DNA of 54,241 nt from a virus: IMG/VR virus record IMGVR_UViG_3300021961_000134, positions 1 to 54,241 of that record, one strand, 5' to 3'. The first letter of the stretch is position 1. Each line of letters begins with the position of its first letter. The position numbers were made by a program, and so were the translations under genes. This document shows, piece by piece, positions 1 to 54,241 of the stretch. Under the pieces are notes generated by a model. The model saw only the letters and a list, made by a program, of their open reading frames with translations. It was not told the DNA's origin and ran no database searches.

Positions 1-752
1 TCACTGAAGGGATCAGCCTCACTAAAGTCTAGTATGTCATCTGATTCTGATTGTATGTATTCGTTTTCTGCACTTGTTATAGTATCGTAATCTCTAGCAG
101 AATCATAACTAGAATCTGATCTATCTTCATTTTCATTCAATATTCTATATCCATCTTCAGTAAACAAAGGCTCGTCTTTTTCAGATACCAGCTGCACATC
201 TATATAGATATCCTGTGAAAACTCTATTTGTAGGTTATCAATTTCAGCAATACCAGTATTAAACTCTTCGTTACTGTATTCGAATAGCTCTACTCTTAGT
301 TGATAGAATTGTAGGGCACCCATTTGATAGAATACAGGTTCGTGCTCAACAAAGCTAATTGAGTATAGTTTACCATTGAGAGGGAACATTAATAAGTCGC
401 CTTCTCTAGGACGCTCAATATTAAACCTAGTCATTAACTCATTTTCAAACTGTCTTCTTGAAATAGCAAGAAGCATTGTGTCTCTAATTTCTAATCCAAA
501 TTTAGAAATAAAATCGCCTTCACCTTGGAACCCTTCAACGTTGACTATATAGCATGCGATGTCAGCATGCTCAGTATATACCGCTCTGTCCTCTTCGGAG
601 TACAGTTGATCATAACCGTCTTCACTATAATTTTTAGGTAGGTAAGTAAACTCAATTCCATACATCTTAATGGACTCGTGAACGAGATCTTCAATGAGAT
701 TTTGCTCACCAAAGTGAGCCCATTTGTTGAAGTACAGATTTGTAAGTGCCAT
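1..752 (-). CDS. 14: Neck protein gp14 (T4-like), 3' end beyond the window
   Basis: The reading frame starts at the ATG at 752 and runs off the left edge without a stop, so 250 codons are visible. The N-terminus reads MALTNLYFNKWAHFGEQNLI. The body is typical of marine T4-like gp14, with FGLEIRDTMLLAISRRQFE followed by an ERPREGDLL segment. In T4, gp14 and gp13 form the neck that closes the filled head and receives the tail. T4 gp14 is about 256 aa, so little may be missing. The start shares one base with the stop of gp13 (TAATG), which implies translational coupling. The assignment rests on sequence resemblance and on adjacency to gp13. Confidence 0.85.
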   Translation of the reverse strand, partial: MALTNLYFNKWAHFGEQNLIEDLVHESIKMYGIEFTYLPKNYSEDGYDQLYSEEDRAVYTEHADIACYIVNVEGFQGEGDFISKFGLEIRDTMLLAISRRQFENELMTRFNIERPREGDLLMFPLNGKLYSISFVEHEPVFYQMGALQFYQLRVELFEYSNEEFNTGIAEIDNLQIEFSQDIYIDVQLVSEKDEPLFTEDGYRILNENEDRSDSSYDSARDYDTITSAENEYIQSESDDILDFSEADPFS

Positions 753-1492
753 TAGCCTATCATATCCATTACCGGTAGTGAGTAAGAAGAGATCATTTCA
801 CCTTCTAATTTGTCTATCTCTTCCTGTGCTTGCTGGTAAAGTGTTTCACCATTAAATGTAACACCACCAGGAAGCTGCAATCCTGTAAACTTAATTAAGT
901 TCTGACCCCATTGTCTTTTAATTAATGCTGTAGCATATCTTTGTAGCCACCTATCATTCCATACATCCGTATAAGTATCTGGATCTACAATTCGATATGC
1001 CTCAGCTATCAAATATTCTCCAACGTTGACTTTTTCCCAATCCATATCTACATATAATCTATTAACATGTCTATTGTATCTTATAGGCTGTTTACCTACT
1101 AGTATTTCTTCGATCATTCTTATGTTTTGAAAATTCATATAAAATGGTACCAAGTCATATCTAGATAAATCATAAAGATCGTTAAGAGCTATTTGATACC
1201 GAACATTAAATAGATTATTAGTACTAGTGGAATCGCCCACGTCAAATATGTTAATAATCCCAATGATGTTCTCCGGTACTGTTACGTATCTGTTAGTAAT
1301 ATCATCAGCTGTTATTGTTGCTTTATAAAATGTTTTTTCTACACCATCAAAGTGATAGTCTTGATAGTATAACAATGCTTCATCAATTCTATCATCAACC
1401 TGATCATCGTCAACGTTGATTTCCAATACAGGTTTACCTAATCTTCTCAAACAATATTCTTTGAACAGAGTCTTGGATGTAGGTTTAGTCAT
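752..1492 (-). CDS. 13: Neck protein gp13 (T4-like)
   Basis: This 246-aa protein has the N-terminal signature of marine T4-like gp13: LKEYCLRRLG-type residues leading into EINVDDDQVDDRIDEAL and then YYQDYHFDG. With gp14 it forms the neck after DNA packaging. It is shorter than T4 gp13 (about 309 aa), as is usual for the marine branch. It lies between a small structural gene and gp14, with one-base TAATG overlaps at both ends, so it is probably translated from the late transcript starting near 2700. The assignment is by family resemblance and the 13-14 gene order known from T4. Confidence 0.9.
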   Translation of the reverse strand: MTKPTSKTLFKEYCLRRLGKPVLEINVDDDQVDDRIDEALLYYQDYHFDGVEKTFYKATITADDITNRYVTVPENIIGIINIFDVGDSTSTNNLFNVRYQIALNDLYDLSRYDLVPFYMNFQNIRMIEEILVGKQPIRYNRHVNRLYVDMDWEKVNVGEYLIAEAYRIVDPDTYTDVWNDRWLQRYATALIKRQWGQNLIKFTGLQLPGGVTFNGETLYQQAQEEIDKLEGEMISSYSLPVMDMIG

Positions 1493-1956
1493 TACTCGTT
1501 ACCCCAAGCTGTATTTCCATTGGAATATAAAACTTTTAATTCTCTACCTGAACCATCAATTAAAGATCCTGTTACTGTAACATTTGCACCTAGCGTTACA
1601 TCAGCAGCAAATTGATCTGTTAAATAATTTTCGACAGCTTTAGAAGATACTAGAGTTGTTGTGTTTGATAGTTCAGCAACATTGGAAGATACACCAACGT
1701 ACTTTGTATTACTACCACCAGATGTTGTAATAGTTATTCCTGTAGTTTTAACATGATCTATATGACTATTAGCATCAGCAACAAGTGCTTGATTTGCTGT
1801 AAGTGTACCAGGGTATTCTCTACCACCAACCGATATAACAGAACCTTCTTGTCCAATGAACATCTTTGATCCATTGGCAGAAAAAGCTAACTCTCCGTTT
1901 GCTAGACTTGTAGGTACTGCTGTATTACTACTATATTTTACTGTAATTTCTACCAT
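1492..1956 (-). CDS. Small virion structural protein, Mtd-N/fibre-tip-like
   Basis: The product is 154 aa and rich in Thr, Ser, Val and Asn, with no charged helices, as expected of a beta-structured virion protein. Residues around 17-40 read LANGELAFSANGSKMFIGQE, a pattern seen at the N-terminus of phage fibre and major-tropism-determinant-like proteins (a GELA segment followed by a FIG segment). The remainder, with repeated TxTxSG and NxAELSN segments, looks like a fibre shaft. It sits in a late operon with three even smaller proteins upstream and gp13 downstream. The exact role is unknown; a minor capsid, neck-whisker or fibre component is plausible. Confidence 0.6.
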   Translation of the reverse strand: MVEITVKYSSNTAVPTSLANGELAFSANGSKMFIGQEGSVISVGGREYPGTLTANQALVADANSHIDHVKTTGITITTSGGSNTKYVGVSSNVAELSNTTTLVSSKAVENYLTDQFAADVTLGANVTVTGSLIDGSGRELKVLYSNGNTAWGNE

Positions 1957-2120
1957 TAGAATGAACCTCCACTTACTCGTGATCTCTCTTCAACATAGAA
2001 GGTACTATTGGCAGAATTGTATTTTATTACATCTCCATTGGCCAAATCAGTAGTATCAATGTCTCCAAGATCTAGTACTCTATGAGTAACTCTAGTTTGG
2101 ATTTTGATAGTATCACCCAT
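1956..2120 (-). CDS. 54-aa small structural protein
   Basis: A 54-codon frame starts at the ATG at 2120 (MGDTIKIQTRVTHRVLDLGD) and ends at the TAA at 1956-1958. It is joined to both neighbours by one-base TAATG overlaps, which strongly supports it being a real gene despite its size. It ends in RVSGGSF, the same seven residues that end the next upstream gene. It also shares a module of the form LxDxD...L..GDVI.YN...F.V with that gene. Such short modules occur repeated in phage fibre and decoration proteins. The function is unknown; duplication of a fibre or decoration module is the likely origin. Confidence 0.75.
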   Translation of the reverse strand: MGDTIKIQTRVTHRVLDLGDIDTTDLANGDVIKYNSANSTFYVEERSRVSGGSF

Positions 2121-2344
2121 TAAAAACTACCCCCCGAAACTCTATCAGCTTGGAGAACAAACTTTTTAATATCTGCATTCCAAACCAAAATTGATCCAGA
2201 TGTTTTATCTGACATTCTAACATCATCTAATTCTGCTAAATTATTTTGACCAGCAGCAGCGACCGATGGTGTAGCAGAAATAGTTAATGAGTTTAGTCTA
2301 TTATTAAGACTCCTACCAATTCTAAAAGGATTAGGATTTGCCAT
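2120..2344 (-). CDS. 74-aa small structural protein
   Basis: The N-terminus (MANPNPFRIGRSLNNRLNSL) is followed by an alanine/serine linker. The second half, from about residue 36, has the pattern LAELDDVRMSDKTSGSILVW and ends in RVSGGSF. The second half matches the neighbouring 54-aa protein in layout and in its last seven residues, so the two are probably duplicates of one module with different heads. It is flanked by TAATG junctions. The pattern of a D-V pair followed by a GSIL-W strand is common in marine phage fibre and decoration proteins. The precise role is unknown. Confidence 0.6.
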   Translation of the reverse strand: MANPNPFRIGRSLNNRLNSLTISATPSVAAAGQNNLAELDDVRMSDKTSGSILVWNADIKKFVLQADRVSGGSF

Positions 2345-2679
2345 TATTGTGTTACCCTCGGTGTTACTGTTACCAAGCCTTCGACGACTCGTAGTTTAGT
2401 ATTAGCTGAGGTATTGGTCAAAACTAAATCATAAACATATCTACCTTCAGCAAGGTTAGCTGTTTCTGTGAACGTAAGTTCCATAGTTACTGTGCCATTA
2501 CTAGTACCAGTAGTGCAAGTAAATGTAGCTGCAGCATTAGATGTAGAATAATGTTTTCTTACCTGGGCAGCTGCTGTATAATTTGTTAAATCTACACGAT
2601 CACCGTTAGCGTCAGTGACGTCGATGTCGGTGGAGAAGCTAGCTCCTTGATCTATAACTATGTTAGCTTTCTCTGCCAT
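2344..2679 (-). CDS. 111-aa structural protein, Ig-like/BppU-N-like beta sandwich
   Basis: The protein is rich in Thr, Val and Asn with alternating hydrophobic residues. It begins MAEKANIVIDQGASFSTDID, followed by an LTNYTAAAQVRK segment, and later contains EGRYVYDLVLT. The order (strand, DLTGY-like turn, A-x-QVRK strand, then an LxxGRYxYDLxL hairpin) is that of the small beta-sandwich domain at the N-terminus of many phage baseplate or fibre proteins. It is the first gene of the leftward neck operon. An AGGAGC-type ribosome binding site lies just upstream of its ATG, and a late promoter lies 26 bases before the gene. The function is inferred only as structural. Confidence 0.6.
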   Translation of the reverse strand: MAEKANIVIDQGASFSTDIDVTDANGDRVDLTNYTAAAQVRKHYSTSNAAATFTCTTGTSNGTVTMELTFTETANLAEGRYVYDLVLTNTSANTKLRVVEGLVTVTPRVTQ

Positions 2680-2696
2680 TATATGCTCCTAGGTAT

Positions 2697-2704
2697 TATA
2701 AATA
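2697..2704 (+). promoter_or_regulatory. T4-type late promoter (TATAAATA) for the rightward accessory island
   Basis: A perfect match to the T4 late -10 element lies 32 bases upstream of the ATG at 2736, in the only gap between two divergent gene sets. It forms one half of a 16-bp palindrome with the opposite-strand promoter next to it. A start site about six bases downstream would give a leader of roughly 25 nt. Confidence 0.75.
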
Positions 2705-2712
2705 TATTTATA
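2705..2712 (-). promoter_or_regulatory. T4-type late promoter (TATAAATA) for the leftward neck operon
   Basis: On the minus strand this is a perfect TATAAATA, directly abutting the rightward copy. It lies about 26-33 bases upstream of the start codon at 2679 and would drive the four small structural genes, gp13 and gp14. The two promoters cannot both be occupied at once because their -10 elements touch. Confidence 0.75.
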
Positions 2713-2735
2713 CATTACAATATTTGGTGGTAATC

Positions 2736-3320
2736 ATGTCAAAATTAAGTGAGCTCAGACTACACGCACGTAATAGAAAACTCCCAACAGCTGCATGTAT
2801 TGGCAGACTAGAACCACAATTCATATCCTATAACCTATTTATCTATGATAGTCTAAAGGGTGATCGTTCTAATTACACTGGGATGAAGACAGCAGAAGAG
2901 AGACACGAACATGCTGTAGCTGGTGTTAGTACTGGTGAAGATGTGTACAAGTTAGGTGATTTTTATAATCAAATTCACACATCTAAAATACAAATAAACG
3001 AAAATGATCTAAAAATTAAACTGCATAATACAAGATATGCAATTCTAGATTCTGGACATGATCTAGAATATCACATGGATCCACCAAACATATATAATAT
3101 TATAATTCCTTTATCAGATCCAATCACATTTAAGGCTCAAGTACCACATTTAAAGGGGGATGAGATTGATTGTGTTGATATAGAAATAGGTCAAATATAT
3201 TTTGTTAATCCTAGTTATATGCATATGACTAGCCATCTGTCCGATGAACCCAGAGTAGCTATCTTAGCTAACTTTAATTACAATGAGGAAATTTATGACA
3301 CCATTAGAGGGCTACTATGA
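2736..3320 (+). CDS. 2OG-Fe(II) oxygenase-like (aspartyl/asparaginyl hydroxylase-like) protein
   Basis: The chosen start is the ATG at 2736, preceded by GGTGG at a good distance, giving 194 aa; an in-frame TTG lies 12 bases upstream. A double-stranded beta-helix iron site is visible: H113-M-D115 in the segment EYHMDPPNIYNIIIPL, a distal histidine (H163 or H167) in YMHMTSHLSDEPRVAI, and R173 as the likely 2-oxoglutarate ligand. This layout is that of Asp/Asn beta-hydroxylase-like and related oxygenases. It is the first gene of the rightward island and overlaps the next gene by 26 bases. The substrate is unknown. The fold is fairly well supported; activity is inferred. Confidence 0.65.
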   Translation: MSKLSELRLHARNRKLPTAACIGRLEPQFISYNLFIYDSLKGDRSNYTGMKTAEERHEHAVAGVSTGEDVYKLGDFYNQIHTSKIQINENDLKIKLHNTRYAILDSGHDLEYHMDPPNIYNIIIPLSDPITFKAQVPHLKGDEIDCVDIEIGQIYFVNPSYMHMTSHLSDEPRVAILANFNYNEEIYDTIRGLL

Positions 3321-4224
3321 ACTTGATCCTGAGGACAATCATTTTACTGATGTCACAGCAGATGTAACTCATAGATGTAATATGGCTTGTGGGAATTGTT
3401 ATATTCCTAACAGAGACATACCAGATATGGATACTGATAAACTCATAGAGTGTATCAGCAAGTTCCCTAAAAAAACAATGATAAGAATAATGGGTGCAGA
3501 GCCTACTGTAAGAGAAGATCTGCCAGACATTATTAAGAGAATTAGAGCATCTGGTCACAGATGCACTTTGCTAACTAATGGTTTAAGATTAGCAAGTAAC
3601 AGATATGTTCAGAGATTAAAGGAAGTTAAACTATCTCATATTTATATTAGTCTCAATGGTGTCGATAATGATGACTGGTATGAACAGATAGATGAACTTA
3701 GATGTGCTAAAACTAAAATGTTAGCTGTTGATAATATTGCTAGAAATAAATTTATTGTGGACACTGGTACTATTGTTGTTAAAGGAATAAATGATGAGGC
3801 CCCTGGAAGATTGGTCAGTGTGCTTAAACAAAAGGGAATAGATAACGCTCTTCTTAGAATAAAAAACGTAGGTCAATATGGTGACCATATGGTAGATTCT
3901 AACAACAATTATAGTCTTGATGGTCTAATAGAGTTATGTGCAAAACAATTTGGTATTTCTGTTGACTATATTAACTCTTTCAGAGATCATCCTATATACG
4001 GAGAGTATGTGGAAACTGATACGTTTATATTCCCAATAGATCCAAACTCTAAAGGCAAATGGATGCATAGAAGTGGGTATTGGGTCAAGATTACTGATTG
4101 GGATAGTGATCATGGTAATAAGCCCTATCCTTGGATGGGACAAAAGCGTAGAGGTAGAATAACAGAGGACTTCAAAATTGCTCCTCTCTCTGCTCATTTG
4201 GTGGCTAATTTAGGTGGTTATTAA
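3295..4224 (+). CDS. Radical SAM enzyme
   Basis: The cluster motif C28-x3-C32-x2-C35 (RCNMACGNCYIPNR) binds a [4Fe-4S] cluster and S-adenosylmethionine in this superfamily. A GAEP segment at about residues 67-70 corresponds to the usual GGEP motif, and LLTNG and IYISLNG follow at the expected strands. The start at 3295 is preferred because GAGG lies seven bases upstream; an ATG at 3283 would add four residues. The 309-aa protein has no cysteine-rich SPASM tail, so only one cluster is expected. It resembles MoaA-type core enzymes. Proteins of this kind are seen in marine T4-like phages without known substrates. The gene sits between an oxygenase and glycosyltransferases, suggesting a modification role. 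Confidence 0.85.
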   Translation: MTPLEGYYELDPEDNHFTDVTADVTHRCNMACGNCYIPNRDIPDMDTDKLIECISKFPKKTMIRIMGAEPTVREDLPDIIKRIRASGHRCTLLTNGLRLASNRYVQRLKEVKLSHIYISLNGVDNDDWYEQIDELRCAKTKMLAVDNIARNKFIVDTGTIVVKGINDEAPGRLVSVLKQKGIDNALLRIKNVGQYGDHMVDSNNNYSLDGLIELCAKQFGISVDYINSFRDHPIYGEYVETDTFIFPIDPNSKGKWMHRSGYWVKITDWDSDHGNKPYPWMGQKRRGRITEDFKIAPLSAHLVANLGGY

Positions 4225-4673
4225 TGGAAGAAGATCAAGAAGAACCAACAATTGAAGTTCCTGTAGATACACCAATTCCTTCCTACTTCGAAAGACCAGA
4301 CAAAGAGTACGAAGCTGTACGGATACTATTCAACCCTAGAAAATATAAGTATTTTATTAAGACTGTATATGAAGACACTTATCAGGCATACTTAAATCCT
4401 TATGATTTTAAAACAAGATCTAGAATTAAATTTGAATATAATGAAGTTTCAAAACTATTTGTTATACATAAAAGTTTTAGTGGGTTTCAAGGGCACACAT
4501 CACCAATAATGGATTCTACATCACTGATGGTAGATAATTTTACTGTGGTTGATTATATGTGGTGTAAGGAATGGTTTCCGTTAACATTATTATATGATGA
4601 AAGTAAAACTGAGGAAAAGGTAGATGAATATCTAACTATTACTAGGAAATGGATTAATGACGGACCCAATTAA
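4224..4673 (+). CDS. Unknown 149-aa protein in the modification island
   Basis: I do not recognise this protein. It has an acidic N-terminus (MEEDQEEPTIEVPVDTPIP), then a mixed segment rich in Tyr, Phe and Lys (YEAVRILFNPRKYKYFIKT) and a Trp-containing middle (VDYMWCKEWFPLTLL). No signal peptide or membrane segment is visible. It starts at a TAATG overlap with the radical SAM gene and ends 17 bases inside the next gene, so it is co-translated with enzymes. An accessory or substrate-binding partner of the radical SAM enzyme is possible, purely from position. Confidence 0.6.
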   Translation: MEEDQEEPTIEVPVDTPIPSYFERPDKEYEAVRILFNPRKYKYFIKTVYEDTYQAYLNPYDFKTRSRIKFEYNEVSKLFVIHKSFSGFQGHTSPIMDSTSLMVDNFTVVDYMWCKEWFPLTLLYDESKTEEKVDEYLTITRKWINDGPN

Positions 4674-5403
4674 TGTATATTTAATAAAGACAACCCATTC
4701 AGAAACTCCCCTTAGAGTTGAGGTGGATGTTCAAGATTATTATACTGATACTCATGTATATACATTATGTTCGCATGTCGATAGAAGTTTAAAAGCGAGA
4801 AAAGGATTTAATCTACTAACAAATGATACATTAGTTATGAGACCAGACGTTAAAATTATTAACGTAGGTCACCTAGATCTTTGGGGCTGGTGGAATAAAA
4901 TGTATCTGTTCAGTAAAGAAGTTAGTGGTGATGGGATCAATATATATTTTGATCTCGATCTAAAAATACAAAGAGATATAACCTGGGTTACAGATTTTTG
5001 TTTAGATGATAAAATTACCATGTTGTATTCTTATTGGAAACCTATCGACTGGGAACAAACTGCATACAAGGTATCTAATTACGACCCTAGTTTTAAGTAT
5101 TCAACATTAACTAATTCTTCATTCATGATGTGGAAGGGTAAACAATTTCATTACATATGGGAAGAATACAGTAAAGATCCAGATAAGTTTATGATAGAGT
5201 TCAGAGGTAACGATGACTATATGAACAGATTCCATAGAGATGTCATTAAAGTAATGCCTCGAGGTTTTGCTCACTCGACATTTTACGGTGCAGAAGCTGG
5301 ATCAGAATTCTTCCCTAGAGATAAAGATCCTTATAAAGAAAGACCTCAGTATCATTTAAATTTATTAAATGGATTAGGTAAGCCAAACAAAGTGAGGCAA
5401 TAA
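4657..5403 (+). CDS. GT-A type glycosyltransferase (1 of 4)
   Basis: This 248-aa protein carries the metal-binding DxD motif of GT-A glycosyltransferases at residues 99-101 (INIYFDLDLKIQ). It is preceded at about residues 76-86 by a WGWWNKMYLF segment that is shared, in variant form, with the next two genes. No membrane segment is visible, so it should act in the cytoplasm on a nucleotide sugar. It begins inside the preceding unknown gene (17-base overlap) with AGGAAA upstream. The sugar donor and acceptor cannot be read from sequence. Candidate acceptors are phage virion proteins, DNA bases or host surface glycans. Confidence 0.7.
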   Translation: MTDPINVYLIKTTHSETPLRVEVDVQDYYTDTHVYTLCSHVDRSLKARKGFNLLTNDTLVMRPDVKIINVGHLDLWGWWNKMYLFSKEVSGDGINIYFDLDLKIQRDITWVTDFCLDDKITMLYSYWKPIDWEQTAYKVSNYDPSFKYSTLTNSSFMMWKGKQFHYIWEEYSKDPDKFMIEFRGNDDYMNRFHRDVIKVMPRGFAHSTFYGAEAGSEFFPRDKDPYKERPQYHLNLLNGLGKPNKVRQ

Positions 5404-5404
5404 C

Positions 5405-6172
5405 ATGAAAATAAATTTATTGACTATGAAATGGGGCACTAAGTTTCAAGCAGATTATCCAAATTTAATACATCGGATGGCCAAGAGATGGATGCCTGAA
5501 TATGTTGAGTTAGAGTCATATTGTATGACTGATGATGGTACTGGTTTGGATAAAGATATAAAGGTTGTTGAATGTACTGAAAAATGGTTGTGGGATGATA
5601 TAACTAATAATGACCAATGGTTCTTTTGGGACGGTATTAAGATGTCGTTATTTGCACCACAACTTTGTGGTATTGAAGGTAGAATATTATTTTCAGATTT
5701 AGATAATTTGTTTATAGGACCATTGGATAGAGTAGTAAATACTCAACCTCCAGCTATGATACCATGTGATTGGATGCCTCCATGGCACCTAGGAATGCAT
5801 CAAGGCAATTACTTTCTTACTATGATGTTTAATGCTAGTTTAATTTATGTGGACAATACTCATCCTATAACTAATGAGATATGGGAACACTTCACTAAAA
5901 ACTACAAAAAAGCGAAAGGTTCTTTATATAGTGCTGACGCATATTTGTGGAGATGCTGGAGACATAAAATAACTGGGTATCCTAAAGGCACAGTTTATGC
6001 ATATAACAGAGGTGCTGCATATCCAGACAACTTCTCTTTAAGAGGATACGACTCGAAGTACATATACAGACCAGATCATAGTGTATGTATTTTTATGGAA
6101 GAACACGAACCGGATCCGCTTGATATAAAGGAAGGTTGGGTTTATGAAGAATGGAGTCAATACTTTAAATGA
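5405..6172 (+). CDS. GT-A type glycosyltransferase (2 of 4)
   Basis: This 255-aa protein has a DxD motif at residues 98-100 (RILFSDLDNLFIGPLD). A Trp-rich segment before it (QWFFWDGIKMSLFAP) aligns with the corresponding segments of the flanking glycosyltransferases. The later HLGMHQGNYFLTMMFNAS region and the TGYPKGTVYAYNRG segment fit acceptor-side loops of this fold. It starts one base after the stop of the first glycosyltransferase and overlaps the third by an ATGA junction. The three genes are therefore one translation unit and probably arose by tandem duplication followed by strong divergence. Confidence 0.7.
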   Translation: MKINLLTMKWGTKFQADYPNLIHRMAKRWMPEYVELESYCMTDDGTGLDKDIKVVECTEKWLWDDITNNDQWFFWDGIKMSLFAPQLCGIEGRILFSDLDNLFIGPLDRVVNTQPPAMIPCDWMPPWHLGMHQGNYFLTMMFNASLIYVDNTHPITNEIWEHFTKNYKKAKGSLYSADAYLWRCWRHKITGYPKGTVYAYNRGAAYPDNFSLRGYDSKYIYRPDHSVCIFMEEHEPDPLDIKEGWVYEEWSQYFK

Positions 6173-6819
6173 TTGTATGTATGAAGATTGGAGAAGGATA
6201 TGGTTCTAGATATGTAAACCAATTATATAAACAAGTTAAAGATTTTGATGAGGTTCTTTGTTTCACAGATGATCCTGAGGGACTAAAGCATGAGATAAAA
6301 GTTCATAAAGTAGATAGTTGGTGTACAGAAAGACTTTGGTGGAACAAAGTTATGTTATTTGAACCTGGCCTTTTTAAGGAAAAAGTCGTCTACGTTGATC
6401 TAGATTCGTTCATACATGATAGTCCCCGTCACGTTCTTAATCATGCTAATGAAAAATTGATACTATTAAAAACACATTGGTTTTCACCAGATACAAGAGA
6501 AAAAATACATATGTGTGATGTCAATTCATCAGTTATGGTAATAGGTCCACAAGGCTCTGAGCCATTATACAGAGAATGGTATGATAATAAAGTTAAACTT
6601 TTCAAATCGTTTTACGGTTTAGATCATTGGATATACAGAAGACACAGAAGTAATATAGATTATTTTCCTTCCGGAGTAGCATATTCTTACAGGTATGGTA
6701 ATCAATACCCAGATGACATAGATGAATTTAAAATAAGGACAGAAATTCCTATTACAGTATTAGATGACATCGTTGAAAAGGATAAAGCTATTGATAAATT
6801 ATGGAGAACCAAACAATGA
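6169..6819 (+). CDS. GT-A type glycosyltransferase (3 of 4)
   Basis: This 216-aa protein has a DxD motif at residues 77-79 (KVVYVDLDSFIHDS) and, before it, RLWWNKVMLFEPG, the clearest form of the WW-x-K-x-x-LF motif shared by this tandem trio. The C-terminal half contains GLDHWIYRRHRSNIDYFPSG, similar in layout to the end of the second copy. It starts at an ATGA overlap with its upstream neighbour and ends in another ATGA overlap with the methyltransferase-like gene. It is slightly shorter than its paralogues but not obviously truncated. The sugar and acceptor are unknown. Confidence 0.7.
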   Translation: MIVCMKIGEGYGSRYVNQLYKQVKDFDEVLCFTDDPEGLKHEIKVHKVDSWCTERLWWNKVMLFEPGLFKEKVVYVDLDSFIHDSPRHVLNHANEKLILLKTHWFSPDTREKIHMCDVNSSVMVIGPQGSEPLYREWYDNKVKLFKSFYGLDHWIYRRHRSNIDYFPSGVAYSYRYGNQYPDDIDEFKIRTEIPITVLDDIVEKDKAIDKLWRTKQ

Positions 6820-7427
6820 TTCATCCAGCACTAGATGAAATATACAGATTGTGGCACAGAGGTCTTGGATATGTTGCTGATAAACACGTGTACAAATTTA
6901 AAGATTTCAGTGAAAGTATTTTTGATACTCAAATTCAAAGCAAGGCTTGGTTGTGCCATTCTCTGAATAAATCAAAAGACAGAGAAATAAAACAAGTAGA
7001 AATCTTAGCAGGATGGTATGGAGTTGTTTCAATACCTATGATAATGTATACATTTGGTAGAGATGTAAAGATTAATATTTATGATGTAGATGAATGCACA
7101 CATGACATATCCAAATTTATGTTTGAAAACTATCAAAATGTAAATGTGTACCACAAGGATGTTGTATTTGATAATCTGGAATTAGAAGGTGATACAATCA
7201 TTAATAGTTCATGTGAACATATGTATGACATGTCAGACCTTGTAAATGCTAATAGAGGTAAGTTATTTGTACTTCAAAGCAACAATAACAGAAACGTAAA
7301 ATGGCTTCATATAAATTGCGTAGATACCTGTGAAGAGCTGATCGAACAAGCAGATATTAAAAATGTTTTGTATAAAGAAGCTACAAATATATATGGAAAC
7401 AAAAGAATGATGGTAATTGGAACATGA
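6816..7427 (+). CDS. Class I SAM-dependent methyltransferase-like protein
   Basis: The start at 6816 is preferred: it forms an ATGA overlap with the previous stop and has GGAG nine bases upstream, whereas the ATG at 6801 lies inside the upstream gene without a clear site. The 203-aa product has a Rossmann-like pattern. The glycine loop is QVEILAGWYGVVSIPM (G66-W-Y-G69), an acidic strand end follows (INIYDVDE, D90/D92), and later comes DTIINSSCEHMYDM in the position of the catalytic strand. These fit a class I methyltransferase, but the acceptor is unknown. It follows three glycosyltransferases, so sugar methylation is a reasonable guess. Confidence 0.55.
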   Translation: MIHPALDEIYRLWHRGLGYVADKHVYKFKDFSESIFDTQIQSKAWLCHSLNKSKDREIKQVEILAGWYGVVSIPMIMYTFGRDVKINIYDVDECTHDISKFMFENYQNVNVYHKDVVFDNLELEGDTIINSSCEHMYDMSDLVNANRGKLFVLQSNNNRNVKWLHINCVDTCEELIEQADIKNVLYKEATNIYGNKRMMVIGT

Positions 7428-7816
7428 AGTTAACTATTGATAGTCAAATATATGGGTTCACTTTTCTTATGTATGGTCAAATGATATTTGCTCATATGTT
7501 TGATAATAAAGAAAATGCTGAATGGGGCAGAATACAACCGTGTTTAAAGAAAATACACAGTGAATTAAATAGATCGAATAAAGACCTAGGATACAAAAGA
7601 GCTGTAGAATATAATGGGATGTCACCAATTACATATGATGGATTTCATGATTTGTATTACGTTTTCTATTGTATGTCAAATTACAGGGTTCCGGAAATAA
7701 GAATAGGACCAAATGCACAACTCGATCAAGAGAATAGAATCATGCATATGGTCCTATGTAACGTGTGTAGAAAATCACACAAAGATTATAATAGATGGAT
7801 ATCTAGATTTATTTAG
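7424..7816 (+). CDS. Unknown 130-aa protein ending the rightward island
   Basis: I do not recognise this protein. It has a hydrophobic N-terminal stretch (IYGFTFLMYGQMIFAHMF) that is too polar for a confident membrane helix, and a C-x2-C-containing C-terminus (LCNVCRKSHKDYNRW). It begins with an ATGA overlap with the methyltransferase-like gene. It ends overlapping the stop region of the convergent oxygenase gene by eight bases, leaving no room for a terminator. It belongs to the same operon as the glycosyltransferases. Confidence 0.6.
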   Translation: MKLTIDSQIYGFTFLMYGQMIFAHMFDNKENAEWGRIQPCLKKIHSELNRSNKDLGYKRAVEYNGMSPITYDGFHDLYYVFYCMSNYRVPEIRIGPNAQLDQENRIMHMVLCNVCRKSHKDYNRWISRFI

Positions 7817-8672
7817 ACTCAAATTTTTCTCTTATCATTGGGCGTTCTACATAATTAGCTCCCCCAACAATAGGACCATCATATTTGAATTGTTCTATTT
7901 TAGAATAATCTAATTCCGCAATAGGCCATTGAAATTCTTCTCCTGTAAGTTCTTCAACCATATCCTTCCAAAGACGAACGTCAAATACAACATAACCTAA
8001 ATTGATTCTAGGGGACTTTGAATAAGCTGAGTGCCAAAGAATCTTATCATGTTCTTCTTTCTTCCCATAATAACCAACCTTCATACTCCAGCCAGGCTTA
8101 TCTGGAATGGTAACTATAGAATCGTTTAACGATTGTGCATCATCTTTATTTTTGCCTCGTGGTTTGTGTCCAGTTGATCTAGATGGATCCACAAATCTAA
8201 AATAACCATCACCTTCTGGATTATAAGTCATGAGAATGTTATATCCAGGTACGTTCCAGTTAGTATGCCATGCAATATATCCATCAGTAGGATACCACAT
8301 TTTTAACGCACAAAATCTCGATCCCATATAGTTACCTAATGTTTGATCAAGCCAATTACTTTTTTCAATACATTTTTGTGCTAGCTCTGGATTTATTCTT
8401 TCATGCTGCATCCATCTTTGCATTTGGTTAAAATCATAGCCCATAGAGTCTGGAGGAAATCCATCATGAGTATCATGATTCATAGACTCTAAACATTCTT
8501 GGCTACATGAAAATTCTGATCTATTTTCTCTATAAAATTTGCCACCTTGTGCTTTGAAACTTTTATCATTTCCAAAGCCATAGTTTTCTTCTAACTTTAA
8601 AGACCAAATAAAATCAGACCACTCATTTAAATACGTCAAAACTTCCGACTGAATTTCGTATATTGGGGTCAT
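7809..8672 (-). CDS. 2OG-Fe(II) oxygenase-like protein with an atypical H-x-N site
   Basis: The 287-aa protein has the strand order of 2-oxoglutarate oxygenases. GYIAWHTNWNVPGYNILMTY is in the position of the H-x-D iron motif, GDGYFRFVD follows, and the distal part is ILWHSAYSKSPRINLGYVV with H214 and R222. The first motif reads H136-T-N138, so the usual acidic ligand is replaced by asparagine. Related proteins from marine T4-like phages seem, from memory, to share this. The start at 8672 has AAGGA upstream, although it lies 50 bases inside the preceding gene. It converges with the rightward island. The substrate is unknown; fibre or sugar modification is possible. Confidence 0.55.
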   Translation of the reverse strand: MTPIYEIQSEVLTYLNEWSDFIWSLKLEENYGFGNDKSFKAQGGKFYRENRSEFSCSQECLESMNHDTHDGFPPDSMGYDFNQMQRWMQHERINPELAQKCIEKSNWLDQTLGNYMGSRFCALKMWYPTDGYIAWHTNWNVPGYNILMTYNPEGDGYFRFVDPSRSTGHKPRGKNKDDAQSLNDSIVTIPDKPGWSMKVGYYGKKEEHDKILWHSAYSKSPRINLGYVVFDVRLWKDMVEELTGEEFQWPIAELDYSKIEQFKYDGPIVGGANYVERPMIREKFESK

Positions 8673-9492
8673 TAATTAATCCTTCATCTTGTTGTCTTTT
8701 TGGTAATGTAAAATGGTGAATAATTTTTTCTTCACCTTTTAATTCACTGTCTCTATACCCCCTGATGAAGTTCCATTTAGGATCTATTTCCATGATCCTT
8801 ACATTATAATTTGTATAAAAATTTGTTCGCCAAAAGGCATACGTATCCCAAAACCACAGGGACTTCGGATGAGGGTATTTCCAATCCTTCTTACTCTCAA
8901 TTTGTTCTCTATAATTATCATACCAAGCATGGAGCATTTCAAGGACGTTTGGTTTATTCCTATAAAGGAACATACCACAGTGCCACATTAATCTATAGAC
9001 ACCGTTCTTTGCGTTTTCTTCCCAAGAGTGAACTGCATAAAGTGGTTTGCCATTTTTTTCATCACCACCTTCCCAGATCAACTCTTTGTCTTCTTGCTTA
9101 TAATGTCTCAGTTCTTTATCTTCTGTAAAATAAACTACCTTAGCATTATACGCTCTATTTATTGTCATAGACATATCGTGATCATCATCAATCTGATCAA
9201 AGATATATTTAATATCTTCTGATTCACAATAAGTATCTGCATCCATATAACAAGTTAAATCATATGGTGTTTGATCTAAAGCCCATAACTTAGCTCTACA
9301 ATGAACAGGAATATTAGTAATAATATTCTCAAAAATTAATGGGTCTCTTCTTTCATCTACCCACTCTTTGTGAGTAAACAAAGTTAACTTTGCTTCAGGC
9401 CAATAGTCCTTAATAGACATAGCTGACATAACAGCAGCATCATAATAAGGCTTTGTTAATGAAGCAACATAAACAAAACCATTATTGCTCAT
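8623..9492 (-). CDS. GT-A type glycosyltransferase (4 of 4)
   Basis: This 289-aa protein begins with a typical GT-A nucleotide-binding layout (GFVYVASLTKPYYDAAVMSA) and has a DxD-type motif D84-A-D86 in DLTCYMDADTYCES, as in GT8-like enzymes. Further on are YRLMWHCGMFLYR and a Trp/Tyr-rich acceptor region (KSLWFWDTYAFWR). The late HHF motif in KIIHHFTLP resembles the metal-binding histidine seen near the C-terminus of such enzymes. It is not a close copy of the three tandem enzymes on the other strand. It overlaps the upstream charged-protein gene by 11 bases and is co-transcribed with the fibre genes. Confidence 0.7.
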   Translation of the reverse strand: MSNNGFVYVASLTKPYYDAAVMSAMSIKDYWPEAKLTLFTHKEWVDERRDPLIFENIITNIPVHCRAKLWALDQTPYDLTCYMDADTYCESEDIKYIFDQIDDDHDMSMTINRAYNAKVVYFTEDKELRHYKQEDKELIWEGGDEKNGKPLYAVHSWEENAKNGVYRLMWHCGMFLYRNKPNVLEMLHAWYDNYREQIESKKDWKYPHPKSLWFWDTYAFWRTNFYTNYNVRIMEIDPKWNFIRGYRDSELKGEEKIIHHFTLPKRQQDEGLINDPNIRNSVGSFDVFK

Positions 9493-10228
9493 TTGTTGCA
9501 GCCTGCTCTTTCTTCAATTGTTCTAATGCAACTAAAGCTCCAACATATGCTGTGACTTCCATAATAGATTTAGCTTTTCTAATTTGAGATTTAACTTCTC
9601 TATTTTGAGCATCAGCTACAATAGGAATTTCAAATGCTTCAATCTTAGCTTGGAAAAGATCTTCTTGTTTACGCTTAGTATCCATTTCCTTCATTTCATC
9701 TTCTTCACGCTTACGTAGACGATTGATCTTATTGATTTCTCGTTTAGTAGCGTCATTAATTTGATCTTCAGTAAATGTTTTCTTTACCCAGAACCAAGCA
9801 GCAGCATGCTGCTGAGATTTATCTATTGTATGATTCTGAACTGAGTTATCAGGCATTCTTAAAAAGAATGTGATTAGGTTTCGAGCATCATTACCATAAA
9901 ATGCGTAAATTAATTCACCGTCACCAAAAGGATATTCTGGTTGTTTTTGTTCTTCTTCAGCCACTTTTAATTCACTCCTTTTCTTCAAAACGTCATCTTT
10001 AGACATACTAACTATATTATCTCTATTATTAGCTAACTGCTCCATCAAAATAGTTTCTTTAGTAGATGATTCATCGTGAGGAAGGCCAGATCCTTCGATC
10101 TCCTTCCTCCCACGATTTACTCTATAGTCGAGGGAACGGTTGGCCTGATCTGCTTCAGTGCCAACGTCTTCAAGCATTACTTTAAATCCGTGATCTTCAG
10201 GATTTATCTCTAAGCTACTCTCACCCAT
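9482..10228 (-). CDS. Charged 248-aa protein downstream of the giant fibre gene; candidate fibre chaperone
   Basis: I do not recognise a family. The protein has a hydrophilic N-terminus (MGESSLEINPEDHGFKVMLE) and then a compact middle (FGDGELIYAFYGNDARNLI) with a Trp-containing AAAWFWVKKTF segment. A long charged stretch from about residue 160 (KINRLRKREEDEMKEMDTKR) should be alpha-helical or coiled-coil. The C-terminus is rich in Ala, Leu, Gln and Lys. Its start lies 19 bases inside the end of the giant fibre gene, and a late promoter sits just upstream. In T4 and other phages the gene immediately after a distal fibre gene often encodes an assembly chaperone or adhesin, so that role is inferred from position only. 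Confidence 0.6.
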   Translation of the reverse strand: MGESSLEINPEDHGFKVMLEDVGTEADQANRSLDYRVNRGRKEIEGSGLPHDESSTKETILMEQLANNRDNIVSMSKDDVLKKRSELKVAEEEQKQPEYPFGDGELIYAFYGNDARNLITFFLRMPDNSVQNHTIDKSQQHAAAWFWVKKTFTEDQINDATKREINKINRLRKREEDEMKEMDTKRKQEDLFQAKIEAFEIPIVADAQNREVKSQIRKAKSIMEVTAYVGALVALEQLKKEQAATNEQ

Positions 10229-13200
10229 AATGTATAACTATCCTCTTCACCAGCACCATAACTACCTGCATACGTATTTATATATGCCTTTTGATAAGTT
10301 GCATCATATCCTCTATTGAAAACACCTACGTAAGTGTTTTCAAAGTATCCTGTAAACACACCACTGTATGTCGTAGTATATGTTTTAGTGTACGTATATT
10401 CACCTTCGTATGTCTTAGTCCATATCTTGGTAAAGTCACCTGAATCTAATGTATATGTTTTAATATAATCTGTTACGAAATTTGTGCTGTATACTTTATT
10501 ATATTCTTTAACATAATTAGTATCTAATTGATATGAATTTTGATATACTGTTGTCCAGTTCTTAGCGTAAGTAGCTTCATATGATTTTTCATAATCCGTA
10601 TCACCAACATATACTTTATCCCAGTTGCCTATGTAAACTTTTTCCCACGTCTTATCATATGATTTATCAAAATTTACACCGCCTGCATAATCTTTACTAT
10701 AAGTCTTTACAAAGTCATGGTCAACGAGAGTTGTGTATGTTTTAGTGTAATCGAATTCTTTATTGTATACTTTCTCCCATGTCTTCTCGTAATCTTTGTT
10801 CCATACTTTGTCGTATGCAGCCTCGAAGTTTACAGGAGACGAATATGTACCAGTCCAATCTTGCTGATATAACTTTTGCCAATCTTTTAAGAAAGCCCCT
10901 GTATAGGTTTTTGAGAAAGGCTGATCAGATGAATAACCTCCATCGTAAGATTTTTCATAATCTTTATTCCATACCTTAGAATATGTTTTTACAAAATCTA
11001 CGTCGCTTACATATTCACCAATATAAGTTTTTTCCCATGCCTTTTCGTATTCCTTAGTATATGTTTTATCAAATGAGTGAACTGATGTGTAAGTTGCGAT
11101 ATAATCAAAAGCAAAGTTGGCTGAATACGAAGCTTCATATCCAGTAGAATAATCCATATAACCTTCATATGTTGCTTCATAATCTTTAGACCAAGTACCT
11201 TCATATGTACCTTGCCATAATTTTGAGTAATCTACATCACTAACATATTCACCAAGATATAATTTATTGTATTGACCGACATACAATTTATTCCAACCAC
11301 GCTCAAAGTTTACATCGCCAACGTATTGACCAGAATAATCAGTACTATAGGTCGCAACGTATTCTTTATTATATGCTCCAATGTACCCTACTTCACCAGA
11401 CCATGCTTTGTCATAAGCTGCTATATACTCAGCTTGATAATCCTTTGCATAACTTCCAGTATAGTCACCTGAGTAATCTTTTTGGAAGTTGGATTCATAA
11501 GAAGCCACGTATGTTTTTGTCCAATCACCAACATATAACCCAGCAAAATCTCCTTCATAATTTCCAGAGAATGATCCGGAATAATTTCCTACGTACGTAC
11601 CTTCATAGTCTTTTGAGAATCCGCCTGAATATTCACCCTCAAAGTTTTGAGAATATACACCCATCCAAGCTCTATCATATGTCTTTACATAATCTGTTTC
11701 ATAACTTTTTATGTAATCTCCAACATATGTTCCTTCGAATAACGATGAGTATGTACCTTGGTAAGTAGTTGTCCAGTTCTTTGCAAAGTCACCTTCATAT
11801 GTGCCAGCATATAATTTAGAAAATTCTCCTGTGTATACTCCAGCAAAATCATGTGACCATAATTTGTTGTATGTATGCTGATATTCTTTAGCATATTCTT
11901 TTTGGAAATGTCCAACATACGTACCTTCAAAATCTTTAGACCAAATTGTGGTGTAAGCAGCACCATATTCTTTAGTAAATGATTTTTCATATGTCTTTAA
12001 ATATTCTTTTATATACTCTCCAGTATAATCACCGTCATATGATCCTGTATAATCTACAGAATATGTTTTTTCATATCCGCGATCGTAAGCGTGGAGATAT
12101 TCTCCTTGATAAGTTCCTTCAAACAGTGATGAAAACTGACTGCTATATGTTCCTTCATATTCTTTTACATAAGTTCCATCATATTGTTTAACATAATCTT
12201 TGTTAAACTGACCAGAATATGACTTTTGATATAGACCCAAGAAATTGGATGAATATGTTTTGTTCCAATCACCTATATAATCTTTGTTGTAGTCACCTTC
12301 ATAGGTTCCTTCAAACAAAGAGGCAAAAGAAGATTCATAGTTGCCAAGGTATGTTTTAGTATAAGTACCACTCCATTCATGAACATATACTTTGTTCCAA
12401 TCCTTAGAATATGCTTTTACATAGTCACCTTCATACGTACCTTCAAACAATGACGAGAATGTTTGATCGTAGGACCCTTCATATTCTTTAATGTATATTC
12501 CAGACCAATCTTGCGAATAAGTTTTTACCCAGTTCTTAGTATACGCTTTTACATAATCGCCTTCATAAGTACCTTCCCACATCTTTTGATAGAGAGCAAG
12601 ATATGTACCTTCATATGTTTTAGTATATGCACCTTGATAGGTTTTTTCATATGTTTTTTCGAACCCACCAATGTATGTCTTTTCATATTCACCAGACCAG
12701 TCTTGAGAATAGGTTTTTGTCCATTCTTTTTGATACAGACCTGCATACTCTTTAGTGTAGTCACCATCATATGTTTTAGTATAGATACCAGAATATGTTC
12801 CTTGATACTCTTTAATGTATGCTTCAACATAATCTTTAACGTATGTACCAGAATATTCTTTTACATATACGCCCTCATACTCATTTGCATATAGAGCAGT
12901 ATATGTTTTTTCATATGTCTTGTCGTAATCTTTAGCAAAGTCTGAACTGTATACACCTTCATATGCGCCTTGATACAAAGTTGTGTAAGTCTTTTCGTAG
13001 TTCTTGTCCCAGCTTCTTTCAAAGTTTTTATTAAATATACCAGTATAGTTTCCTGAGTAATCACCTACGTAAGTTTTTACATAATCTTTAGCCCACAGGC
13101 GAGTCCACAATCTATCATACGAACCTTCATAGGTACCTTCATATGTTGTATCATAATTCTTTAAATAGTTCTTATTCCAGTTGTGAGTGTACACACCTGT

Positions 13201-16200
13201 GTACGTACCTTCATATGCACCTTCCCAGTTCTTTGTGTAAGTTCCGACATAATCTTTTACCCAAGTATTATTAAATACACCAGTATATTGACCCGTGTAG
13301 TTACCAGCCCATGCTTTATTATAGAGAGTAGTATATGTCTTTTCCCACGTATTGGCAAAGTAACCAGTGTATACACCTGAGTAAACGCCAGTATAAGCGC
13401 CTTGATACAACTTAGCATACAGCTTTTCCCAGTTATGTGTATATACGCCAGTATAGTTACCTGAATAATCTCCAGCATATTCGTTCGCATAATTTTTAAT
13501 ATAGTTAGCTGTATAGTTACCGGTAAAGTATCCAGTATATGTTCCATCATAATAACCAGTATACACACCAGTATAATCACCAGAATATGCAGCTTGATAT
13601 GTCTTAACGTAATCCTTGTTCCAGATTCTTACCCAGTTCTTTGTATAATTGCCTGTATAGTAACCTGTATATACACCGGTGTAATCGCCAGCCCAGTTCT
13701 TAATATAGTTACCAGTGTAGAAATTTTGATAGTACCTTCCAAAGTAACCTGTGTATGTTCCATCATAATAACCAGTATACACACCAGTATAAGCACCAGC
13801 CCAAACCTTAGCATAGGTCTTTACATAGTTTGCTGCAAAGTAGCCTGTGTATGTACCAGTGTATACACCGGTGTAAGCACCAGCCCAAGCCTTCGCATAT
13901 GTTTTGTCGTAATTGTTACCAAAGTAACCTGTGTATGTACCAGTGTATACACCAGCCCAAGCCCTAGACCAAACCCTTACATAATCCTTGTTGTACGTGT
14001 TATTATATGTTCCAGTATAGTAACCAGTATATGCTCCAGAGAAGTTTCTTGCATAGTTGGCCCCGTAGTAGTTAGGATAGTATCTACCAAAATATCCTGT
14101 ATAGGTTCCCGTATAGTATCCAGTATAGGCACCGCTGTAAACACCAGCCCACGCTCTTACCCAAGCTCTTACATAGTTCTTACTATAGTTTCCTGTAAAA
14201 GTTTTAGCCCAAGCCCTTGAATAAATTTTAGCATAACTATTTGCAAAGGTCGTATTTCCACTAAAGAATCCTGTAAAATAACTAGTCCCTTGATAATAAT
14301 TTGGATTAAGGTATCCAGCATAGTAAATGTTACCGTAGTACATTGTTCTACCATAGTTACCAGAATAACTTCTTCGGTAATTTGGAGAGAGGAATCCACC
14401 GTAGTAAATATTACCGTAGTATAATGGACCTAGCCATGTCTTTGCCCAGTTTTTAGTATAGTTAGCAGTAAAGTATCCAGTGTATACACCTGTCCACACT
14501 CTGACATAATCTTTGTTGTATGTTCGGTTATAATATCCTGTATAAAATCCAGTATAATATCCAGTATAAGCTCCAGAATAGTTACCAGCCCAGTTCTTTA
14601 AATAATCCTTTTGCCATACCTTAGCAAAGTTGCCTGTATAGGTTCCAGTGTAGTATCCTGTGTAAACGCCTGTCCAAGCCTTTACATATCCCTTAACATA
14701 ATTCTTACTATAGTTACCGGTATAGTATCCAGTATATGCACCTGTATATGCACCAGCCCAAGCCTTAGCATAGGTCTTTACATAGTTAGCAGCATAATAC
14801 CCAGTATAGGTACCAGTGTATACACCGGTGTAAGCACCTTCCCATGCCTTAGCATATGTTTTGTTATAATTGTTACCATAGTATCCGGTATATACACCTT
14901 CATAGTTACCTACATACGTACCGGTATATGCACCAGCCCAGTTCTTTAAATAATCTTTTGTCCAAGTTTTTGCATAGGTGTTGGCAAAGTATCCTGTGTA
15001 AACACCGGTATAGTTACCCGCATATACGCCAGTGTATACATTATCATAAGAAGCATCGTACGATTTAACATAGTTTTTTGACCAGTTGTGTAAGAAAGTA
15101 CCAGTATACACACCAGTATAGTTACCTACATACGTACCGGTATATGCTCCTTCCCAAGCCTTTGACCAAACTCTGTTCCATATTCTAGCCCAAGAGTTTG
15201 CAAAATATCCTGTAAACGTACCTGTGTAAACACCAGTATAGGCACCTTGCCACAATCGCGACCAGTCTCTTCCCCAGTTTTTGGTATACACCCCAGTGTA
15301 GGTACCTTCATATGCTCCAGCATATGTTGTATCGTAATTCTTATTCCAGTCTTTAGAATAATCAGCTGAAAAGTATCCAGTAAACACACCAACGTAGTCA
15401 CCAGAATACGTTTTGTCGTAATTCTTTAGCCAATTTTTGGAATAGTTGTCAACATAATAACCTGTAAAAACTCCTGTATAATCACCGCTATAATCACCAA
15501 CATAAGTCTTTACGTAATCTTTGACCCATGTGTGAGCAAAGTATCCAGTATAGATACCTGAATATTCATTTGCATAAACTGCTTCATAATGCTTTTCGTA
15601 ATTTTTATCCCAGTTTTTCTGATAGACACCGGTGTATGTACCTGCGAAGTTACCTTCGTAGTTTGTTAGATAAGACTTGACATAGTCTTTGTTCCAAACC
15701 TTTTCCCAGTTTTGATTATAAACACCAACAAAATCACCAGTATAGTGTTTGGTATATGTCTTAACATAATCTTTATTCCAGTCCCTTGACCATTCCCCTT
15801 GATAAAGACCAGCGTATTCTTTGTTGTATGTACCAGTATAAGACTTTACATATGCATGCTCGTATGCAGCTTTATAAGTTGTAGTGTAGGTTCCCTCATA
15901 GGCGCCTTCGTATTCTTTATTGTATTGGCCAACATATAATCTGTTATAGATACCTTCGTAATGTGCTTCGTAAGCCTTATTATAATCGCCCGTGTAAGTA
16001 CCTTCGTAGTGTTTACTAAAGTCACCAGAATAATCCTTTACATAATCTTTGTTGTATTCACCGAGGTACGTTGTATCAAACGTACCTGTCCAAGCTCCAA
16101 TATAGTCCCCTTCATAAGTTCCGGACCACAGCTGAGAATAGGTTTTATTGTATATTGTTACATAATCTTTATTGTAATCGCCAATATACGTACCTTCATA

Positions 16201-19107
16201 ATCGCCTTGGTAGATACCAGCAAAAGCTCCAGTAAAGTCGCCTTCATAATTGCCCGCCCAAAGATGAGAATATGTTTTGTTGTATTCTGTGGTATATGTT
16301 TTAGTATAATCGCCTGCATATCTTCCAATGTAAGCCTTATCATATGACCCAATAAACAGACCTACGAAATCTCCCTCATAGTTACCTGCCCACAATGTTG
16401 AGTAAGTTTTTTCATAAGTTTTGGAATACGTCTTTACGAAATCACCTTCGTATGACCCTTCATAATCTTTTGCAAAATCACTGCTATATGTTGCTTCATA
16501 TGCTCTTAAATATGTACCAGTATAATCACCTACATATATTCCAGAGAAGTCACCAGTGAAGTCTCCTTCGTAGGTTCCAGCCCAAAGATGGGAATACGTT
16601 TTAATATAATCCTTAGAATATGTCTTATTGTAATCGCCTTCATATGTTCCTTCATAAGACTTGGAATATGAACCTTCATAGTGACCAAGATAAGTTTTTA
16701 TAAAACCGCCAATGTAATCCGTGTTGTAAGAAGTTCCATAACTTGCAGAAAAATGTCCTGTATAATTACCAGAAAAATCCCCACCATACAATTTATTGTA
16801 GTTATGCGAATAATCTTTTTGATATGCTGCTGCAAATTGACCGGTATATAATCCTATAAAATCTCCAGACCACGTACCTTCATATGTACCTTCAAAATCT
16901 TTTGCATATATTGTTGTCCAGGTTTTAACATATTCACCAGTGAAATCGCCTTCGTAATTTCCAGCCCAATCTGTAGAATAGGTCTTGTCATAATTTTTTG
17001 TATAGGTTTTTAAATATTCACCTGTGTAAAAACCAGAGAATTGACCAGTGTATTCACCTAAGAACTGGCCACTGTATTCCCTATTGTATATACCTAGCCA
17101 ATCTCGTGAAAATGTTTGACTATAGACACCTTCGAAATTCTGACTGTATATGCCCTCATAATTAGTTGAATAAACTTTGTTCCAATCTTTAGCAAACGCC
17201 CCAGCATATTGTACCTCTACTATTCTATTATATGTTTTATCATATGTTTTTTCGTAGTCTTTATTCCAGGATTTCTCATATGTTCCAACAAAATCTACTG
17301 GAGAAGAATAAACACCTAAGTATGTTTTAACATAATCTTTATTCCAGTCACCAACATACGTGCCTTCAAAAGCAACTGGACCAGCATACAATGTTGAATA
17401 TGTTTTAACATAGTCACCATCATAAGTTTTTTCATAATCGCCCTGGAATGTTACTGCTGATGTATATGTTGCTTCGTAATCACCAGCGTATAACGTATTG
17501 TATTCTTTAGCATAAAGTTGTGAATATTCTAATGGACCATGATAAGCTTCACCCCAATCCTTTGAAAATGAGCCTTCGTAAGTTGCTTCATATGCTTTAT
17601 CAAAAGAATGAACTGATGTGTATGTTTTAACATAATCATATTGATATTGAGTATTGTAATCTGTCTTGTATTCTCCTGCAAAGGTAACAGCAGAAGTATA
17701 TGTTTTTTCATAATCAGTATTATATGTAGCTTCCCAATTTCTTAAATAAGTTCCAACAAACTCTACTTGTCCGAGATATGTTTTAGTGAAGTTCTTTTCG
17801 TATGATGCACCATAATCTTTAACATAATCTCCAGTATATGATCCATCGTAGCCTACTTCACCTGCCCATTGTTTGTTGTATAAAGTAGTATAAGTTTTTT
17901 GATATAGGGTACTGTAATCTGCAGCATATCCTGTTGTTCCAACATAAATCGTACTCCATTCTTTGGCATACGATCCTGTGTATGTTGTTAAATAAATTTG
18001 TTCAAAGTTCACATCGCCCTGGTAGGTTTTAATATAATCAGCTGACCAAAGTTTAGCGTAATCCCCACCATAATGTTTTATATAATCTGTTTCTAAATTA
18101 TATGCTTTAATATAATCTTTATTGTAATCAGCACTATAGGTTTTTGTCCAATCGCCAGTATAGTATTGATCTAACACATATGTCTTTAAATAATCTTTAG
18201 AAAAATTACCTTCGTATGATTGATCATATGCTTTCAAGTAGTGCTGGTCAGTTCTAGAATATACAGTTTCATAATCAGTAGAATAAGATTCTAATGCAAG
18301 ATAGCTTTTACTCCAAATTCTATCGTATGTACCTGTGTATTGACCAATCCAGTTGGTAGTATAAGAGCCTTCGTATTCTTTAGTAAAAGATAAAGCATAA
18401 TCGTCTACATAATCTTTAGCCCATGTTTTACTATAAGTTGTAGCTCCAATATCTCTAACTGTACCTCTCGCTTCCCATGTACCAACGACAGGAGCAGATG
18501 CACCAATGAAATATTGACCTACACCGGTATCCACAATCCTCTGTCTAAGTCTTTCAGTAAAGAACGATTGTATTTGGGTATTAGTAAATTGTTTAAGCGT
18601 ATTGTCGTCTGATATTAATAGAGGATAAATTGCTGTTGCTGACGAAGAGTTGGATGTTCTTCTTCTTAAATAATAAGTAGTACCACCAGACTCGTTTATA
18701 GTATTGATAGTTGTATATAATGTGTTTGAACTATCACTGGTTAAAATATATGATCCTATACCATTAGACACCATGTTAGATATCATTGTGTCTACTAGGC
18801 TATTAAGAGTAGATGTATTAGCTTCTTCGATAGTAGTGTTAAAAACTACATAACCAGATACATCAGAAGTATTAGCAGTAGAAGATAAGTTCTGAGTTAG
18901 CGACGAATTAGTGCCACCAACATCTACTAGTATACCAGCATTTGATCCTAAATCTGTAGAAAAACTAATTGCACCAGCTAATGTATTATTAGATGCAAAA
19001 CTAGTTAAAGTTTGCTCAATAATATGATTCAATTCTATGGATGGCATTTCTTGCAATGCAATCCAACTTCCACCACCCGTTGTTTTAATTTTTAGTGGAT
19101 TGGCCAT
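10210..19107 (-). CDS. Giant aromatic-tetrapeptide fibre protein 1 (2965 aa)
   Basis: Residues 1 to about 222 form a non-repetitive head starting MANPLKIKTTGGGSWIALQE. From Y225 to about residue 2950 the chain consists of tetrapeptides with Tyr, Trp or Phe at every fourth position (for example YTGVYTGTYTGYF and YVKTYAKAW). Gly or Lys is favoured at the third position. The chain ends with a short tail, SYTLWVRVA. Phase breaks of six residues occur mainly near both ends. The centre carries two copies of a YYGNIYYGG...PNY element. Size, lack of enzyme motifs and location among tail and fibre genes indicate a structural filament, probably a very long tail fibre. AAGGA precedes the ATG. No known fold is obvious. 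A function other than fibre, such as adhesion or a surface sheath, remains possible. Confidence 0.85.
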   Translation of the reverse strand: MANPLKIKTTGGGSWIALQEMPSIELNHIIEQTLTSFASNNTLAGAISFSTDLGSNAGILVDVGGTNSSLTQNLSSTANTSDVSGYVVFNTTIEEANTSTLNSLVDTMISNMVSNGIGSYILTSDSSNTLYTTINTINESGGTTYYLRRRTSNSSSATAIYPLLISDDNTLKQFTNTQIQSFFTERLRQRIVDTGVGQYFIGASAPVVGTWEARGTVRDIGATTYSKTWAKDYVDDYALSFTKEYEGSYTTNWIGQYTGTYDRIWSKSYLALESYSTDYETVYSRTDQHYLKAYDQSYEGNFSKDYLKTYVLDQYYTGDWTKTYSADYNKDYIKAYNLETDYIKHYGGDYAKLWSADYIKTYQGDVNFEQIYLTTYTGSYAKEWSTIYVGTTGYAADYSTLYQKTYTTLYNKQWAGEVGYDGSYTGDYVKDYGASYEKNFTKTYLGQVEFVGTYLRNWEATYNTDYEKTYTSAVTFAGEYKTDYNTQYQYDYVKTYTSVHSFDKAYEATYEGSFSKDWGEAYHGPLEYSQLYAKEYNTLYAGDYEATYTSAVTFQGDYEKTYDGDYVKTYSTLYAGPVAFEGTYVGDWNKDYVKTYLGVYSSPVDFVGTYEKSWNKDYEKTYDKTYNRIVEVQYAGAFAKDWNKVYSTNYEGIYSQNFEGVYSQTFSRDWLGIYNREYSGQFLGEYTGQFSGFYTGEYLKTYTKNYDKTYSTDWAGNYEGDFTGEYVKTWTTIYAKDFEGTYEGTWSGDFIGLYTGQFAAAYQKDYSHNYNKLYGGDFSGNYTGHFSASYGTSYNTDYIGGFIKTYLGHYEGSYSKSYEGTYEGDYNKTYSKDYIKTYSHLWAGTYEGDFTGDFSGIYVGDYTGTYLRAYEATYSSDFAKDYEGSYEGDFVKTYSKTYEKTYSTLWAGNYEGDFVGLFIGSYDKAYIGRYAGDYTKTYTTEYNKTYSHLWAGNYEGDFTGAFAGIYQGDYEGTYIGDYNKDYVTIYNKTYSQLWSGTYEGDYIGAWTGTFDTTYLGEYNKDYVKDYSGDFSKHYEGTYTGDYNKAYEAHYEGIYNRLYVGQYNKEYEGAYEGTYTTTYKAAYEHAYVKSYTGTYNKEYAGLYQGEWSRDWNKDYVKTYTKHYTGDFVGVYNQNWEKVWNKDYVKSYLTNYEGNFAGTYTGVYQKNWDKNYEKHYEAVYANEYSGIYTGYFAHTWVKDYVKTYVGDYSGDYTGVFTGYYVDNYSKNWLKNYDKTYSGDYVGVFTGYFSADYSKDWNKNYDTTYAGAYEGTYTGVYTKNWGRDWSRLWQGAYTGVYTGTFTGYFANSWARIWNRVWSKAWEGAYTGTYVGNYTGVYTGTFLHNWSKNYVKSYDASYDNVYTGVYAGNYTGVYTGYFANTYAKTWTKDYLKNWAGAYTGTYVGNYEGVYTGYYGNNYNKTYAKAWEGAYTGVYTGTYTGYYAANYVKTYAKAWAGAYTGAYTGYYTGNYSKNYVKGYVKAWTGVYTGYYTGTYTGNFAKVWQKDYLKNWAGNYSGAYTGYYTGFYTGYYNRTYNKDYVRVWTGVYTGYFTANYTKNWAKTWLGPLYYGNIYYGGFLSPNYRRSYSGNYGRTMYYGNIYYAGYLNPNYYQGTSYFTGFFSGNTTFANSYAKIYSRAWAKTFTGNYSKNYVRAWVRAWAGVYSGAYTGYYTGTYTGYFGRYYPNYYGANYARNFSGAYTGYYTGTYNNTYNKDYVRVWSRAWAGVYTGTYTGYFGNNYDKTYAKAWAGAYTGVYTGTYTGYFAANYVKTYAKVWAGAYTGVYTGYYDGTYTGYFGRYYQNFYTGNYIKNWAGDYTGVYTGYYTGNYTKNWVRIWNKDYVKTYQAAYSGDYTGVYTGYYDGTYTGYFTGNYTANYIKNYANEYAGDYSGNYTGVYTHNWEKLYAKLYQGAYTGVYSGVYTGYFANTWEKTYTTLYNKAWAGNYTGQYTGVFNNTWVKDYVGTYTKNWEGAYEGTYTGVYTHNWNKNYLKNYDTTYEGTYEGSYDRLWTRLWAKDYVKTYVGDYSGNYTGIFNKNFERSWDKNYEKTYTTLYQGAYEGVYSSDFAKDYDKTYEKTYTALYANEYEGVYVKEYSGTYVKDYVEAYIKEYQGTYSGIYTKTYDGDYTKEYAGLYQKEWTKTYSQDWSGEYEKTYIGGFEKTYEKTYQGAYTKTYEGTYLALYQKMWEGTYEGDYVKAYTKNWVKTYSQDWSGIYIKEYEGSYDQTFSSLFEGTYEGDYVKAYSKDWNKVYVHEWSGTYTKTYLGNYESSFASLFEGTYEGDYNKDYIGDWNKTYSSNFLGLYQKSYSGQFNKDYVKQYDGTYVKEYEGTYSSQFSSLFEGTYQGEYLHAYDRGYEKTYSVDYTGSYDGDYTGEYIKEYLKTYEKSFTKEYGAAYTTIWSKDFEGTYVGHFQKEYAKEYQHTYNKLWSHDFAGVYTGEFSKLYAGTYEGDFAKNWTTTYQGTYSSLFEGTYVGDYIKSYETDYVKTYDRAWMGVYSQNFEGEYSGGFSKDYEGTYVGNYSGSFSGNYEGDFAGLYVGDWTKTYVASYESNFQKDYSGDYTGSYAKDYQAEYIAAYDKAWSGEVGYIGAYNKEYVATYSTDYSGQYVGDVNFERGWNKLYVGQYNKLYLGEYVSDVDYSKLWQGTYEGTWSKDYEATYEGYMDYSTGYEASYSANFAFDYIATYTSVHSFDKTYTKEYEKAWEKTYIGEYVSDVDFVKTYSKVWNKDYEKSYDGGYSSDQPFSKTYTGAFLKDWQKLYQQDWTGTYSSPVNFEAAYDKVWNKDYEKTWEKVYNKEFDYTKTYTTLVDHDFVKTYSKDYAGGVNFDKSYDKTWEKVYIGNWDKVYVGDTDYEKSYEATYAKNWTTVYQNSYQLDTNYVKEYNKVYSTNFVTDYIKTYTLDSGDFTKIWTKTYEGEYTYTKTYTTTYSGVFTGYFENTYVGVFNRGYDATYQKAYINTYAGSYGAGEEDSYTLWVRVA
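10275..10282 (-). promoter_or_regulatory. T4-type late promoter (TATAAATA) inside the 3' end of the giant fibre gene
   Basis: A perfect minus-strand TATAAATA lies about 47 bases upstream of the start codon at 10228. It would let the charged protein, glycosyltransferase and oxygenase genes be transcribed without reading through 18 kb of repetitive fibre genes. It is embedded in codons of the last fibre repeats, so chance cannot be excluded. Confidence 0.5.
14291..14340 (-). repeat. Fibre element YYGNIYYAGYLNPNYYQ, copy in giant protein 1
   Basis: Fifty bases here match 24308-24357 in the other giant gene with a single mismatch, while most repeats differ at many synonymous sites. The element reads YYGNIYYAGYLNPNYYQ. 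A related copy (LYYGNIYYGGFLSPNY) lies just upstream at about 14380-14437. Together they sit near the midpoint of the array of giant protein 1. Confidence 0.85.
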
Positions 19108-19116
19108 TAATATTCC

Positions 19117-22100
19117 TTACTGGTATTTGTATGTGGTATCGCCCAAGATGTTACCTTCATATATGAAGCTAACATTATTTATGTCGAACCCAACCACGGC
19201 TGCTCCAGGAAGTCCCCCATCACCGCAGTTATGGAATCTAGATTTTCTTCTAAATTCTTCGCCACCACCCATACCAACTTGGCCTAGGTTACCACCAACA
19301 CCACCAGGTAATCTCGTATTACCATAATCATAATTTGGCTGTCCTCTTAAACCGCCATTGATTAAAGTTCCGTTACGAGGCTCTACTTTAAGCTGAGCAC
19401 TTTCATATTTTGAACTTTTAGGTGAAATACCAACAGTCCACCCAGCACCACCTGACCCTGGTACACCTACTATGTCTGAAGTACCAAAGAATGATCTATT
19501 AATTTCTTGAAGATAGTTTGCACCTTCATATGTTCTTGCATATGATCCTACATATGCTTTAGAGTATGTCGCACCATAAATCTTTACATAACTTTTAGCA
19601 TAATCAGCAACAAACTCATTCGCATAAGAACCTGCATAAATGTGGGTCCATGCTTTAGTATATGTTGCAGAATAATTTGCATTTCCTAAGTAACTTGTTG
19701 AGAGATGGAAGACGCCAGTATATGGAGTTAAACCAGAATACAAAGTTTCATTAAGGTATGCACCACCATAGTAAATATTACCATAATAAGCAATTGCAGA
19801 ATAACTTCCTGTATACGTTCTAGTCCAATTACCACCAAATGCACCACCACCAAAGTATACTGGACCTAGATAACTAATACTACCCGACCATGTCTTATTG
19901 TACACTGCTGTATAACTTTTGCTATAATACCCTACAAACACATTAGCATACGACGCTTGCCAATTTTTACCATATGTTTTTGACCAATTTTTAGCATAGT
20001 CTTTACCATAAGTTTGATCAAAGTAAAGCGCGCTAGTTGCAGTATAGTAAGCTGTCCATGCATATGCATTTTCATATGTTACACTATACACAGCCTCGAC
20101 TGCATGATAAGATTCTGGAGTTGTTGAATATGTTGTTCCATAATCATCAGTCCAACCTAATGCACTAGTATATCCTACATATGTGGTTTGATATCCAGCA
20201 GCCCAAATTTTGTTATAATCAACATCTAATGCTGTTGAATATTCGCCAGTATAATTTGTAGATATATTATAATTAACTTCACTTCCGTAATTACCACCAT
20301 AAGGAGCAAATGTATCTGCAGATTCATAACCGTTATATAATAAAGAAGCTGCTCTTGAATATCCTTGAAGACCTTCGTACCCAACGATTCTTACTCTATT
20401 GTAATTTACTGAGTATGATTTATTATATCCTTTGAGATATTCTTTTGTATATGTTCCACTATATTCAGCAGTGAATGTAACATTATAAGATTTTGTATAG
20501 TTACCAACGTATTCAGCTATATACTCTCTTGCATATGTATCCTGATAATCTCCAGTAAAGGTTCTAGAATAAGAACCGGAATAATTTTTTGTATATTCCT
20601 TGTTGTAGGTTTTTGAGAAACTACCTTGATAGGATCCAACAAACGCTTTTGTATACTCCTTAGTAAAATCTCCAACATATGCAGCTGTATAATCTACGGA
20701 ATATTCAGCAACAAAATCCCCTGCATATGCGTTGTATGTTCTATCATAAGATTTACTGTAGGTTTTTTCAAATGTTTGTTGATATGTTGCTTCGTAAGAA
20801 CCTAGATATGTACCTTCAAAGGCTTGTGTATATAATTTATTATATTGTTTTACATATGTAGCATCGTAACTACCAATATAAGCCCCTACAAAATTGCTTT
20901 GATAATACCCTCCACCATATGCACTTGGTTCACTACTATAAGATTTCTGATAATGCCCTACATATGTAACATTATAAGAAACATTATATTCTTTGGTATA
21001 CAGACCTTCGAAGCTAGCAGAACTACCTACAGTAAGATAAGTTTTATTAAACTCACCTGAGTAAGCTCCAGCATATGCTCTTTCAAATGATCTCTCATAC
21101 TCTGTACCCATGTAATAAACTGTTCCACCATATACTGTTACGCCAGAATAAACTCCAGTAAATGATGTAGTATTGTAATCATTAGTATAACCCTTTGAGT
21201 AATTTGTACTAAAGGTTTTTATAAATTCATCGCTCACTCCAGCATAAATTGTACTTGAAACATATGTGTTGTATGATCCGCCATAATTTGCTGTATAACC
21301 TGGTACTGACGTATATGCGGTTACTGTTCCAACATAATTTCCACCGGACCAAGATCCAGTAAACGCTTGAGCTGGAGTATAAGCTCCAATATAGGCTTTA
21401 ACATATTCAGTCTTGGTATATGTATGCTCACCTACGTATGTTTCAACTACACCTGGATATGAACCAGCAATACCATCCCTTCCTTCAGCATAAGATGCTT
21501 GTCCAACATATCCACCTACATAATTCTTTACATAATCAACACCGTAGTTTGCACCACCACCACTATAACCTAGATACGATTGATAGTATAATAATCCGGA
21601 ATATTGTTTTGAATAAGGAACAATGAACTGGCCCCCAACAGCTTCAAAGCTAATAGCATATGTTCCAGTATATGTTTTGCTGTATGTTCCTGAATACGCT
21701 TTAGTATATCCTTTTTCATACGAGCCAGCATATGTTCCTATAAAACTGCGACTGTATCCACCAGTATAAGAACCTACATAAGTTTTTAAGTATGATCCTA
21801 GATACGTACCTAAAAATTCTCTGTTGTAGTATATCGTTCCTGTATAATGTTTTACGAAGTTACCAGTAAATATACCAGTATAGGTCTTTACATAATTTTG
21901 ATATCCCCCACCATAATAAACTTCTGTACCATAACTTAAAGCAAATGTTGTTGTGTTTAAGAACCCAGCTCCAGATGCATAATTACCAGTAAAATAAAGA
22001 GTTCTCGAATAATAATTAGGATTAAGATATCCTGAGTAGAAAACATTACCATAGTAAGCTACTGTTCCATAACCGGGGCCTACAAAGTTTCTTAGTGAGT

Positions 22101-25100
22101 TGTATCCGTTGAAATATTCAGGTGCTGATTGGTGATATGTAGTAATAGTGTTTCCGTAATATATTAAGCCAGTGTAGTTCGTTGCACTATAACTTGGACC
22201 GGAAGCGTATGATCTTGGACCTTGATACGTATTAGTATAAGTGCCTTCAAAATGTCCTACATAGGTTTTAGCATATTGAATTTGGCTTATATAACCACCA
22301 TAATAAAGTATACCAGCAAAGTTTCCTGTATAGGATCCAACATAAGATTTTAAATAATGTTTTACATAGTTACCATCATATACACCAGTATATGAACCAG
22401 CATAAGCACCAGTAAAGTTTCTTTCAAAATTATCAACATAGGTTTTATTAAACACGCCAGTATATGACTTTGCGAACCCAGCCCCAGAATAATAATTAGT
22501 AAATACATTTGTAGGAACGTATTCTGTAGCATCAGCTCCGCCCTGCCATACTCTACCAAGATACGTTGCTTGATAAACACCAGCTTGATCTGAATATGGA
22601 TCAGTAATACCAGAGGCACCACCACCTCCACCGCCACCACCTATTGTCCCATAGTTTTCTATGAATAGATGAACATCTGAACTTGAAGTTTTGATAGCAT
22701 CGCCACCGTTTGTACCAGAATATGACAAACCTCTTGGACCACCAATGTCGCCACCGTTACCACCTTTACCTACAATGTAACCACATGGATATGTGACAAC
22801 TCTTACAAGATGTTTTAGGTCTGCAGTTGTTGATCCAGACACGTTAGCTGTTACTGCCTGCATAGTGCTTAAATCAAGTGAGGAAGAAGTACTTCCATCT
22901 GATCCTAAAATAAATGTCTTGCTATGTTCTAATTGTTCACCTATAAAAATGTTAACCATCTGAAGGTTTTTATCTGGATCTTTACCTATTGAAAATAAAT
23001 AATCTCTGAGGTTAAAGTTGTTTATGTAGTATACAATCTTTCCGTCAATATAATCACTACCTCTTGAAGAACCTGCATTTTCAGAAATTAGTCGACCATT
23101 ACTATTAAATATGATGTCTGTATGATCATATCCAACATATGCGATTTTCCAATCGCCACCTTCTTTAACATTAATATATCTAACTTGTTTCCACGAATCC
23201 TCTTGTTGTACAAACATATTCTTTACAGATTGCCAACTACTGTCGTTCATAACAAACAACTTAGGATCAGAATTTTGAGTGTTTAATTGACCTGAAGAAG
23301 GACCTACGAAGCTAGTTGTTCCTCTGTAAACTTCTTGTCTTGTTAAATTACCGGTATAGTTTTTAACAAATTCAGTTTGACCTGTGTATGAAGGTTGGAA
23401 CGAACCCTGGAATTCAGACAAATATGTTTTAGTGTAATATAACAAGCCTTCATAGTTAGTAGATCCAGTATAATCCCCTACATATGCTGCGACAGGGGAA
23501 TATGAACCTAGCCAGTTTTTAAGGTAATCACTAGAATAAGCACCAATATAATTTTTATTGTATGATTTGTCGTAGTTCGTAGATGTAACTTTTGTATATG
23601 TACCAGTGTAGGCCTTTTGCCATATTTTAGTATATACACCTTCCCATGAATGCACATATGAAGCCGAATATGTACCTTCATATGTTTTAACGTATGAAGT
23701 GCCATCCCCTCTATATGCTTTAGCATATAACTTTTCAAAGGAACCCGTATATGATCTAGAATATATTTTGTTGTAAGCAACAAAGTTTTCTATTCTTTGT
23801 GTTGTATAATTTCTAGACCAAACTTTAGTATAAGCCTTGTCGTATGATTTACTATAAACTTTTTGATAGTATGCATAGCTTTCAGATATATATGATCTTG
23901 CATATAATTTGATATATTCACCTGCGTATTCTTTACGGTACCCACCTGTAAAATTACCGAGGTAAGTTCCATATGCAGGGCCCTCTAAATAATGTTTATT
24001 ATAATTTGTAGACCCAACATATGCTTTGACATATTCTTTATTAAAATCAGCTGAAGGTCTGTATGTCTTTTGCCAGTTCTTAGTATAATTAACTAAAGGT
24101 GAGAAGTATACATTAAATGTCTTTGTAAAGTTTGCTTGACCAGCAAAATAACCTGTAAATGTTTGTGCAAATCCACCATAAGTTTTTAGGAATCCATTGT
24201 ATTCCTTAATGTATCCACCAAAGTATGCATCGCCAGAATAAGCTTTTTCATAGCCTTTTATAAAGTTAGCTGAAGCGTTATAGTAACCGGTATAATAAAG
24301 AACCCCCTGATAATAATTTGGATTAAGGTATCCAGCATAGTAAATGTTACCATAGTAAGCTGCTGTTGCATACAGTTTGGCAAAATTTCTTAGGTATCCA
24401 GCAAAATATGCAGTACCAGAATATTCTTTGTTATATGCTCTAGAAAAATATCCAGTTCCAACAAATGAATGAGAATAATTTTTTAGGTACCCACCAAAAT
24501 ATGCAACACCCGTATAAGTTACAGAGTATTCTTTTGTGTATGATTTAAGGTAACCACTGTAGTATGGTAAACCTGAATAAGTTTTATTATAATCTTTAGC
24601 GTAGGTTTTAATATATCCAGCATAAAAAGCATCGCCCCTGTAAGATACATTATAAGTTTTATTATATTCAGCGAGTCGTACACCACCAAAATACGCATCC
24701 CCAAGATAAGCCCTAGACCAATATATTAGAGTGTAATTGGCTCCTGAATATCCACTAAAGAATAGAGGACCTATAAAGTCCTGATTGTAAACACCAGAGT
24801 AATATTTATTAAATACTCCAGTCCATATTCTACTGTATTCCTTAGTGTAACTTAATGTTCTAGAATAACCACCAAAGAAAAGAGGACCAGCATAATCTTT
24901 AGTATATGAGCCTACCCAAATCTTATTATATGTTGTAGACCAGTTTTTAGCATACTCTTTAGTATAGACGTTCTGATTAGACCACCCACCAAAGTATATG
25001 ACAGGACCGTGGAAAGATCTTGCATAATCAGGACCTGAAAAAGTACCAGACCATAGTCTTAAATATTCTTTGGAATAGTATCCTGATTCACTCGTGTACC

Positions 25101-28100
25101 CACTGTAGTACGTTAAGCCTCTATAAGCTCTATCAAACGTACCACTCCAAACTTTATTATATGCTTGATCAAATGTTCCTGTATACACTGCGTCATAATT
25201 TTTAGTAAATGTACCAGAATAATTTGTCGTTATGTCACCAACATATGTTGCTACATAGGTCTTTATATACGATCCTAAAAACGTTCTTGAATAAGCTGCC
25301 TGCCAGGATGACGTATATACAGAACCCCATTCTGATGTATAATATCTAATACCTGTCCAGTTTTTAGAATAATATGCAACTCCAGAATAGTTACCACCAA
25401 GTGCACCATAGTTTTTAATAAATTTAGCAAAAATGCCACTATAATTTTTGCTATATGTTTTTGTATAATCACCTACATATGTCTTTTCATAGTTCTTAAC
25501 ATAGTCTTTATTGTATTCACCAAGGTAATTTTTAGTATAAGTTTTTTCATATGAACCTTGGTATACTGCAGTGTATGCTTTTACATAATCAGCACCATAT
25601 TCTTTTACGTAATTCTTACTATATGCACCTTGATATGTTTTTGTATACGTCTTATTGTATACATTAGAATATACACCATCCCATGTTCTACTATATTGTT
25701 TTGTATATTCTTTATTGTACGCTCCTTCATATGATTTACTATATCCTGCAACAAATGTTTGAACATAATCCCCTTGATATGTGTGTGAATATATCCCTTG
25801 GAAAACTTGTTGATAAGTTTTTTCATATTCTCCTACCCATACTTTAGCGTAGGCTTTGTTGAATTCATTACCATAATCACCAGCATATATTGTAGTGTAT
25901 ACTGCACCGTATTCGCCAATATAAGTTTTATTATAATCTTTGACCCAAGCTGACTCGTATGTCTTTACCCAGTCTTTACTATAATATCCTGTTTGAGCTG
26001 CATATGCTTTAACATAAGTTGTAGTATAAGTTTTGTCGTAATTTTTAGTCCAGTTTCTATCATAATTTGCAGTATAAAATCCAGTAAAGGCACCTGAATA
26101 TGTCCCTGTAAACACACTACCAAACGAACCTTCCCAAACCCTATCATAATTTTTAGTCCAGTTTCTGGAATATGTTAAAGACTGAATATATCCTTGGTTG
26201 AAGTATCCTGTATAAACACCTGACCAAATTCTTTGATAATTCTTAGACCAAACCTTTGTATAAGATAGAGACTGAATATATCCTCGGTTGAAGTATCCTG
26301 TGAAAACTCCAGTGTAAGCACCTTGCCATATCTTGTTGTAATCTTTGTTGTAGGCAGTAGTACCAGCAAAGAAACCTTGGAAAGCTAAAGCAAACCCAGA
26401 AAAATATGCATTACCAGAATACGCTTTAGAATAATCTTTTAAAAATGATCCAGTGCCTGTGAAGAATCCAGTAAAATATTGTACTGATTGATAATAATTG
26501 GGATTAAGGTACCCCGAATAATAGATATTACCATAATAAGCTGTTCCAGCAAACGTCCTAGCATATGATCTGGAATACCCAGCATAGTATGCTATACCTG
26601 AATATTCTTTAGTATATTCGCCAGAAAAGTATCCGGTTCCAACATACCAACCAGAAAAATTTCGTTGATAGTTAGGAGATAGAAACCCACCGTAGTAAAT
26701 ATTACCATAATATAAAGGGCCTATATATGTTTTTGTATATGTTTTATTCCAATCATGTATGAACACACCAGTATATGTACCAGCATATGACTTTACCCAT
26801 GTTCTGATATATCCATTATAATTTGCATTACCTAGATATGATGTAGTCCAATCCCTAGAATAATCATTTGTGTATCCACCGGTGTAGTTTCCTGCCCAAG
26901 CTCTAACCCAAGTTCTAAGATATCCATTATAATTTGCATTACCAACATACGCTGCTTCATAATTAATATTATATGTTTTATTAAAAGAACCTACAAAAGA
27001 GTTTCCCCAATCGTGGGTAAAAGCACCAGTATATGTTCCTGACCACACCTTTGAATATGTAGCAGTATAAGTTGTACTGTATGTTTTGTTCCAGTCTTTT
27101 GTATACGTGTTTAAGTAGTCTGTTTCTGGTAACCCAACATATGTTCCAGAGTAGGCCTTTAAAAAGGTTCCATTATATGTTGTTAAATATGACTTAGTAT
27201 AATCACCAGCCCATACACGATCATAAGATTTGGTATACAATCCCTGGAATATTTGTGCATATGTTTTAGTATACACCGCATCATAACTTCCAGCATATAC
27301 TTTGTTGAAATCTCCAACATATTCACCGCTATAGTCTTTACTGTAAAATGCAATGTAGGTATGATCATAGTTTTTACTATACGTCTTTACGTATATACCA
27401 GCATAGTTAGTGGTGTATGTTTTGTTGTATTCTTTTTCATACGAACCGACCCAATCTTTATTGTAGGTCTTTTCATAGTTTTTACTGTATTCCCCAAGAT
27501 AAGTTTTGACATAATCTTTAGCCCACAACTTAGAATATGCAGTGTTGTAATCTTTAGAATATTCACCTAGATAATTTTTATGATATACTGATTCATATGA
27601 ACCTGTATATGTTGCAACATAATTTTTAAGATAAGTTTTACCATATTCCCCTTGATATAACTTTAAATAATTTTTAACATATGTGCCTTCATATATTAAA
27701 GCACCAAAAGAAGTTAGTCCGCTGTAATCACCTGTGTATTGAGTTGCACCACCCTCAAAGTTAATTATTGCAACATAACCTGCGGTACCAGCATAATCAG
27801 CAGTATATTGTGGGGCGCCATAATCTTGCAGACCTGAGTATGCTTCTGATATTTGATAATTAGCAGTATAGGTAACAACGCTAGTATAGTTCTTAGCATA
27901 TTCTTTATTGAATGCTAGCTCAGATACCCAAGCTGCTTGTCCTTCATAGGTTTTACTATAACCTACGTAACCACTATATTCTCCTAAAAACCCTTCTGAT
28001 ATTGTTACTATTCCAGAATATGAACCAATACCTACATATGCTCTAGAAAACTGGGTATACCCAGTATAATACTCACCAGAATAGCTTTGGTAGCTTATTG

Positions 28101-28848
28101 CCCCCCCATATGCTTTATTATACTGAACAGGTCCTCCAACATAATTTAAAAACGTATTATATACTGAAGTATAGGTACCTGTATATGTTGCTGGCGCATT
28201 ATATTCCTTTGAATACGCTCTTTGAAATTCACTTTCGTAATATCGTGTACCAAGATATGCTTTGTTATAGTAAACAATTCGATCAGCAGTACCAGTATAA
28301 TTTTTTGCATAGTCAACAAAACCGTTGAAACCTTCACCATAAGTTCTTATATATGTTTGAGCGCCTTCATACGTACCAGTGTATATTCCACCTCTATAAT
28401 ACGCAGGACCTATGTATGTTACTGGACGCGAGTAGTTAGTGACGTTCCCATATGTGCCTTGGTAAATAGCAAATTGGTTGGCATCTGCCCAAATACTATC
28501 AGGTTGATTTGCTGCTGAAGCATATTCTTTAGAATATTGAATAGTACCTGCATACACTGCTGCTGCTTCATAGGTTGCAGTATAGGTATCAACGTCTATG
28601 GAATTGTAGTTTTGGGTCGTTACATATGTTGCTGTGTAACCTACTGGACCGGATGCAAAGTTACCATGCCAGGAAAGGGTTGATGTTCTACGTACAGTAT
28701 AAACGCCTTGATACCCATTATAGAATCCGCTATAAGCATTTGTATATGACATAAGAGCATTATGAGTAGACTCTCTTAGATAAGAGACTTGTCTATCTCT
28801 ACTCTCTCCTGCGTATTCCGATGCGTAAATTCTAGAGGCGTAACTCAT
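19117..28848 (-). CDS. Giant aromatic-tetrapeptide fibre protein 2 with glycine-rich adhesin domain (3243 aa)
   Basis: The protein starts MSYASRIYASEYAGESRDRQ after a GAGGTG ribosome site. Residues from about 37 to 1846 are an aromatic array, irregular at first and then strictly period four from about residue 395. Residues of about 1850-2085 are a different domain. It has Trp-containing fibre strands (SWKQVRYINVKEGGDWKIAY), then KGGNGGDIGG and a run of nine glycines. A second array fills about 2090-3112. The last 130 residues are again glycine-rich (GVPGSGGAGWTVG, LPGGVGGNLGQVGMGGG). The glycine-rich parts resemble receptor-binding tips of T4-like and marine phage fibres. It should be the receptor-recognising partner of giant protein 1, which follows nine bases downstream. 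Confidence 0.85.
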   Translation of the reverse strand: MSYASRIYASEYAGESRDRQVSYLRESTHNALMSYTNAYSGFYNGYQGVYTVRRTSTLSWHGNFASGPVGYTATYVTTQNYNSIDVDTYTATYEAAAVYAGTIQYSKEYASAANQPDSIWADANQFAIYQGTYGNVTNYSRPVTYIGPAYYRGGIYTGTYEGAQTYIRTYGEGFNGFVDYAKNYTGTADRIVYYNKAYLGTRYYESEFQRAYSKEYNAPATYTGTYTSVYNTFLNYVGGPVQYNKAYGGAISYQSYSGEYYTGYTQFSRAYVGIGSYSGIVTISEGFLGEYSGYVGYSKTYEGQAAWVSELAFNKEYAKNYTSVVTYTANYQISEAYSGLQDYGAPQYTADYAGTAGYVAIINFEGGATQYTGDYSGLTSFGALIYEGTYVKNYLKLYQGEYGKTYLKNYVATYTGSYESVYHKNYLGEYSKDYNTAYSKLWAKDYVKTYLGEYSKNYEKTYNKDWVGSYEKEYNKTYTTNYAGIYVKTYSKNYDHTYIAFYSKDYSGEYVGDFNKVYAGSYDAVYTKTYAQIFQGLYTKSYDRVWAGDYTKSYLTTYNGTFLKAYSGTYVGLPETDYLNTYTKDWNKTYSTTYTATYSKVWSGTYTGAFTHDWGNSFVGSFNKTYNINYEAAYVGNANYNGYLRTWVRAWAGNYTGGYTNDYSRDWTTSYLGNANYNGYIRTWVKSYAGTYTGVFIHDWNKTYTKTYIGPLYYGNIYYGGFLSPNYQRNFSGWYVGTGYFSGEYTKEYSGIAYYAGYSRSYARTFAGTAYYGNIYYSGYLNPNYYQSVQYFTGFFTGTGSFLKDYSKAYSGNAYFSGFALAFQGFFAGTTAYNKDYNKIWQGAYTGVFTGYFNRGYIQSLSYTKVWSKNYQRIWSGVYTGYFNQGYIQSLTYSRNWTKNYDRVWEGSFGSVFTGTYSGAFTGFYTANYDRNWTKNYDKTYTTTYVKAYAAQTGYYSKDWVKTYESAWVKDYNKTYIGEYGAVYTTIYAGDYGNEFNKAYAKVWVGEYEKTYQQVFQGIYSHTYQGDYVQTFVAGYSKSYEGAYNKEYTKQYSRTWDGVYSNVYNKTYTKTYQGAYSKNYVKEYGADYVKAYTAVYQGSYEKTYTKNYLGEYNKDYVKNYEKTYVGDYTKTYSKNYSGIFAKFIKNYGALGGNYSGVAYYSKNWTGIRYYTSEWGSVYTSSWQAAYSRTFLGSYIKTYVATYVGDITTNYSGTFTKNYDAVYTGTFDQAYNKVWSGTFDRAYRGLTYYSGYTSESGYYSKEYLRLWSGTFSGPDYARSFHGPVIYFGGWSNQNVYTKEYAKNWSTTYNKIWVGSYTKDYAGPLFFGGYSRTLSYTKEYSRIWTGVFNKYYSGVYNQDFIGPLFFSGYSGANYTLIYWSRAYLGDAYFGGVRLAEYNKTYNVSYRGDAFYAGYIKTYAKDYNKTYSGLPYYSGYLKSYTKEYSVTYTGVAYFGGYLKNYSHSFVGTGYFSRAYNKEYSGTAYFAGYLRNFAKLYATAAYYGNIYYAGYLNPNYYQGVLYYTGYYNASANFIKGYEKAYSGDAYFGGYIKEYNGFLKTYGGFAQTFTGYFAGQANFTKTFNVYFSPLVNYTKNWQKTYRPSADFNKEYVKAYVGSTNYNKHYLEGPAYGTYLGNFTGGYRKEYAGEYIKLYARSYISESYAYYQKVYSKSYDKAYTKVWSRNYTTQRIENFVAYNKIYSRSYTGSFEKLYAKAYRGDGTSYVKTYEGTYSASYVHSWEGVYTKIWQKAYTGTYTKVTSTNYDKSYNKNYIGAYSSDYLKNWLGSYSPVAAYVGDYTGSTNYEGLLYYTKTYLSEFQGSFQPSYTGQTEFVKNYTGNLTRQEVYRGTTSFVGPSSGQLNTQNSDPKLFVMNDSSWQSVKNMFVQQEDSWKQVRYINVKEGGDWKIAYVGYDHTDIIFNSNGRLISENAGSSRGSDYIDGKIVYYINNFNLRDYLFSIGKDPDKNLQMVNIFIGEQLEHSKTFILGSDGSTSSSLDLSTMQAVTANVSGSTTADLKHLVRVVTYPCGYIVGKGGNGGDIGGPRGLSYSGTNGGDAIKTSSSDVHLFIENYGTIGGGGGGGGASGITDPYSDQAGVYQATYLGRVWQGGADATEYVPTNVFTNYYSGAGFAKSYTGVFNKTYVDNFERNFTGAYAGSYTGVYDGNYVKHYLKSYVGSYTGNFAGILYYGGYISQIQYAKTYVGHFEGTYTNTYQGPRSYASGPSYSATNYTGLIYYGNTITTYHQSAPEYFNGYNSLRNFVGPGYGTVAYYGNVFYSGYLNPNYYSRTLYFTGNYASGAGFLNTTTFALSYGTEVYYGGGYQNYVKTYTGIFTGNFVKHYTGTIYYNREFLGTYLGSYLKTYVGSYTGGYSRSFIGTYAGSYEKGYTKAYSGTYSKTYTGTYAISFEAVGGQFIVPYSKQYSGLLYYQSYLGYSGGGANYGVDYVKNYVGGYVGQASYAEGRDGIAGSYPGVVETYVGEHTYTKTEYVKAYIGAYTPAQAFTGSWSGGNYVGTVTAYTSVPGYTANYGGSYNTYVSSTIYAGVSDEFIKTFSTNYSKGYTNDYNTTSFTGVYSGVTVYGGTVYYMGTEYERSFERAYAGAYSGEFNKTYLTVGSSASFEGLYTKEYNVSYNVTYVGHYQKSYSSEPSAYGGGYYQSNFVGAYIGSYDATYVKQYNKLYTQAFEGTYLGSYEATYQQTFEKTYSKSYDRTYNAYAGDFVAEYSVDYTAAYVGDFTKEYTKAFVGSYQGSFSKTYNKEYTKNYSGSYSRTFTGDYQDTYAREYIAEYVGNYTKSYNVTFTAEYSGTYTKEYLKGYNKSYSVNYNRVRIVGYEGLQGYSRAASLLYNGYESADTFAPYGGNYGSEVNYNISTNYTGEYSTALDVDYNKIWAAGYQTTYVGYTSALGWTDDYGTTYSTTPESYHAVEAVYSVTYENAYAWTAYYTATSALYFDQTYGKDYAKNWSKTYGKNWQASYANVFVGYYSKSYTAVYNKTWSGSISYLGPVYFGGGAFGGNWTRTYTGSYSAIAYYGNIYYGGAYLNETLYSGLTPYTGVFHLSTSYLGNANYSATYTKAWTHIYAGSYANEFVADYAKSYVKIYGATYSKAYVGSYARTYEGANYLQEINRSFFGTSDIVGVPGSGGAGWTVGISPKSSKYESAQLKVEPRNGTLINGGLRGQPNYDYGNTRLPGGVGGNLGQVGMGGGEEFRRKSRFHNCGDGGLPGAAVVGFDINNVSFIYEGNILGDTTYKYQ
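19513..22580 (-). repeat. Aromatic tetrapeptide array B of giant protein 2, inside the glycine-rich region
   Basis: About 1,020 residues of aromatic repeats separate the nine-glycine run from the C-terminal glycine-rich segment. The phase is less regular than in giant protein 1, with many five- and six-residue spacings and several YYGN elements (about 19740-19801 and 22006-22061). The array begins at about GVYQATYLGRVW and ends at NYLQEINRSFFG. Confidence 0.8.
22585..23300 (-). other. Glycine-rich adhesin-type domain within giant protein 2
   Basis: This is the only long non-repetitive part of the protein (about residues 1850-2085). Three Trp-containing strands resemble the stem found before glycine-rich tips in marine phage fibres (SWQSVKNMFVQ, SWKQVRYINVK, DWKIAYVGYD). 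They are followed by a VGKGGNGGDIGG segment, a GGDAIKTSSSDVHLFIENYG strand and a polyglycine run. Similar glycine-rich layered domains form the receptor-binding tip of gp38-type adhesins. Confidence 0.7.
23310..28740 (-). repeat. Aromatic tetrapeptide array A of giant protein 2
   Basis: About 1,800 residues contain aromatic residues mostly every four positions. The first 360 residues are irregular and enriched in GxxxY and NAPAxY-type spacers. Strict period four holds from about residue 395 onward. Tandem near-copies are visible in the DNA: 42 bases beginning at 26179 recur at 26269 with four differences. A 22-base stretch at 26811 recurs exactly at 26922. Confidence 0.85.
24308..24357 (-). 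repeat. Fibre element YYGNIYYAGYLNPNYYQ, copy in giant protein 2
   Basis: This 50-base stretch is identical except for one base to 14291-14340 in giant gene 1, about 10 kb away. Further, more diverged copies in the same gene lie at about 26489-26541, 26668-26722, 22006-22061 and 19740-19801. Confidence 0.85.
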
Positions 28849-28860
28849 TCTTTATTCACC

Positions 28861-29154
28861 TCAGGAGTATACTTGGTACCAGATATCTCCATTTGCTCCA
28901 CCACTGGGAGCATCTGTGCTCACATAAACAACATATGAAGAAAGGTTATTTGAATCGCCACCGAAGTTAACTGAGGTCTTCTGAATCTCTGCTACACTTA
29001 TAGAATTAACTATACCTTTATCTGTAACATTAGCTGTTACAGCAAATGTTGTATTTCCAAACTCTCCAGTTGTAATACCAGTATCGGGAAGGGTACTTAT
29101 TTGTACGTTGGCTGAGCTATTAACAATCTCAACACCTGCGACTTTAAGAGCCAT
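28861..29154 (-). CDS. 97-aa fibre-associated structural protein
   Basis: The protein starts MALKVAGVEIVNSSANVQIS and is rich in Val, Ser, Thr and Asn. It ends with a tail typical of marine phage fibre proteins, in which a D-A-P-S-G-G-A-N-G-D-I-W-Y segment appears (TDAPSGGANGDIWYQVYS). That G-D-I-W-Y ending is common in short fibre or adapter proteins. GGAGGA lies just upstream of the ATG, inside the end of the S74-domain gene (11-base overlap). It is immediately followed by the giant fibre gene, so it may be a connector between baseplate and fibre. The function is inferred only as structural. Confidence 0.6.
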   Translation of the reverse strand: MALKVAGVEIVNSSANVQISTLPDTGITTGEFGNTTFAVTANVTDKGIVNSISVAEIQKTSVNFGGDSNNLSSYVVYVSTDAPSGGANGDIWYQVYS

Positions 29155-29812
29155 TCGAGTCCTCCAGAACTTTTATTCTTTTTGAAAGATCTTTAATTGC
29201 CTCTAACAATAAAGGAATCAAAGATTGATATTTCACAGCCAAGTTTCCGTTTCCGTTTGTTTCAACAAGGAATGGAAGCATCTCCTGGACTTCCTGAGCA
29301 ATAACACCCAAATCAGTTTTACCGTCTTTTTGATCCCCTGTCTTCCACTCAAATATATATCCATTTAATTTTTCGAGGATGTCAACTGGATTCTCAATTA
29401 TTCTTATGTTATCTTTAAGGTTTCTATCTGAGGAATAATTAGCTTCAACGTCTCCTGTTGCAAACAAGTTACGTACATGAGTGTTACCAAATTGATAAGC
29501 TGCGGATCCTAAATCATATGAATTATTAGAAGTAGGAATTATATTAGAAGATAGTCCTAAAGATGTAGCTACTGATACAGTACCACCCCTAATAGCATCT
29601 ACAGCAGTAAATGTGTTAGCTGAAAATACACCTTCAACATGACCATTACCTGTTGTGGTAGTATGGTTAGTTGAGTTAGGCTGAGCGACAGCTCCTACTG
29701 TAACAATGATTGTACCAGCATCATAAACTAGCTGGTTAGTTCTAACTCTCCATTCGTCAAATGTATCAGTCGAAGCTATTACATTTGCGCCTAGGTATGT
29801 AGTTTTGGCCAT
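29144..29812 (-). CDS. Fibre protein with C-terminal peptidase S74 chaperone domain
   Basis: This 222-aa protein has a short beta-rich front part, including the SYDLGSAAYQFGNTHVRNLF motif that is very common before S74 domains. An intramolecular chaperone domain starts at about residue 127. The self-cleavage dyad is visible as S128 and K133 in SSDRNLKDNI, with the same five-residue spacing as in phage endosialidase. After it come LNGYIFEWK, DLGVIAQEVQEMLPFLV and a C-terminal LIPLLLEAIKDLSKRIKVLE coiled coil. Such domains trimerise the fibre and then cut themselves off. The mature fibre would be only about 127 residues, so it may be a small tip or serve another fibre in trans. Confidence 0.9.
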   Translation of the reverse strand: MAKTTYLGANVIASTDTFDEWRVRTNQLVYDAGTIIVTVGAVAQPNSTNHTTTTGNGHVEGVFSANTFTAVDAIRGGTVSVATSLGLSSNIIPTSNNSYDLGSAAYQFGNTHVRNLFATGDVEANYSSDRNLKDNIRIIENPVDILEKLNGYIFEWKTGDQKDGKTDLGVIAQEVQEMLPFLVETNGNGNLAVKYQSLIPLLLEAIKDLSKRIKVLEDSNGS

Positions 29813-29813
29813 A

Positions 29814-30023
29814 TCATCCTCGAGATAAACTTAGCAACATATTTTTAATTTCTGCAATGTCTGACTTTAATTGCTCAACATCATTATATATTTGTTTAGC
29901 TTTTTTTGCTTCTTCACGTTGAGCTTTATAAAGTCTAAATGCTTCTACGTCTCTATTTATAAGAGCCATGTTGCTAAGATCTCGAACGTATTGTTCTTTT
30001 TCAGTTACAAATCTTTGTGACAT
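29814..30023 (-). CDS. 69-aa coiled-coil protein
   Basis: The short protein is nearly all charged helix: MSQRFVTEKEQYVRDLSNMA followed by NRDVEAFRLYKAQREEAKKA, ending with a heptad-like LKSDIAEIKNMLLSLSRG. This pattern predicts a coiled coil from about residue 45. It is placed between the DUF4815 structural gene (one base apart) and the S74 fibre gene. It is probably a virion adapter or assembly factor; no family is recognised. Confidence 0.65.
   Translation of the reverse strand: MSQRFVTEKEQYVRDLSNMALINRDVEAFRLYKAQREEAKKAKQIYNDVEQLKSDIAEIKNMLLSLSRG
29954..29961 (-). promoter_or_regulatory. T4-type late promoter (TATAAATA) upstream of the fibre genes
   Basis: A perfect minus-strand TATAAATA lies inside the 69-aa gene, about 142 bases upstream of the S74 fibre gene at 29812. 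It is well placed to transcribe the S74 fibre, the 97-aa protein and both giant genes separately from the baseplate operon. It is coding sequence as well, so it could be chance. Confidence 0.5.
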
Positions 30024-30024
30024 A

Positions 30025-33000
30025 TTAGATACTCAATGCAATTGCTCTATAGTTATCAACTCTTGGTACCAGCGCTTTATCTGTTGCTAGCATTACTATT
30101 TTAACTTGATAATATTTAAACGTATCAAATTTAATAGTATCTGAGTTATAATATGTAGCAATATAATCATTTTGAGGATCTTTAAACAATGTTTGTTTTT
30201 GAGTTACCTTTTCTAACGAACATTGAGAATTTGTAAAAGATAAGCTGTTACCAAGTGTAATTGTTGTACCAGATATAGATGTAATAGCCTCTATTTGATA
30301 ATCGGACAATCTACTTGTATTGACTACTTTAAGTAGATCGCCAACTGCTAAATCTCCAGCAGTATCATGATCCACTGTGCTTGTAACTGTAGCACTGCCT
30401 GAAGTTACAGTAGCATACCCATCCAACGAGCTTGTCGGAGGTGTTTGAGGTATTCTATATTCATACTCTCTATAATCCACTCTGTTATATGGATTAGTAA
30501 ACGAATCATCCCCTTGCAATTCTAACTTTGTCCATTGTCTATCAATAAAGCTATCCGATTCAAGAGCATTCGATCCTTTGATGAATACTTCCAATTGTGA
30601 CCCAGGAGGCTTTGTAGAAGTAACGTACAATCTCATATCTTCTGCATCTAATTCAGAATCTAGAGTAACTACTTTAGAAACATACTTAGCATCAGCTGAA
30701 CCTTGACCTGGCAGATATTCATTGGTACTATCATTATTAATAATATTATGATATCTTACTATACCCATTGTACTTGCATCTATAACAGGAGATACAATTC
30801 TATTTCCTGTAGTGAGAGTAAATGATGGTCTGAAAGATTTACCAGATACAATCTGATTAGATTTACTATTCAATTTACCAGCTGTTGATAAATAGTTTCT
30901 ATTATTCATCGGATACCCTGTACTAGCTATACTTCCAGAAGCTGTGTTAACTGTAGCAGCTTGCGACAGTAAAGTTTCGTTAGGAGTAAACGAATATATT
31001 AGATTTTCAAATGAAGTTATATCAACATTTTCTACTGCATTTATAGTACAATTTGCTCCAGACCTAGATCCAATAACTTGGTTACCAGATGCAAATTTAA
31101 ACGTAGTATTAGATGCTGTAGAATCGATAAGGAACAAATCATTGTTCGCAGATGTATTCTCAAAGAAAACTACCTTACCTACTGGCGTCTTTTGTATGTT
31201 AGCTGTAGTATCTGTAAACTTTGGATATCCTCTAACCTTCAAACTTGTATTGTTGGCTATGGCAATAACTTGTCTGATATCATGAGATGTTCCATTAGTA
31301 AGAGCGATAGTATCGCCAACTACTAATTCAGAACTAAATGAAGTTCCAGTACCTGTAATAAAGTTATTACTTGTAGAAAATGATACTGTGCCAGTTACAT
31401 TGGCAGAGTTATTATAGACAAAAGCCAATTCTCCAGTTTCGAACCTACCGTTGATATTAGCCATATCAATAAACTCATAATCTTTTTCAACAAACTCAGC
31501 AGTTCCACTTTCACTGGAAAATTCTGCCCTGTATAAAATGAATTTTAAATCTTCATCAATTACTGGTTTCCATGCAGTGTTATTCGTTGATAAGAATAGA
31601 CTACCTAGGAAGTTATCATTGATGTTAGGTACATTTGTTCTTAGATCATTCTCACCAGTTTTTCTGACAAATACATTATAGTTAGGGTTATTACCATCAG
31701 GTAAAAGAACTACACAAAATTCTTTTTCTGTAGGTAAGTATACTGGAGCGTCAAATGTTACTGTTGTAGCCACAGATCCATTAGTACTAAGATTTACTTG
31801 ACTAGAAGCTAAGTGAATCTGCGCATATGGCAGTATGTTTGGTGCAGGGTATCCGTTGTTTACTTCTCTTAGTTCTACTGTTATACCTAATCTCGGATCT
31901 CTGGTTTCAAAGAATAGATCCATTTTAGTAACAAAAACTCCAGAAGCTATTTCATTCTTAGCTAAGTTAACTCTAAACGTCTGCGATAGCGGATCACCAT
32001 TGCTATTGCCACCATCACTTTCTTGTGCGGGAGGCTCATTCCATCGACGTGTAGTTATGCTCTTTAACGAAGTTTTTTGAGACGTAGAGGTTTCTGAAAC
32101 AACCCTTTGACCTGTATTAACAACGTTTTGTTTTGCCTTTATTTCTTTAGTAGTTAAAGTAACTGCGGATTTGGTAACACCAAAGTTGTATGCACTGAAA
32201 TCTTGTGTACAAAATGATCTACTAGCATCAATATTGGTATAGAGATTCTTTTCAGAAACTAAAACTTGTCTATCACCAACTTTGTATGTTTGTGCAGGAA
32301 TGTATAATTTGAAGAAACATTCCCCTGAAGAGTTGGTAATAATAGAACCACCTCTAACTCCTCTATCAGCAAAACTTCCTTGCTGTACCTGTTCACCGGC
32401 TTCAATAGCACATGGTGTTACATAACTGCTGTGATCCTTTTCATCAAAATAAACATAGTGTCTTGTATCTGGTTTTAACCCGTAACAATATACTTCTATT
32501 TCTTGCTCTCTAATATAAGGAGAGGAAGTCAAATCGGTCACAAATGAACCAACAGGAATAGTATTTTCTACTTCGTCGTAAGTTATTTGAGTAATACTAT
32601 CTTGAATTAAATCAGTTCTCGTATCGCTATAAGTTTCTACTGTCACCTCATCTGCATTTTCTTGCAGATCAAAACCGCTTCCAGAAGTTGCTCTTACAGT
32701 TCTACGATTAGTTATACTGGTAGATGTTCCTAATAGCACTGAGTCATATGTAGAACTTAAAACTTCAGATTTAGGTCTTTGAATAGCCTCTATTTGATTA
32801 AGCTCACTTATAAGAGCTTTTGTACTAGCTCCAAGATCTAAACCGACATTTATTGCTTTATCTGGAGGAGTTTTAACGTCAAAGTAGTTATCATAGTCTG
32901 GAAGAAGTACACAAGTACCTGACCATTTCCAGAAAAATTCTGCACAGTTTCTTGTTCTTGTAGCTCCAGTTTGAGACTTAAACTCTACATGATTGTAAGG

Positions 33001-36000
33001 TAATGTTATTAGGTTACCAGTTTTGACTGTGTTAGTAAGTGTTGAACTTTGCAAATCAATATTGAATTGTCTGTTTCTAGGAGTCAACTGGTTGAACCCT
33101 ACATCTCTACCAGCTTTGAATTCTCTATCAATCAACGAACCAACGTTGAAGTTTTTAAAATTGTCAACCAAAATACCGTTTTTAAATCTGTTTTTGGTAG
33201 CATCTGCAGATGATGGAATTTGTAAATCAGCAGCTTGCTTTTCTAACAAGTTTAAAGAAGTGTAATATTCTATTCTTTGGATTCTTTTATCTACAGCTTT
33301 AATATCTTTCATAGTATATCTTACCAATTGTTTATTGGTAATAGTAACTTGATAATCTGGTCTTCCTGCCTGTTTTGCTCCTGTTGTCGACAACGTTGGA
33401 TAAGGAGCAACAGATATTACAGCCATATCCATACCATCCTCTGGTACTCTAGGAGGATTTGGCTCTGCTTCTGAAATACCTTCAACTATTGTAAGTTTAC
33501 CTTTTTTACTCATATATAAAGCATCAATTCTAGGTAAGTAATACTGATAATCTATATTATTAGTTTTATTTGGAGTAGATAAGTATTGTTCACCAGAAAA
33601 TGATATTGTAGTTCCTGGATTGGTTGTTGCTGATGCAGCAGAAGTTGCATATGTAGCAGTTGCTGTTGCATATGGTCTAAAGTCAATACTATCTCTCAAA
33701 TCATATGCTTCACCTAAGGTTGGTGAAACATATGTAGGAATTTGTTGTGTTGTTATAGCATTAACAGGTGTAGGTATTGTAGCATCATCAACAGGATAAC
33801 TATCTACACTGAAGTAGCCTAGACCTGAAGACCCAGATGTAGTGAAAGGTCTTACAACAACTAAAATTTTGTCAGAAGCACCTATTGTTAAAGTAGAAGT
33901 TGATTTAAGTTTTAATTGTGATAGACCATAAAACCCATCTTGTTGATTGTTAATTAACTGGAAATTACTAGTTTTGTCATAGGTTGTACCTTCTATTCCA
34001 GTAAAGGTAGTATGAACATAAACTTTTTGAATATCAAATACATCTGGTAAACCTAAAGACCAAGGTCCTGAAGAAGTAGCAGCATTATTACTACAATCAA
34101 TCTTTACGTAAGTATTAGCACCTAAGGTCTTAGTTTTTTGTTGAGCTTGAGTTTGTTTAACATTGAAATATACATTAACGTCTAGTGTACTTTCAAGAGT
34201 TTGACCTCTTGATGCGTTAATAGTAAGAATCTTTTGTGTTGACGAAACTTCAGCATTAGATGCAGCAGAATCAAATAAGTTTATTGGAACATCAGCTGGG
34301 AAATATCTTCTATGAGCAGCTCCAGATACCGAAGATCCAAAGTCTGTTGCAACAGTTAAATGTGTTGTGTTGGTAATACCAGTTATTCTTTGTTCACCAT
34401 TAGTAGCTCCAGCAACCTTAATCCAATCACCAACAACATATTCTGATGTAAAATCAGATGTCGAACCAGTTACTGTATTTGCACCTGAGGATACTGTTAC
34501 AGTACCTGTCAAAGGTTGAGTTTGAGCAGTTGCATTACCTGTAACTATTATAAGTTCTCTTTCTTGTTCTTCTGAAAGATAACCGCTAGCTGTATAATCA
34601 AACACACGGGTACCAGTTAATGTAACGGTACCAGACCCGTTGGCTTGCAATGTTGTTGTATTACTAGTCCTATAAAAATATGTTGCTTGTGAAGTAGATT
34701 TGTGGTCAAGAGTTTTAATGGCTTTTTGACCAATTCTATTAATAAAGACTTTGTTGTTTGTTTCCTTGAGAACAGCTTTACTGTTTTCTAAAACGATATC
34801 AGCAATACCTTCACCATTGTATGCGATTGCTTTAGCATCAGCGAAGTTTTTACCAGCATTCATTTTTACATTAAACAGATACATTCTATATTTACCTGCT
34901 GGTGTTCCAGGCGTTCCACTTTCGTATCTTATAGATCTTATGTTAGCTGTACCTACAATTGCTCCAGTATACGAAGGACTTGTACCTGAAAAATGGGTAG
35001 AGTTAGCTGCTGAAGGAACTGTAGGATCTGATCCAGCAGGAGTAGTTGATATTCTATTCGTTGCTGTACCTAATATCTTTACTTCTACAGCTGTGTTAAA
35101 TGGTATTGTGCCCAACATTTCATCGACAAAAACATAATTACCTATTGTTTGTGAAATGCTTCCTGAATCGACATTTGCGTAATCATTACCTTTTCTTATT
35201 GGCACAGTTGATGTGCCTATTGTTTGGTTTCTGTAACCTTTTACATAAGCAATACCAGCTCCAACTTTAATGTCAAGATATGTAGTGTTACCCTCTTTTG
35301 TTTCACTGTTTAAAGAGAATAACTTTGTTACATAATCTCCGCTCTCTTCATATGTTCTTTGAGCCATTGCGTCACCAATCTTACTGTATTCAGTAGTTGG
35401 CTTAATTTCAACAGGAAATCCATTTTCATATCTAACAATAGTAAAGAAGTTATTTGATACTGAAGCGTTTGTAGTAGTATTCGATACTAACACAGGTGTC
35501 AATTTTAATCTATCTGCACCTGGAGCATTTTCGTTATTGAATCCTGAAGCATTGTCAAGAAGCGAAGTATCTTTTGAATAATCTACTAATGCTTCCTCAG
35601 TAATAAAACCTACAGAATAACCATTAGGGACAGCATCATAATCTTTAACAATTACTCTCTGTGAGTTGACACGTATAAAATGCCCTTTTTGGTATATAAT
35701 ACCATCGGAAATTTTTAGAGTTGCAACTGAACCTACTACGTTAAACAACGTGTTACCAGTTTCAAAAGAATTATTAGCAACTGTAAAAGATGCAGATGAA
35801 TTTATTTGAGCTATAATGTTTGCACTAGAACCAGTTGATGTAACTACATTTATAACCGGTACACCATCCCATCTATATCGACTTCCTGCAGATATTAAAT
35901 TAACTGCAGTAATACCTCCTGTTGTATTAGTCGTAACATTAGCTGATGCGCCCGTTCCACTGTCACTAATAAATTGAAGCAAATCTCCGTTTGTGTAACC

Positions 36001-36504
36001 CAACCCTCCTGAAGAAATAGTAAACGTATTTGAAATCTGTCCGTTTGCTGGATAAAATTTCAAAGTTTTACCTTGTTCAAAGGTATCAATAGTATTATTA
36101 CCAGAATTAATATAACTACCAACAATTGTTTGAAGATTAGGATTAGTTACTTCAAATCCAGCTTTAGATAAAGTTACTTGGAACGTAAGATTGGAAGATG
36201 CATCTACAAAAAAACCATTTGAATAATCAGAAACAGTAAACGTGTTACCAGAAGTATCTCTATCAGATAATTTTACATATTGTAAGGTATCAAACATAAA
36301 CGTACAACCACTTATGATTGATCCTGATTTAATAATGTTGTCTCCAAATCGTTCAATTTGGGTCTGTAAAATAGTCTGTAACTGAGTTAGCTCTCTAGCT
36401 TGTACAGGAACAGAGGGTTTAAAGAGAACCCGATGAAAGTTCTTAGTTTCATCAAAGTCATCAAAATAAGGACTTGTATTTAAGTTAGTATCAATAGATG
36501 ACAT
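30025..36504 (-). CDS. DUF4815-type virion structural protein, baseplate/fibre attachment (2159 aa)
   Basis: The N-terminus (NTSPYFDDFDETKNFHRVLF, then PVQARELTQLQTILQ and IERFGDNIIKSGSIISG) is the conserved DUF4815 signature of marine T4-like phages. There such proteins are virion components in the position of T4 gp9-gp12. The rest is beta-rich, with three related modules near residues 668, 1703 and 2030. Each has a GTVT-type strand, a GTxF segment, a VVGDxI segment and an I-x-x-x-T-x-L-x-V strand (for example EYVVGDWIKVAG and ELVVGDTIALTNG). A GAGGG site precedes the ATG. It lies directly after gp8 and before the fibre genes, so a large baseplate-periphery or fibre-attachment protein is the best reading. 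Confidence 0.8.
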   Translation of the reverse strand: MSSIDTNLNTSPYFDDFDETKNFHRVLFKPSVPVQARELTQLQTILQTQIERFGDNIIKSGSIISGCTFMFDTLQYVKLSDRDTSGNTFTVSDYSNGFFVDASSNLTFQVTLSKAGFEVTNPNLQTIVGSYINSGNNTIDTFEQGKTLKFYPANGQISNTFTISSGGLGYTNGDLLQFISDSGTGASANVTTNTTGGITAVNLISAGSRYRWDGVPVINVVTSTGSSANIIAQINSSASFTVANNSFETGNTLFNVVGSVATLKISDGIIYQKGHFIRVNSQRVIVKDYDAVPNGYSVGFITEEALVDYSKDTSLLDNASGFNNENAPGADRLKLTPVLVSNTTTNASVSNNFFTIVRYENGFPVEIKPTTEYSKIGDAMAQRTYEESGDYVTKLFSLNSETKEGNTTYLDIKVGAGIAYVKGYRNQTIGTSTVPIRKGNDYANVDSGSISQTIGNYVFVDEMLGTIPFNTAVEVKILGTATNRISTTPAGSDPTVPSAANSTHFSGTSPSYTGAIVGTANIRSIRYESGTPGTPAGKYRMYLFNVKMNAGKNFADAKAIAYNGEGIADIVLENSKAVLKETNNKVFINRIGQKAIKTLDHKSTSQATYFYRTSNTTTLQANGSGTVTLTGTRVFDYTASGYLSEEQERELIIVTGNATAQTQPLTGTVTVSSGANTVTGSTSDFTSEYVVGDWIKVAGATNGEQRITGITNTTHLTVATDFGSSVSGAAHRRYFPADVPINLFDSAASNAEVSSTQKILTINASRGQTLESTLDVNVYFNVKQTQAQQKTKTLGANTYVKIDCSNNAATSSGPWSLGLPDVFDIQKVYVHTTFTGIEGTTYDKTSNFQLINNQQDGFYGLSQLKLKSTSTLTIGASDKILVVVRPFTTSGSSGLGYFSVDSYPVDDATIPTPVNAITTQQIPTYVSPTLGEAYDLRDSIDFRPYATATATYATSAASATTNPGTTISFSGEQYLSTPNKTNNIDYQYYLPRIDALYMSKKGKLTIVEGISEAEPNPPRVPEDGMDMAVISVAPYPTLSTTGAKQAGRPDYQVTITNKQLVRYTMKDIKAVDKRIQRIEYYTSLNLLEKQAADLQIPSSADATKNRFKNGILVDNFKNFNVGSLIDREFKAGRDVGFNQLTPRNRQFNIDLQSSTLTNTVKTGNLITLPYNHVEFKSQTGATRTRNCAEFFWKWSGTCVLLPDYDNYFDVKTPPDKAINVGLDLGASTKALISELNQIEAIQRPKSEVLSSTYDSVLLGTSTSITNRRTVRATSGSGFDLQENADEVTVETYSDTRTDLIQDSITQITYDEVENTIPVGSFVTDLTSSPYIREQEIEVYCYGLKPDTRHYVYFDEKDHSSYVTPCAIEAGEQVQQGSFADRGVRGGSIITNSSGECFFKLYIPAQTYKVGDRQVLVSEKNLYTNIDASRSFCTQDFSAYNFGVTKSAVTLTTKEIKAKQNVVNTGQRVVSETSTSQKTSLKSITTRRWNEPPAQESDGGNSNGDPLSQTFRVNLAKNEIASGVFVTKMDLFFETRDPRLGITVELREVNNGYPAPNILPYAQIHLASSQVNLSTNGSVATTVTFDAPVYLPTEKEFCVVLLPDGNNPNYNVFVRKTGENDLRTNVPNINDNFLGSLFLSTNNTAWKPVIDEDLKFILYRAEFSSESGTAEFVEKDYEFIDMANINGRFETGELAFVYNNSANVTGTVSFSTSNNFITGTGTSFSSELVVGDTIALTNGTSHDIRQVIAIANNTSLKVRGYPKFTDTTANIQKTPVGKVVFFENTSANNDLFLIDSTASNTTFKFASGNQVIGSRSGANCTINAVENVDITSFENLIYSFTPNETLLSQAATVNTASGSIASTGYPMNNRNYLSTAGKLNSKSNQIVSGKSFRPSFTLTTGNRIVSPVIDASTMGIVRYHNIINNDSTNEYLPGQGSADAKYVSKVVTLDSELDAEDMRLYVTSTKPPGSQLEVFIKGSNALESDSFIDRQWTKLELQGDDSFTNPYNRVDYREYEYRIPQTPPTSSLDGYATVTSGSATVTSTVDHDTAGDLAVGDLLKVVNTSRLSDYQIEAITSISGTTITLGNSLSFTNSQCSLEKVTQKQTLFKDPQNDYIATYYNSDTIKFDTFKYYQVKIVMLATDKALVPRVDNYRAIALSI

Positions 36505-36516
36505 CTTTTCCCTCTA

Positions 36517-38298
36517 TTAAAATTCAATAGTTAGTTTAACTGTTTCTGTTGTTGTGTTAGATCTCGACACTGCGTCTATATTTTTAATATATAGAATCTC
36601 TCCGCTACCATTAATTAAATCTGGTTTAATTACTGACTTGAATCTTACTGTTTCACCAGAATCTAAATGAGCTTCACCGACATTGTTGCCTTGAACAATG
36701 AACGTATCTGTAGTATCAAATGTTCCTTGAACATGAGTTAAAACAGTATGTGTTGTATTAGAGCTTAATACTCTACCCCTAGGATTATCTAAAGCGAGCT
36801 GGACAACGCTCTCATCTTCATTGAGAGGATTACCAGAAACTAACGTATGTTCAAATTTATATGTTTGAGTAAAGTAGTTTACATTAGATCTAGTATCATC
36901 AGAATTTATTAAAATACTAACTATGTTAGAAGTCGCACCAGATGAAGATCCTGTAACATTAGATGATGGATGAAAATGTCCAAGAACACTTGTCATCCTA
37001 ACAACAGTAGAATTTGCAAATGTGACTTTACCATATGCACCTGTAGGATGAGTAACAGTTTCGCCTACACTATAATCTGTAGTAGGGGAGTCAATAGTAA
37101 GCTGTACATTTGCATAAAGCGGATCTTTAATAATACCTACTGTTCTAAAATCATTATCAGTTGGTATATTTCCTAATTCTGTATTAGCAAAACTTGTAGA
37201 TATAGTAACATATTTACTATTAAGCTCTCTTATAGGATCAAATCCATGTCCTCCATATGGACCTATTACAGCTCTGAAAGAAGCCATATTTGCTGTTGCC
37301 ATATTATTAGATTCAATGTATACATCAGTATGTGTGTATCCACTACCTCTTGAGAGTATCTGAACATTGGCAATTGTATTGGTTGACGTATCTATAATAG
37401 GTCTAGCTGAGGCGTTTGTTCCGTCTCCAACTATTCTCAATGTAGGCGATATTTCGAAATAATTTGAGGTATCAGGTACACCGCTAAAAGGACTGTACAG
37501 TGTTAAGAATTTACCTGCTGAGTTGCTAGTATATGATTGTATCTTTTGTATTTCGCCAGCAAGTCCTCCAGACGTAATATAAACAGAACAGTTTTTATAA
37601 AAATCATTGTTGCCAGAAAACCCAGTACCTGTTATCTTAACAAATGTGGTATTACTATCACCATCTGGAGAAAACTGTCCTGTCACATATTCATTATAAT
37701 TGTTACCACTATTAAGAACAATATATCTATCTAATGATCCACTAACCGCATTAGATACTGCGTTTTGATGTGTAATTATAGGAACAAAGGTATTTGAAGA
37801 AAACTTATCATATTGTATACTTGGAATAGTATACATAAATCTCCATTGATAACCATCAGCTGCGGACTTGATATACAGCTCATCTAACGTTGATGAAACG
37901 TCTGTATACAAGGGCTGAGAGTTTGAAGCTGTGTTACTGTTATTATCTATACATTTCCACACATGACGTTCGCTGCCTTCAGTCGTTACGACATAGTAAT
38001 TTTTAGTATCCAATGTTGTATCATAATCATCATATGGTGTATATATTGTACCATTGGCCCATTCGATTGAGGGAATAGAATGGGAAACGTCGTTTGCTGT
38101 AACATGCTTACCAAATATCATATTGATATATTGATAATTTACCTCTTTATAAGAGTCAGTTGGTGTTGCAGGCCAATTACCGTATTCTTCATGTCCTGCA
38201 GCATAAACATAGTATAACGTATTGGATTGCTCGCTGACTGACTCAACGAACTGCCTAGCAAAGTGTGAATGTGCATCTCTTAATAGTTTTTGCGTCAT
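36517..38298 (-). CDS. 8: Baseplate wedge protein gp8-like
   Basis: The N-terminus (MTQKLLRDAHSHFARQFVES), followed by NTLYYVYAAGHEEYG and then GYQWRFMYTIPS at about residue 147, is characteristic of gp8-like proteins of marine T4-like phages. At 593 aa it is longer than T4 gp8 (334 aa), as is usual for this branch. Extra beta modules (GDGTNASARPIID, VGETVTHPTGAYGKV) are similar to those in the neighbouring gp7-like protein. In T4, gp8 bridges gp7 and gp10 in the wedge. It starts with an ATGA overlap with the upstream gene. Family membership is likely; the exact T4 equivalence is less certain. Confidence 0.75.
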   Translation of the reverse strand: MTQKLLRDAHSHFARQFVESVSEQSNTLYYVYAAGHEEYGNWPATPTDSYKEVNYQYINMIFGKHVTANDVSHSIPSIEWANGTIYTPYDDYDTTLDTKNYYVVTTEGSERHVWKCIDNNSNTASNSQPLYTDVSSTLDELYIKSAADGYQWRFMYTIPSIQYDKFSSNTFVPIITHQNAVSNAVSGSLDRYIVLNSGNNYNEYVTGQFSPDGDSNTTFVKITGTGFSGNNDFYKNCSVYITSGGLAGEIQKIQSYTSNSAGKFLTLYSPFSGVPDTSNYFEISPTLRIVGDGTNASARPIIDTSTNTIANVQILSRGSGYTHTDVYIESNNMATANMASFRAVIGPYGGHGFDPIRELNSKYVTISTSFANTELGNIPTDNDFRTVGIIKDPLYANVQLTIDSPTTDYSVGETVTHPTGAYGKVTFANSTVVRMTSVLGHFHPSSNVTGSSSGATSNIVSILINSDDTRSNVNYFTQTYKFEHTLVSGNPLNEDESVVQLALDNPRGRVLSSNTTHTVLTHVQGTFDTTDTFIVQGNNVGEAHLDSGETVRFKSVIKPDLINGSGEILYIKNIDAVSRSNTTTETVKLTIEF

Positions 38299-40970
38299 GC
38301 TTGACTTACACTCGATTCGGTTATACTAACAGAGGTATTATCATAAGTATCTATTTGAACTTTACCAAAAAGTTTATATCCAGCAGTATGAATTACCTCT
38401 TTTAAAACTTTTTCATATCTATTTAGTTCTAATTCTGACAATACTTGGTACGAATAAGTTTGATAAAAGTCGTTATCATGAATGAACGAATCACTTCCTA
38501 TTAAACCAGATTCAGATCTCCATGTTCCTGGAGATACTCCAGTACCATTTGATACTGCTGTACCATTAACTGCAATAGTAGTTCCATTAATTTTAAAAAT
38601 TAACTCTTCTCCAGTCTTAAATTTTAACCCTGAATCCACAATAGATACGGTATTAATAACTCCAGTACCTATTGCCACATTTGCGAATACATTAGCATTA
38701 GTACCAGCAATGGTTGTAAAATTATATGTATTTGGAGAAAAATCTACTACACCTATTATTTCTGCTGATTTGCTGTTATTGTTTGTTGCCATTCTATAAG
38801 TGTTACTTACATATAACACCTCGTTTTCCTCTATGCTCATTTCCTTAACAACTATTGAATTGTTTGAAGGATATGTTTGTAAAACTTTTGAAGTAGAAAC
38901 TGCATTTAAAGTAATAATTTCATCTACATCTATACCAGAAACTGCTTCACCTGTAACTCTACCAGTTATATCAGCTCCTATTTGAACATTAAAAGCAGCA
39001 TCTTGACCTACACCAATAATATTATAATCACTATCAAACGTCTTTGCAAACCTAATAACTAATGTGTAACTATCAGGGATAGAATCAACTTGGCCAACAG
39101 TATTGGCAGTGCTATTGACAACATGGATAATTCCCTCTCCGACTTGAAAATTATCAGTCGTTCCTGTATTAAAGGTTAAGATTCTCATATCCAAAGGATT
39201 AGTTTGTCTAATAATATCACCAACTGTAAACTCAGCACCAGCTCTTTGTGTAAATTTAACTTCTTTTAAACCACGTTGCTTGTGATCGAGGAATTTATTT
39301 TGTACTAATACAATTGGATCAGCTAAGTATCCTGAACCTGTGCTTGTTATAGTTAAAGACCTAACCTCGCCAACCAAAGACGATTCATATGTTAATGCTC
39401 TATCTAAAATACTGTTAACATTTGCAGATGTGTCTTTAGTAAATCCATAACCATTACTAGCAACATTACTATTAGATCCATCAATTACTATATTCATAAA
39501 TGGAACATTACCTGAGTTATTTCCTGCTAAATAATTAGTATAAACATTTGATGATGCAACATTACCAACAGCATTTATTGACATAACAGTATTAGATCCG
39601 CTTCTATTGGCAAATATAGTAGCTACTGTATTAGAAGAATTTCCTTTAAGAAATGATTGTGATTCAGCTGGAATTGTAGCTGAATTGTCTGTTAAACCTA
39701 AAACGATTGATCCGCTAGGTAATGTTTTTATACCTACATATGTTCCTGTAATTGTATTATCTACGTATGTGTTAACAACAGCATTAGCTGCTGTGTTACC
39801 AGCAATTAATAGTTTTACAGCAGAAGTCCAGTCTCCTGATTTTCTGTAAATTGTCATTTCAGTATTTGTAAAACCAGCTATTAATCCATTAGCTACATGA
39901 CCTAGGGTACTATTAGCACCTATCACGTATGTTTGGTTATTAATTGTAGATGTAAACCCAGATGTTGGCGTAAAGGTTAATGTAGATCTAGGTATAGTTA
40001 CTGTTTCAAAAAGATCAAAAGTATTTGCTGGTCTAGTATTTTGTGAATAAGCAGTATTTGAATCATCAAACTTAGCAGACGTAAAAGTGTTACTTATAGA
40101 AGAAACTTCTAATATTACATCGCTGACTATTACATTCGATAATGAATTATTTGAGCTGTAGCCACTTCCTCCTTCAAATACTGAAATTAAAGGAACGCCT
40201 GTACCATTAGCTGTTGAAGTTACCCTTATTACACCTTCTGTAGATGTATTAGCTTGAGTTTTTACTGTTATGTCTTGACCTACAGAATATCCTGAACCAC
40301 CTACAGTAATATTAATTCCAGATAATGATCCTGATAGTCTTGCTTGATAAGTATTTGTTTGATCTTCAACTAGTTCATTGGCTATAAATTCTCCTTTTAA
40401 ATCTTCTAGATATAAAATATGAATTATTCTACCGTGAACTTCTGTACCTACAATAGAAGAGACATAAGCAGTAGCGCCACTTCTGTCACCATGAACATAA
40501 CTGCCAAGTAAGCCTTTGAGAGTAGCGTCATCTGCATATGTCTCCAAATATCTAGGTGTAAAATAAATGGCGTCAGATGCTTTAAATATATGCTCGTTGG
40601 GAATATAAACATCTACATTTTTATTATATACCAGTTTAAAAAATAATTCTAAAGATCTTTTACTGCCTTTAGATCTATATAAATCTAAAACGTGTTTAAT
40701 TAAAAACTTAAAATCAATGTTATCTGATTCTGGTATACTAAACAAATATGTTTTTTTAAAATGATCCAAGAAAGAAGAAACAGATTGATCTACATCTACA
40801 TATTGAATCAAATCTCTTGACAAATTGGAAGACTGGTTATTTGTTTCTAGCCATTCATAATAGGCTTTTACAAACAAAACCATAAGCGGTCCATCGTCAC
40901 GATAAACCGCTGGAAACTGATTAGCAATGAATGTAGAAATATAATCTTCTACTTCATTAATTAAAACCAT
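38295..40970 (-). CDS. Baseplate wedge protein, gp7-like by position (891 aa)
   Basis: The conserved head reads VEDYISTFIANQFPAVYRDD, then VKAYYEWLE and, near residue 120, YRSKGSKRSLELFFKLVYNK. This block recurs in marine T4-like phages in the slot between gp6 and gp8. The remaining 750 residues are beta-rich with GSGYS-containing strands (ITVGGSGYSVGQDITV, VFEGGSGYSSNN, ITSTGSGYLADPIVL). Together with gp6 and gp8 it should form the wedge. T4 gp7 is 1032 aa and I see no direct residue match to it, so the name rests on gene order. TAATG and ATGA junctions link it to gp6 and gp8. Confidence 0.6.
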   Translation of the reverse strand: MVLINEVEDYISTFIANQFPAVYRDDGPLMVLFVKAYYEWLETNNQSSNLSRDLIQYVDVDQSVSSFLDHFKKTYLFSIPESDNIDFKFLIKHVLDLYRSKGSKRSLELFFKLVYNKNVDVYIPNEHIFKASDAIYFTPRYLETYADDATLKGLLGSYVHGDRSGATAYVSSIVGTEVHGRIIHILYLEDLKGEFIANELVEDQTNTYQARLSGSLSGINITVGGSGYSVGQDITVKTQANTSTEGVIRVTSTANGTGVPLISVFEGGSGYSSNNSLSNVIVSDVILEVSSISNTFTSAKFDDSNTAYSQNTRPANTFDLFETVTIPRSTLTFTPTSGFTSTINNQTYVIGANSTLGHVANGLIAGFTNTEMTIYRKSGDWTSAVKLLIAGNTAANAVVNTYVDNTITGTYVGIKTLPSGSIVLGLTDNSATIPAESQSFLKGNSSNTVATIFANRSGSNTVMSINAVGNVASSNVYTNYLAGNNSGNVPFMNIVIDGSNSNVASNGYGFTKDTSANVNSILDRALTYESSLVGEVRSLTITSTGSGYLADPIVLVQNKFLDHKQRGLKEVKFTQRAGAEFTVGDIIRQTNPLDMRILTFNTGTTDNFQVGEGIIHVVNSTANTVGQVDSIPDSYTLVIRFAKTFDSDYNIIGVGQDAAFNVQIGADITGRVTGEAVSGIDVDEIITLNAVSTSKVLQTYPSNNSIVVKEMSIEENEVLYVSNTYRMATNNNSKSAEIIGVVDFSPNTYNFTTIAGTNANVFANVAIGTGVINTVSIVDSGLKFKTGEELIFKINGTTIAVNGTAVSNGTGVSPGTWRSESGLIGSDSFIHDNDFYQTYSYQVLSELELNRYEKVLKEVIHTAGYKLFGKVQIDTYDNTSVSITESSVSQA

Positions 40971-42763
40971 TAGTTTCTTTCCTCTACAATAGTCAATTTA
41001 ATATTTTCATTTCTAATTCTTACTATGTCCCTAAATTTACCTTCGATATCTGTATCTTTAGGCGTAGCATATACTTTAAAACTAGTGTTAGTAGATGCAT
41101 ATGAACTAATAACTAAATTAGCAATACTTACTTCGCCTGTAGTATAATTTACCGTTCCCACATTAGAGTTTAAAACATTTAAATCTGTTGTATTAGCAGT
41201 AACTACTTGAAGGGTTCCTTTACCATCATCTCTCAAAGAAGCACCAGTAATGTTGTTATAGGAAAAGACTTCAGAAGTAACAGTCGGATTAGAAAATCTT
41301 ACATAAGCATCCTGTGTGTCTGGATTTATAGGATTGGTTCTGTTTAATTCGTTATGAAATAATAAAGAAGAAGTAAATGAAACATTGGTATTAGGCGATA
41401 CAGTTTTAACCATTCTTACTTTAGTATCATTACCTAAAATAGAAGAATGTGAACTGTTAATGCTTTCAGATAGTTTACTTCTTCTAAATGTTTTATCAAA
41501 TTTATTTAAGTTAGCAGTGTTAAATGTTTCTATTGCAGTTACCACAACAGATGAAATTTCACTACTTGTGTCTGTTGTTAAGTTTCTATTAAATTTAACT
41601 GTAGAAGTAATTTCTATATCCGTATAAAAAGGGTCATATACCTGAAGTGATACACCTATAGGAGTCTTAGGTTTTATAAAAGAAGTTATTTGATTTTTAA
41701 GACTTAAAGGCATAATATCAAATGAATCACTTCTTGCTGTAATTACAACTGTTCCAAATTCTGGAGGATTTAATTCTTCACCACCAAAAACATGCGTGTC
41801 AGTAATATCATTAAACTCTCTTGTTATTAGAGTTTCATAATCTAGTTTTGTTACTGCTCTTTCTTGTACAGCTAATGCTCTAGGAGCTTGGAATCTAATG
41901 TCATCCAAAGATTCAAATTCAGCTCCATTGGTGGCCCTAGTAACCAACGATACAGCAGCATCATATCCTGCCACTGAAGCTGCAGAAAAATTGTTTGCTC
42001 CATTTGGTGCAAGACCGTTTGATACTCTGTATGTCATTTCGACAACATTATTGTTGCTTAAACTTCTACCAAAGGTTCCATTGCCAAAAACAACATTGTA
42101 GCTGCCATTAGAAGAGGGCTCTACAAAAAATACATTAGATGTACTAGTTACGTTAAATAAACTATTAGCTCTAAGAAAGATAGTATTAGTATCATCAGAA
42201 GTAGAGTTTCTTACTTTAATAGTGAGGCTTGTAATATCTACATCGAAGTTATTAATGTAATAAGTATTGTTATTATTGGATACTAGATAAGCTTCATTAA
42301 CTATAGTACCTTCGTATATTGCTACATTAGATGCCAAATAACCATTGTTAGCGTAAACAACAATATCATTATTTGTAGAAAACACATAGCTTGTTTCATC
42401 CACTACTGTTGTAAATTGAGTCAATCTTGGGATTGTTATGGAGTGAGGGTTGTCATCAGGATTAACGTCTATGTTAATATAAGCAACAGAGGATCTATAA
42501 GATCTCGGTAAGTAGTTTAGTGATTTAGCTAATGAATAAACACTGTCTCTTAACTGTGCACTATCCAAAAACATCTCAGTTGCTACATGATTAAGATATA
42601 TATTATTGTAGTACGTGTTGTATGCTAACACATCTAAAAGTACGTTTAGATTAGAACCAGTAAAATTATAGTCTCTAAAAACTTCCTGGCCTTGCATATA
42701 GGCAAGTAAGTTTGATTTTATAGAATCAAACTCAAGATTAGCTACGTTAAACTCTGAGGCCAT
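40970..42763 (-). CDS. 6: Baseplate wedge protein gp6
   Basis: This 597-aa protein has the hallmark N-terminal region of gp6: FTGSNLNVLLDVLAYNTYYN, then HVATEMFLDSAQLRDSV and LAKSLNYLPRS. The middle contains the gpJ-like core segment (AVQERAVTKLDYETLITREF). The protein ends with an RIRNENIKLTIVEER tail. In T4, gp6 dimers tie adjacent wedges into the inner ring around the hub. The length is slightly under T4 gp6 (660 aa). It is flanked by gp25 and the gp7-like gene with one-base TAATG overlaps, the conserved order of this module. Confidence 0.92.
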   Translation of the reverse strand: MASEFNVANLEFDSIKSNLLAYMQGQEVFRDYNFTGSNLNVLLDVLAYNTYYNNIYLNHVATEMFLDSAQLRDSVYSLAKSLNYLPRSYRSSVAYINIDVNPDDNPHSITIPRLTQFTTVVDETSYVFSTNNDIVVYANNGYLASNVAIYEGTIVNEAYLVSNNNNTYYINNFDVDITSLTIKVRNSTSDDTNTIFLRANSLFNVTSTSNVFFVEPSSNGSYNVVFGNGTFGRSLSNNNVVEMTYRVSNGLAPNGANNFSAASVAGYDAAVSLVTRATNGAEFESLDDIRFQAPRALAVQERAVTKLDYETLITREFNDITDTHVFGGEELNPPEFGTVVITARSDSFDIMPLSLKNQITSFIKPKTPIGVSLQVYDPFYTDIEITSTVKFNRNLTTDTSSEISSVVVTAIETFNTANLNKFDKTFRRSKLSESINSSHSSILGNDTKVRMVKTVSPNTNVSFTSSLLFHNELNRTNPINPDTQDAYVRFSNPTVTSEVFSYNNITGASLRDDGKGTLQVVTANTTDLNVLNSNVGTVNYTTGEVSIANLVISSYASTNTSFKVYATPKDTDIEGKFRDIVRIRNENIKLTIVEERN

Positions 42764-43185
42764 TATCTAGTCCTCTCCAGTGTTAGATTAAATGTTACAG
42801 GCTCCGTACTATTTATTAGTGAAAACCTTACAGTAATATATGCTTGGTTCCTATCAGTATCAAAAGTCACGTCACTGAACAACAAATTTGCTCTTGGTTC
42901 GTGCTTTTCAAAAACCTCTTGCACTAATTGTCGTGTCATTAGTAAAGCATCTACAGTAGCATTCTCGAATAACAAAGATCTTATACTAGAACCTATTTCA
43001 GGGTGAAACAGTCTTTCGCCTCTATCTGTAAGTAAAAGATTTCTTACAGATTGAATTACAGCTGCTTCATTTCGTTTTTTATTAAGCTGACCTGTTACTA
43101 CATTTCTAGAAAAATCAGTGAAGAAATCTGAAAATATTTCAGGGTTTCTAGAATTAATTTCGGTTTTAACTATAGTCTTACTCAT
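42763..43185 (-). CDS. 25: Baseplate wedge protein gp25
   Basis: The 140-aa protein matches gp25/GpW-like wedge proteins. After an N-terminal NPEIFSDFFTDFSRN segment it has NEAAVIQSVRNLLLTDRGER followed by LFHPEIGSSIRSLLFE, the conserved core of this family. The end is beta-rich (NQAYITVRFSLINSTEPV). Gp25 sits at the inner wedge beside gp6 and gp53 and helps sheath initiation. The length is close to T4 gp25 (132 aa). It is joined to gp6 and the upstream unknown gene by TAATG junctions. Confidence 0.93.
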   Translation of the reverse strand: MSKTIVKTEINSRNPEIFSDFFTDFSRNVVTGQLNKKRNEAAVIQSVRNLLLTDRGERLFHPEIGSSIRSLLFENATVDALLMTRQLVQEVFEKHEPRANLLFSDVTFDTDRNQAYITVRFSLINSTEPVTFNLTLERTR

Positions 43186-44318
43186 TAGACGTCTGCACCA
43201 GAATTATCTGGTCCTCCTCCTCCAAGTTGATTGAAAAACAGTTCTAATTGTGCCCCTGTTTGATCTAATTTAGGTTTAAGTGATTTGTCAAGTTCTTTTT
43301 CTATTTTAGCTAACTCTTCAACATTAATGCTAATTCCACTTACAGGATCTACTTTACTGTTTCGTACCCCTTTAATGTTTGCACTAGGTACTGGTGGTAT
43401 TGCTATATTTGATGCTTCTGATAGCTTACGAGCACTATCTTGAAACACTTTTGATCCCTGACCAAACAATTGTTTGAGCGAACCCATAGCATTTTGCATT
43501 TTACCTACAGCAGCATTTCTTCCTTGTTCAAACTTAGCTGCGAAATCTTCATTACTAGGAAACCCAGATGGTACCATCACTGAATTACCATGCTCATCTG
43601 TTTGAGCTTCGTAAACAATGTTTTCACCAGTTGAAGGATCTGTTTGAACTACTGTAGTTACAGGAACCTGAAATTTATTTATTGGTAGCCTTCCCAAAGC
43701 AACAATCAATCCATTGTTAGCTAAGAAAGGATTCTTCAATACCTGCGCTGGAACCTTAGGTTCAAATATTGGTGGATCTGGCTCACGTTCAGAATCATTC
43801 ACAGGACTATTAGAAGGTTTTCCTAATTCTATAGCTATTAACTTTTCTACTGGCTCCCCATTTTCGTCATAATCAATTTCTTTTTTAATTTTTATTTTAG
43901 GAATTACTTTGCCAAAATCTAGACCACCTAATTTACTAGATCCCGAACTAAGACCATCGGATATTTTTTTGGTTATGTCTGTAGCTTTAAACTTGTTAAT
44001 ACCAGCTTTATCCATTAGTTGTTGTATCGATGTTTGACCTTCAGGGCTATTCATTGCTCTGGCAAACTCAGTTTGAAAATCTATCAAAGGCTCTTTAAGA
44101 GCAGTTGCTGCATTTAACATATCTTCAGAAACATCAGCAATAGCTTCTAAAGCTGTATTCATTTTAGCTATAGCTGCTTCTGGAGATTGAGCTGAGAAGT
44201 CTGTATTCTCAACTTCTTTCATCTTCTCTTTAATCTTTTCATCAATAGCCTTTAGTTTCTCGTCTACGCCAGACTTTTCAAAACTCGATACTATTTTATT
44301 AAAATCTAAGTTAAACAT
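43185..44318 (-). CDS. Unknown 377-aa baseplate-operon protein
   Basis: The N-terminal 60 residues are charged helix (VDEKLKAIDEKIKEKMKEVE), followed by an Ala-rich helical part. The middle is proline-rich with EREPDPPIFEPKVPAQVLKN. The C-terminus carries EELAKIEKELDKSLKPKLDQ, ending in a glycine-rich GGGGPDNSGADV. No enzyme motif or membrane segment is visible. The position between gp5 and gp25 is usual for an extra baseplate hub or assembly protein in marine T4-like phages. It could be a hub-assembly scaffold. It is coupled to both neighbours by TAATG. Confidence 0.6.
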   Translation of the reverse strand: MFNLDFNKIVSSFEKSGVDEKLKAIDEKIKEKMKEVENTDFSAQSPEAAIAKMNTALEAIADVSEDMLNAATALKEPLIDFQTEFARAMNSPEGQTSIQQLMDKAGINKFKATDITKKISDGLSSGSSKLGGLDFGKVIPKIKIKKEIDYDENGEPVEKLIAIELGKPSNSPVNDSEREPDPPIFEPKVPAQVLKNPFLANNGLIVALGRLPINKFQVPVTTVVQTDPSTGENIVYEAQTDEHGNSVMVPSGFPSNEDFAAKFEQGRNAAVGKMQNAMGSLKQLFGQGSKVFQDSARKLSEASNIAIPPVPSANIKGVRNSKVDPVSGISINVEELAKIEKELDKSLKPKLDQTGAQLELFFNQLGGGGPDNSGADV

Positions 44319-45646
44319 TAGTTAAGATCTATCCTCGGTCCATCAATATCTACGTTTGCACCCCCATCTATATCAACAGTTACACTAGATTCAATTTTAA
44401 CATTTGCAACAGCCAATAGATTATAATGGGAACCAACTGTAATATTTGTATTGCCAGTAGTTGAGTAGGTATACGATTCCCCAACCAACAACCTTTTATA
44501 TTTTCTATTCAATTCATAAACATCACCATGAATTGTCGTATTAGAAGTACCTCTGACTGTCTTATCTTCTGATCCATCAACTACGAGTTTTTTATTCTTT
44601 GTAATTCTTTCACGTCTATCACCATTTATTTGAGTTGCTTGATCAGACATAACTTCCTTTTGTTCATTGCCTTGAATTTTGGTTATCACGCTACCTTTAA
44701 CATTAAGATGATAATCACCATCTATTTCTTCATACTTAGTTCCTTGAATGTAAGTTCTTACATCACCTTGAATCGTAAGATTTACATTTCCTTTTACTAC
44801 CACGTTATTATTTTTTAGATAAATTTGATAATCATCACCGACTACTTTTGTTACTTTAGTTCCATCAGGTTGTATTTCATAAAACGTGCCTTTTGTGTGG
44901 TACTGATGAATTCTTTCACCCCCTGGAGTATCATCATATTCCATGACATGACCAGATTCTGTAGTATACGTATGATTGTAAGGATAGGTTGATTTAGAAG
45001 GACCTTCTCCTGTTTCTTCATTGATTATACATGTATCTTGTACATTATCATTTGAGATATCTCTTTGGCCACCATATCTTGGGTTAGGTTCATTCCAATA
45101 AGGTCTTTCGTAAAAAAACTCTTCTTCATTATCTCTGACTGTAGGTACTTTAGGAGGTACAGCTTTTTTTACATCTCTTACTCTATCTCTGATTTTTACA
45201 GCTAAAGATTCCTCGCCATATGCATTATCACCTCTTGCTAACTTATTAACATCAGATTGATTCATATATTTTTCTTTAGGATAGACTCCTAATGGATCAG
45301 AAAAGCCTTCTGTCGATGGTCTTTTTTCACTACTAATACCAGCAAATGATCCAAATATAATAGGTTGTTGTGCTTCTTTTCCATCTAAAAATATACCAAT
45401 CACCCATGACCCTTCTACAAGGCCTGTAGGAGAAAGACCTACACCACTTACAGATGCACTGTTAACAGGTAGTATAGGCTGTGCCCATGGTAATCCATCT
45501 GTGGGAATTAATGTTTTATCTTCTGTATGTAACCCTAAAATTCTTACTCTTACTCTACCAAGATTTAAAGGATCATTTCTATCCTCTACAATTCCTACAA
45601 AAAAAGAAGTATTTCTAAAGGTATCATATGTTGATTGAACTGACAT
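44318..45646 (-). CDS. 5: Baseplate hub spike protein gp5-like, without lysozyme domain
   Basis: Residues of about 10-115 form an OB fold with FFVGIVEDRNDPLNLGRVRV and GLPWAQPILP. The EGSWVIGIFLDGKEAQQPII segment leads into FGSFAG. From about residue 215 the chain has an eight-residue repeat of the form VxGxxxxx (VVKGNVNLTIQGDVRTYIQG, then VKGSVITKIQG), expected to form a trimeric beta-prism needle. It ends DIDGGANVDIDGPRIDLN. T4 gp5 (575 aa) has a lysozyme domain between these parts; here there is only a linker of about 100 residues, so this spike cannot digest peptidoglycan itself. It lies between the gp27-like and unknown genes. Confidence 0.88.
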   Translation of the reverse strand: MSVQSTYDTFRNTSFFVGIVEDRNDPLNLGRVRVRILGLHTEDKTLIPTDGLPWAQPILPVNSASVSGVGLSPTGLVEGSWVIGIFLDGKEAQQPIIFGSFAGISSEKRPSTEGFSDPLGVYPKEKYMNQSDVNKLARGDNAYGEESLAVKIRDRVRDVKKAVPPKVPTVRDNEEEFFYERPYWNEPNPRYGGQRDISNDNVQDTCIINEETGEGPSKSTYPYNHTYTTESGHVMEYDDTPGGERIHQYHTKGTFYEIQPDGTKVTKVVGDDYQIYLKNNNVVVKGNVNLTIQGDVRTYIQGTKYEEIDGDYHLNVKGSVITKIQGNEQKEVMSDQATQINGDRRERITKNKKLVVDGSEDKTVRGTSNTTIHGDVYELNRKYKRLLVGESYTYSTTGNTNITVGSHYNLLAVANVKIESSVTVDIDGGANVDIDGPRIDLN

Positions 45647-46965
45647 TATCCCATTGCCTCCACAATACTATCTTTAAGTACACTTACCACACAGTTGTAA
45701 GTATCTTTACCAAATGAATGAGTAACGCTTTCTATCAACCAATATCCACTGAATTTAGTTTTTGATCTTTCTGAAGCAGCCTTTGTATCAAAAGCTGACA
45801 TTTCTGGAATGTCAAACTCAATAACTTTACCACATTTCAAAGTACTGTCTCCATTAATTAAAAAACTTACCTTAATGTTATTTAAACTCAATACAAAAGG
45901 CATTCTTCTTCCTAATATAGCTTCAAACCTTTGATTAGGTTTAGAGGAATCTTTGAACAACAGATACTCATAATTACTTCTAGTAAAGTCTTCAAGATAC
46001 TTATTGTCCACTAGTTTTTTTGGACCAAGTTTTTTAAAATGTACATGTTCCTTCTCATAGATAAAGTTAAAGTCTTTAATAGTTTTTCTTATCATATCAA
46101 CAGATCTTACTGTGTTTCTATAAACACCAGCAGTAGTATTATCAATACTATTAGTTAAGTCTACCGATTGAAACGTTTTTATCTTACGTTCAACATTAGG
46201 AGTACTGCTTTGATCTTCTTCAGTAGAGGCATATCTGAAAACTAAATCCCTATTAGATTTTATTTCTTTTACTCCATCCTCTATAAGTTTTTCTAAATTA
46301 TGAAAATTAAAACCACTTATGCTCTGATAGGAGATAAAGACACTAGCTCTATAGTCAGTATTAATAGATCTTCTTGCACAAAATTCTAATGCTTCTAATG
46401 GCTGCTGTCCTGGAATGATAAACTTTTCTGCTCCAATGGAATCATGTACATCTAATTTTGGTTTATTAAATTGAACTATATCACTTCTCTTAACAAAAAT
46501 ATTTTTAAATCTACTATCTTTCTCTATATAATTCTCAAATATTTTTTCTGCAGCTTTGCTATATGTGGATTGAAATGCTTGATTTACACTAGCATTCATA
46601 TCAATTATACTCTCGTATGACATAAGAGCTAGTGTAAAAGAAGAACTTTGACTTTGGTTAGAGAATTCTATATTGGTTACTTCACCTACAGCAAATTGTA
46701 GATTAAAGGGTTCTTTATCTTTTGATCTAGCTTTTATAAATAGAATTTCTTGTGCTTGGAAACCTACTTTATTAAATCTAGTTAATAAACCTTTACCGTC
46801 AACTAGCGTGATTGTACCAAATATAAAGTCGCCAAAAATGCTTTCAGTAAAAGAACATTGAATAAACATATCGTGTACTGATACAATGTCTTCTACTCCA
46901 TCGCGACTTACTCTGGCAATCGCCATATGAAGAATTTCAATTTTACCATTTTCAATATCAGACAT
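45646..46965 (-). CDS. 27: Baseplate hub protein gp27-like
   Basis: The 439-aa protein begins with a strand-rich segment (IENGKIEILHMAIARVSRDG, then SVHDMFIQCSFTESIFGDFI). It contains FIIPGQQPLEALEFCARRS, which matches the region of hub proteins where the two tube-like domains meet. The C-terminus (SGYWLIESVTHSFGKDTYNC) is the usual end of gpD/gp27-type hubs. In T4 the gp27 trimer joins the tail tube to the gp5 spike, and the gene is directly upstream of gp5 here. T4 gp27 is 391 aa. It overlaps gp53 by eight bases and gp5 by one. Confidence 0.8.
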   Translation of the reverse strand: MSDIENGKIEILHMAIARVSRDGVEDIVSVHDMFIQCSFTESIFGDFIFGTITLVDGKGLLTRFNKVGFQAQEILFIKARSKDKEPFNLQFAVGEVTNIEFSNQSQSSSFTLALMSYESIIDMNASVNQAFQSTYSKAAEKIFENYIEKDSRFKNIFVKRSDIVQFNKPKLDVHDSIGAEKFIIPGQQPLEALEFCARRSINTDYRASVFISYQSISGFNFHNLEKLIEDGVKEIKSNRDLVFRYASTEEDQSSTPNVERKIKTFQSVDLTNSIDNTTAGVYRNTVRSVDMIRKTIKDFNFIYEKEHVHFKKLGPKKLVDNKYLEDFTRSNYEYLLFKDSSKPNQRFEAILGRRMPFVLSLNNIKVSFLINGDSTLKCGKVIEFDIPEMSAFDTKAASERSKTKFSGYWLIESVTHSFGKDTYNCVVSVLKDSIVEAMG

Positions 46966-47476
46966 CGAACAAATCTTTTAAATCAGATAAAATTTTAGGT
47001 AAAAATTCATCAGAAACTAATTTAATGTGTCTGTTGTTATCATTAATAGTACTATAGTGATCATAAGCATACACTGGTCTGTAATCTCCAGCGTTTATAT
47101 AATCTAAAGAAGCGCTCAAATCATATGAAGTTTTACTAATAGTAATATTTTTAGTACTATGAGTGTAATGAAGTATAGTAGACATAGCAGTTTCAATGCT
47201 ACCATATTTTTTTATCATCCAATTATCAAAATCTTTAGTAATCATTGGCCACTGATAATATGGATCTAATTGTACATTAGGTAATAATACTAACCAGGCT
47301 AAAGTAGCGTCTTCATAATAATAATGGGCAATGTCTTCTGGTCTATCACCTTCTTGTACTGCATAATTTTGTAATTCGTATAGATTCAAATTAAATTGAT
47401 CTGCAATTTTAATGCCTTTAGTTATATCAACTATGTCTCTATTTTTAAATTTAACTATTGGTAAAAAATTAAACAT
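46958..47476 (-). CDS. 53: Baseplate wedge protein gp53
   Basis: The start at 47476 (MFNFLPIVKFKNRDIVDITK) is chosen because it forms the one-base TAATG junction with the upstream gp48 gene, like its neighbours. An ATG at 47530 would extend it inside gp48. The 172-aa protein has the LysM-like core of gp53: YAVQEGDRPEDIAHYYYEDA, then TLAWLVLLPNVQLDPYYQWP. T4 gp53 (196 aa) completes the inner wedge beside gp25. The second half, with WMIKKYGSIETAMSTILHYT, is typical of the marine versions. Confidence 0.88.
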   Translation of the reverse strand: MFNFLPIVKFKNRDIVDITKGIKIADQFNLNLYELQNYAVQEGDRPEDIAHYYYEDATLAWLVLLPNVQLDPYYQWPMITKDFDNWMIKKYGSIETAMSTILHYTHSTKNITISKTSYDLSASLDYINAGDYRPVYAYDHYSTINDNNRHIKLVSDEFLPKILSDLKDLFDV

Positions 47477-48414
47477 TATGTGAACATTCCTGCTGATGTA
47501 GTAGATTGCCCATAATCTTCTCTGCTCCAAATATCGTTCTCTTGGAATGATATAGCTATTTGGACGCTAGCTGGATATCCATCTTCTAACAAAGCCAAGC
47601 TACCACCAGCTGTAAAGTTTACGTTCATGCTTGTTATAAAACTTGGTTTGAATCTCATTAACGATTCAGTTCCATTCGACATCATTATAACTTGTGCTTC
47701 GTAAGGATATGACAATGTCAATCCTCCTAACTTTCTTTCAGGTAATGCATCTCTTCTTATGTTGTTAATCATTCTAGCTATTATTTGACTTTCAACCTTC
47801 ATCCTAGGCATTAAAGTCCAACTAAAAGAATACTTTTTAAGAGTCACACCTTTGAACAGAGTAATAGCATGTGGGTTTGGTACTTGTCCGAGTATTGATC
47901 CTACAACACCTGTAGCATTAGTTACACCTTTCTTGCTAGATAATGATGCAGCTGCTGCATTGAGTCCAGCCAATGCGTCTGTAGAACTAGCATTCTTGGC
48001 TGTTTGTACAGTATTGTTAACAATTCCTTTTACAGCTTCAGCAACGTTTTTAGTCATATCTGCATTGTTACCACTGTTTTGCGCAGCACTTGCTACCTCA
48101 CCTACAAGTCCAGCTATCTCACCACCAACAGCTCCCAACTCTGTAACATTATAATTAAGACCTAATTCGTCTGATATATTTCTGGGCAATGGAAGATTAT
48201 ATATACTTCTTAATGTTGTGATGTTTCCTTGTTGTCTATCATATTTGTATTCATGCATCATAAGTATGAATCTTGTATCACCAGGTAGATCAACTGGATA
48301 AGTCATAGATCCAGGACCTGACATGTTAGCTTTATTTTGTTCAATAATTTGAGATGCTTGAGCTATACTTGTAGACTTTTTGAGCCCAAATTGTGTCCCA
48401 TTTAATACGCCCAT
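47476..48414 (-). CDS. 48: Baseplate tail-tube cap protein gp48
   Basis: This 312-aa protein carries the conserved gp48 segments PNPHAITLFKGVTLKKYSFS, then WTLMPRMKVESQIIARMINN. The C-terminal MNVNFTAGGSLALLEDGYPA is followed by IWSREDYG. The middle is an Ala/Asn-rich low-complexity insert (about residues 90-170). In T4, gp48 and gp54 start the tail tube on the hub. T4 gp48 is 364 aa. AAGGAA lies upstream of the ATG. It is the first gene of the long leftward baseplate operon, and a weak late promoter match (GATAAATA, 48502-48509) lies 88 bases upstream. Confidence 0.9.
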   Translation of the reverse strand: MGVLNGTQFGLKKSTSIAQASQIIEQNKANMSGPGSMTYPVDLPGDTRFILMMHEYKYDRQQGNITTLRSIYNLPLPRNISDELGLNYNVTELGAVGGEIAGLVGEVASAAQNSGNNADMTKNVAEAVKGIVNNTVQTAKNASSTDALAGLNAAAASLSSKKGVTNATGVVGSILGQVPNPHAITLFKGVTLKKYSFSWTLMPRMKVESQIIARMINNIRRDALPERKLGGLTLSYPYEAQVIMMSNGTESLMRFKPSFITSMNVNFTAGGSLALLEDGYPASVQIAISFQENDIWSREDYGQSTTSAGMFT

Positions 48415-48424
48415 TACTGTTCCT

Positions 48425-48432
48425 TATAAATA
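48425..48432 (+). promoter_or_regulatory. T4-type late promoter (TATAAATA) for the rightward gp4 operon
   Basis: A perfect TATAAATA lies in the 22-base gap between the divergent gp48 and gp4 genes. The T4 late start site is about six bases beyond this element, which would place the first transcribed base at or within the gp4 start codon at 48437. Confidence 0.75.
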
Positions 48433-48436
48433 ATGC

Positions 48437-48859
48437 ATGAGTTACAAGGGTAAATTTCGTCCTAAAAACAAATCAAAATATAAAGGTGATCCCACTAACA
48501 TTATTTATCGTAGTTTGTGGGAATGCAAGCTCATGATGTATTTAGACGAACACCCAGACATAGTTAATTGGGCTAGCGAGGAATTCTTTATACCATATAG
48601 AAGCCCTATAGATGGTAAATGGCATAGATATTTTCCAGATTTTTGGATAAAGAAGAATACAAATGAAGTCATTGTTATCGAAGTTAAACCCGCCAGCCAG
48701 ACTAAGGCTCCAAAAATACAGAAGTCTAGAACAAGAAAATATCTGTATGAAGTCAAAACGTGGGGAATCAACCAAGCAAAGTGGAAGGCAGCATCTGAGT
48801 ATTGTAAAGACAGAGGATGGCAATTTAAGATCATGACAGAGAAGGAATTAGGAATCTAA
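48437..48859 (+). CDS. 4: Head completion protein gp4
   Basis: The 140-aa protein is a clear gp4 (gp50/65 in older T4 names). It begins MSYKGKFRPKNKSKYKGDPT, then YRSLWECKLMMYLD, DIVNWASEEFFIPYRSPIDG and YFPDFWIKKN. The family has a restriction-endonuclease-like core, visible here as the D in FPDFW and the E-x-K in VIVIEVKPASQT. T4 gp4 is 150 aa and acts on the filled head before neck addition. The start matches the family N-terminus. It is the first gene of the rightward operon and overlaps gp2-like by one base. Confidence 0.92.
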   Translation: MSYKGKFRPKNKSKYKGDPTNIIYRSLWECKLMMYLDEHPDIVNWASEEFFIPYRSPIDGKWHRYFPDFWIKKNTNEVIVIEVKPASQTKAPKIQKSRTRKYLYEVKTWGINQAKWKAASEYCKDRGWQFKIMTEKELGI

Positions 48860-49434
48860 TGGCAAGTTATCTTTTTACGGACTTGTTAGCAAGAGCTCCA
48901 TCAGAAATCCAAAAGAATGTAGTCGATGCTAGAGATTGGATCACAGACAATGTAAAAACTGTTACGAATAACAGAATATTAAAAGGTGATCCAGATAGAT
49001 TAACTTCTCGTTTAGATTATGGTAAAATGTATATGTTCATATATGATGCTAAATTTAAAGACAAACTACCTTATTGGGATAGATTCCCTTTAATATTTCC
49101 ATTAGATGGTGACAGTAATAGTTTCTATGGTCTCAACATGCATTACTTACCTCATCTAGCTAGAGCTAAGTTAATGGACGCTTTATGGCCTTACATAGAT
49201 GATGAAAAGCTAGGCAAGAAAGCTAAACTAAACATAACGTATGAGATAATCAAAAAAACCTCTAGAATGAAAATGTTTAAGCCTTGTATCAAAAGATATC
49301 TAAATACTAATGTTAAATCTAGGTTTGTGACCATATATCCTCAAGAGTGGAATTTAGCTTTGTTCTTGCCAACCGAAAGATTTATGAAACAAGATATTAA
49401 AAAGGTTTTCAAAGATTCGGTGGATATGTATTAA
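48859..49434 (+). CDS. 2: DNA end protector gp2-like protein
   Basis: The 191-aa protein has a conserved core, DYGKMYMFIYDAKFKDKLPY followed by WDRFPLIFPLDGD and GLNMHYLPHLARAKLMDAL. I associate this with the protein annotated as gp2 in marine T4-like phages. T4 gp2 (about 274 aa) coats DNA ends and protects them from RecBCD, and in T4 gene 2 is next to gene 4. The C-terminus contains PQEWNLALFLPTERFMKQDI. The gene is coupled to gp4 and gp54 by TAATG, with AGGA upstream. The name rests on memory of related annotations and on neighbourhood, so it is tentative. Confidence 0.6.
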   Translation: MASYLFTDLLARAPSEIQKNVVDARDWITDNVKTVTNNRILKGDPDRLTSRLDYGKMYMFIYDAKFKDKLPYWDRFPLIFPLDGDSNSFYGLNMHYLPHLARAKLMDALWPYIDDEKLGKKAKLNITYEIIKKTSRMKMFKPCIKRYLNTNVKSRFVTIYPQEWNLALFLPTERFMKQDIKKVFKDSVDMY

Positions 49435-50252
49435 TGGCAATAACTGACGTAGTCAATAAAATAAATTTAGGAGTTGGTATAGCTGGATCAGCTGTAAACG
49501 CCATCAACAGCTTAACAGGTGCTGGTAGAAATGGCGGATCTTCTAGATTCAATGTACAGGCTATGGCTTCCGAATTAACTCAAAGAAATGGTTTATATAA
49601 ACCTAATCTATTCTTAGTTAACGTAAATGCACCTAATTGGGCTAGTAGTTCTTCAACTTCAAGATTATCGTTTATATGTCATTCTGCCTCTTTGCCAGGT
49701 AAACAAATAACAATAGCTGACGACGTAAGATTAGGTTATGGTACGATAGATAGAAAAGTAACCGGTATGGTCAATCCTGATGTACCTTTAACTTTCTTTG
49801 TAGCAAACGATGGTGAGCCTTTAACATTCTTTAATGAATGGTTAGACAACATATTGTATTCTGATGCTTCAAAGGGATCTGATGGAGTAAGTCCATCTGG
49901 TGTTCCAGTAATGAAAATTCGTTACAAGAGTGAATACGAAACTACAATTGAAATAAAACTCTATGATGCAGCATCAAAAGAAATATTAACATATACATTA
50001 TACGAAGCATTTCCGACACAGGTATCAGACATTACTACTGAATGGGCAATGACTGATCAATTTGCATCTGTAACTATTAACTTTTCATATAGGTATTATA
50101 CATTAAGTAAGGCTTCTGCTCCTTCTGTAAACGGTGTTACCTCTGCTTCTGGTATTATGACGGGATTAAAGAATGGATTGGGAGTAATAAATAGACTTGC
50201 TACTAGTAGCACAGCTAGAAGGGCAATAGACCTTTTAAATATTGTAAGATAA
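49434..50252 (+). CDS. 54: Baseplate tail-tube initiator gp54
   Basis: After a flexible Gly/Ala/Asn-rich N-terminus the 272-aa protein has a tail-tube-like fold. LYKPNLFLVNVNAPNW is followed by FICHSASLPGKQI and VPLTFFVANDGEPLTFFNEW. The C-terminal strands are FPTQVSDITTEWAMTDQFAS and VTINFSYRYYT. These match gp54 of marine T4-like phages; T4 gp54 (320 aa) caps the baseplate with gp48 and starts tube polymerisation. Gene order 54-26 here differs from the T4 map but both genes remain in the tail cluster. Confidence 0.82.
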   Translation: MAITDVVNKINLGVGIAGSAVNAINSLTGAGRNGGSSRFNVQAMASELTQRNGLYKPNLFLVNVNAPNWASSSSTSRLSFICHSASLPGKQITIADDVRLGYGTIDRKVTGMVNPDVPLTFFVANDGEPLTFFNEWLDNILYSDASKGSDGVSPSGVPVMKIRYKSEYETTIEIKLYDAASKEILTYTLYEAFPTQVSDITTEWAMTDQFASVTINFSYRYYTLSKASAPSVNGVTSASGIMTGLKNGLGVINRLATSSTARRAIDLLNIVR

Positions 50253-50267
50253 TGATTGGAGTTTGGA

Positions 50268-50969
50268 ATGGCATTACCGATTATTCAACACCCTATTTTT
50301 ACCCTCAAATTACCATCTTCAGGACAGACAGTTAAGTATAGACCTTTTCTTGTAAAAGAAGAGAAGATTCTTTTACTTGCTCAGACTGCTGGTACACCAA
50401 ATGATTTTATCAGAGCAGTCGTTCAGGTTATAGCTAACTGCGTACTTGATGATATTGATACCGAACAATTCACAAGTTTTGATACTGAATATTTCTTTCT
50501 TAAACTAAGAGCAGCTAGCATATCTAATGAACAAAATATTAGATATTGGGATAATGACTTAGAAGATTATACAGACGTTACAATAGACTTTGATAATCTA
50601 GAAGTAACAAAGTCAGATAAAAGTAATATAATTGATATTAATGAAACTGTAAAGCTAGAATTGAGATATCCACGTTACAACGATCTTCTCGAAATGGCAG
50701 ATGACACTACTGTAGAAAATTCTACTGAAGTTCTTTCAAGTTGTATCAAAACAATATATGATGGTGAAGAACCTATTGATCCTAAAGATAGTAGCACAGA
50801 AGAATTGAATACTTTTATTGATTCTATTCCCTCTTCAGCTTTTAAAGTAATCCAAGAATACTTTGCTGATATGCCTAAGATTACTATGAAGCAACAATAT
50901 GAAGTAAAGGTAAACAATAAAAAGAAAAAGAAAACAGCTATTCTTACAGGAATTAATGATTTTTTTTGA
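50268..50969 (+). CDS. 26: Baseplate hub assembly protein gp26
   Basis: The start is the ATG at 50268 (MALPIIQHPIFTLKLPSSGQ) with GGAG six bases upstream; the in-frame TTG at 50256 is not needed. The 233-aa protein has the gp26 pattern: IFTLKLPSSGQTVKYRPFLV, then KEEKILLLAQ and DIDTEQFTSFDTEYFFLKLR. The C-terminus carries NKKKKKTAILTGINDFF. In T4, gene 26 lies beside gene 51 and both are needed for hub assembly. The last codons form a slippery run (T8) directly before the stop, allowing a -1 shift into the following small frame and a 291-aa fusion. Confidence 0.85.
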   Translation: MALPIIQHPIFTLKLPSSGQTVKYRPFLVKEEKILLLAQTAGTPNDFIRAVVQVIANCVLDDIDTEQFTSFDTEYFFLKLRAASISNEQNIRYWDNDLEDYTDVTIDFDNLEVTKSDKSNIIDINETVKLELRYPRYNDLLEMADDTTVENSTEVLSSCIKTIYDGEEPIDPKDSSTEELNTFIDSIPSSAFKVIQEYFADMPKITMKQQYEVKVNNKKKKKTAILTGINDFF

Positions 50970-50990
50970 TAGCGCTGGCTCATACGAGCC
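50960..50990 (+). promoter_or_regulatory. Candidate programmed -1 ribosomal frameshift site with hairpin
   Basis: In the gp26 frame the end reads GAT TTT TTT TGA, so 50960-50966 is a perfect X-XXY-YYZ slippery heptamer (T TTT TTT) directly before the stop. Ten bases further on, GGCTC-ATAC-GAGCC (50977-50990) forms a 5-bp GC-rich hairpin. The -1 frame is open without interruption from here to the TAA at 51140. Confidence 0.7.
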
Positions 50991-51019
50991 TATCTAATTA
51001 CTATAATACAGTTTTTAGT

Positions 51020-51142
51020 ATGGTCCAGCATCATAAATACTCTATAGAAGAAATTGAAAACTTATATCCATTTGAACGTGATCTTTATTTTGAATTGTTA
51101 ATACAGCACTTACAAGAGCTGCAAGAAAGGGAACGTTTTTAA
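51020..51142 (+). CDS. Small gp51-like frame, made alone or as a gp26 -1 frameshift extension
   Basis: From the ATG at 51020 the frame encodes 40 aa (MVQHHKYSIEEIENLYPFER, then DLYFELLIQHLQELQERERF). The same frame is open upstream to the slippery run at 50960, adding 18 residues between gp26 and this ATG, so it reads naturally as a C-terminal extension of gp26. No good ribosome site precedes the ATG. The YPFERDLY segment is one I associate with the small frame after gp26 in marine T4-like phages. By analogy with lambda G/GT, the fusion would act as a tape-measure or hub-assembly chaperone. In T4 the gene after 26 is 51. The stop overlaps the next start (TAATG). Confidence 0.7.
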   Translation: MVQHHKYSIEEIENLYPFERDLYFELLIQHLQELQERERF

Positions 51143-51489
51143 TGGCAGAAGAAGAAATTAAAACTATAGATGCATCAGCAGTTGCAGGAGCAGACGCTAA
51201 TGGTGATGGACATATTTCTAAAGAAGAATGGGAAATGCATCTTGAGTTCAAAAGAAGAGAACTAGAAGACCAAGACGCTCAAAGAGATGCAATGAGAAAG
51301 ATGACATGGTTTGCTTTGTTTGGTATGTTACTATACCCAGCTACCATTCTTGCAACATCTGTCCTAGGTGCTGATAATGCTGCACAAATTATTGGCGATA
51401 TTGCACCGACATACTTTGTTGCTATTGCTGCATTGGTTGCAGCTTTCTTTGGTGCTGATGCAGTAAAAGAAGGTAAAAAGAAGAAGTAA
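51142..51489 (+). CDS. Membrane protein with EF-hand calcium loop
   Basis: This 115-aa protein contains a canonical 12-residue EF-hand loop at residues 18-29 (DANGDGHISKEE, ligands D18, N20, D22, S26, E29). A charged helix follows, then two hydrophobic segments at about 56-76 (WFALFGMLLYPATILATSVL) and 83-108. It ends in a basic GKKKK tail. Such EF-hand and two-helix proteins recur beside tail genes in marine T4-like phages. The role is unknown. A holin-like or inner-membrane DNA-entry factor tuned by seawater calcium is possible. It lies between the gp51-like frame and the tape measure. Confidence 0.75.
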   Translation: MAEEEIKTIDASAVAGADANGDGHISKEEWEMHLEFKRRELEDQDAQRDAMRKMTWFALFGMLLYPATILATSVLGADNAAQIIGDIAPTYFVAIAALVAAFFGADAVKEGKKKK

Positions 51490-51492
51490 TAA

Positions 51493-53619
51493 ATGGCTAA
51501 ACCTAACCCAGTCAATAAAGGCGCCAGTCTTTCAACTGTAAACCGTACTATGCTAGATGTTAAGGGTCTACAAAAACAAACCCTTAAGGAAATTGCAGGT
51601 TTACGTAAAGACAATAAACAATCTTTAGGTGTAATGAAGTCTACACTTAAAGAGATAATGGGTATTCGTAAAGATAATAAAAAACCTTTAAAAGATCAAT
51701 CCAAAGCACCAGGCTTGTCAAAGAAGCCTGGTCCGGGTGGTTTCTTTGGCGATAAAAAAGACGACGGAGGCGGTTTAGGTCTTTTAGGCGGGTTAGGATT
51801 AGCTGGTCTTTTGGGTGCAGGATTCCCAGAAGAAATGAACGCATTTACAAAGGGTCTTATTAACGGGTTAGTTGGAAAAGATTCTGGTGTTGCCACCGCG
51901 TTTAATTGGTTAAAGAAAAACCTAGGTGAAACAGCTTTAGCAATAGGTACAATAGCAGCACCGTTTCTAGCATTTAAATTAGGTCTTAGTGGAATAACAG
52001 CTGCTTTAAAAGGAGCTGTCGAAGGTATTTTATCTGTACCAGGATTAATTGGTGATAAATTAAGAAAGTGGTTTGTAACATCTGGAGCTAAACCTGATGT
52101 TGATGTAGACAAAAATAAAAAACCTGGCGCAGACACGGATAAAAATAAAAAACCTACAGCTGCCAATGACAATAAAGCAGGAAAAACTACAACCACTGGT
52201 GATGCCAAACCTAAAGGACAATCAGTAGTTGGTCAAGATGCTAAAGGCAGAGATCTTGTAGATGCAGGTAAAACTAAAACAGGTAAACCACAAGTTAGAG
52301 TAGCTCCTGGCCAACCAGGTGCTGGAGAATTCTCTAAAGTAGATCCTACACGTAAGGTACCTACAGGCACAACAGCAGCAGAACCTCCTAAAGCTGGTGC
52401 ACCTAAAGCTAATGTGCCTACTGCAGCTAATGCTAATGCACCTGCAGCAGCGAAACCGTCTGCAGCTCCTTCAGCTCCAAAAGGCAGTGCCCCAACTGCA
52501 GCTAAACCTTCAACTATTAATCCAGCAAAACCAGTTGGATTACCAAATGCACAAACGTCAGGTAAAAAAGCAAACAAATCAGTTCTTAAAATGCTTTCTA
52601 AATTAAAATACCTCAAAGGTCTTCCAGGTGTAGGCATTGCTTTTGGTGGAGTTTTTCTTGCTGTTCAAGCATATGAAATGAGTGACTTACCTCCGGAACA
52701 ATTGAAAGCAGAGATTGTAAAAGCAATAGGCGGTGCTTTAGGAGGTGCTGCTGGAGCAATGATAGGAGCTTTTTTAGGAACACTGGTATTTCCAGTAGTT
52801 GGTACAATAGCAGGAGGTTTATTAGGAGGTTTAATTGGTTCTCTTGGCGGAGATGTTTTAGCTGAAAAACTTTATGATTGGTTAATGAATGATAAAGATA
52901 TTAGTAAGGATCCAGCAATTGTAAAAGCTGCTGAAAAAGCTGCTAATGATAATCCAGAAGCAGCAGCTCAGATAAAGGCATCAACTTCTGCAACTCCTCC
53001 TCCACCTACTCCTCCAAAACCTCCTGCAGGTGCTAAACCAATAATGACAGGCGGATATGGGGATTTAGATGCTTCTGCTGCTACTCCAGATATGCCTAAA
53101 CCTGCTGCAAATGATAATGCTAAAAAACCATCCCCACCAAAACCAGCTGATGTTCAACCTAAAAAACCTGTTGGAATGGAAAAGCCTCAAGGACCTTTAG
53201 GAGAAGGATATGTTGACTCATCATACTTTGGTGGATCAGTAAAAGAGGGCGTTGTAGGATTAATGTCTAAGATGAGCCATCTGTATAGACAGATGGGTGT
53301 TGATCCTAAACAAATTATGGATTTGGCAAATCAAGGAAAATTTGAGCAAGATGGCATCACAGCTGAGGATGCTAAAATTGTTCAAGATATGATGAAGAGT
53401 GGAGATTGGAAAGTTGGGGATCAAATAAGCAAAGCAACATTTGTAAATCAAAGAGCCAACCAAGGTCCTGCTGTTACTCCTCCTGTCATTATAAACAATG
53501 ATGGGGGCGGAGGACAAGCTAGTGCCCCACCACCCCCATCTGGCGGAGGTTCTACCACAGTAGTAAATCTAAGTAATAGAAGTTCCACTTATGGTAGAAA
53601 GTTCGCTGTAGGACAATAA
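51493..53619 (+). CDS. 29: Tail tape-measure protein (gp29 position)
   Basis: The 708-aa protein has a basic helical start with a repeated motif (LKEIAGLRKDNKQSLGVMKS, then LKEIMGIRKDNKK). Glycine-rich and hydrophobic stretches follow (GLGLLGGLGLAGLLGAGF; ETALAIGTIAAPFLAFKLGL). A long Ala/Lys/Pro low-complexity middle (about residues 195-365) comes next, then another strongly hydrophobic block at about 375-455 (IGGALGGAAGAMIGAFLGTL) and further proline-rich linkers. Hydrophobic patches in a long flexible chain, downstream of tail chaperones, are typical of tape measures. T4 gp29 is 590 aa. It is the last gene of the rightward operon and abuts gp32 with no gap. Confidence 0.75.
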   Translation: MAKPNPVNKGASLSTVNRTMLDVKGLQKQTLKEIAGLRKDNKQSLGVMKSTLKEIMGIRKDNKKPLKDQSKAPGLSKKPGPGGFFGDKKDDGGGLGLLGGLGLAGLLGAGFPEEMNAFTKGLINGLVGKDSGVATAFNWLKKNLGETALAIGTIAAPFLAFKLGLSGITAALKGAVEGILSVPGLIGDKLRKWFVTSGAKPDVDVDKNKKPGADTDKNKKPTAANDNKAGKTTTTGDAKPKGQSVVGQDAKGRDLVDAGKTKTGKPQVRVAPGQPGAGEFSKVDPTRKVPTGTTAAEPPKAGAPKANVPTAANANAPAAAKPSAAPSAPKGSAPTAAKPSTINPAKPVGLPNAQTSGKKANKSVLKMLSKLKYLKGLPGVGIAFGGVFLAVQAYEMSDLPPEQLKAEIVKAIGGALGGAAGAMIGAFLGTLVFPVVGTIAGGLLGGLIGSLGGDVLAEKLYDWLMNDKDISKDPAIVKAAEKAANDNPEAAAQIKASTSATPPPPTPPKPPAGAKPIMTGGYGDLDASAATPDMPKPAANDNAKKPSPPKPADVQPKKPVGMEKPQGPLGEGYVDSSYFGGSVKEGVVGLMSKMSHLYRQMGVDPKQIMDLANQGKFEQDGITAEDAKIVQDMMKSGDWKVGDQISKATFVNQRANQGPAVTPPVIINNDGGGGQASAPPPPSGGGSTTVVNLSNRSSTYGRKFAVGQ

Positions 53620-54241
53620 TCAGTCTTCTTCAGCTAACTTCTGAAAGAAAGCCAATCCATCATCCTCTTCATCGTCCTGCCATGGTGCAGATGCTTTCTG
53701 CTGGACAGGTGCTGCACGCTCCTTTTGTACTGGTGGAGCTGCTTCTGAGACCTCTTCTGCAGTCATTGTATTTGCAGTAGGTCCTCCATCAAGAGCCAGA
53801 GCTTTATATAGCTTGGCCTTTAGTTCATCATAAGACCTGAACTGTGATGGATCGATAAGAGCACTAAGTGATTTCTCCTTGTTCCAAATATCTTCGAGAG
53901 CATCATCCTCGAGATCACCTAATACTGATGGTGAATCGAACTCGGACTTATCGTAGTTACGATACCCTTCTACGTTACGAATCTTCAGACGGAAGTCAGC
54001 ACCTTCCCATAGATCAAATGGGTTGACTGGTGACTCATCATCGAACTCAGGTACCATCTGGTCATTAATCTTATCAAAGATCTTCTTACCAAACTTATAC
54101 AGGAATACCTGTCCTTCGTTCTGAGGATTAGCTGGATCCTTAACAACATAGATGTTAGAGATATAAGAAAGTCGACGTTTAGTCTTCGTACGAACAAATG
54201 TTTTATCTTGTTCTGTACCTTGGTTCCAGAGCATAGAATTG
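53620..54241 (-). CDS. 32: Single-stranded DNA-binding protein gp32, C-terminal part
   Basis: The frame is open to the right edge, so the start is outside the window; 206 complete codons are visible. The sequence is clearly gp32: LSYISNIYVVKDPANPQNEG, then QVFLYKFGKKIFDKIND, SPVNPFDLWEGADFRLKIRN and VEGYRNYDKSEF. It ends in the acidic tail (APWQDDEEDDGLAFFQKLAE) that recruits replication and recombination partners. Roughly the first hundred residues, including the zinc-binding region, are missing. It converges on the tape-measure gene with no intergenic base and no visible terminator. Confidence 0.93.
   Translation of the reverse strand, partial: NSMLWNQGTEQDKTFVRTKTKRRLSYISNIYVVKDPANPQNEGQVFLYKFGKKIFDKINDQMVPEFDDESPVNPFDLWEGADFRLKIRNVEGYRNYDKSEFDSPSVLGDLEDDALEDIWNKEKSLSALIDPSQFRSYDELKAKLYKALALDGGPTANTMTAEEVSEAAPPVQKERAAPVQQKASAPWQDDEEDDGLAFFQKLAEED

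Follow-up and report, generated by a model that had tools for sequence, protein, structure and literature searches.

Introduction

According to the available part of one published description (PMC7029224), pelagimyophages and cyanomyophages carry a "host recognition cluster" with tail fibres between VrlC and the neck gene gp14. In Gp38 adhesins the receptor is bound by variable loops flanked by Gly-rich motifs (PMC12892980). We analysed a 54,241-nucleotide stretch of DNA (the window; IMG/VR record IMGVR_UViG_3300021961_000134) from an uncultured T4-like virus, in which two giant open reading frames, proteins 1 and 2, are filled with aromatic residues at a period of four. Arrays of this kind were not found described in the open-access literature.

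Locus organization and partner genes

Genes on the minus strand followed the order baseplate hub, wedge proteins, VrlC, S74 fibre, protein 2, protein 1, a 248-aa protein, a glycosyltransferase (GT), an oxygenase-like protein, more genes and a head-tail adaptor (Table 1). The two giant genes were neighbours on that strand and their reading frames were intact. The same gene-by-gene succession recurred on a 128-kb contig (G001), where both giants had homologues. Given a locus bordered by VrlC and the head-tail adaptor, and the Gp38 domain of protein 2, both giants are very likely tail fibres or adhesins. A 97-aa ORF (window 28861-29154), which separates the S74 fibre from protein 2, was weakly similar to the end of the tail-fibre family phrog_14064. 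The interval from the fibre cassette to the head-tail adaptor contained further genes on the plus strand (window 2724-7816); the product of one of them (3283-4224, plus strand) had a CxxxCxxC radical-SAM-like motif, and several neighbours looked like sugar or nucleotide enzymes. A 10.5-kb contig (L248) encoded a GT identical to that of the window and probably represents a second assembly of this virus. When a host was sought in bacterial genomes, a single MAG contig labelled Bifidobacterium breve was obtained; it was set aside as a probably misbinned virus.

The search with the partner GT gave at least 579 confirmed loci. Genes of the 248-aa type and oxygenase-like genes were present in 80 of 80 GT-selected loci, and all 67 of these loci with at least 1.2 kb of upstream sequence carried an array (46 cases) or, in the other 21, the N-terminal domain of protein 1, with a variant repeat where it was read. 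The small protein, the GT and the oxygenase-like protein are a near-obligate cassette downstream of the protein 1 family. Among phage records, Phage C48C1 alone matched the GT and the oxygenase-like gene. When the GT profile was compared with the PDB, glycogenin-1 chains were the best matches (E 0.003), weakly and over about 90 residues, and Pfam matches fell below cut-off. Glycogenin-1 is a self-glucosylating tyrosine enzyme, and a glycogenin-like identity of the partner GT is taken only as a lead. In the oxygenase-like protein, H136-x-N138...H214...R222 was invariant in 22 members; set against the HxD/E...H...R facial triad and cosubstrate residue of 2OG-Fe(II) oxygenases, N stands in place of D/E, and no Pfam match was obtained.

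Table 1. Features of the fibre locus, with positions in the window and the basis of each assignment.
Feature	Position	Strand	Basis or remark
Head-tail adaptor	752..1492	-	Downstream border of fibre locus; phrog_211, E 2e-44
Putative 2OG-Fe(II)-oxygenase-like partner	7809..8672	-	Invariant H-x-N ... H ... R; without Pfam support
Glycosyltransferase-like partner, invariant DxD	8623..9492	-	Best PDB matches of its profile are glycogenin-1
248-aa conserved partner, possibly an assembly factor	9482..10228	-	Homologue in 80/80 GT-selected loci
Protein 1, 2965 aa	10210..19107	-	N-terminal domain, array and C-terminal LWVRVA motif; predicted single giant mirror-symmetric hairpin
Protein 1 C-terminal motif, residues 2951-2965 (SYTLWVRVA)	10213..10257	-	Common to family
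Protein 1 returning arm, residues 1621-2950	10258..14247	-	Stem finder, mirrored interruptions, covariation
Protein 1 tip, residues 1559-1620, non-periodic, LGPLYYGNIYYGGFLSPNY...YYGNIYYAGYLNPNYYQG	14248..14433	-	Mirror centre 1587.5
Protein 1 outgoing arm, residues 229-1558	14434..18423	-	Stem finder pairs 229-1558 with 1621-2950, 312 aromatic pairs; mirrored interruptions
Protein 1 N-terminal domain, residues 4-219	18451..19098	-	New "PLKI...EMSDAEI...GTW" family, 78 ORFs; hmmsearch --max 115 bits; 4.5e-29 in full ORF set
Protein 2, 3243 aa	19117..28848	-	Predicted hairpin arrays and Gp38-type adhesin domain
Protein 2 Gly-rich domain, second half, residues 3128-3197	19258..19467	-	phrog_11439 positions 672-742, E 5e-4
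Aromatic array of about 1,043 residues within Gp38-type domain, residues 2085-3127	19468..22596	-	phrog_11439 resumes at 672 beyond the insertion
Protein 2 Gp38-type Gly-rich domain, first half, residues 2010-2084	22597..22821	-	Pfam GP38 35 bits (cut-off 25), profile 51-120; phrog_11439 positions 601-667
Protein 2 predicted stem, returning strand, residues 960-1140	25429..25971	-	Pairs with residues 390-570
Protein 2 predicted stem, outgoing strand, residues 390-570	27139..27681	-	46 aromatic pairs with residues 960-1140
Short tail-fibre protein, S74 endosialidase-type chaperone domain	29144..29812	-	PF13884 E 7e-15 and tail PHROGs
VrlC-like baseplate protein	30025..36504	-	Upstream border of fibre locus; phrog_358; tblastn to annotated VrlC

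Period-four aromatic arrays

Pairs of Tyr, Phe or Trp at lag 4 numbered 635 in protein 1 against 177 expected (composition shuffles: mean 177, sd 10, max 199) and 464 in protein 2 against 168 expected (shuffle max 191); at lags 1, 2, 3 and 5 such pairs were depleted. These counts confirmed the preliminary description, in which an aromatic residue had been seen at every fourth position of two proteins of 2965 and 3243 aa. Gly or Lys, which it had reported as favoured at position three, occupied that position in 74% of protein 1 units. Its statement that both proteins consist almost entirely of such tetrapeptides held for most of protein 1, where 2,564 of the 2,965 residues fell within chains of at least five units and unbroken chains reached 232 units (residues 634-1558) and 238 units (residues 1621-2569). 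Protein 2 was less regular, with a longest chain of 47 units and 1,448 of its 3,243 residues in chains. Neither giant was purely repeat: protein 1 has an N-terminal domain of about 220 aa and a short C-terminal motif, and protein 2 includes the Gly-rich domain of Gp38 type. In the basal parts of both arms of protein 1 (residues 270-640 and 2569-2900) a 26-residue super-period was observed, made of five 4-residue steps and one 6-residue step (e.g., YTSAVTF or YVSDVDF).

Protein 1 was rich in Gly, Thr and Asn and lacked Cys. The coiled coil and collagen, which had been argued against at the outset, were rejected for this protein. Against a heptad, aromatic pairs at lag 7 were depleted (36 vs 176) and those at lags 4, 8 and 12 enriched; against Gly at every third position, the period of four was strict, and the protein had 13 Pro in 2,965 residues. 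The profile search that had been proposed for a named repeat family found none in Pfam, PHROG or PDB.

Mirror symmetry of protein 1

When protein 1 was reflected about residue 1587.5, 92.4% of its 706 array aromatics landed on aromatics, compared with a mean of 0.42 and a maximum of 0.50 in gap shuffles, a generous null since long runs get broken. The best forward shift (translation) reached 0.68 vs 0.92 for reflection. In a stricter control, in which the order of the right half was reversed, the score was still 0.81, at a different centre, so the weight of the mirror case rests on matched breaks and covariation. Neither the symmetry nor the interruptions of the period had been part of the preliminary description. 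Eleven left-arm breaks (336, 362, 388, 414, 444, 470, 496, 522, 548, 574 and 600) were the exact mirror of breaks at 2833, 2807, 2781, 2755, 2725, 2699, 2673, 2647, 2621, 2595 and 2569, and the sole 30-residue spacing among them was mirrored too. Some right-hand breaks (2647 and near 2781) were cut into two shorter steps by additional aromatics.

Residue identities covaried in reverse pairing when the sum of the two 0-based positions was near 3171-3179, and scarcely elsewhere. Phe-Phe pairs at sum 3177 numbered 25 vs 5.3 expected (z 9.8), the best of 502 centres, with the next best at 3.6. Gly-Gly and Lys-Lys covariation was found at sums 3173 and 3177, and covariation of the aromatic with the position-3 residue at sum 3175. 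Trp-Trp pairs were avoided across the mirror (1 vs 6.7 expected, P 0.004). In the tip third of the protein Phe-Phe covariation was not visible (1 vs 1.4) and Gly-Gly covariation was. As read from the sequence, this is the covariation that direct and diagonal neighbours would leave in an antiparallel ribbon whose direct register is 3175. A reversed protein cannot be produced by DNA inversion, so that selection on pairing would be the natural cause of the mirror, and a mirror with a single register points to an antiparallel, out-and-back beta-hairpin. DNA-level tandem repeats were few; those of 84-bp period at residues 1406-1478 and 1702-1779 occupied mirror positions flanking the tip, which suggests recent matched growth of both arms near it.

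Relatives of protein 1

Neither the array nor the N-terminal domain matched a family in Pfam, PHROG or PDB, and whole-protein Pfam and PHROG scans returned nothing. Protein 1 was missed by the HMM of its own family at default filters and recovered with the filters off (115 bits); segments were then rescanned. It had the marks of the family: the N-terminal domain, a C-terminal LW/LY/LF-x-R-x-A motif and the downstream trio of 248-type, GT and 2OG-like genes. Pattern scans of IMG/VR gave many further relatives of about 320 to more than 3,000 aa, which have the N-terminal domain and the LWxRxA end in common, together with an array of Y-x-G-x type; a period-4 Tyr DNA pattern mostly returned microsatellites, and the Y-x-G-x pattern did better. 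Six members (L259, L261, L281, L290, L297 and L316) had a variant array on YxG[ST]RTY instead of YTGx, with 6-residue steps mixed with 4-residue steps. A peptide-pattern search for close relatives of the N-terminal domain or tip of the window's protein found none. Among 50,697 phage records, the sole match was the hypothetical protein WJE88074.1 of Phage C48C1 (OQ984149, Kyanoviridae).

The mirror was replicated in relatives. The 1,363-aa homologue of protein 1 in G001 had a mirror score of 0.83 (null max 0.67) with four breaks matched exactly, Phe-Phe pairs at 6 vs 1.0 expected and Trp-Trp at 0 vs 5.6, with the same +4 offset. A 2,645-aa homologue (G015) scored 0.90 (null max 0.49) about a 108-residue tip segment. 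When 47 non-redundant short relatives were pooled, Phe-Phe pairs at the end-anchored register numbered 73 vs 30 expected, and other registers were near expectation. Short members mostly had near-equal arms, down to about 7 units, either side of a central turn, and a non-periodic turn-like segment or small domain lay at the centre of the array in most members. The stem finder combined the aromatic pattern with Phe/Trp preferences learned from protein 1; in relatives outside its tuning, its loops coincided with a Gly/Pro turn, GP[TV][YL][YF]GG, that recurs among them. Several stems rather than one hairpin were found in L331-L333 and G010, no clear whole-length mirror was seen in C48C1 and L189, and L242 likewise did not fit a single whole-length hairpin.

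An AF2 model of a 344-aa member (L140) had an N-terminal domain mostly at pLDDT >90, long strands at both ends of the array (234-258 and 310-342) and a C-terminal tail, STVSLWLRTA, equivalent to SYTLWVRVA, at pLDDT of about 96; the array itself was of low confidence (pLDDT about 40), and strand pairing was deduced from DSSP. Foldseek with this model gave no match below E 0.1 and no known fold. A single-sequence AF2 model of the window's tip was uninformative (pLDDT 28.6) and was discarded.

Protein 2 and the Gp38-type domain

The Gp38 domain of protein 2 became visible only on rescanning of segments, and the homologue in G001 had the same split layout (GP38 39 bits). Judged by these profile matches, protein 2 contains a Gp38-type domain and is not an ordinary Gp38, the full-length contiguous domain being absent. 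Besides the stem in Table 1, a second one was predicted between residues 582-634 and 897-949. In the G001 homologue (L246, 70780-80260), the loop of a predicted 72-pair stem contains a non-repeat segment that, to the eye, looks LamG-like (concanavalin-type). The homologue in G010 (L329, 8800-28799; 3744 aa) directly adjoined a 248-type gene with no N-terminal-domain protein between, and a protein 1 homologue seems to be absent from that locus.

Discussion

Protein 1 is probably a tail fibre or adhesin made of one giant antiparallel beta-hairpin, with protein 2 using the same hairpins and the downstream enzymes modifying or maturing the fibre. The N-terminal domain would form the base of the fibre, and the array would run out for about 1,330 residues, turn at the non-periodic tip (about residue 1588) and return in register, which would allow the C-terminal motif to rejoin the base. 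Within such a ribbon, the aromatic and the position-3 residue would be direct cross-strand neighbours (sum 3175), and aromatic-aromatic and Gly/Lys-Gly/Lys pairs would lie on the diagonals (sums 3173 and 3177). The register would be set by the matched 6-residue breaks and by a preference for certain partners across the strands, in which Phe is matched with Phe, Gly with Gly and Lys with Lys, and Trp is kept from Trp. Each arm could reach about 440 nm if the chain is extended at 0.33 nm per residue. In protein 2 one such array would be inserted in the Gp38-type receptor-binding domain. On the virion, host contact would fall to the tips, formed by short loops or by inserted domains, and the GT and the putative oxygenase would probably act on the fibre. 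More tentatively, the proteins might represent a self-complementary class in which cross-strand matching sets the register over hundreds of nanometres, rather as in a hairpin of nucleic acid, growth proceeds by matched duplications, and a Tyr/Thr-rich ribbon is decorated by a glycogenin-like GT and an oxygenase; we regard this wider proposal as possible but doubtful.

An equal mirror register would result if two fully extended copies of the chain paired in opposite directions with no hairpin, and sequence symmetry alone cannot tell a partner at i/C-i in the same chain from one in a second chain. We consider such two-chain pairing unlikely, given the turn-like segment or small domain at the centre of most arrays and arms that stay near equal down to about 7 units. 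Also against it, the hairpins predicted in protein 2 differ in length and place within one chain, and the L140 model combined a confidently predicted N-terminal domain and C-terminal motif with long strands at either end of the array. The preliminary description had proposed a new fibre architecture, either a beta-solenoid or a stacked-aromatic filament. A new repeat architecture and a long tail fibre were supported by the lack of any library match, the tail-fibre locus and the Gp38 domain, and stacked aromatics could still describe one face of the hairpin ribbon. The beta-solenoid or beta-helix with four residues per side found no support in protein 1: a short strict period and a Gly/Thr/Asn-rich composition with few Pro and no Cys are what such a fold might show, but it predicts likeness at fixed forward shifts, and in protein 1 reflection fitted better than translation and covariation was seen in reverse pairing at one register, leaving this fold with very little credibility.

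The biased composition and the low AF2 confidence in the array would also suit a late product of infection that is no virion fibre and is of low complexity, disordered or condensate-forming. This reading is highly unlikely, because the position between baseplate and neck genes is conserved in many loci, a Gp38 domain and an adjoining S74 fibre gene are present, and the long-range register is exact. Repeats are prone to misassembly, and an assembly artefact or a DNA palindrome was therefore weighed as well; it is practically excluded, since DNA inversion would give a reverse-complement and not a reversed protein, the same layout occurs in homologues from independent contigs, the frames are open and DNA-level tandem repeats are few. 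The hairpin fibre, if correct, would be an architecture not seen before, in which a single chain goes out and back over up to about 440 nm and carries a readable residue-pairing code. It would also point out the receptor-binding tips of uncultured viruses that form an abundant group (at least 579 partner-GT loci), and it would give a natural setting in which to study how beta-ribbons of great length escape aggregation and find their register. The near-obligate modification cassette is flagged by the same loci, and its target is plausibly the fibre.

Several known systems share part of this arrangement. The Chlamydia Pmp proteins likewise carry short tetrapeptide motifs, GGA(I,L,V) and FxxN, in long surface proteins; in the available text of that source (PMC11166332) the motifs sit in beta-helix coils, whereas the units of protein 1 are contiguous and mirror-paired. 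The partner GT has an invariant DxD, and the best match of its profile, weak and over about 90 residues, is to glycogenin-1 among the glycogenin/GT8 enzymes. Protein 2 matched the Gly-rich profile of the Gp38 adhesins of phages S16 and PP01 (PF05268) above the curated cut-off; however, its domain is split by the array of about 1,043 residues, and protein 1 is without a Gp38 domain. The pelagimyophage and cyanomyophage cluster occupies the same VrlC-gp14 locus and holds tail fibres and glycosyltransferases, and period-4 aromatic arrays are not mentioned in the available part of its description (PMC7029224). Neither the array nor the N-terminal domain had a sequence match to tail-fibre families; with T4-type gp34/gp37 and S74 fibres the giants share the genomic position and the presumed role. 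The Phage C48C1 protein (L001 16645-26688), annotated as hypothetical, differs from protein 1 in often having Arg at the aromatic position (SRTRVSSY) and in lacking a whole-length mirror, and its array is broken by several globular segments that are possibly hairpin tips. It resembles protein 1 in its homologous N-terminal domain, its period-4 aromatic array, its YTLYVRVA end and the same downstream genes.
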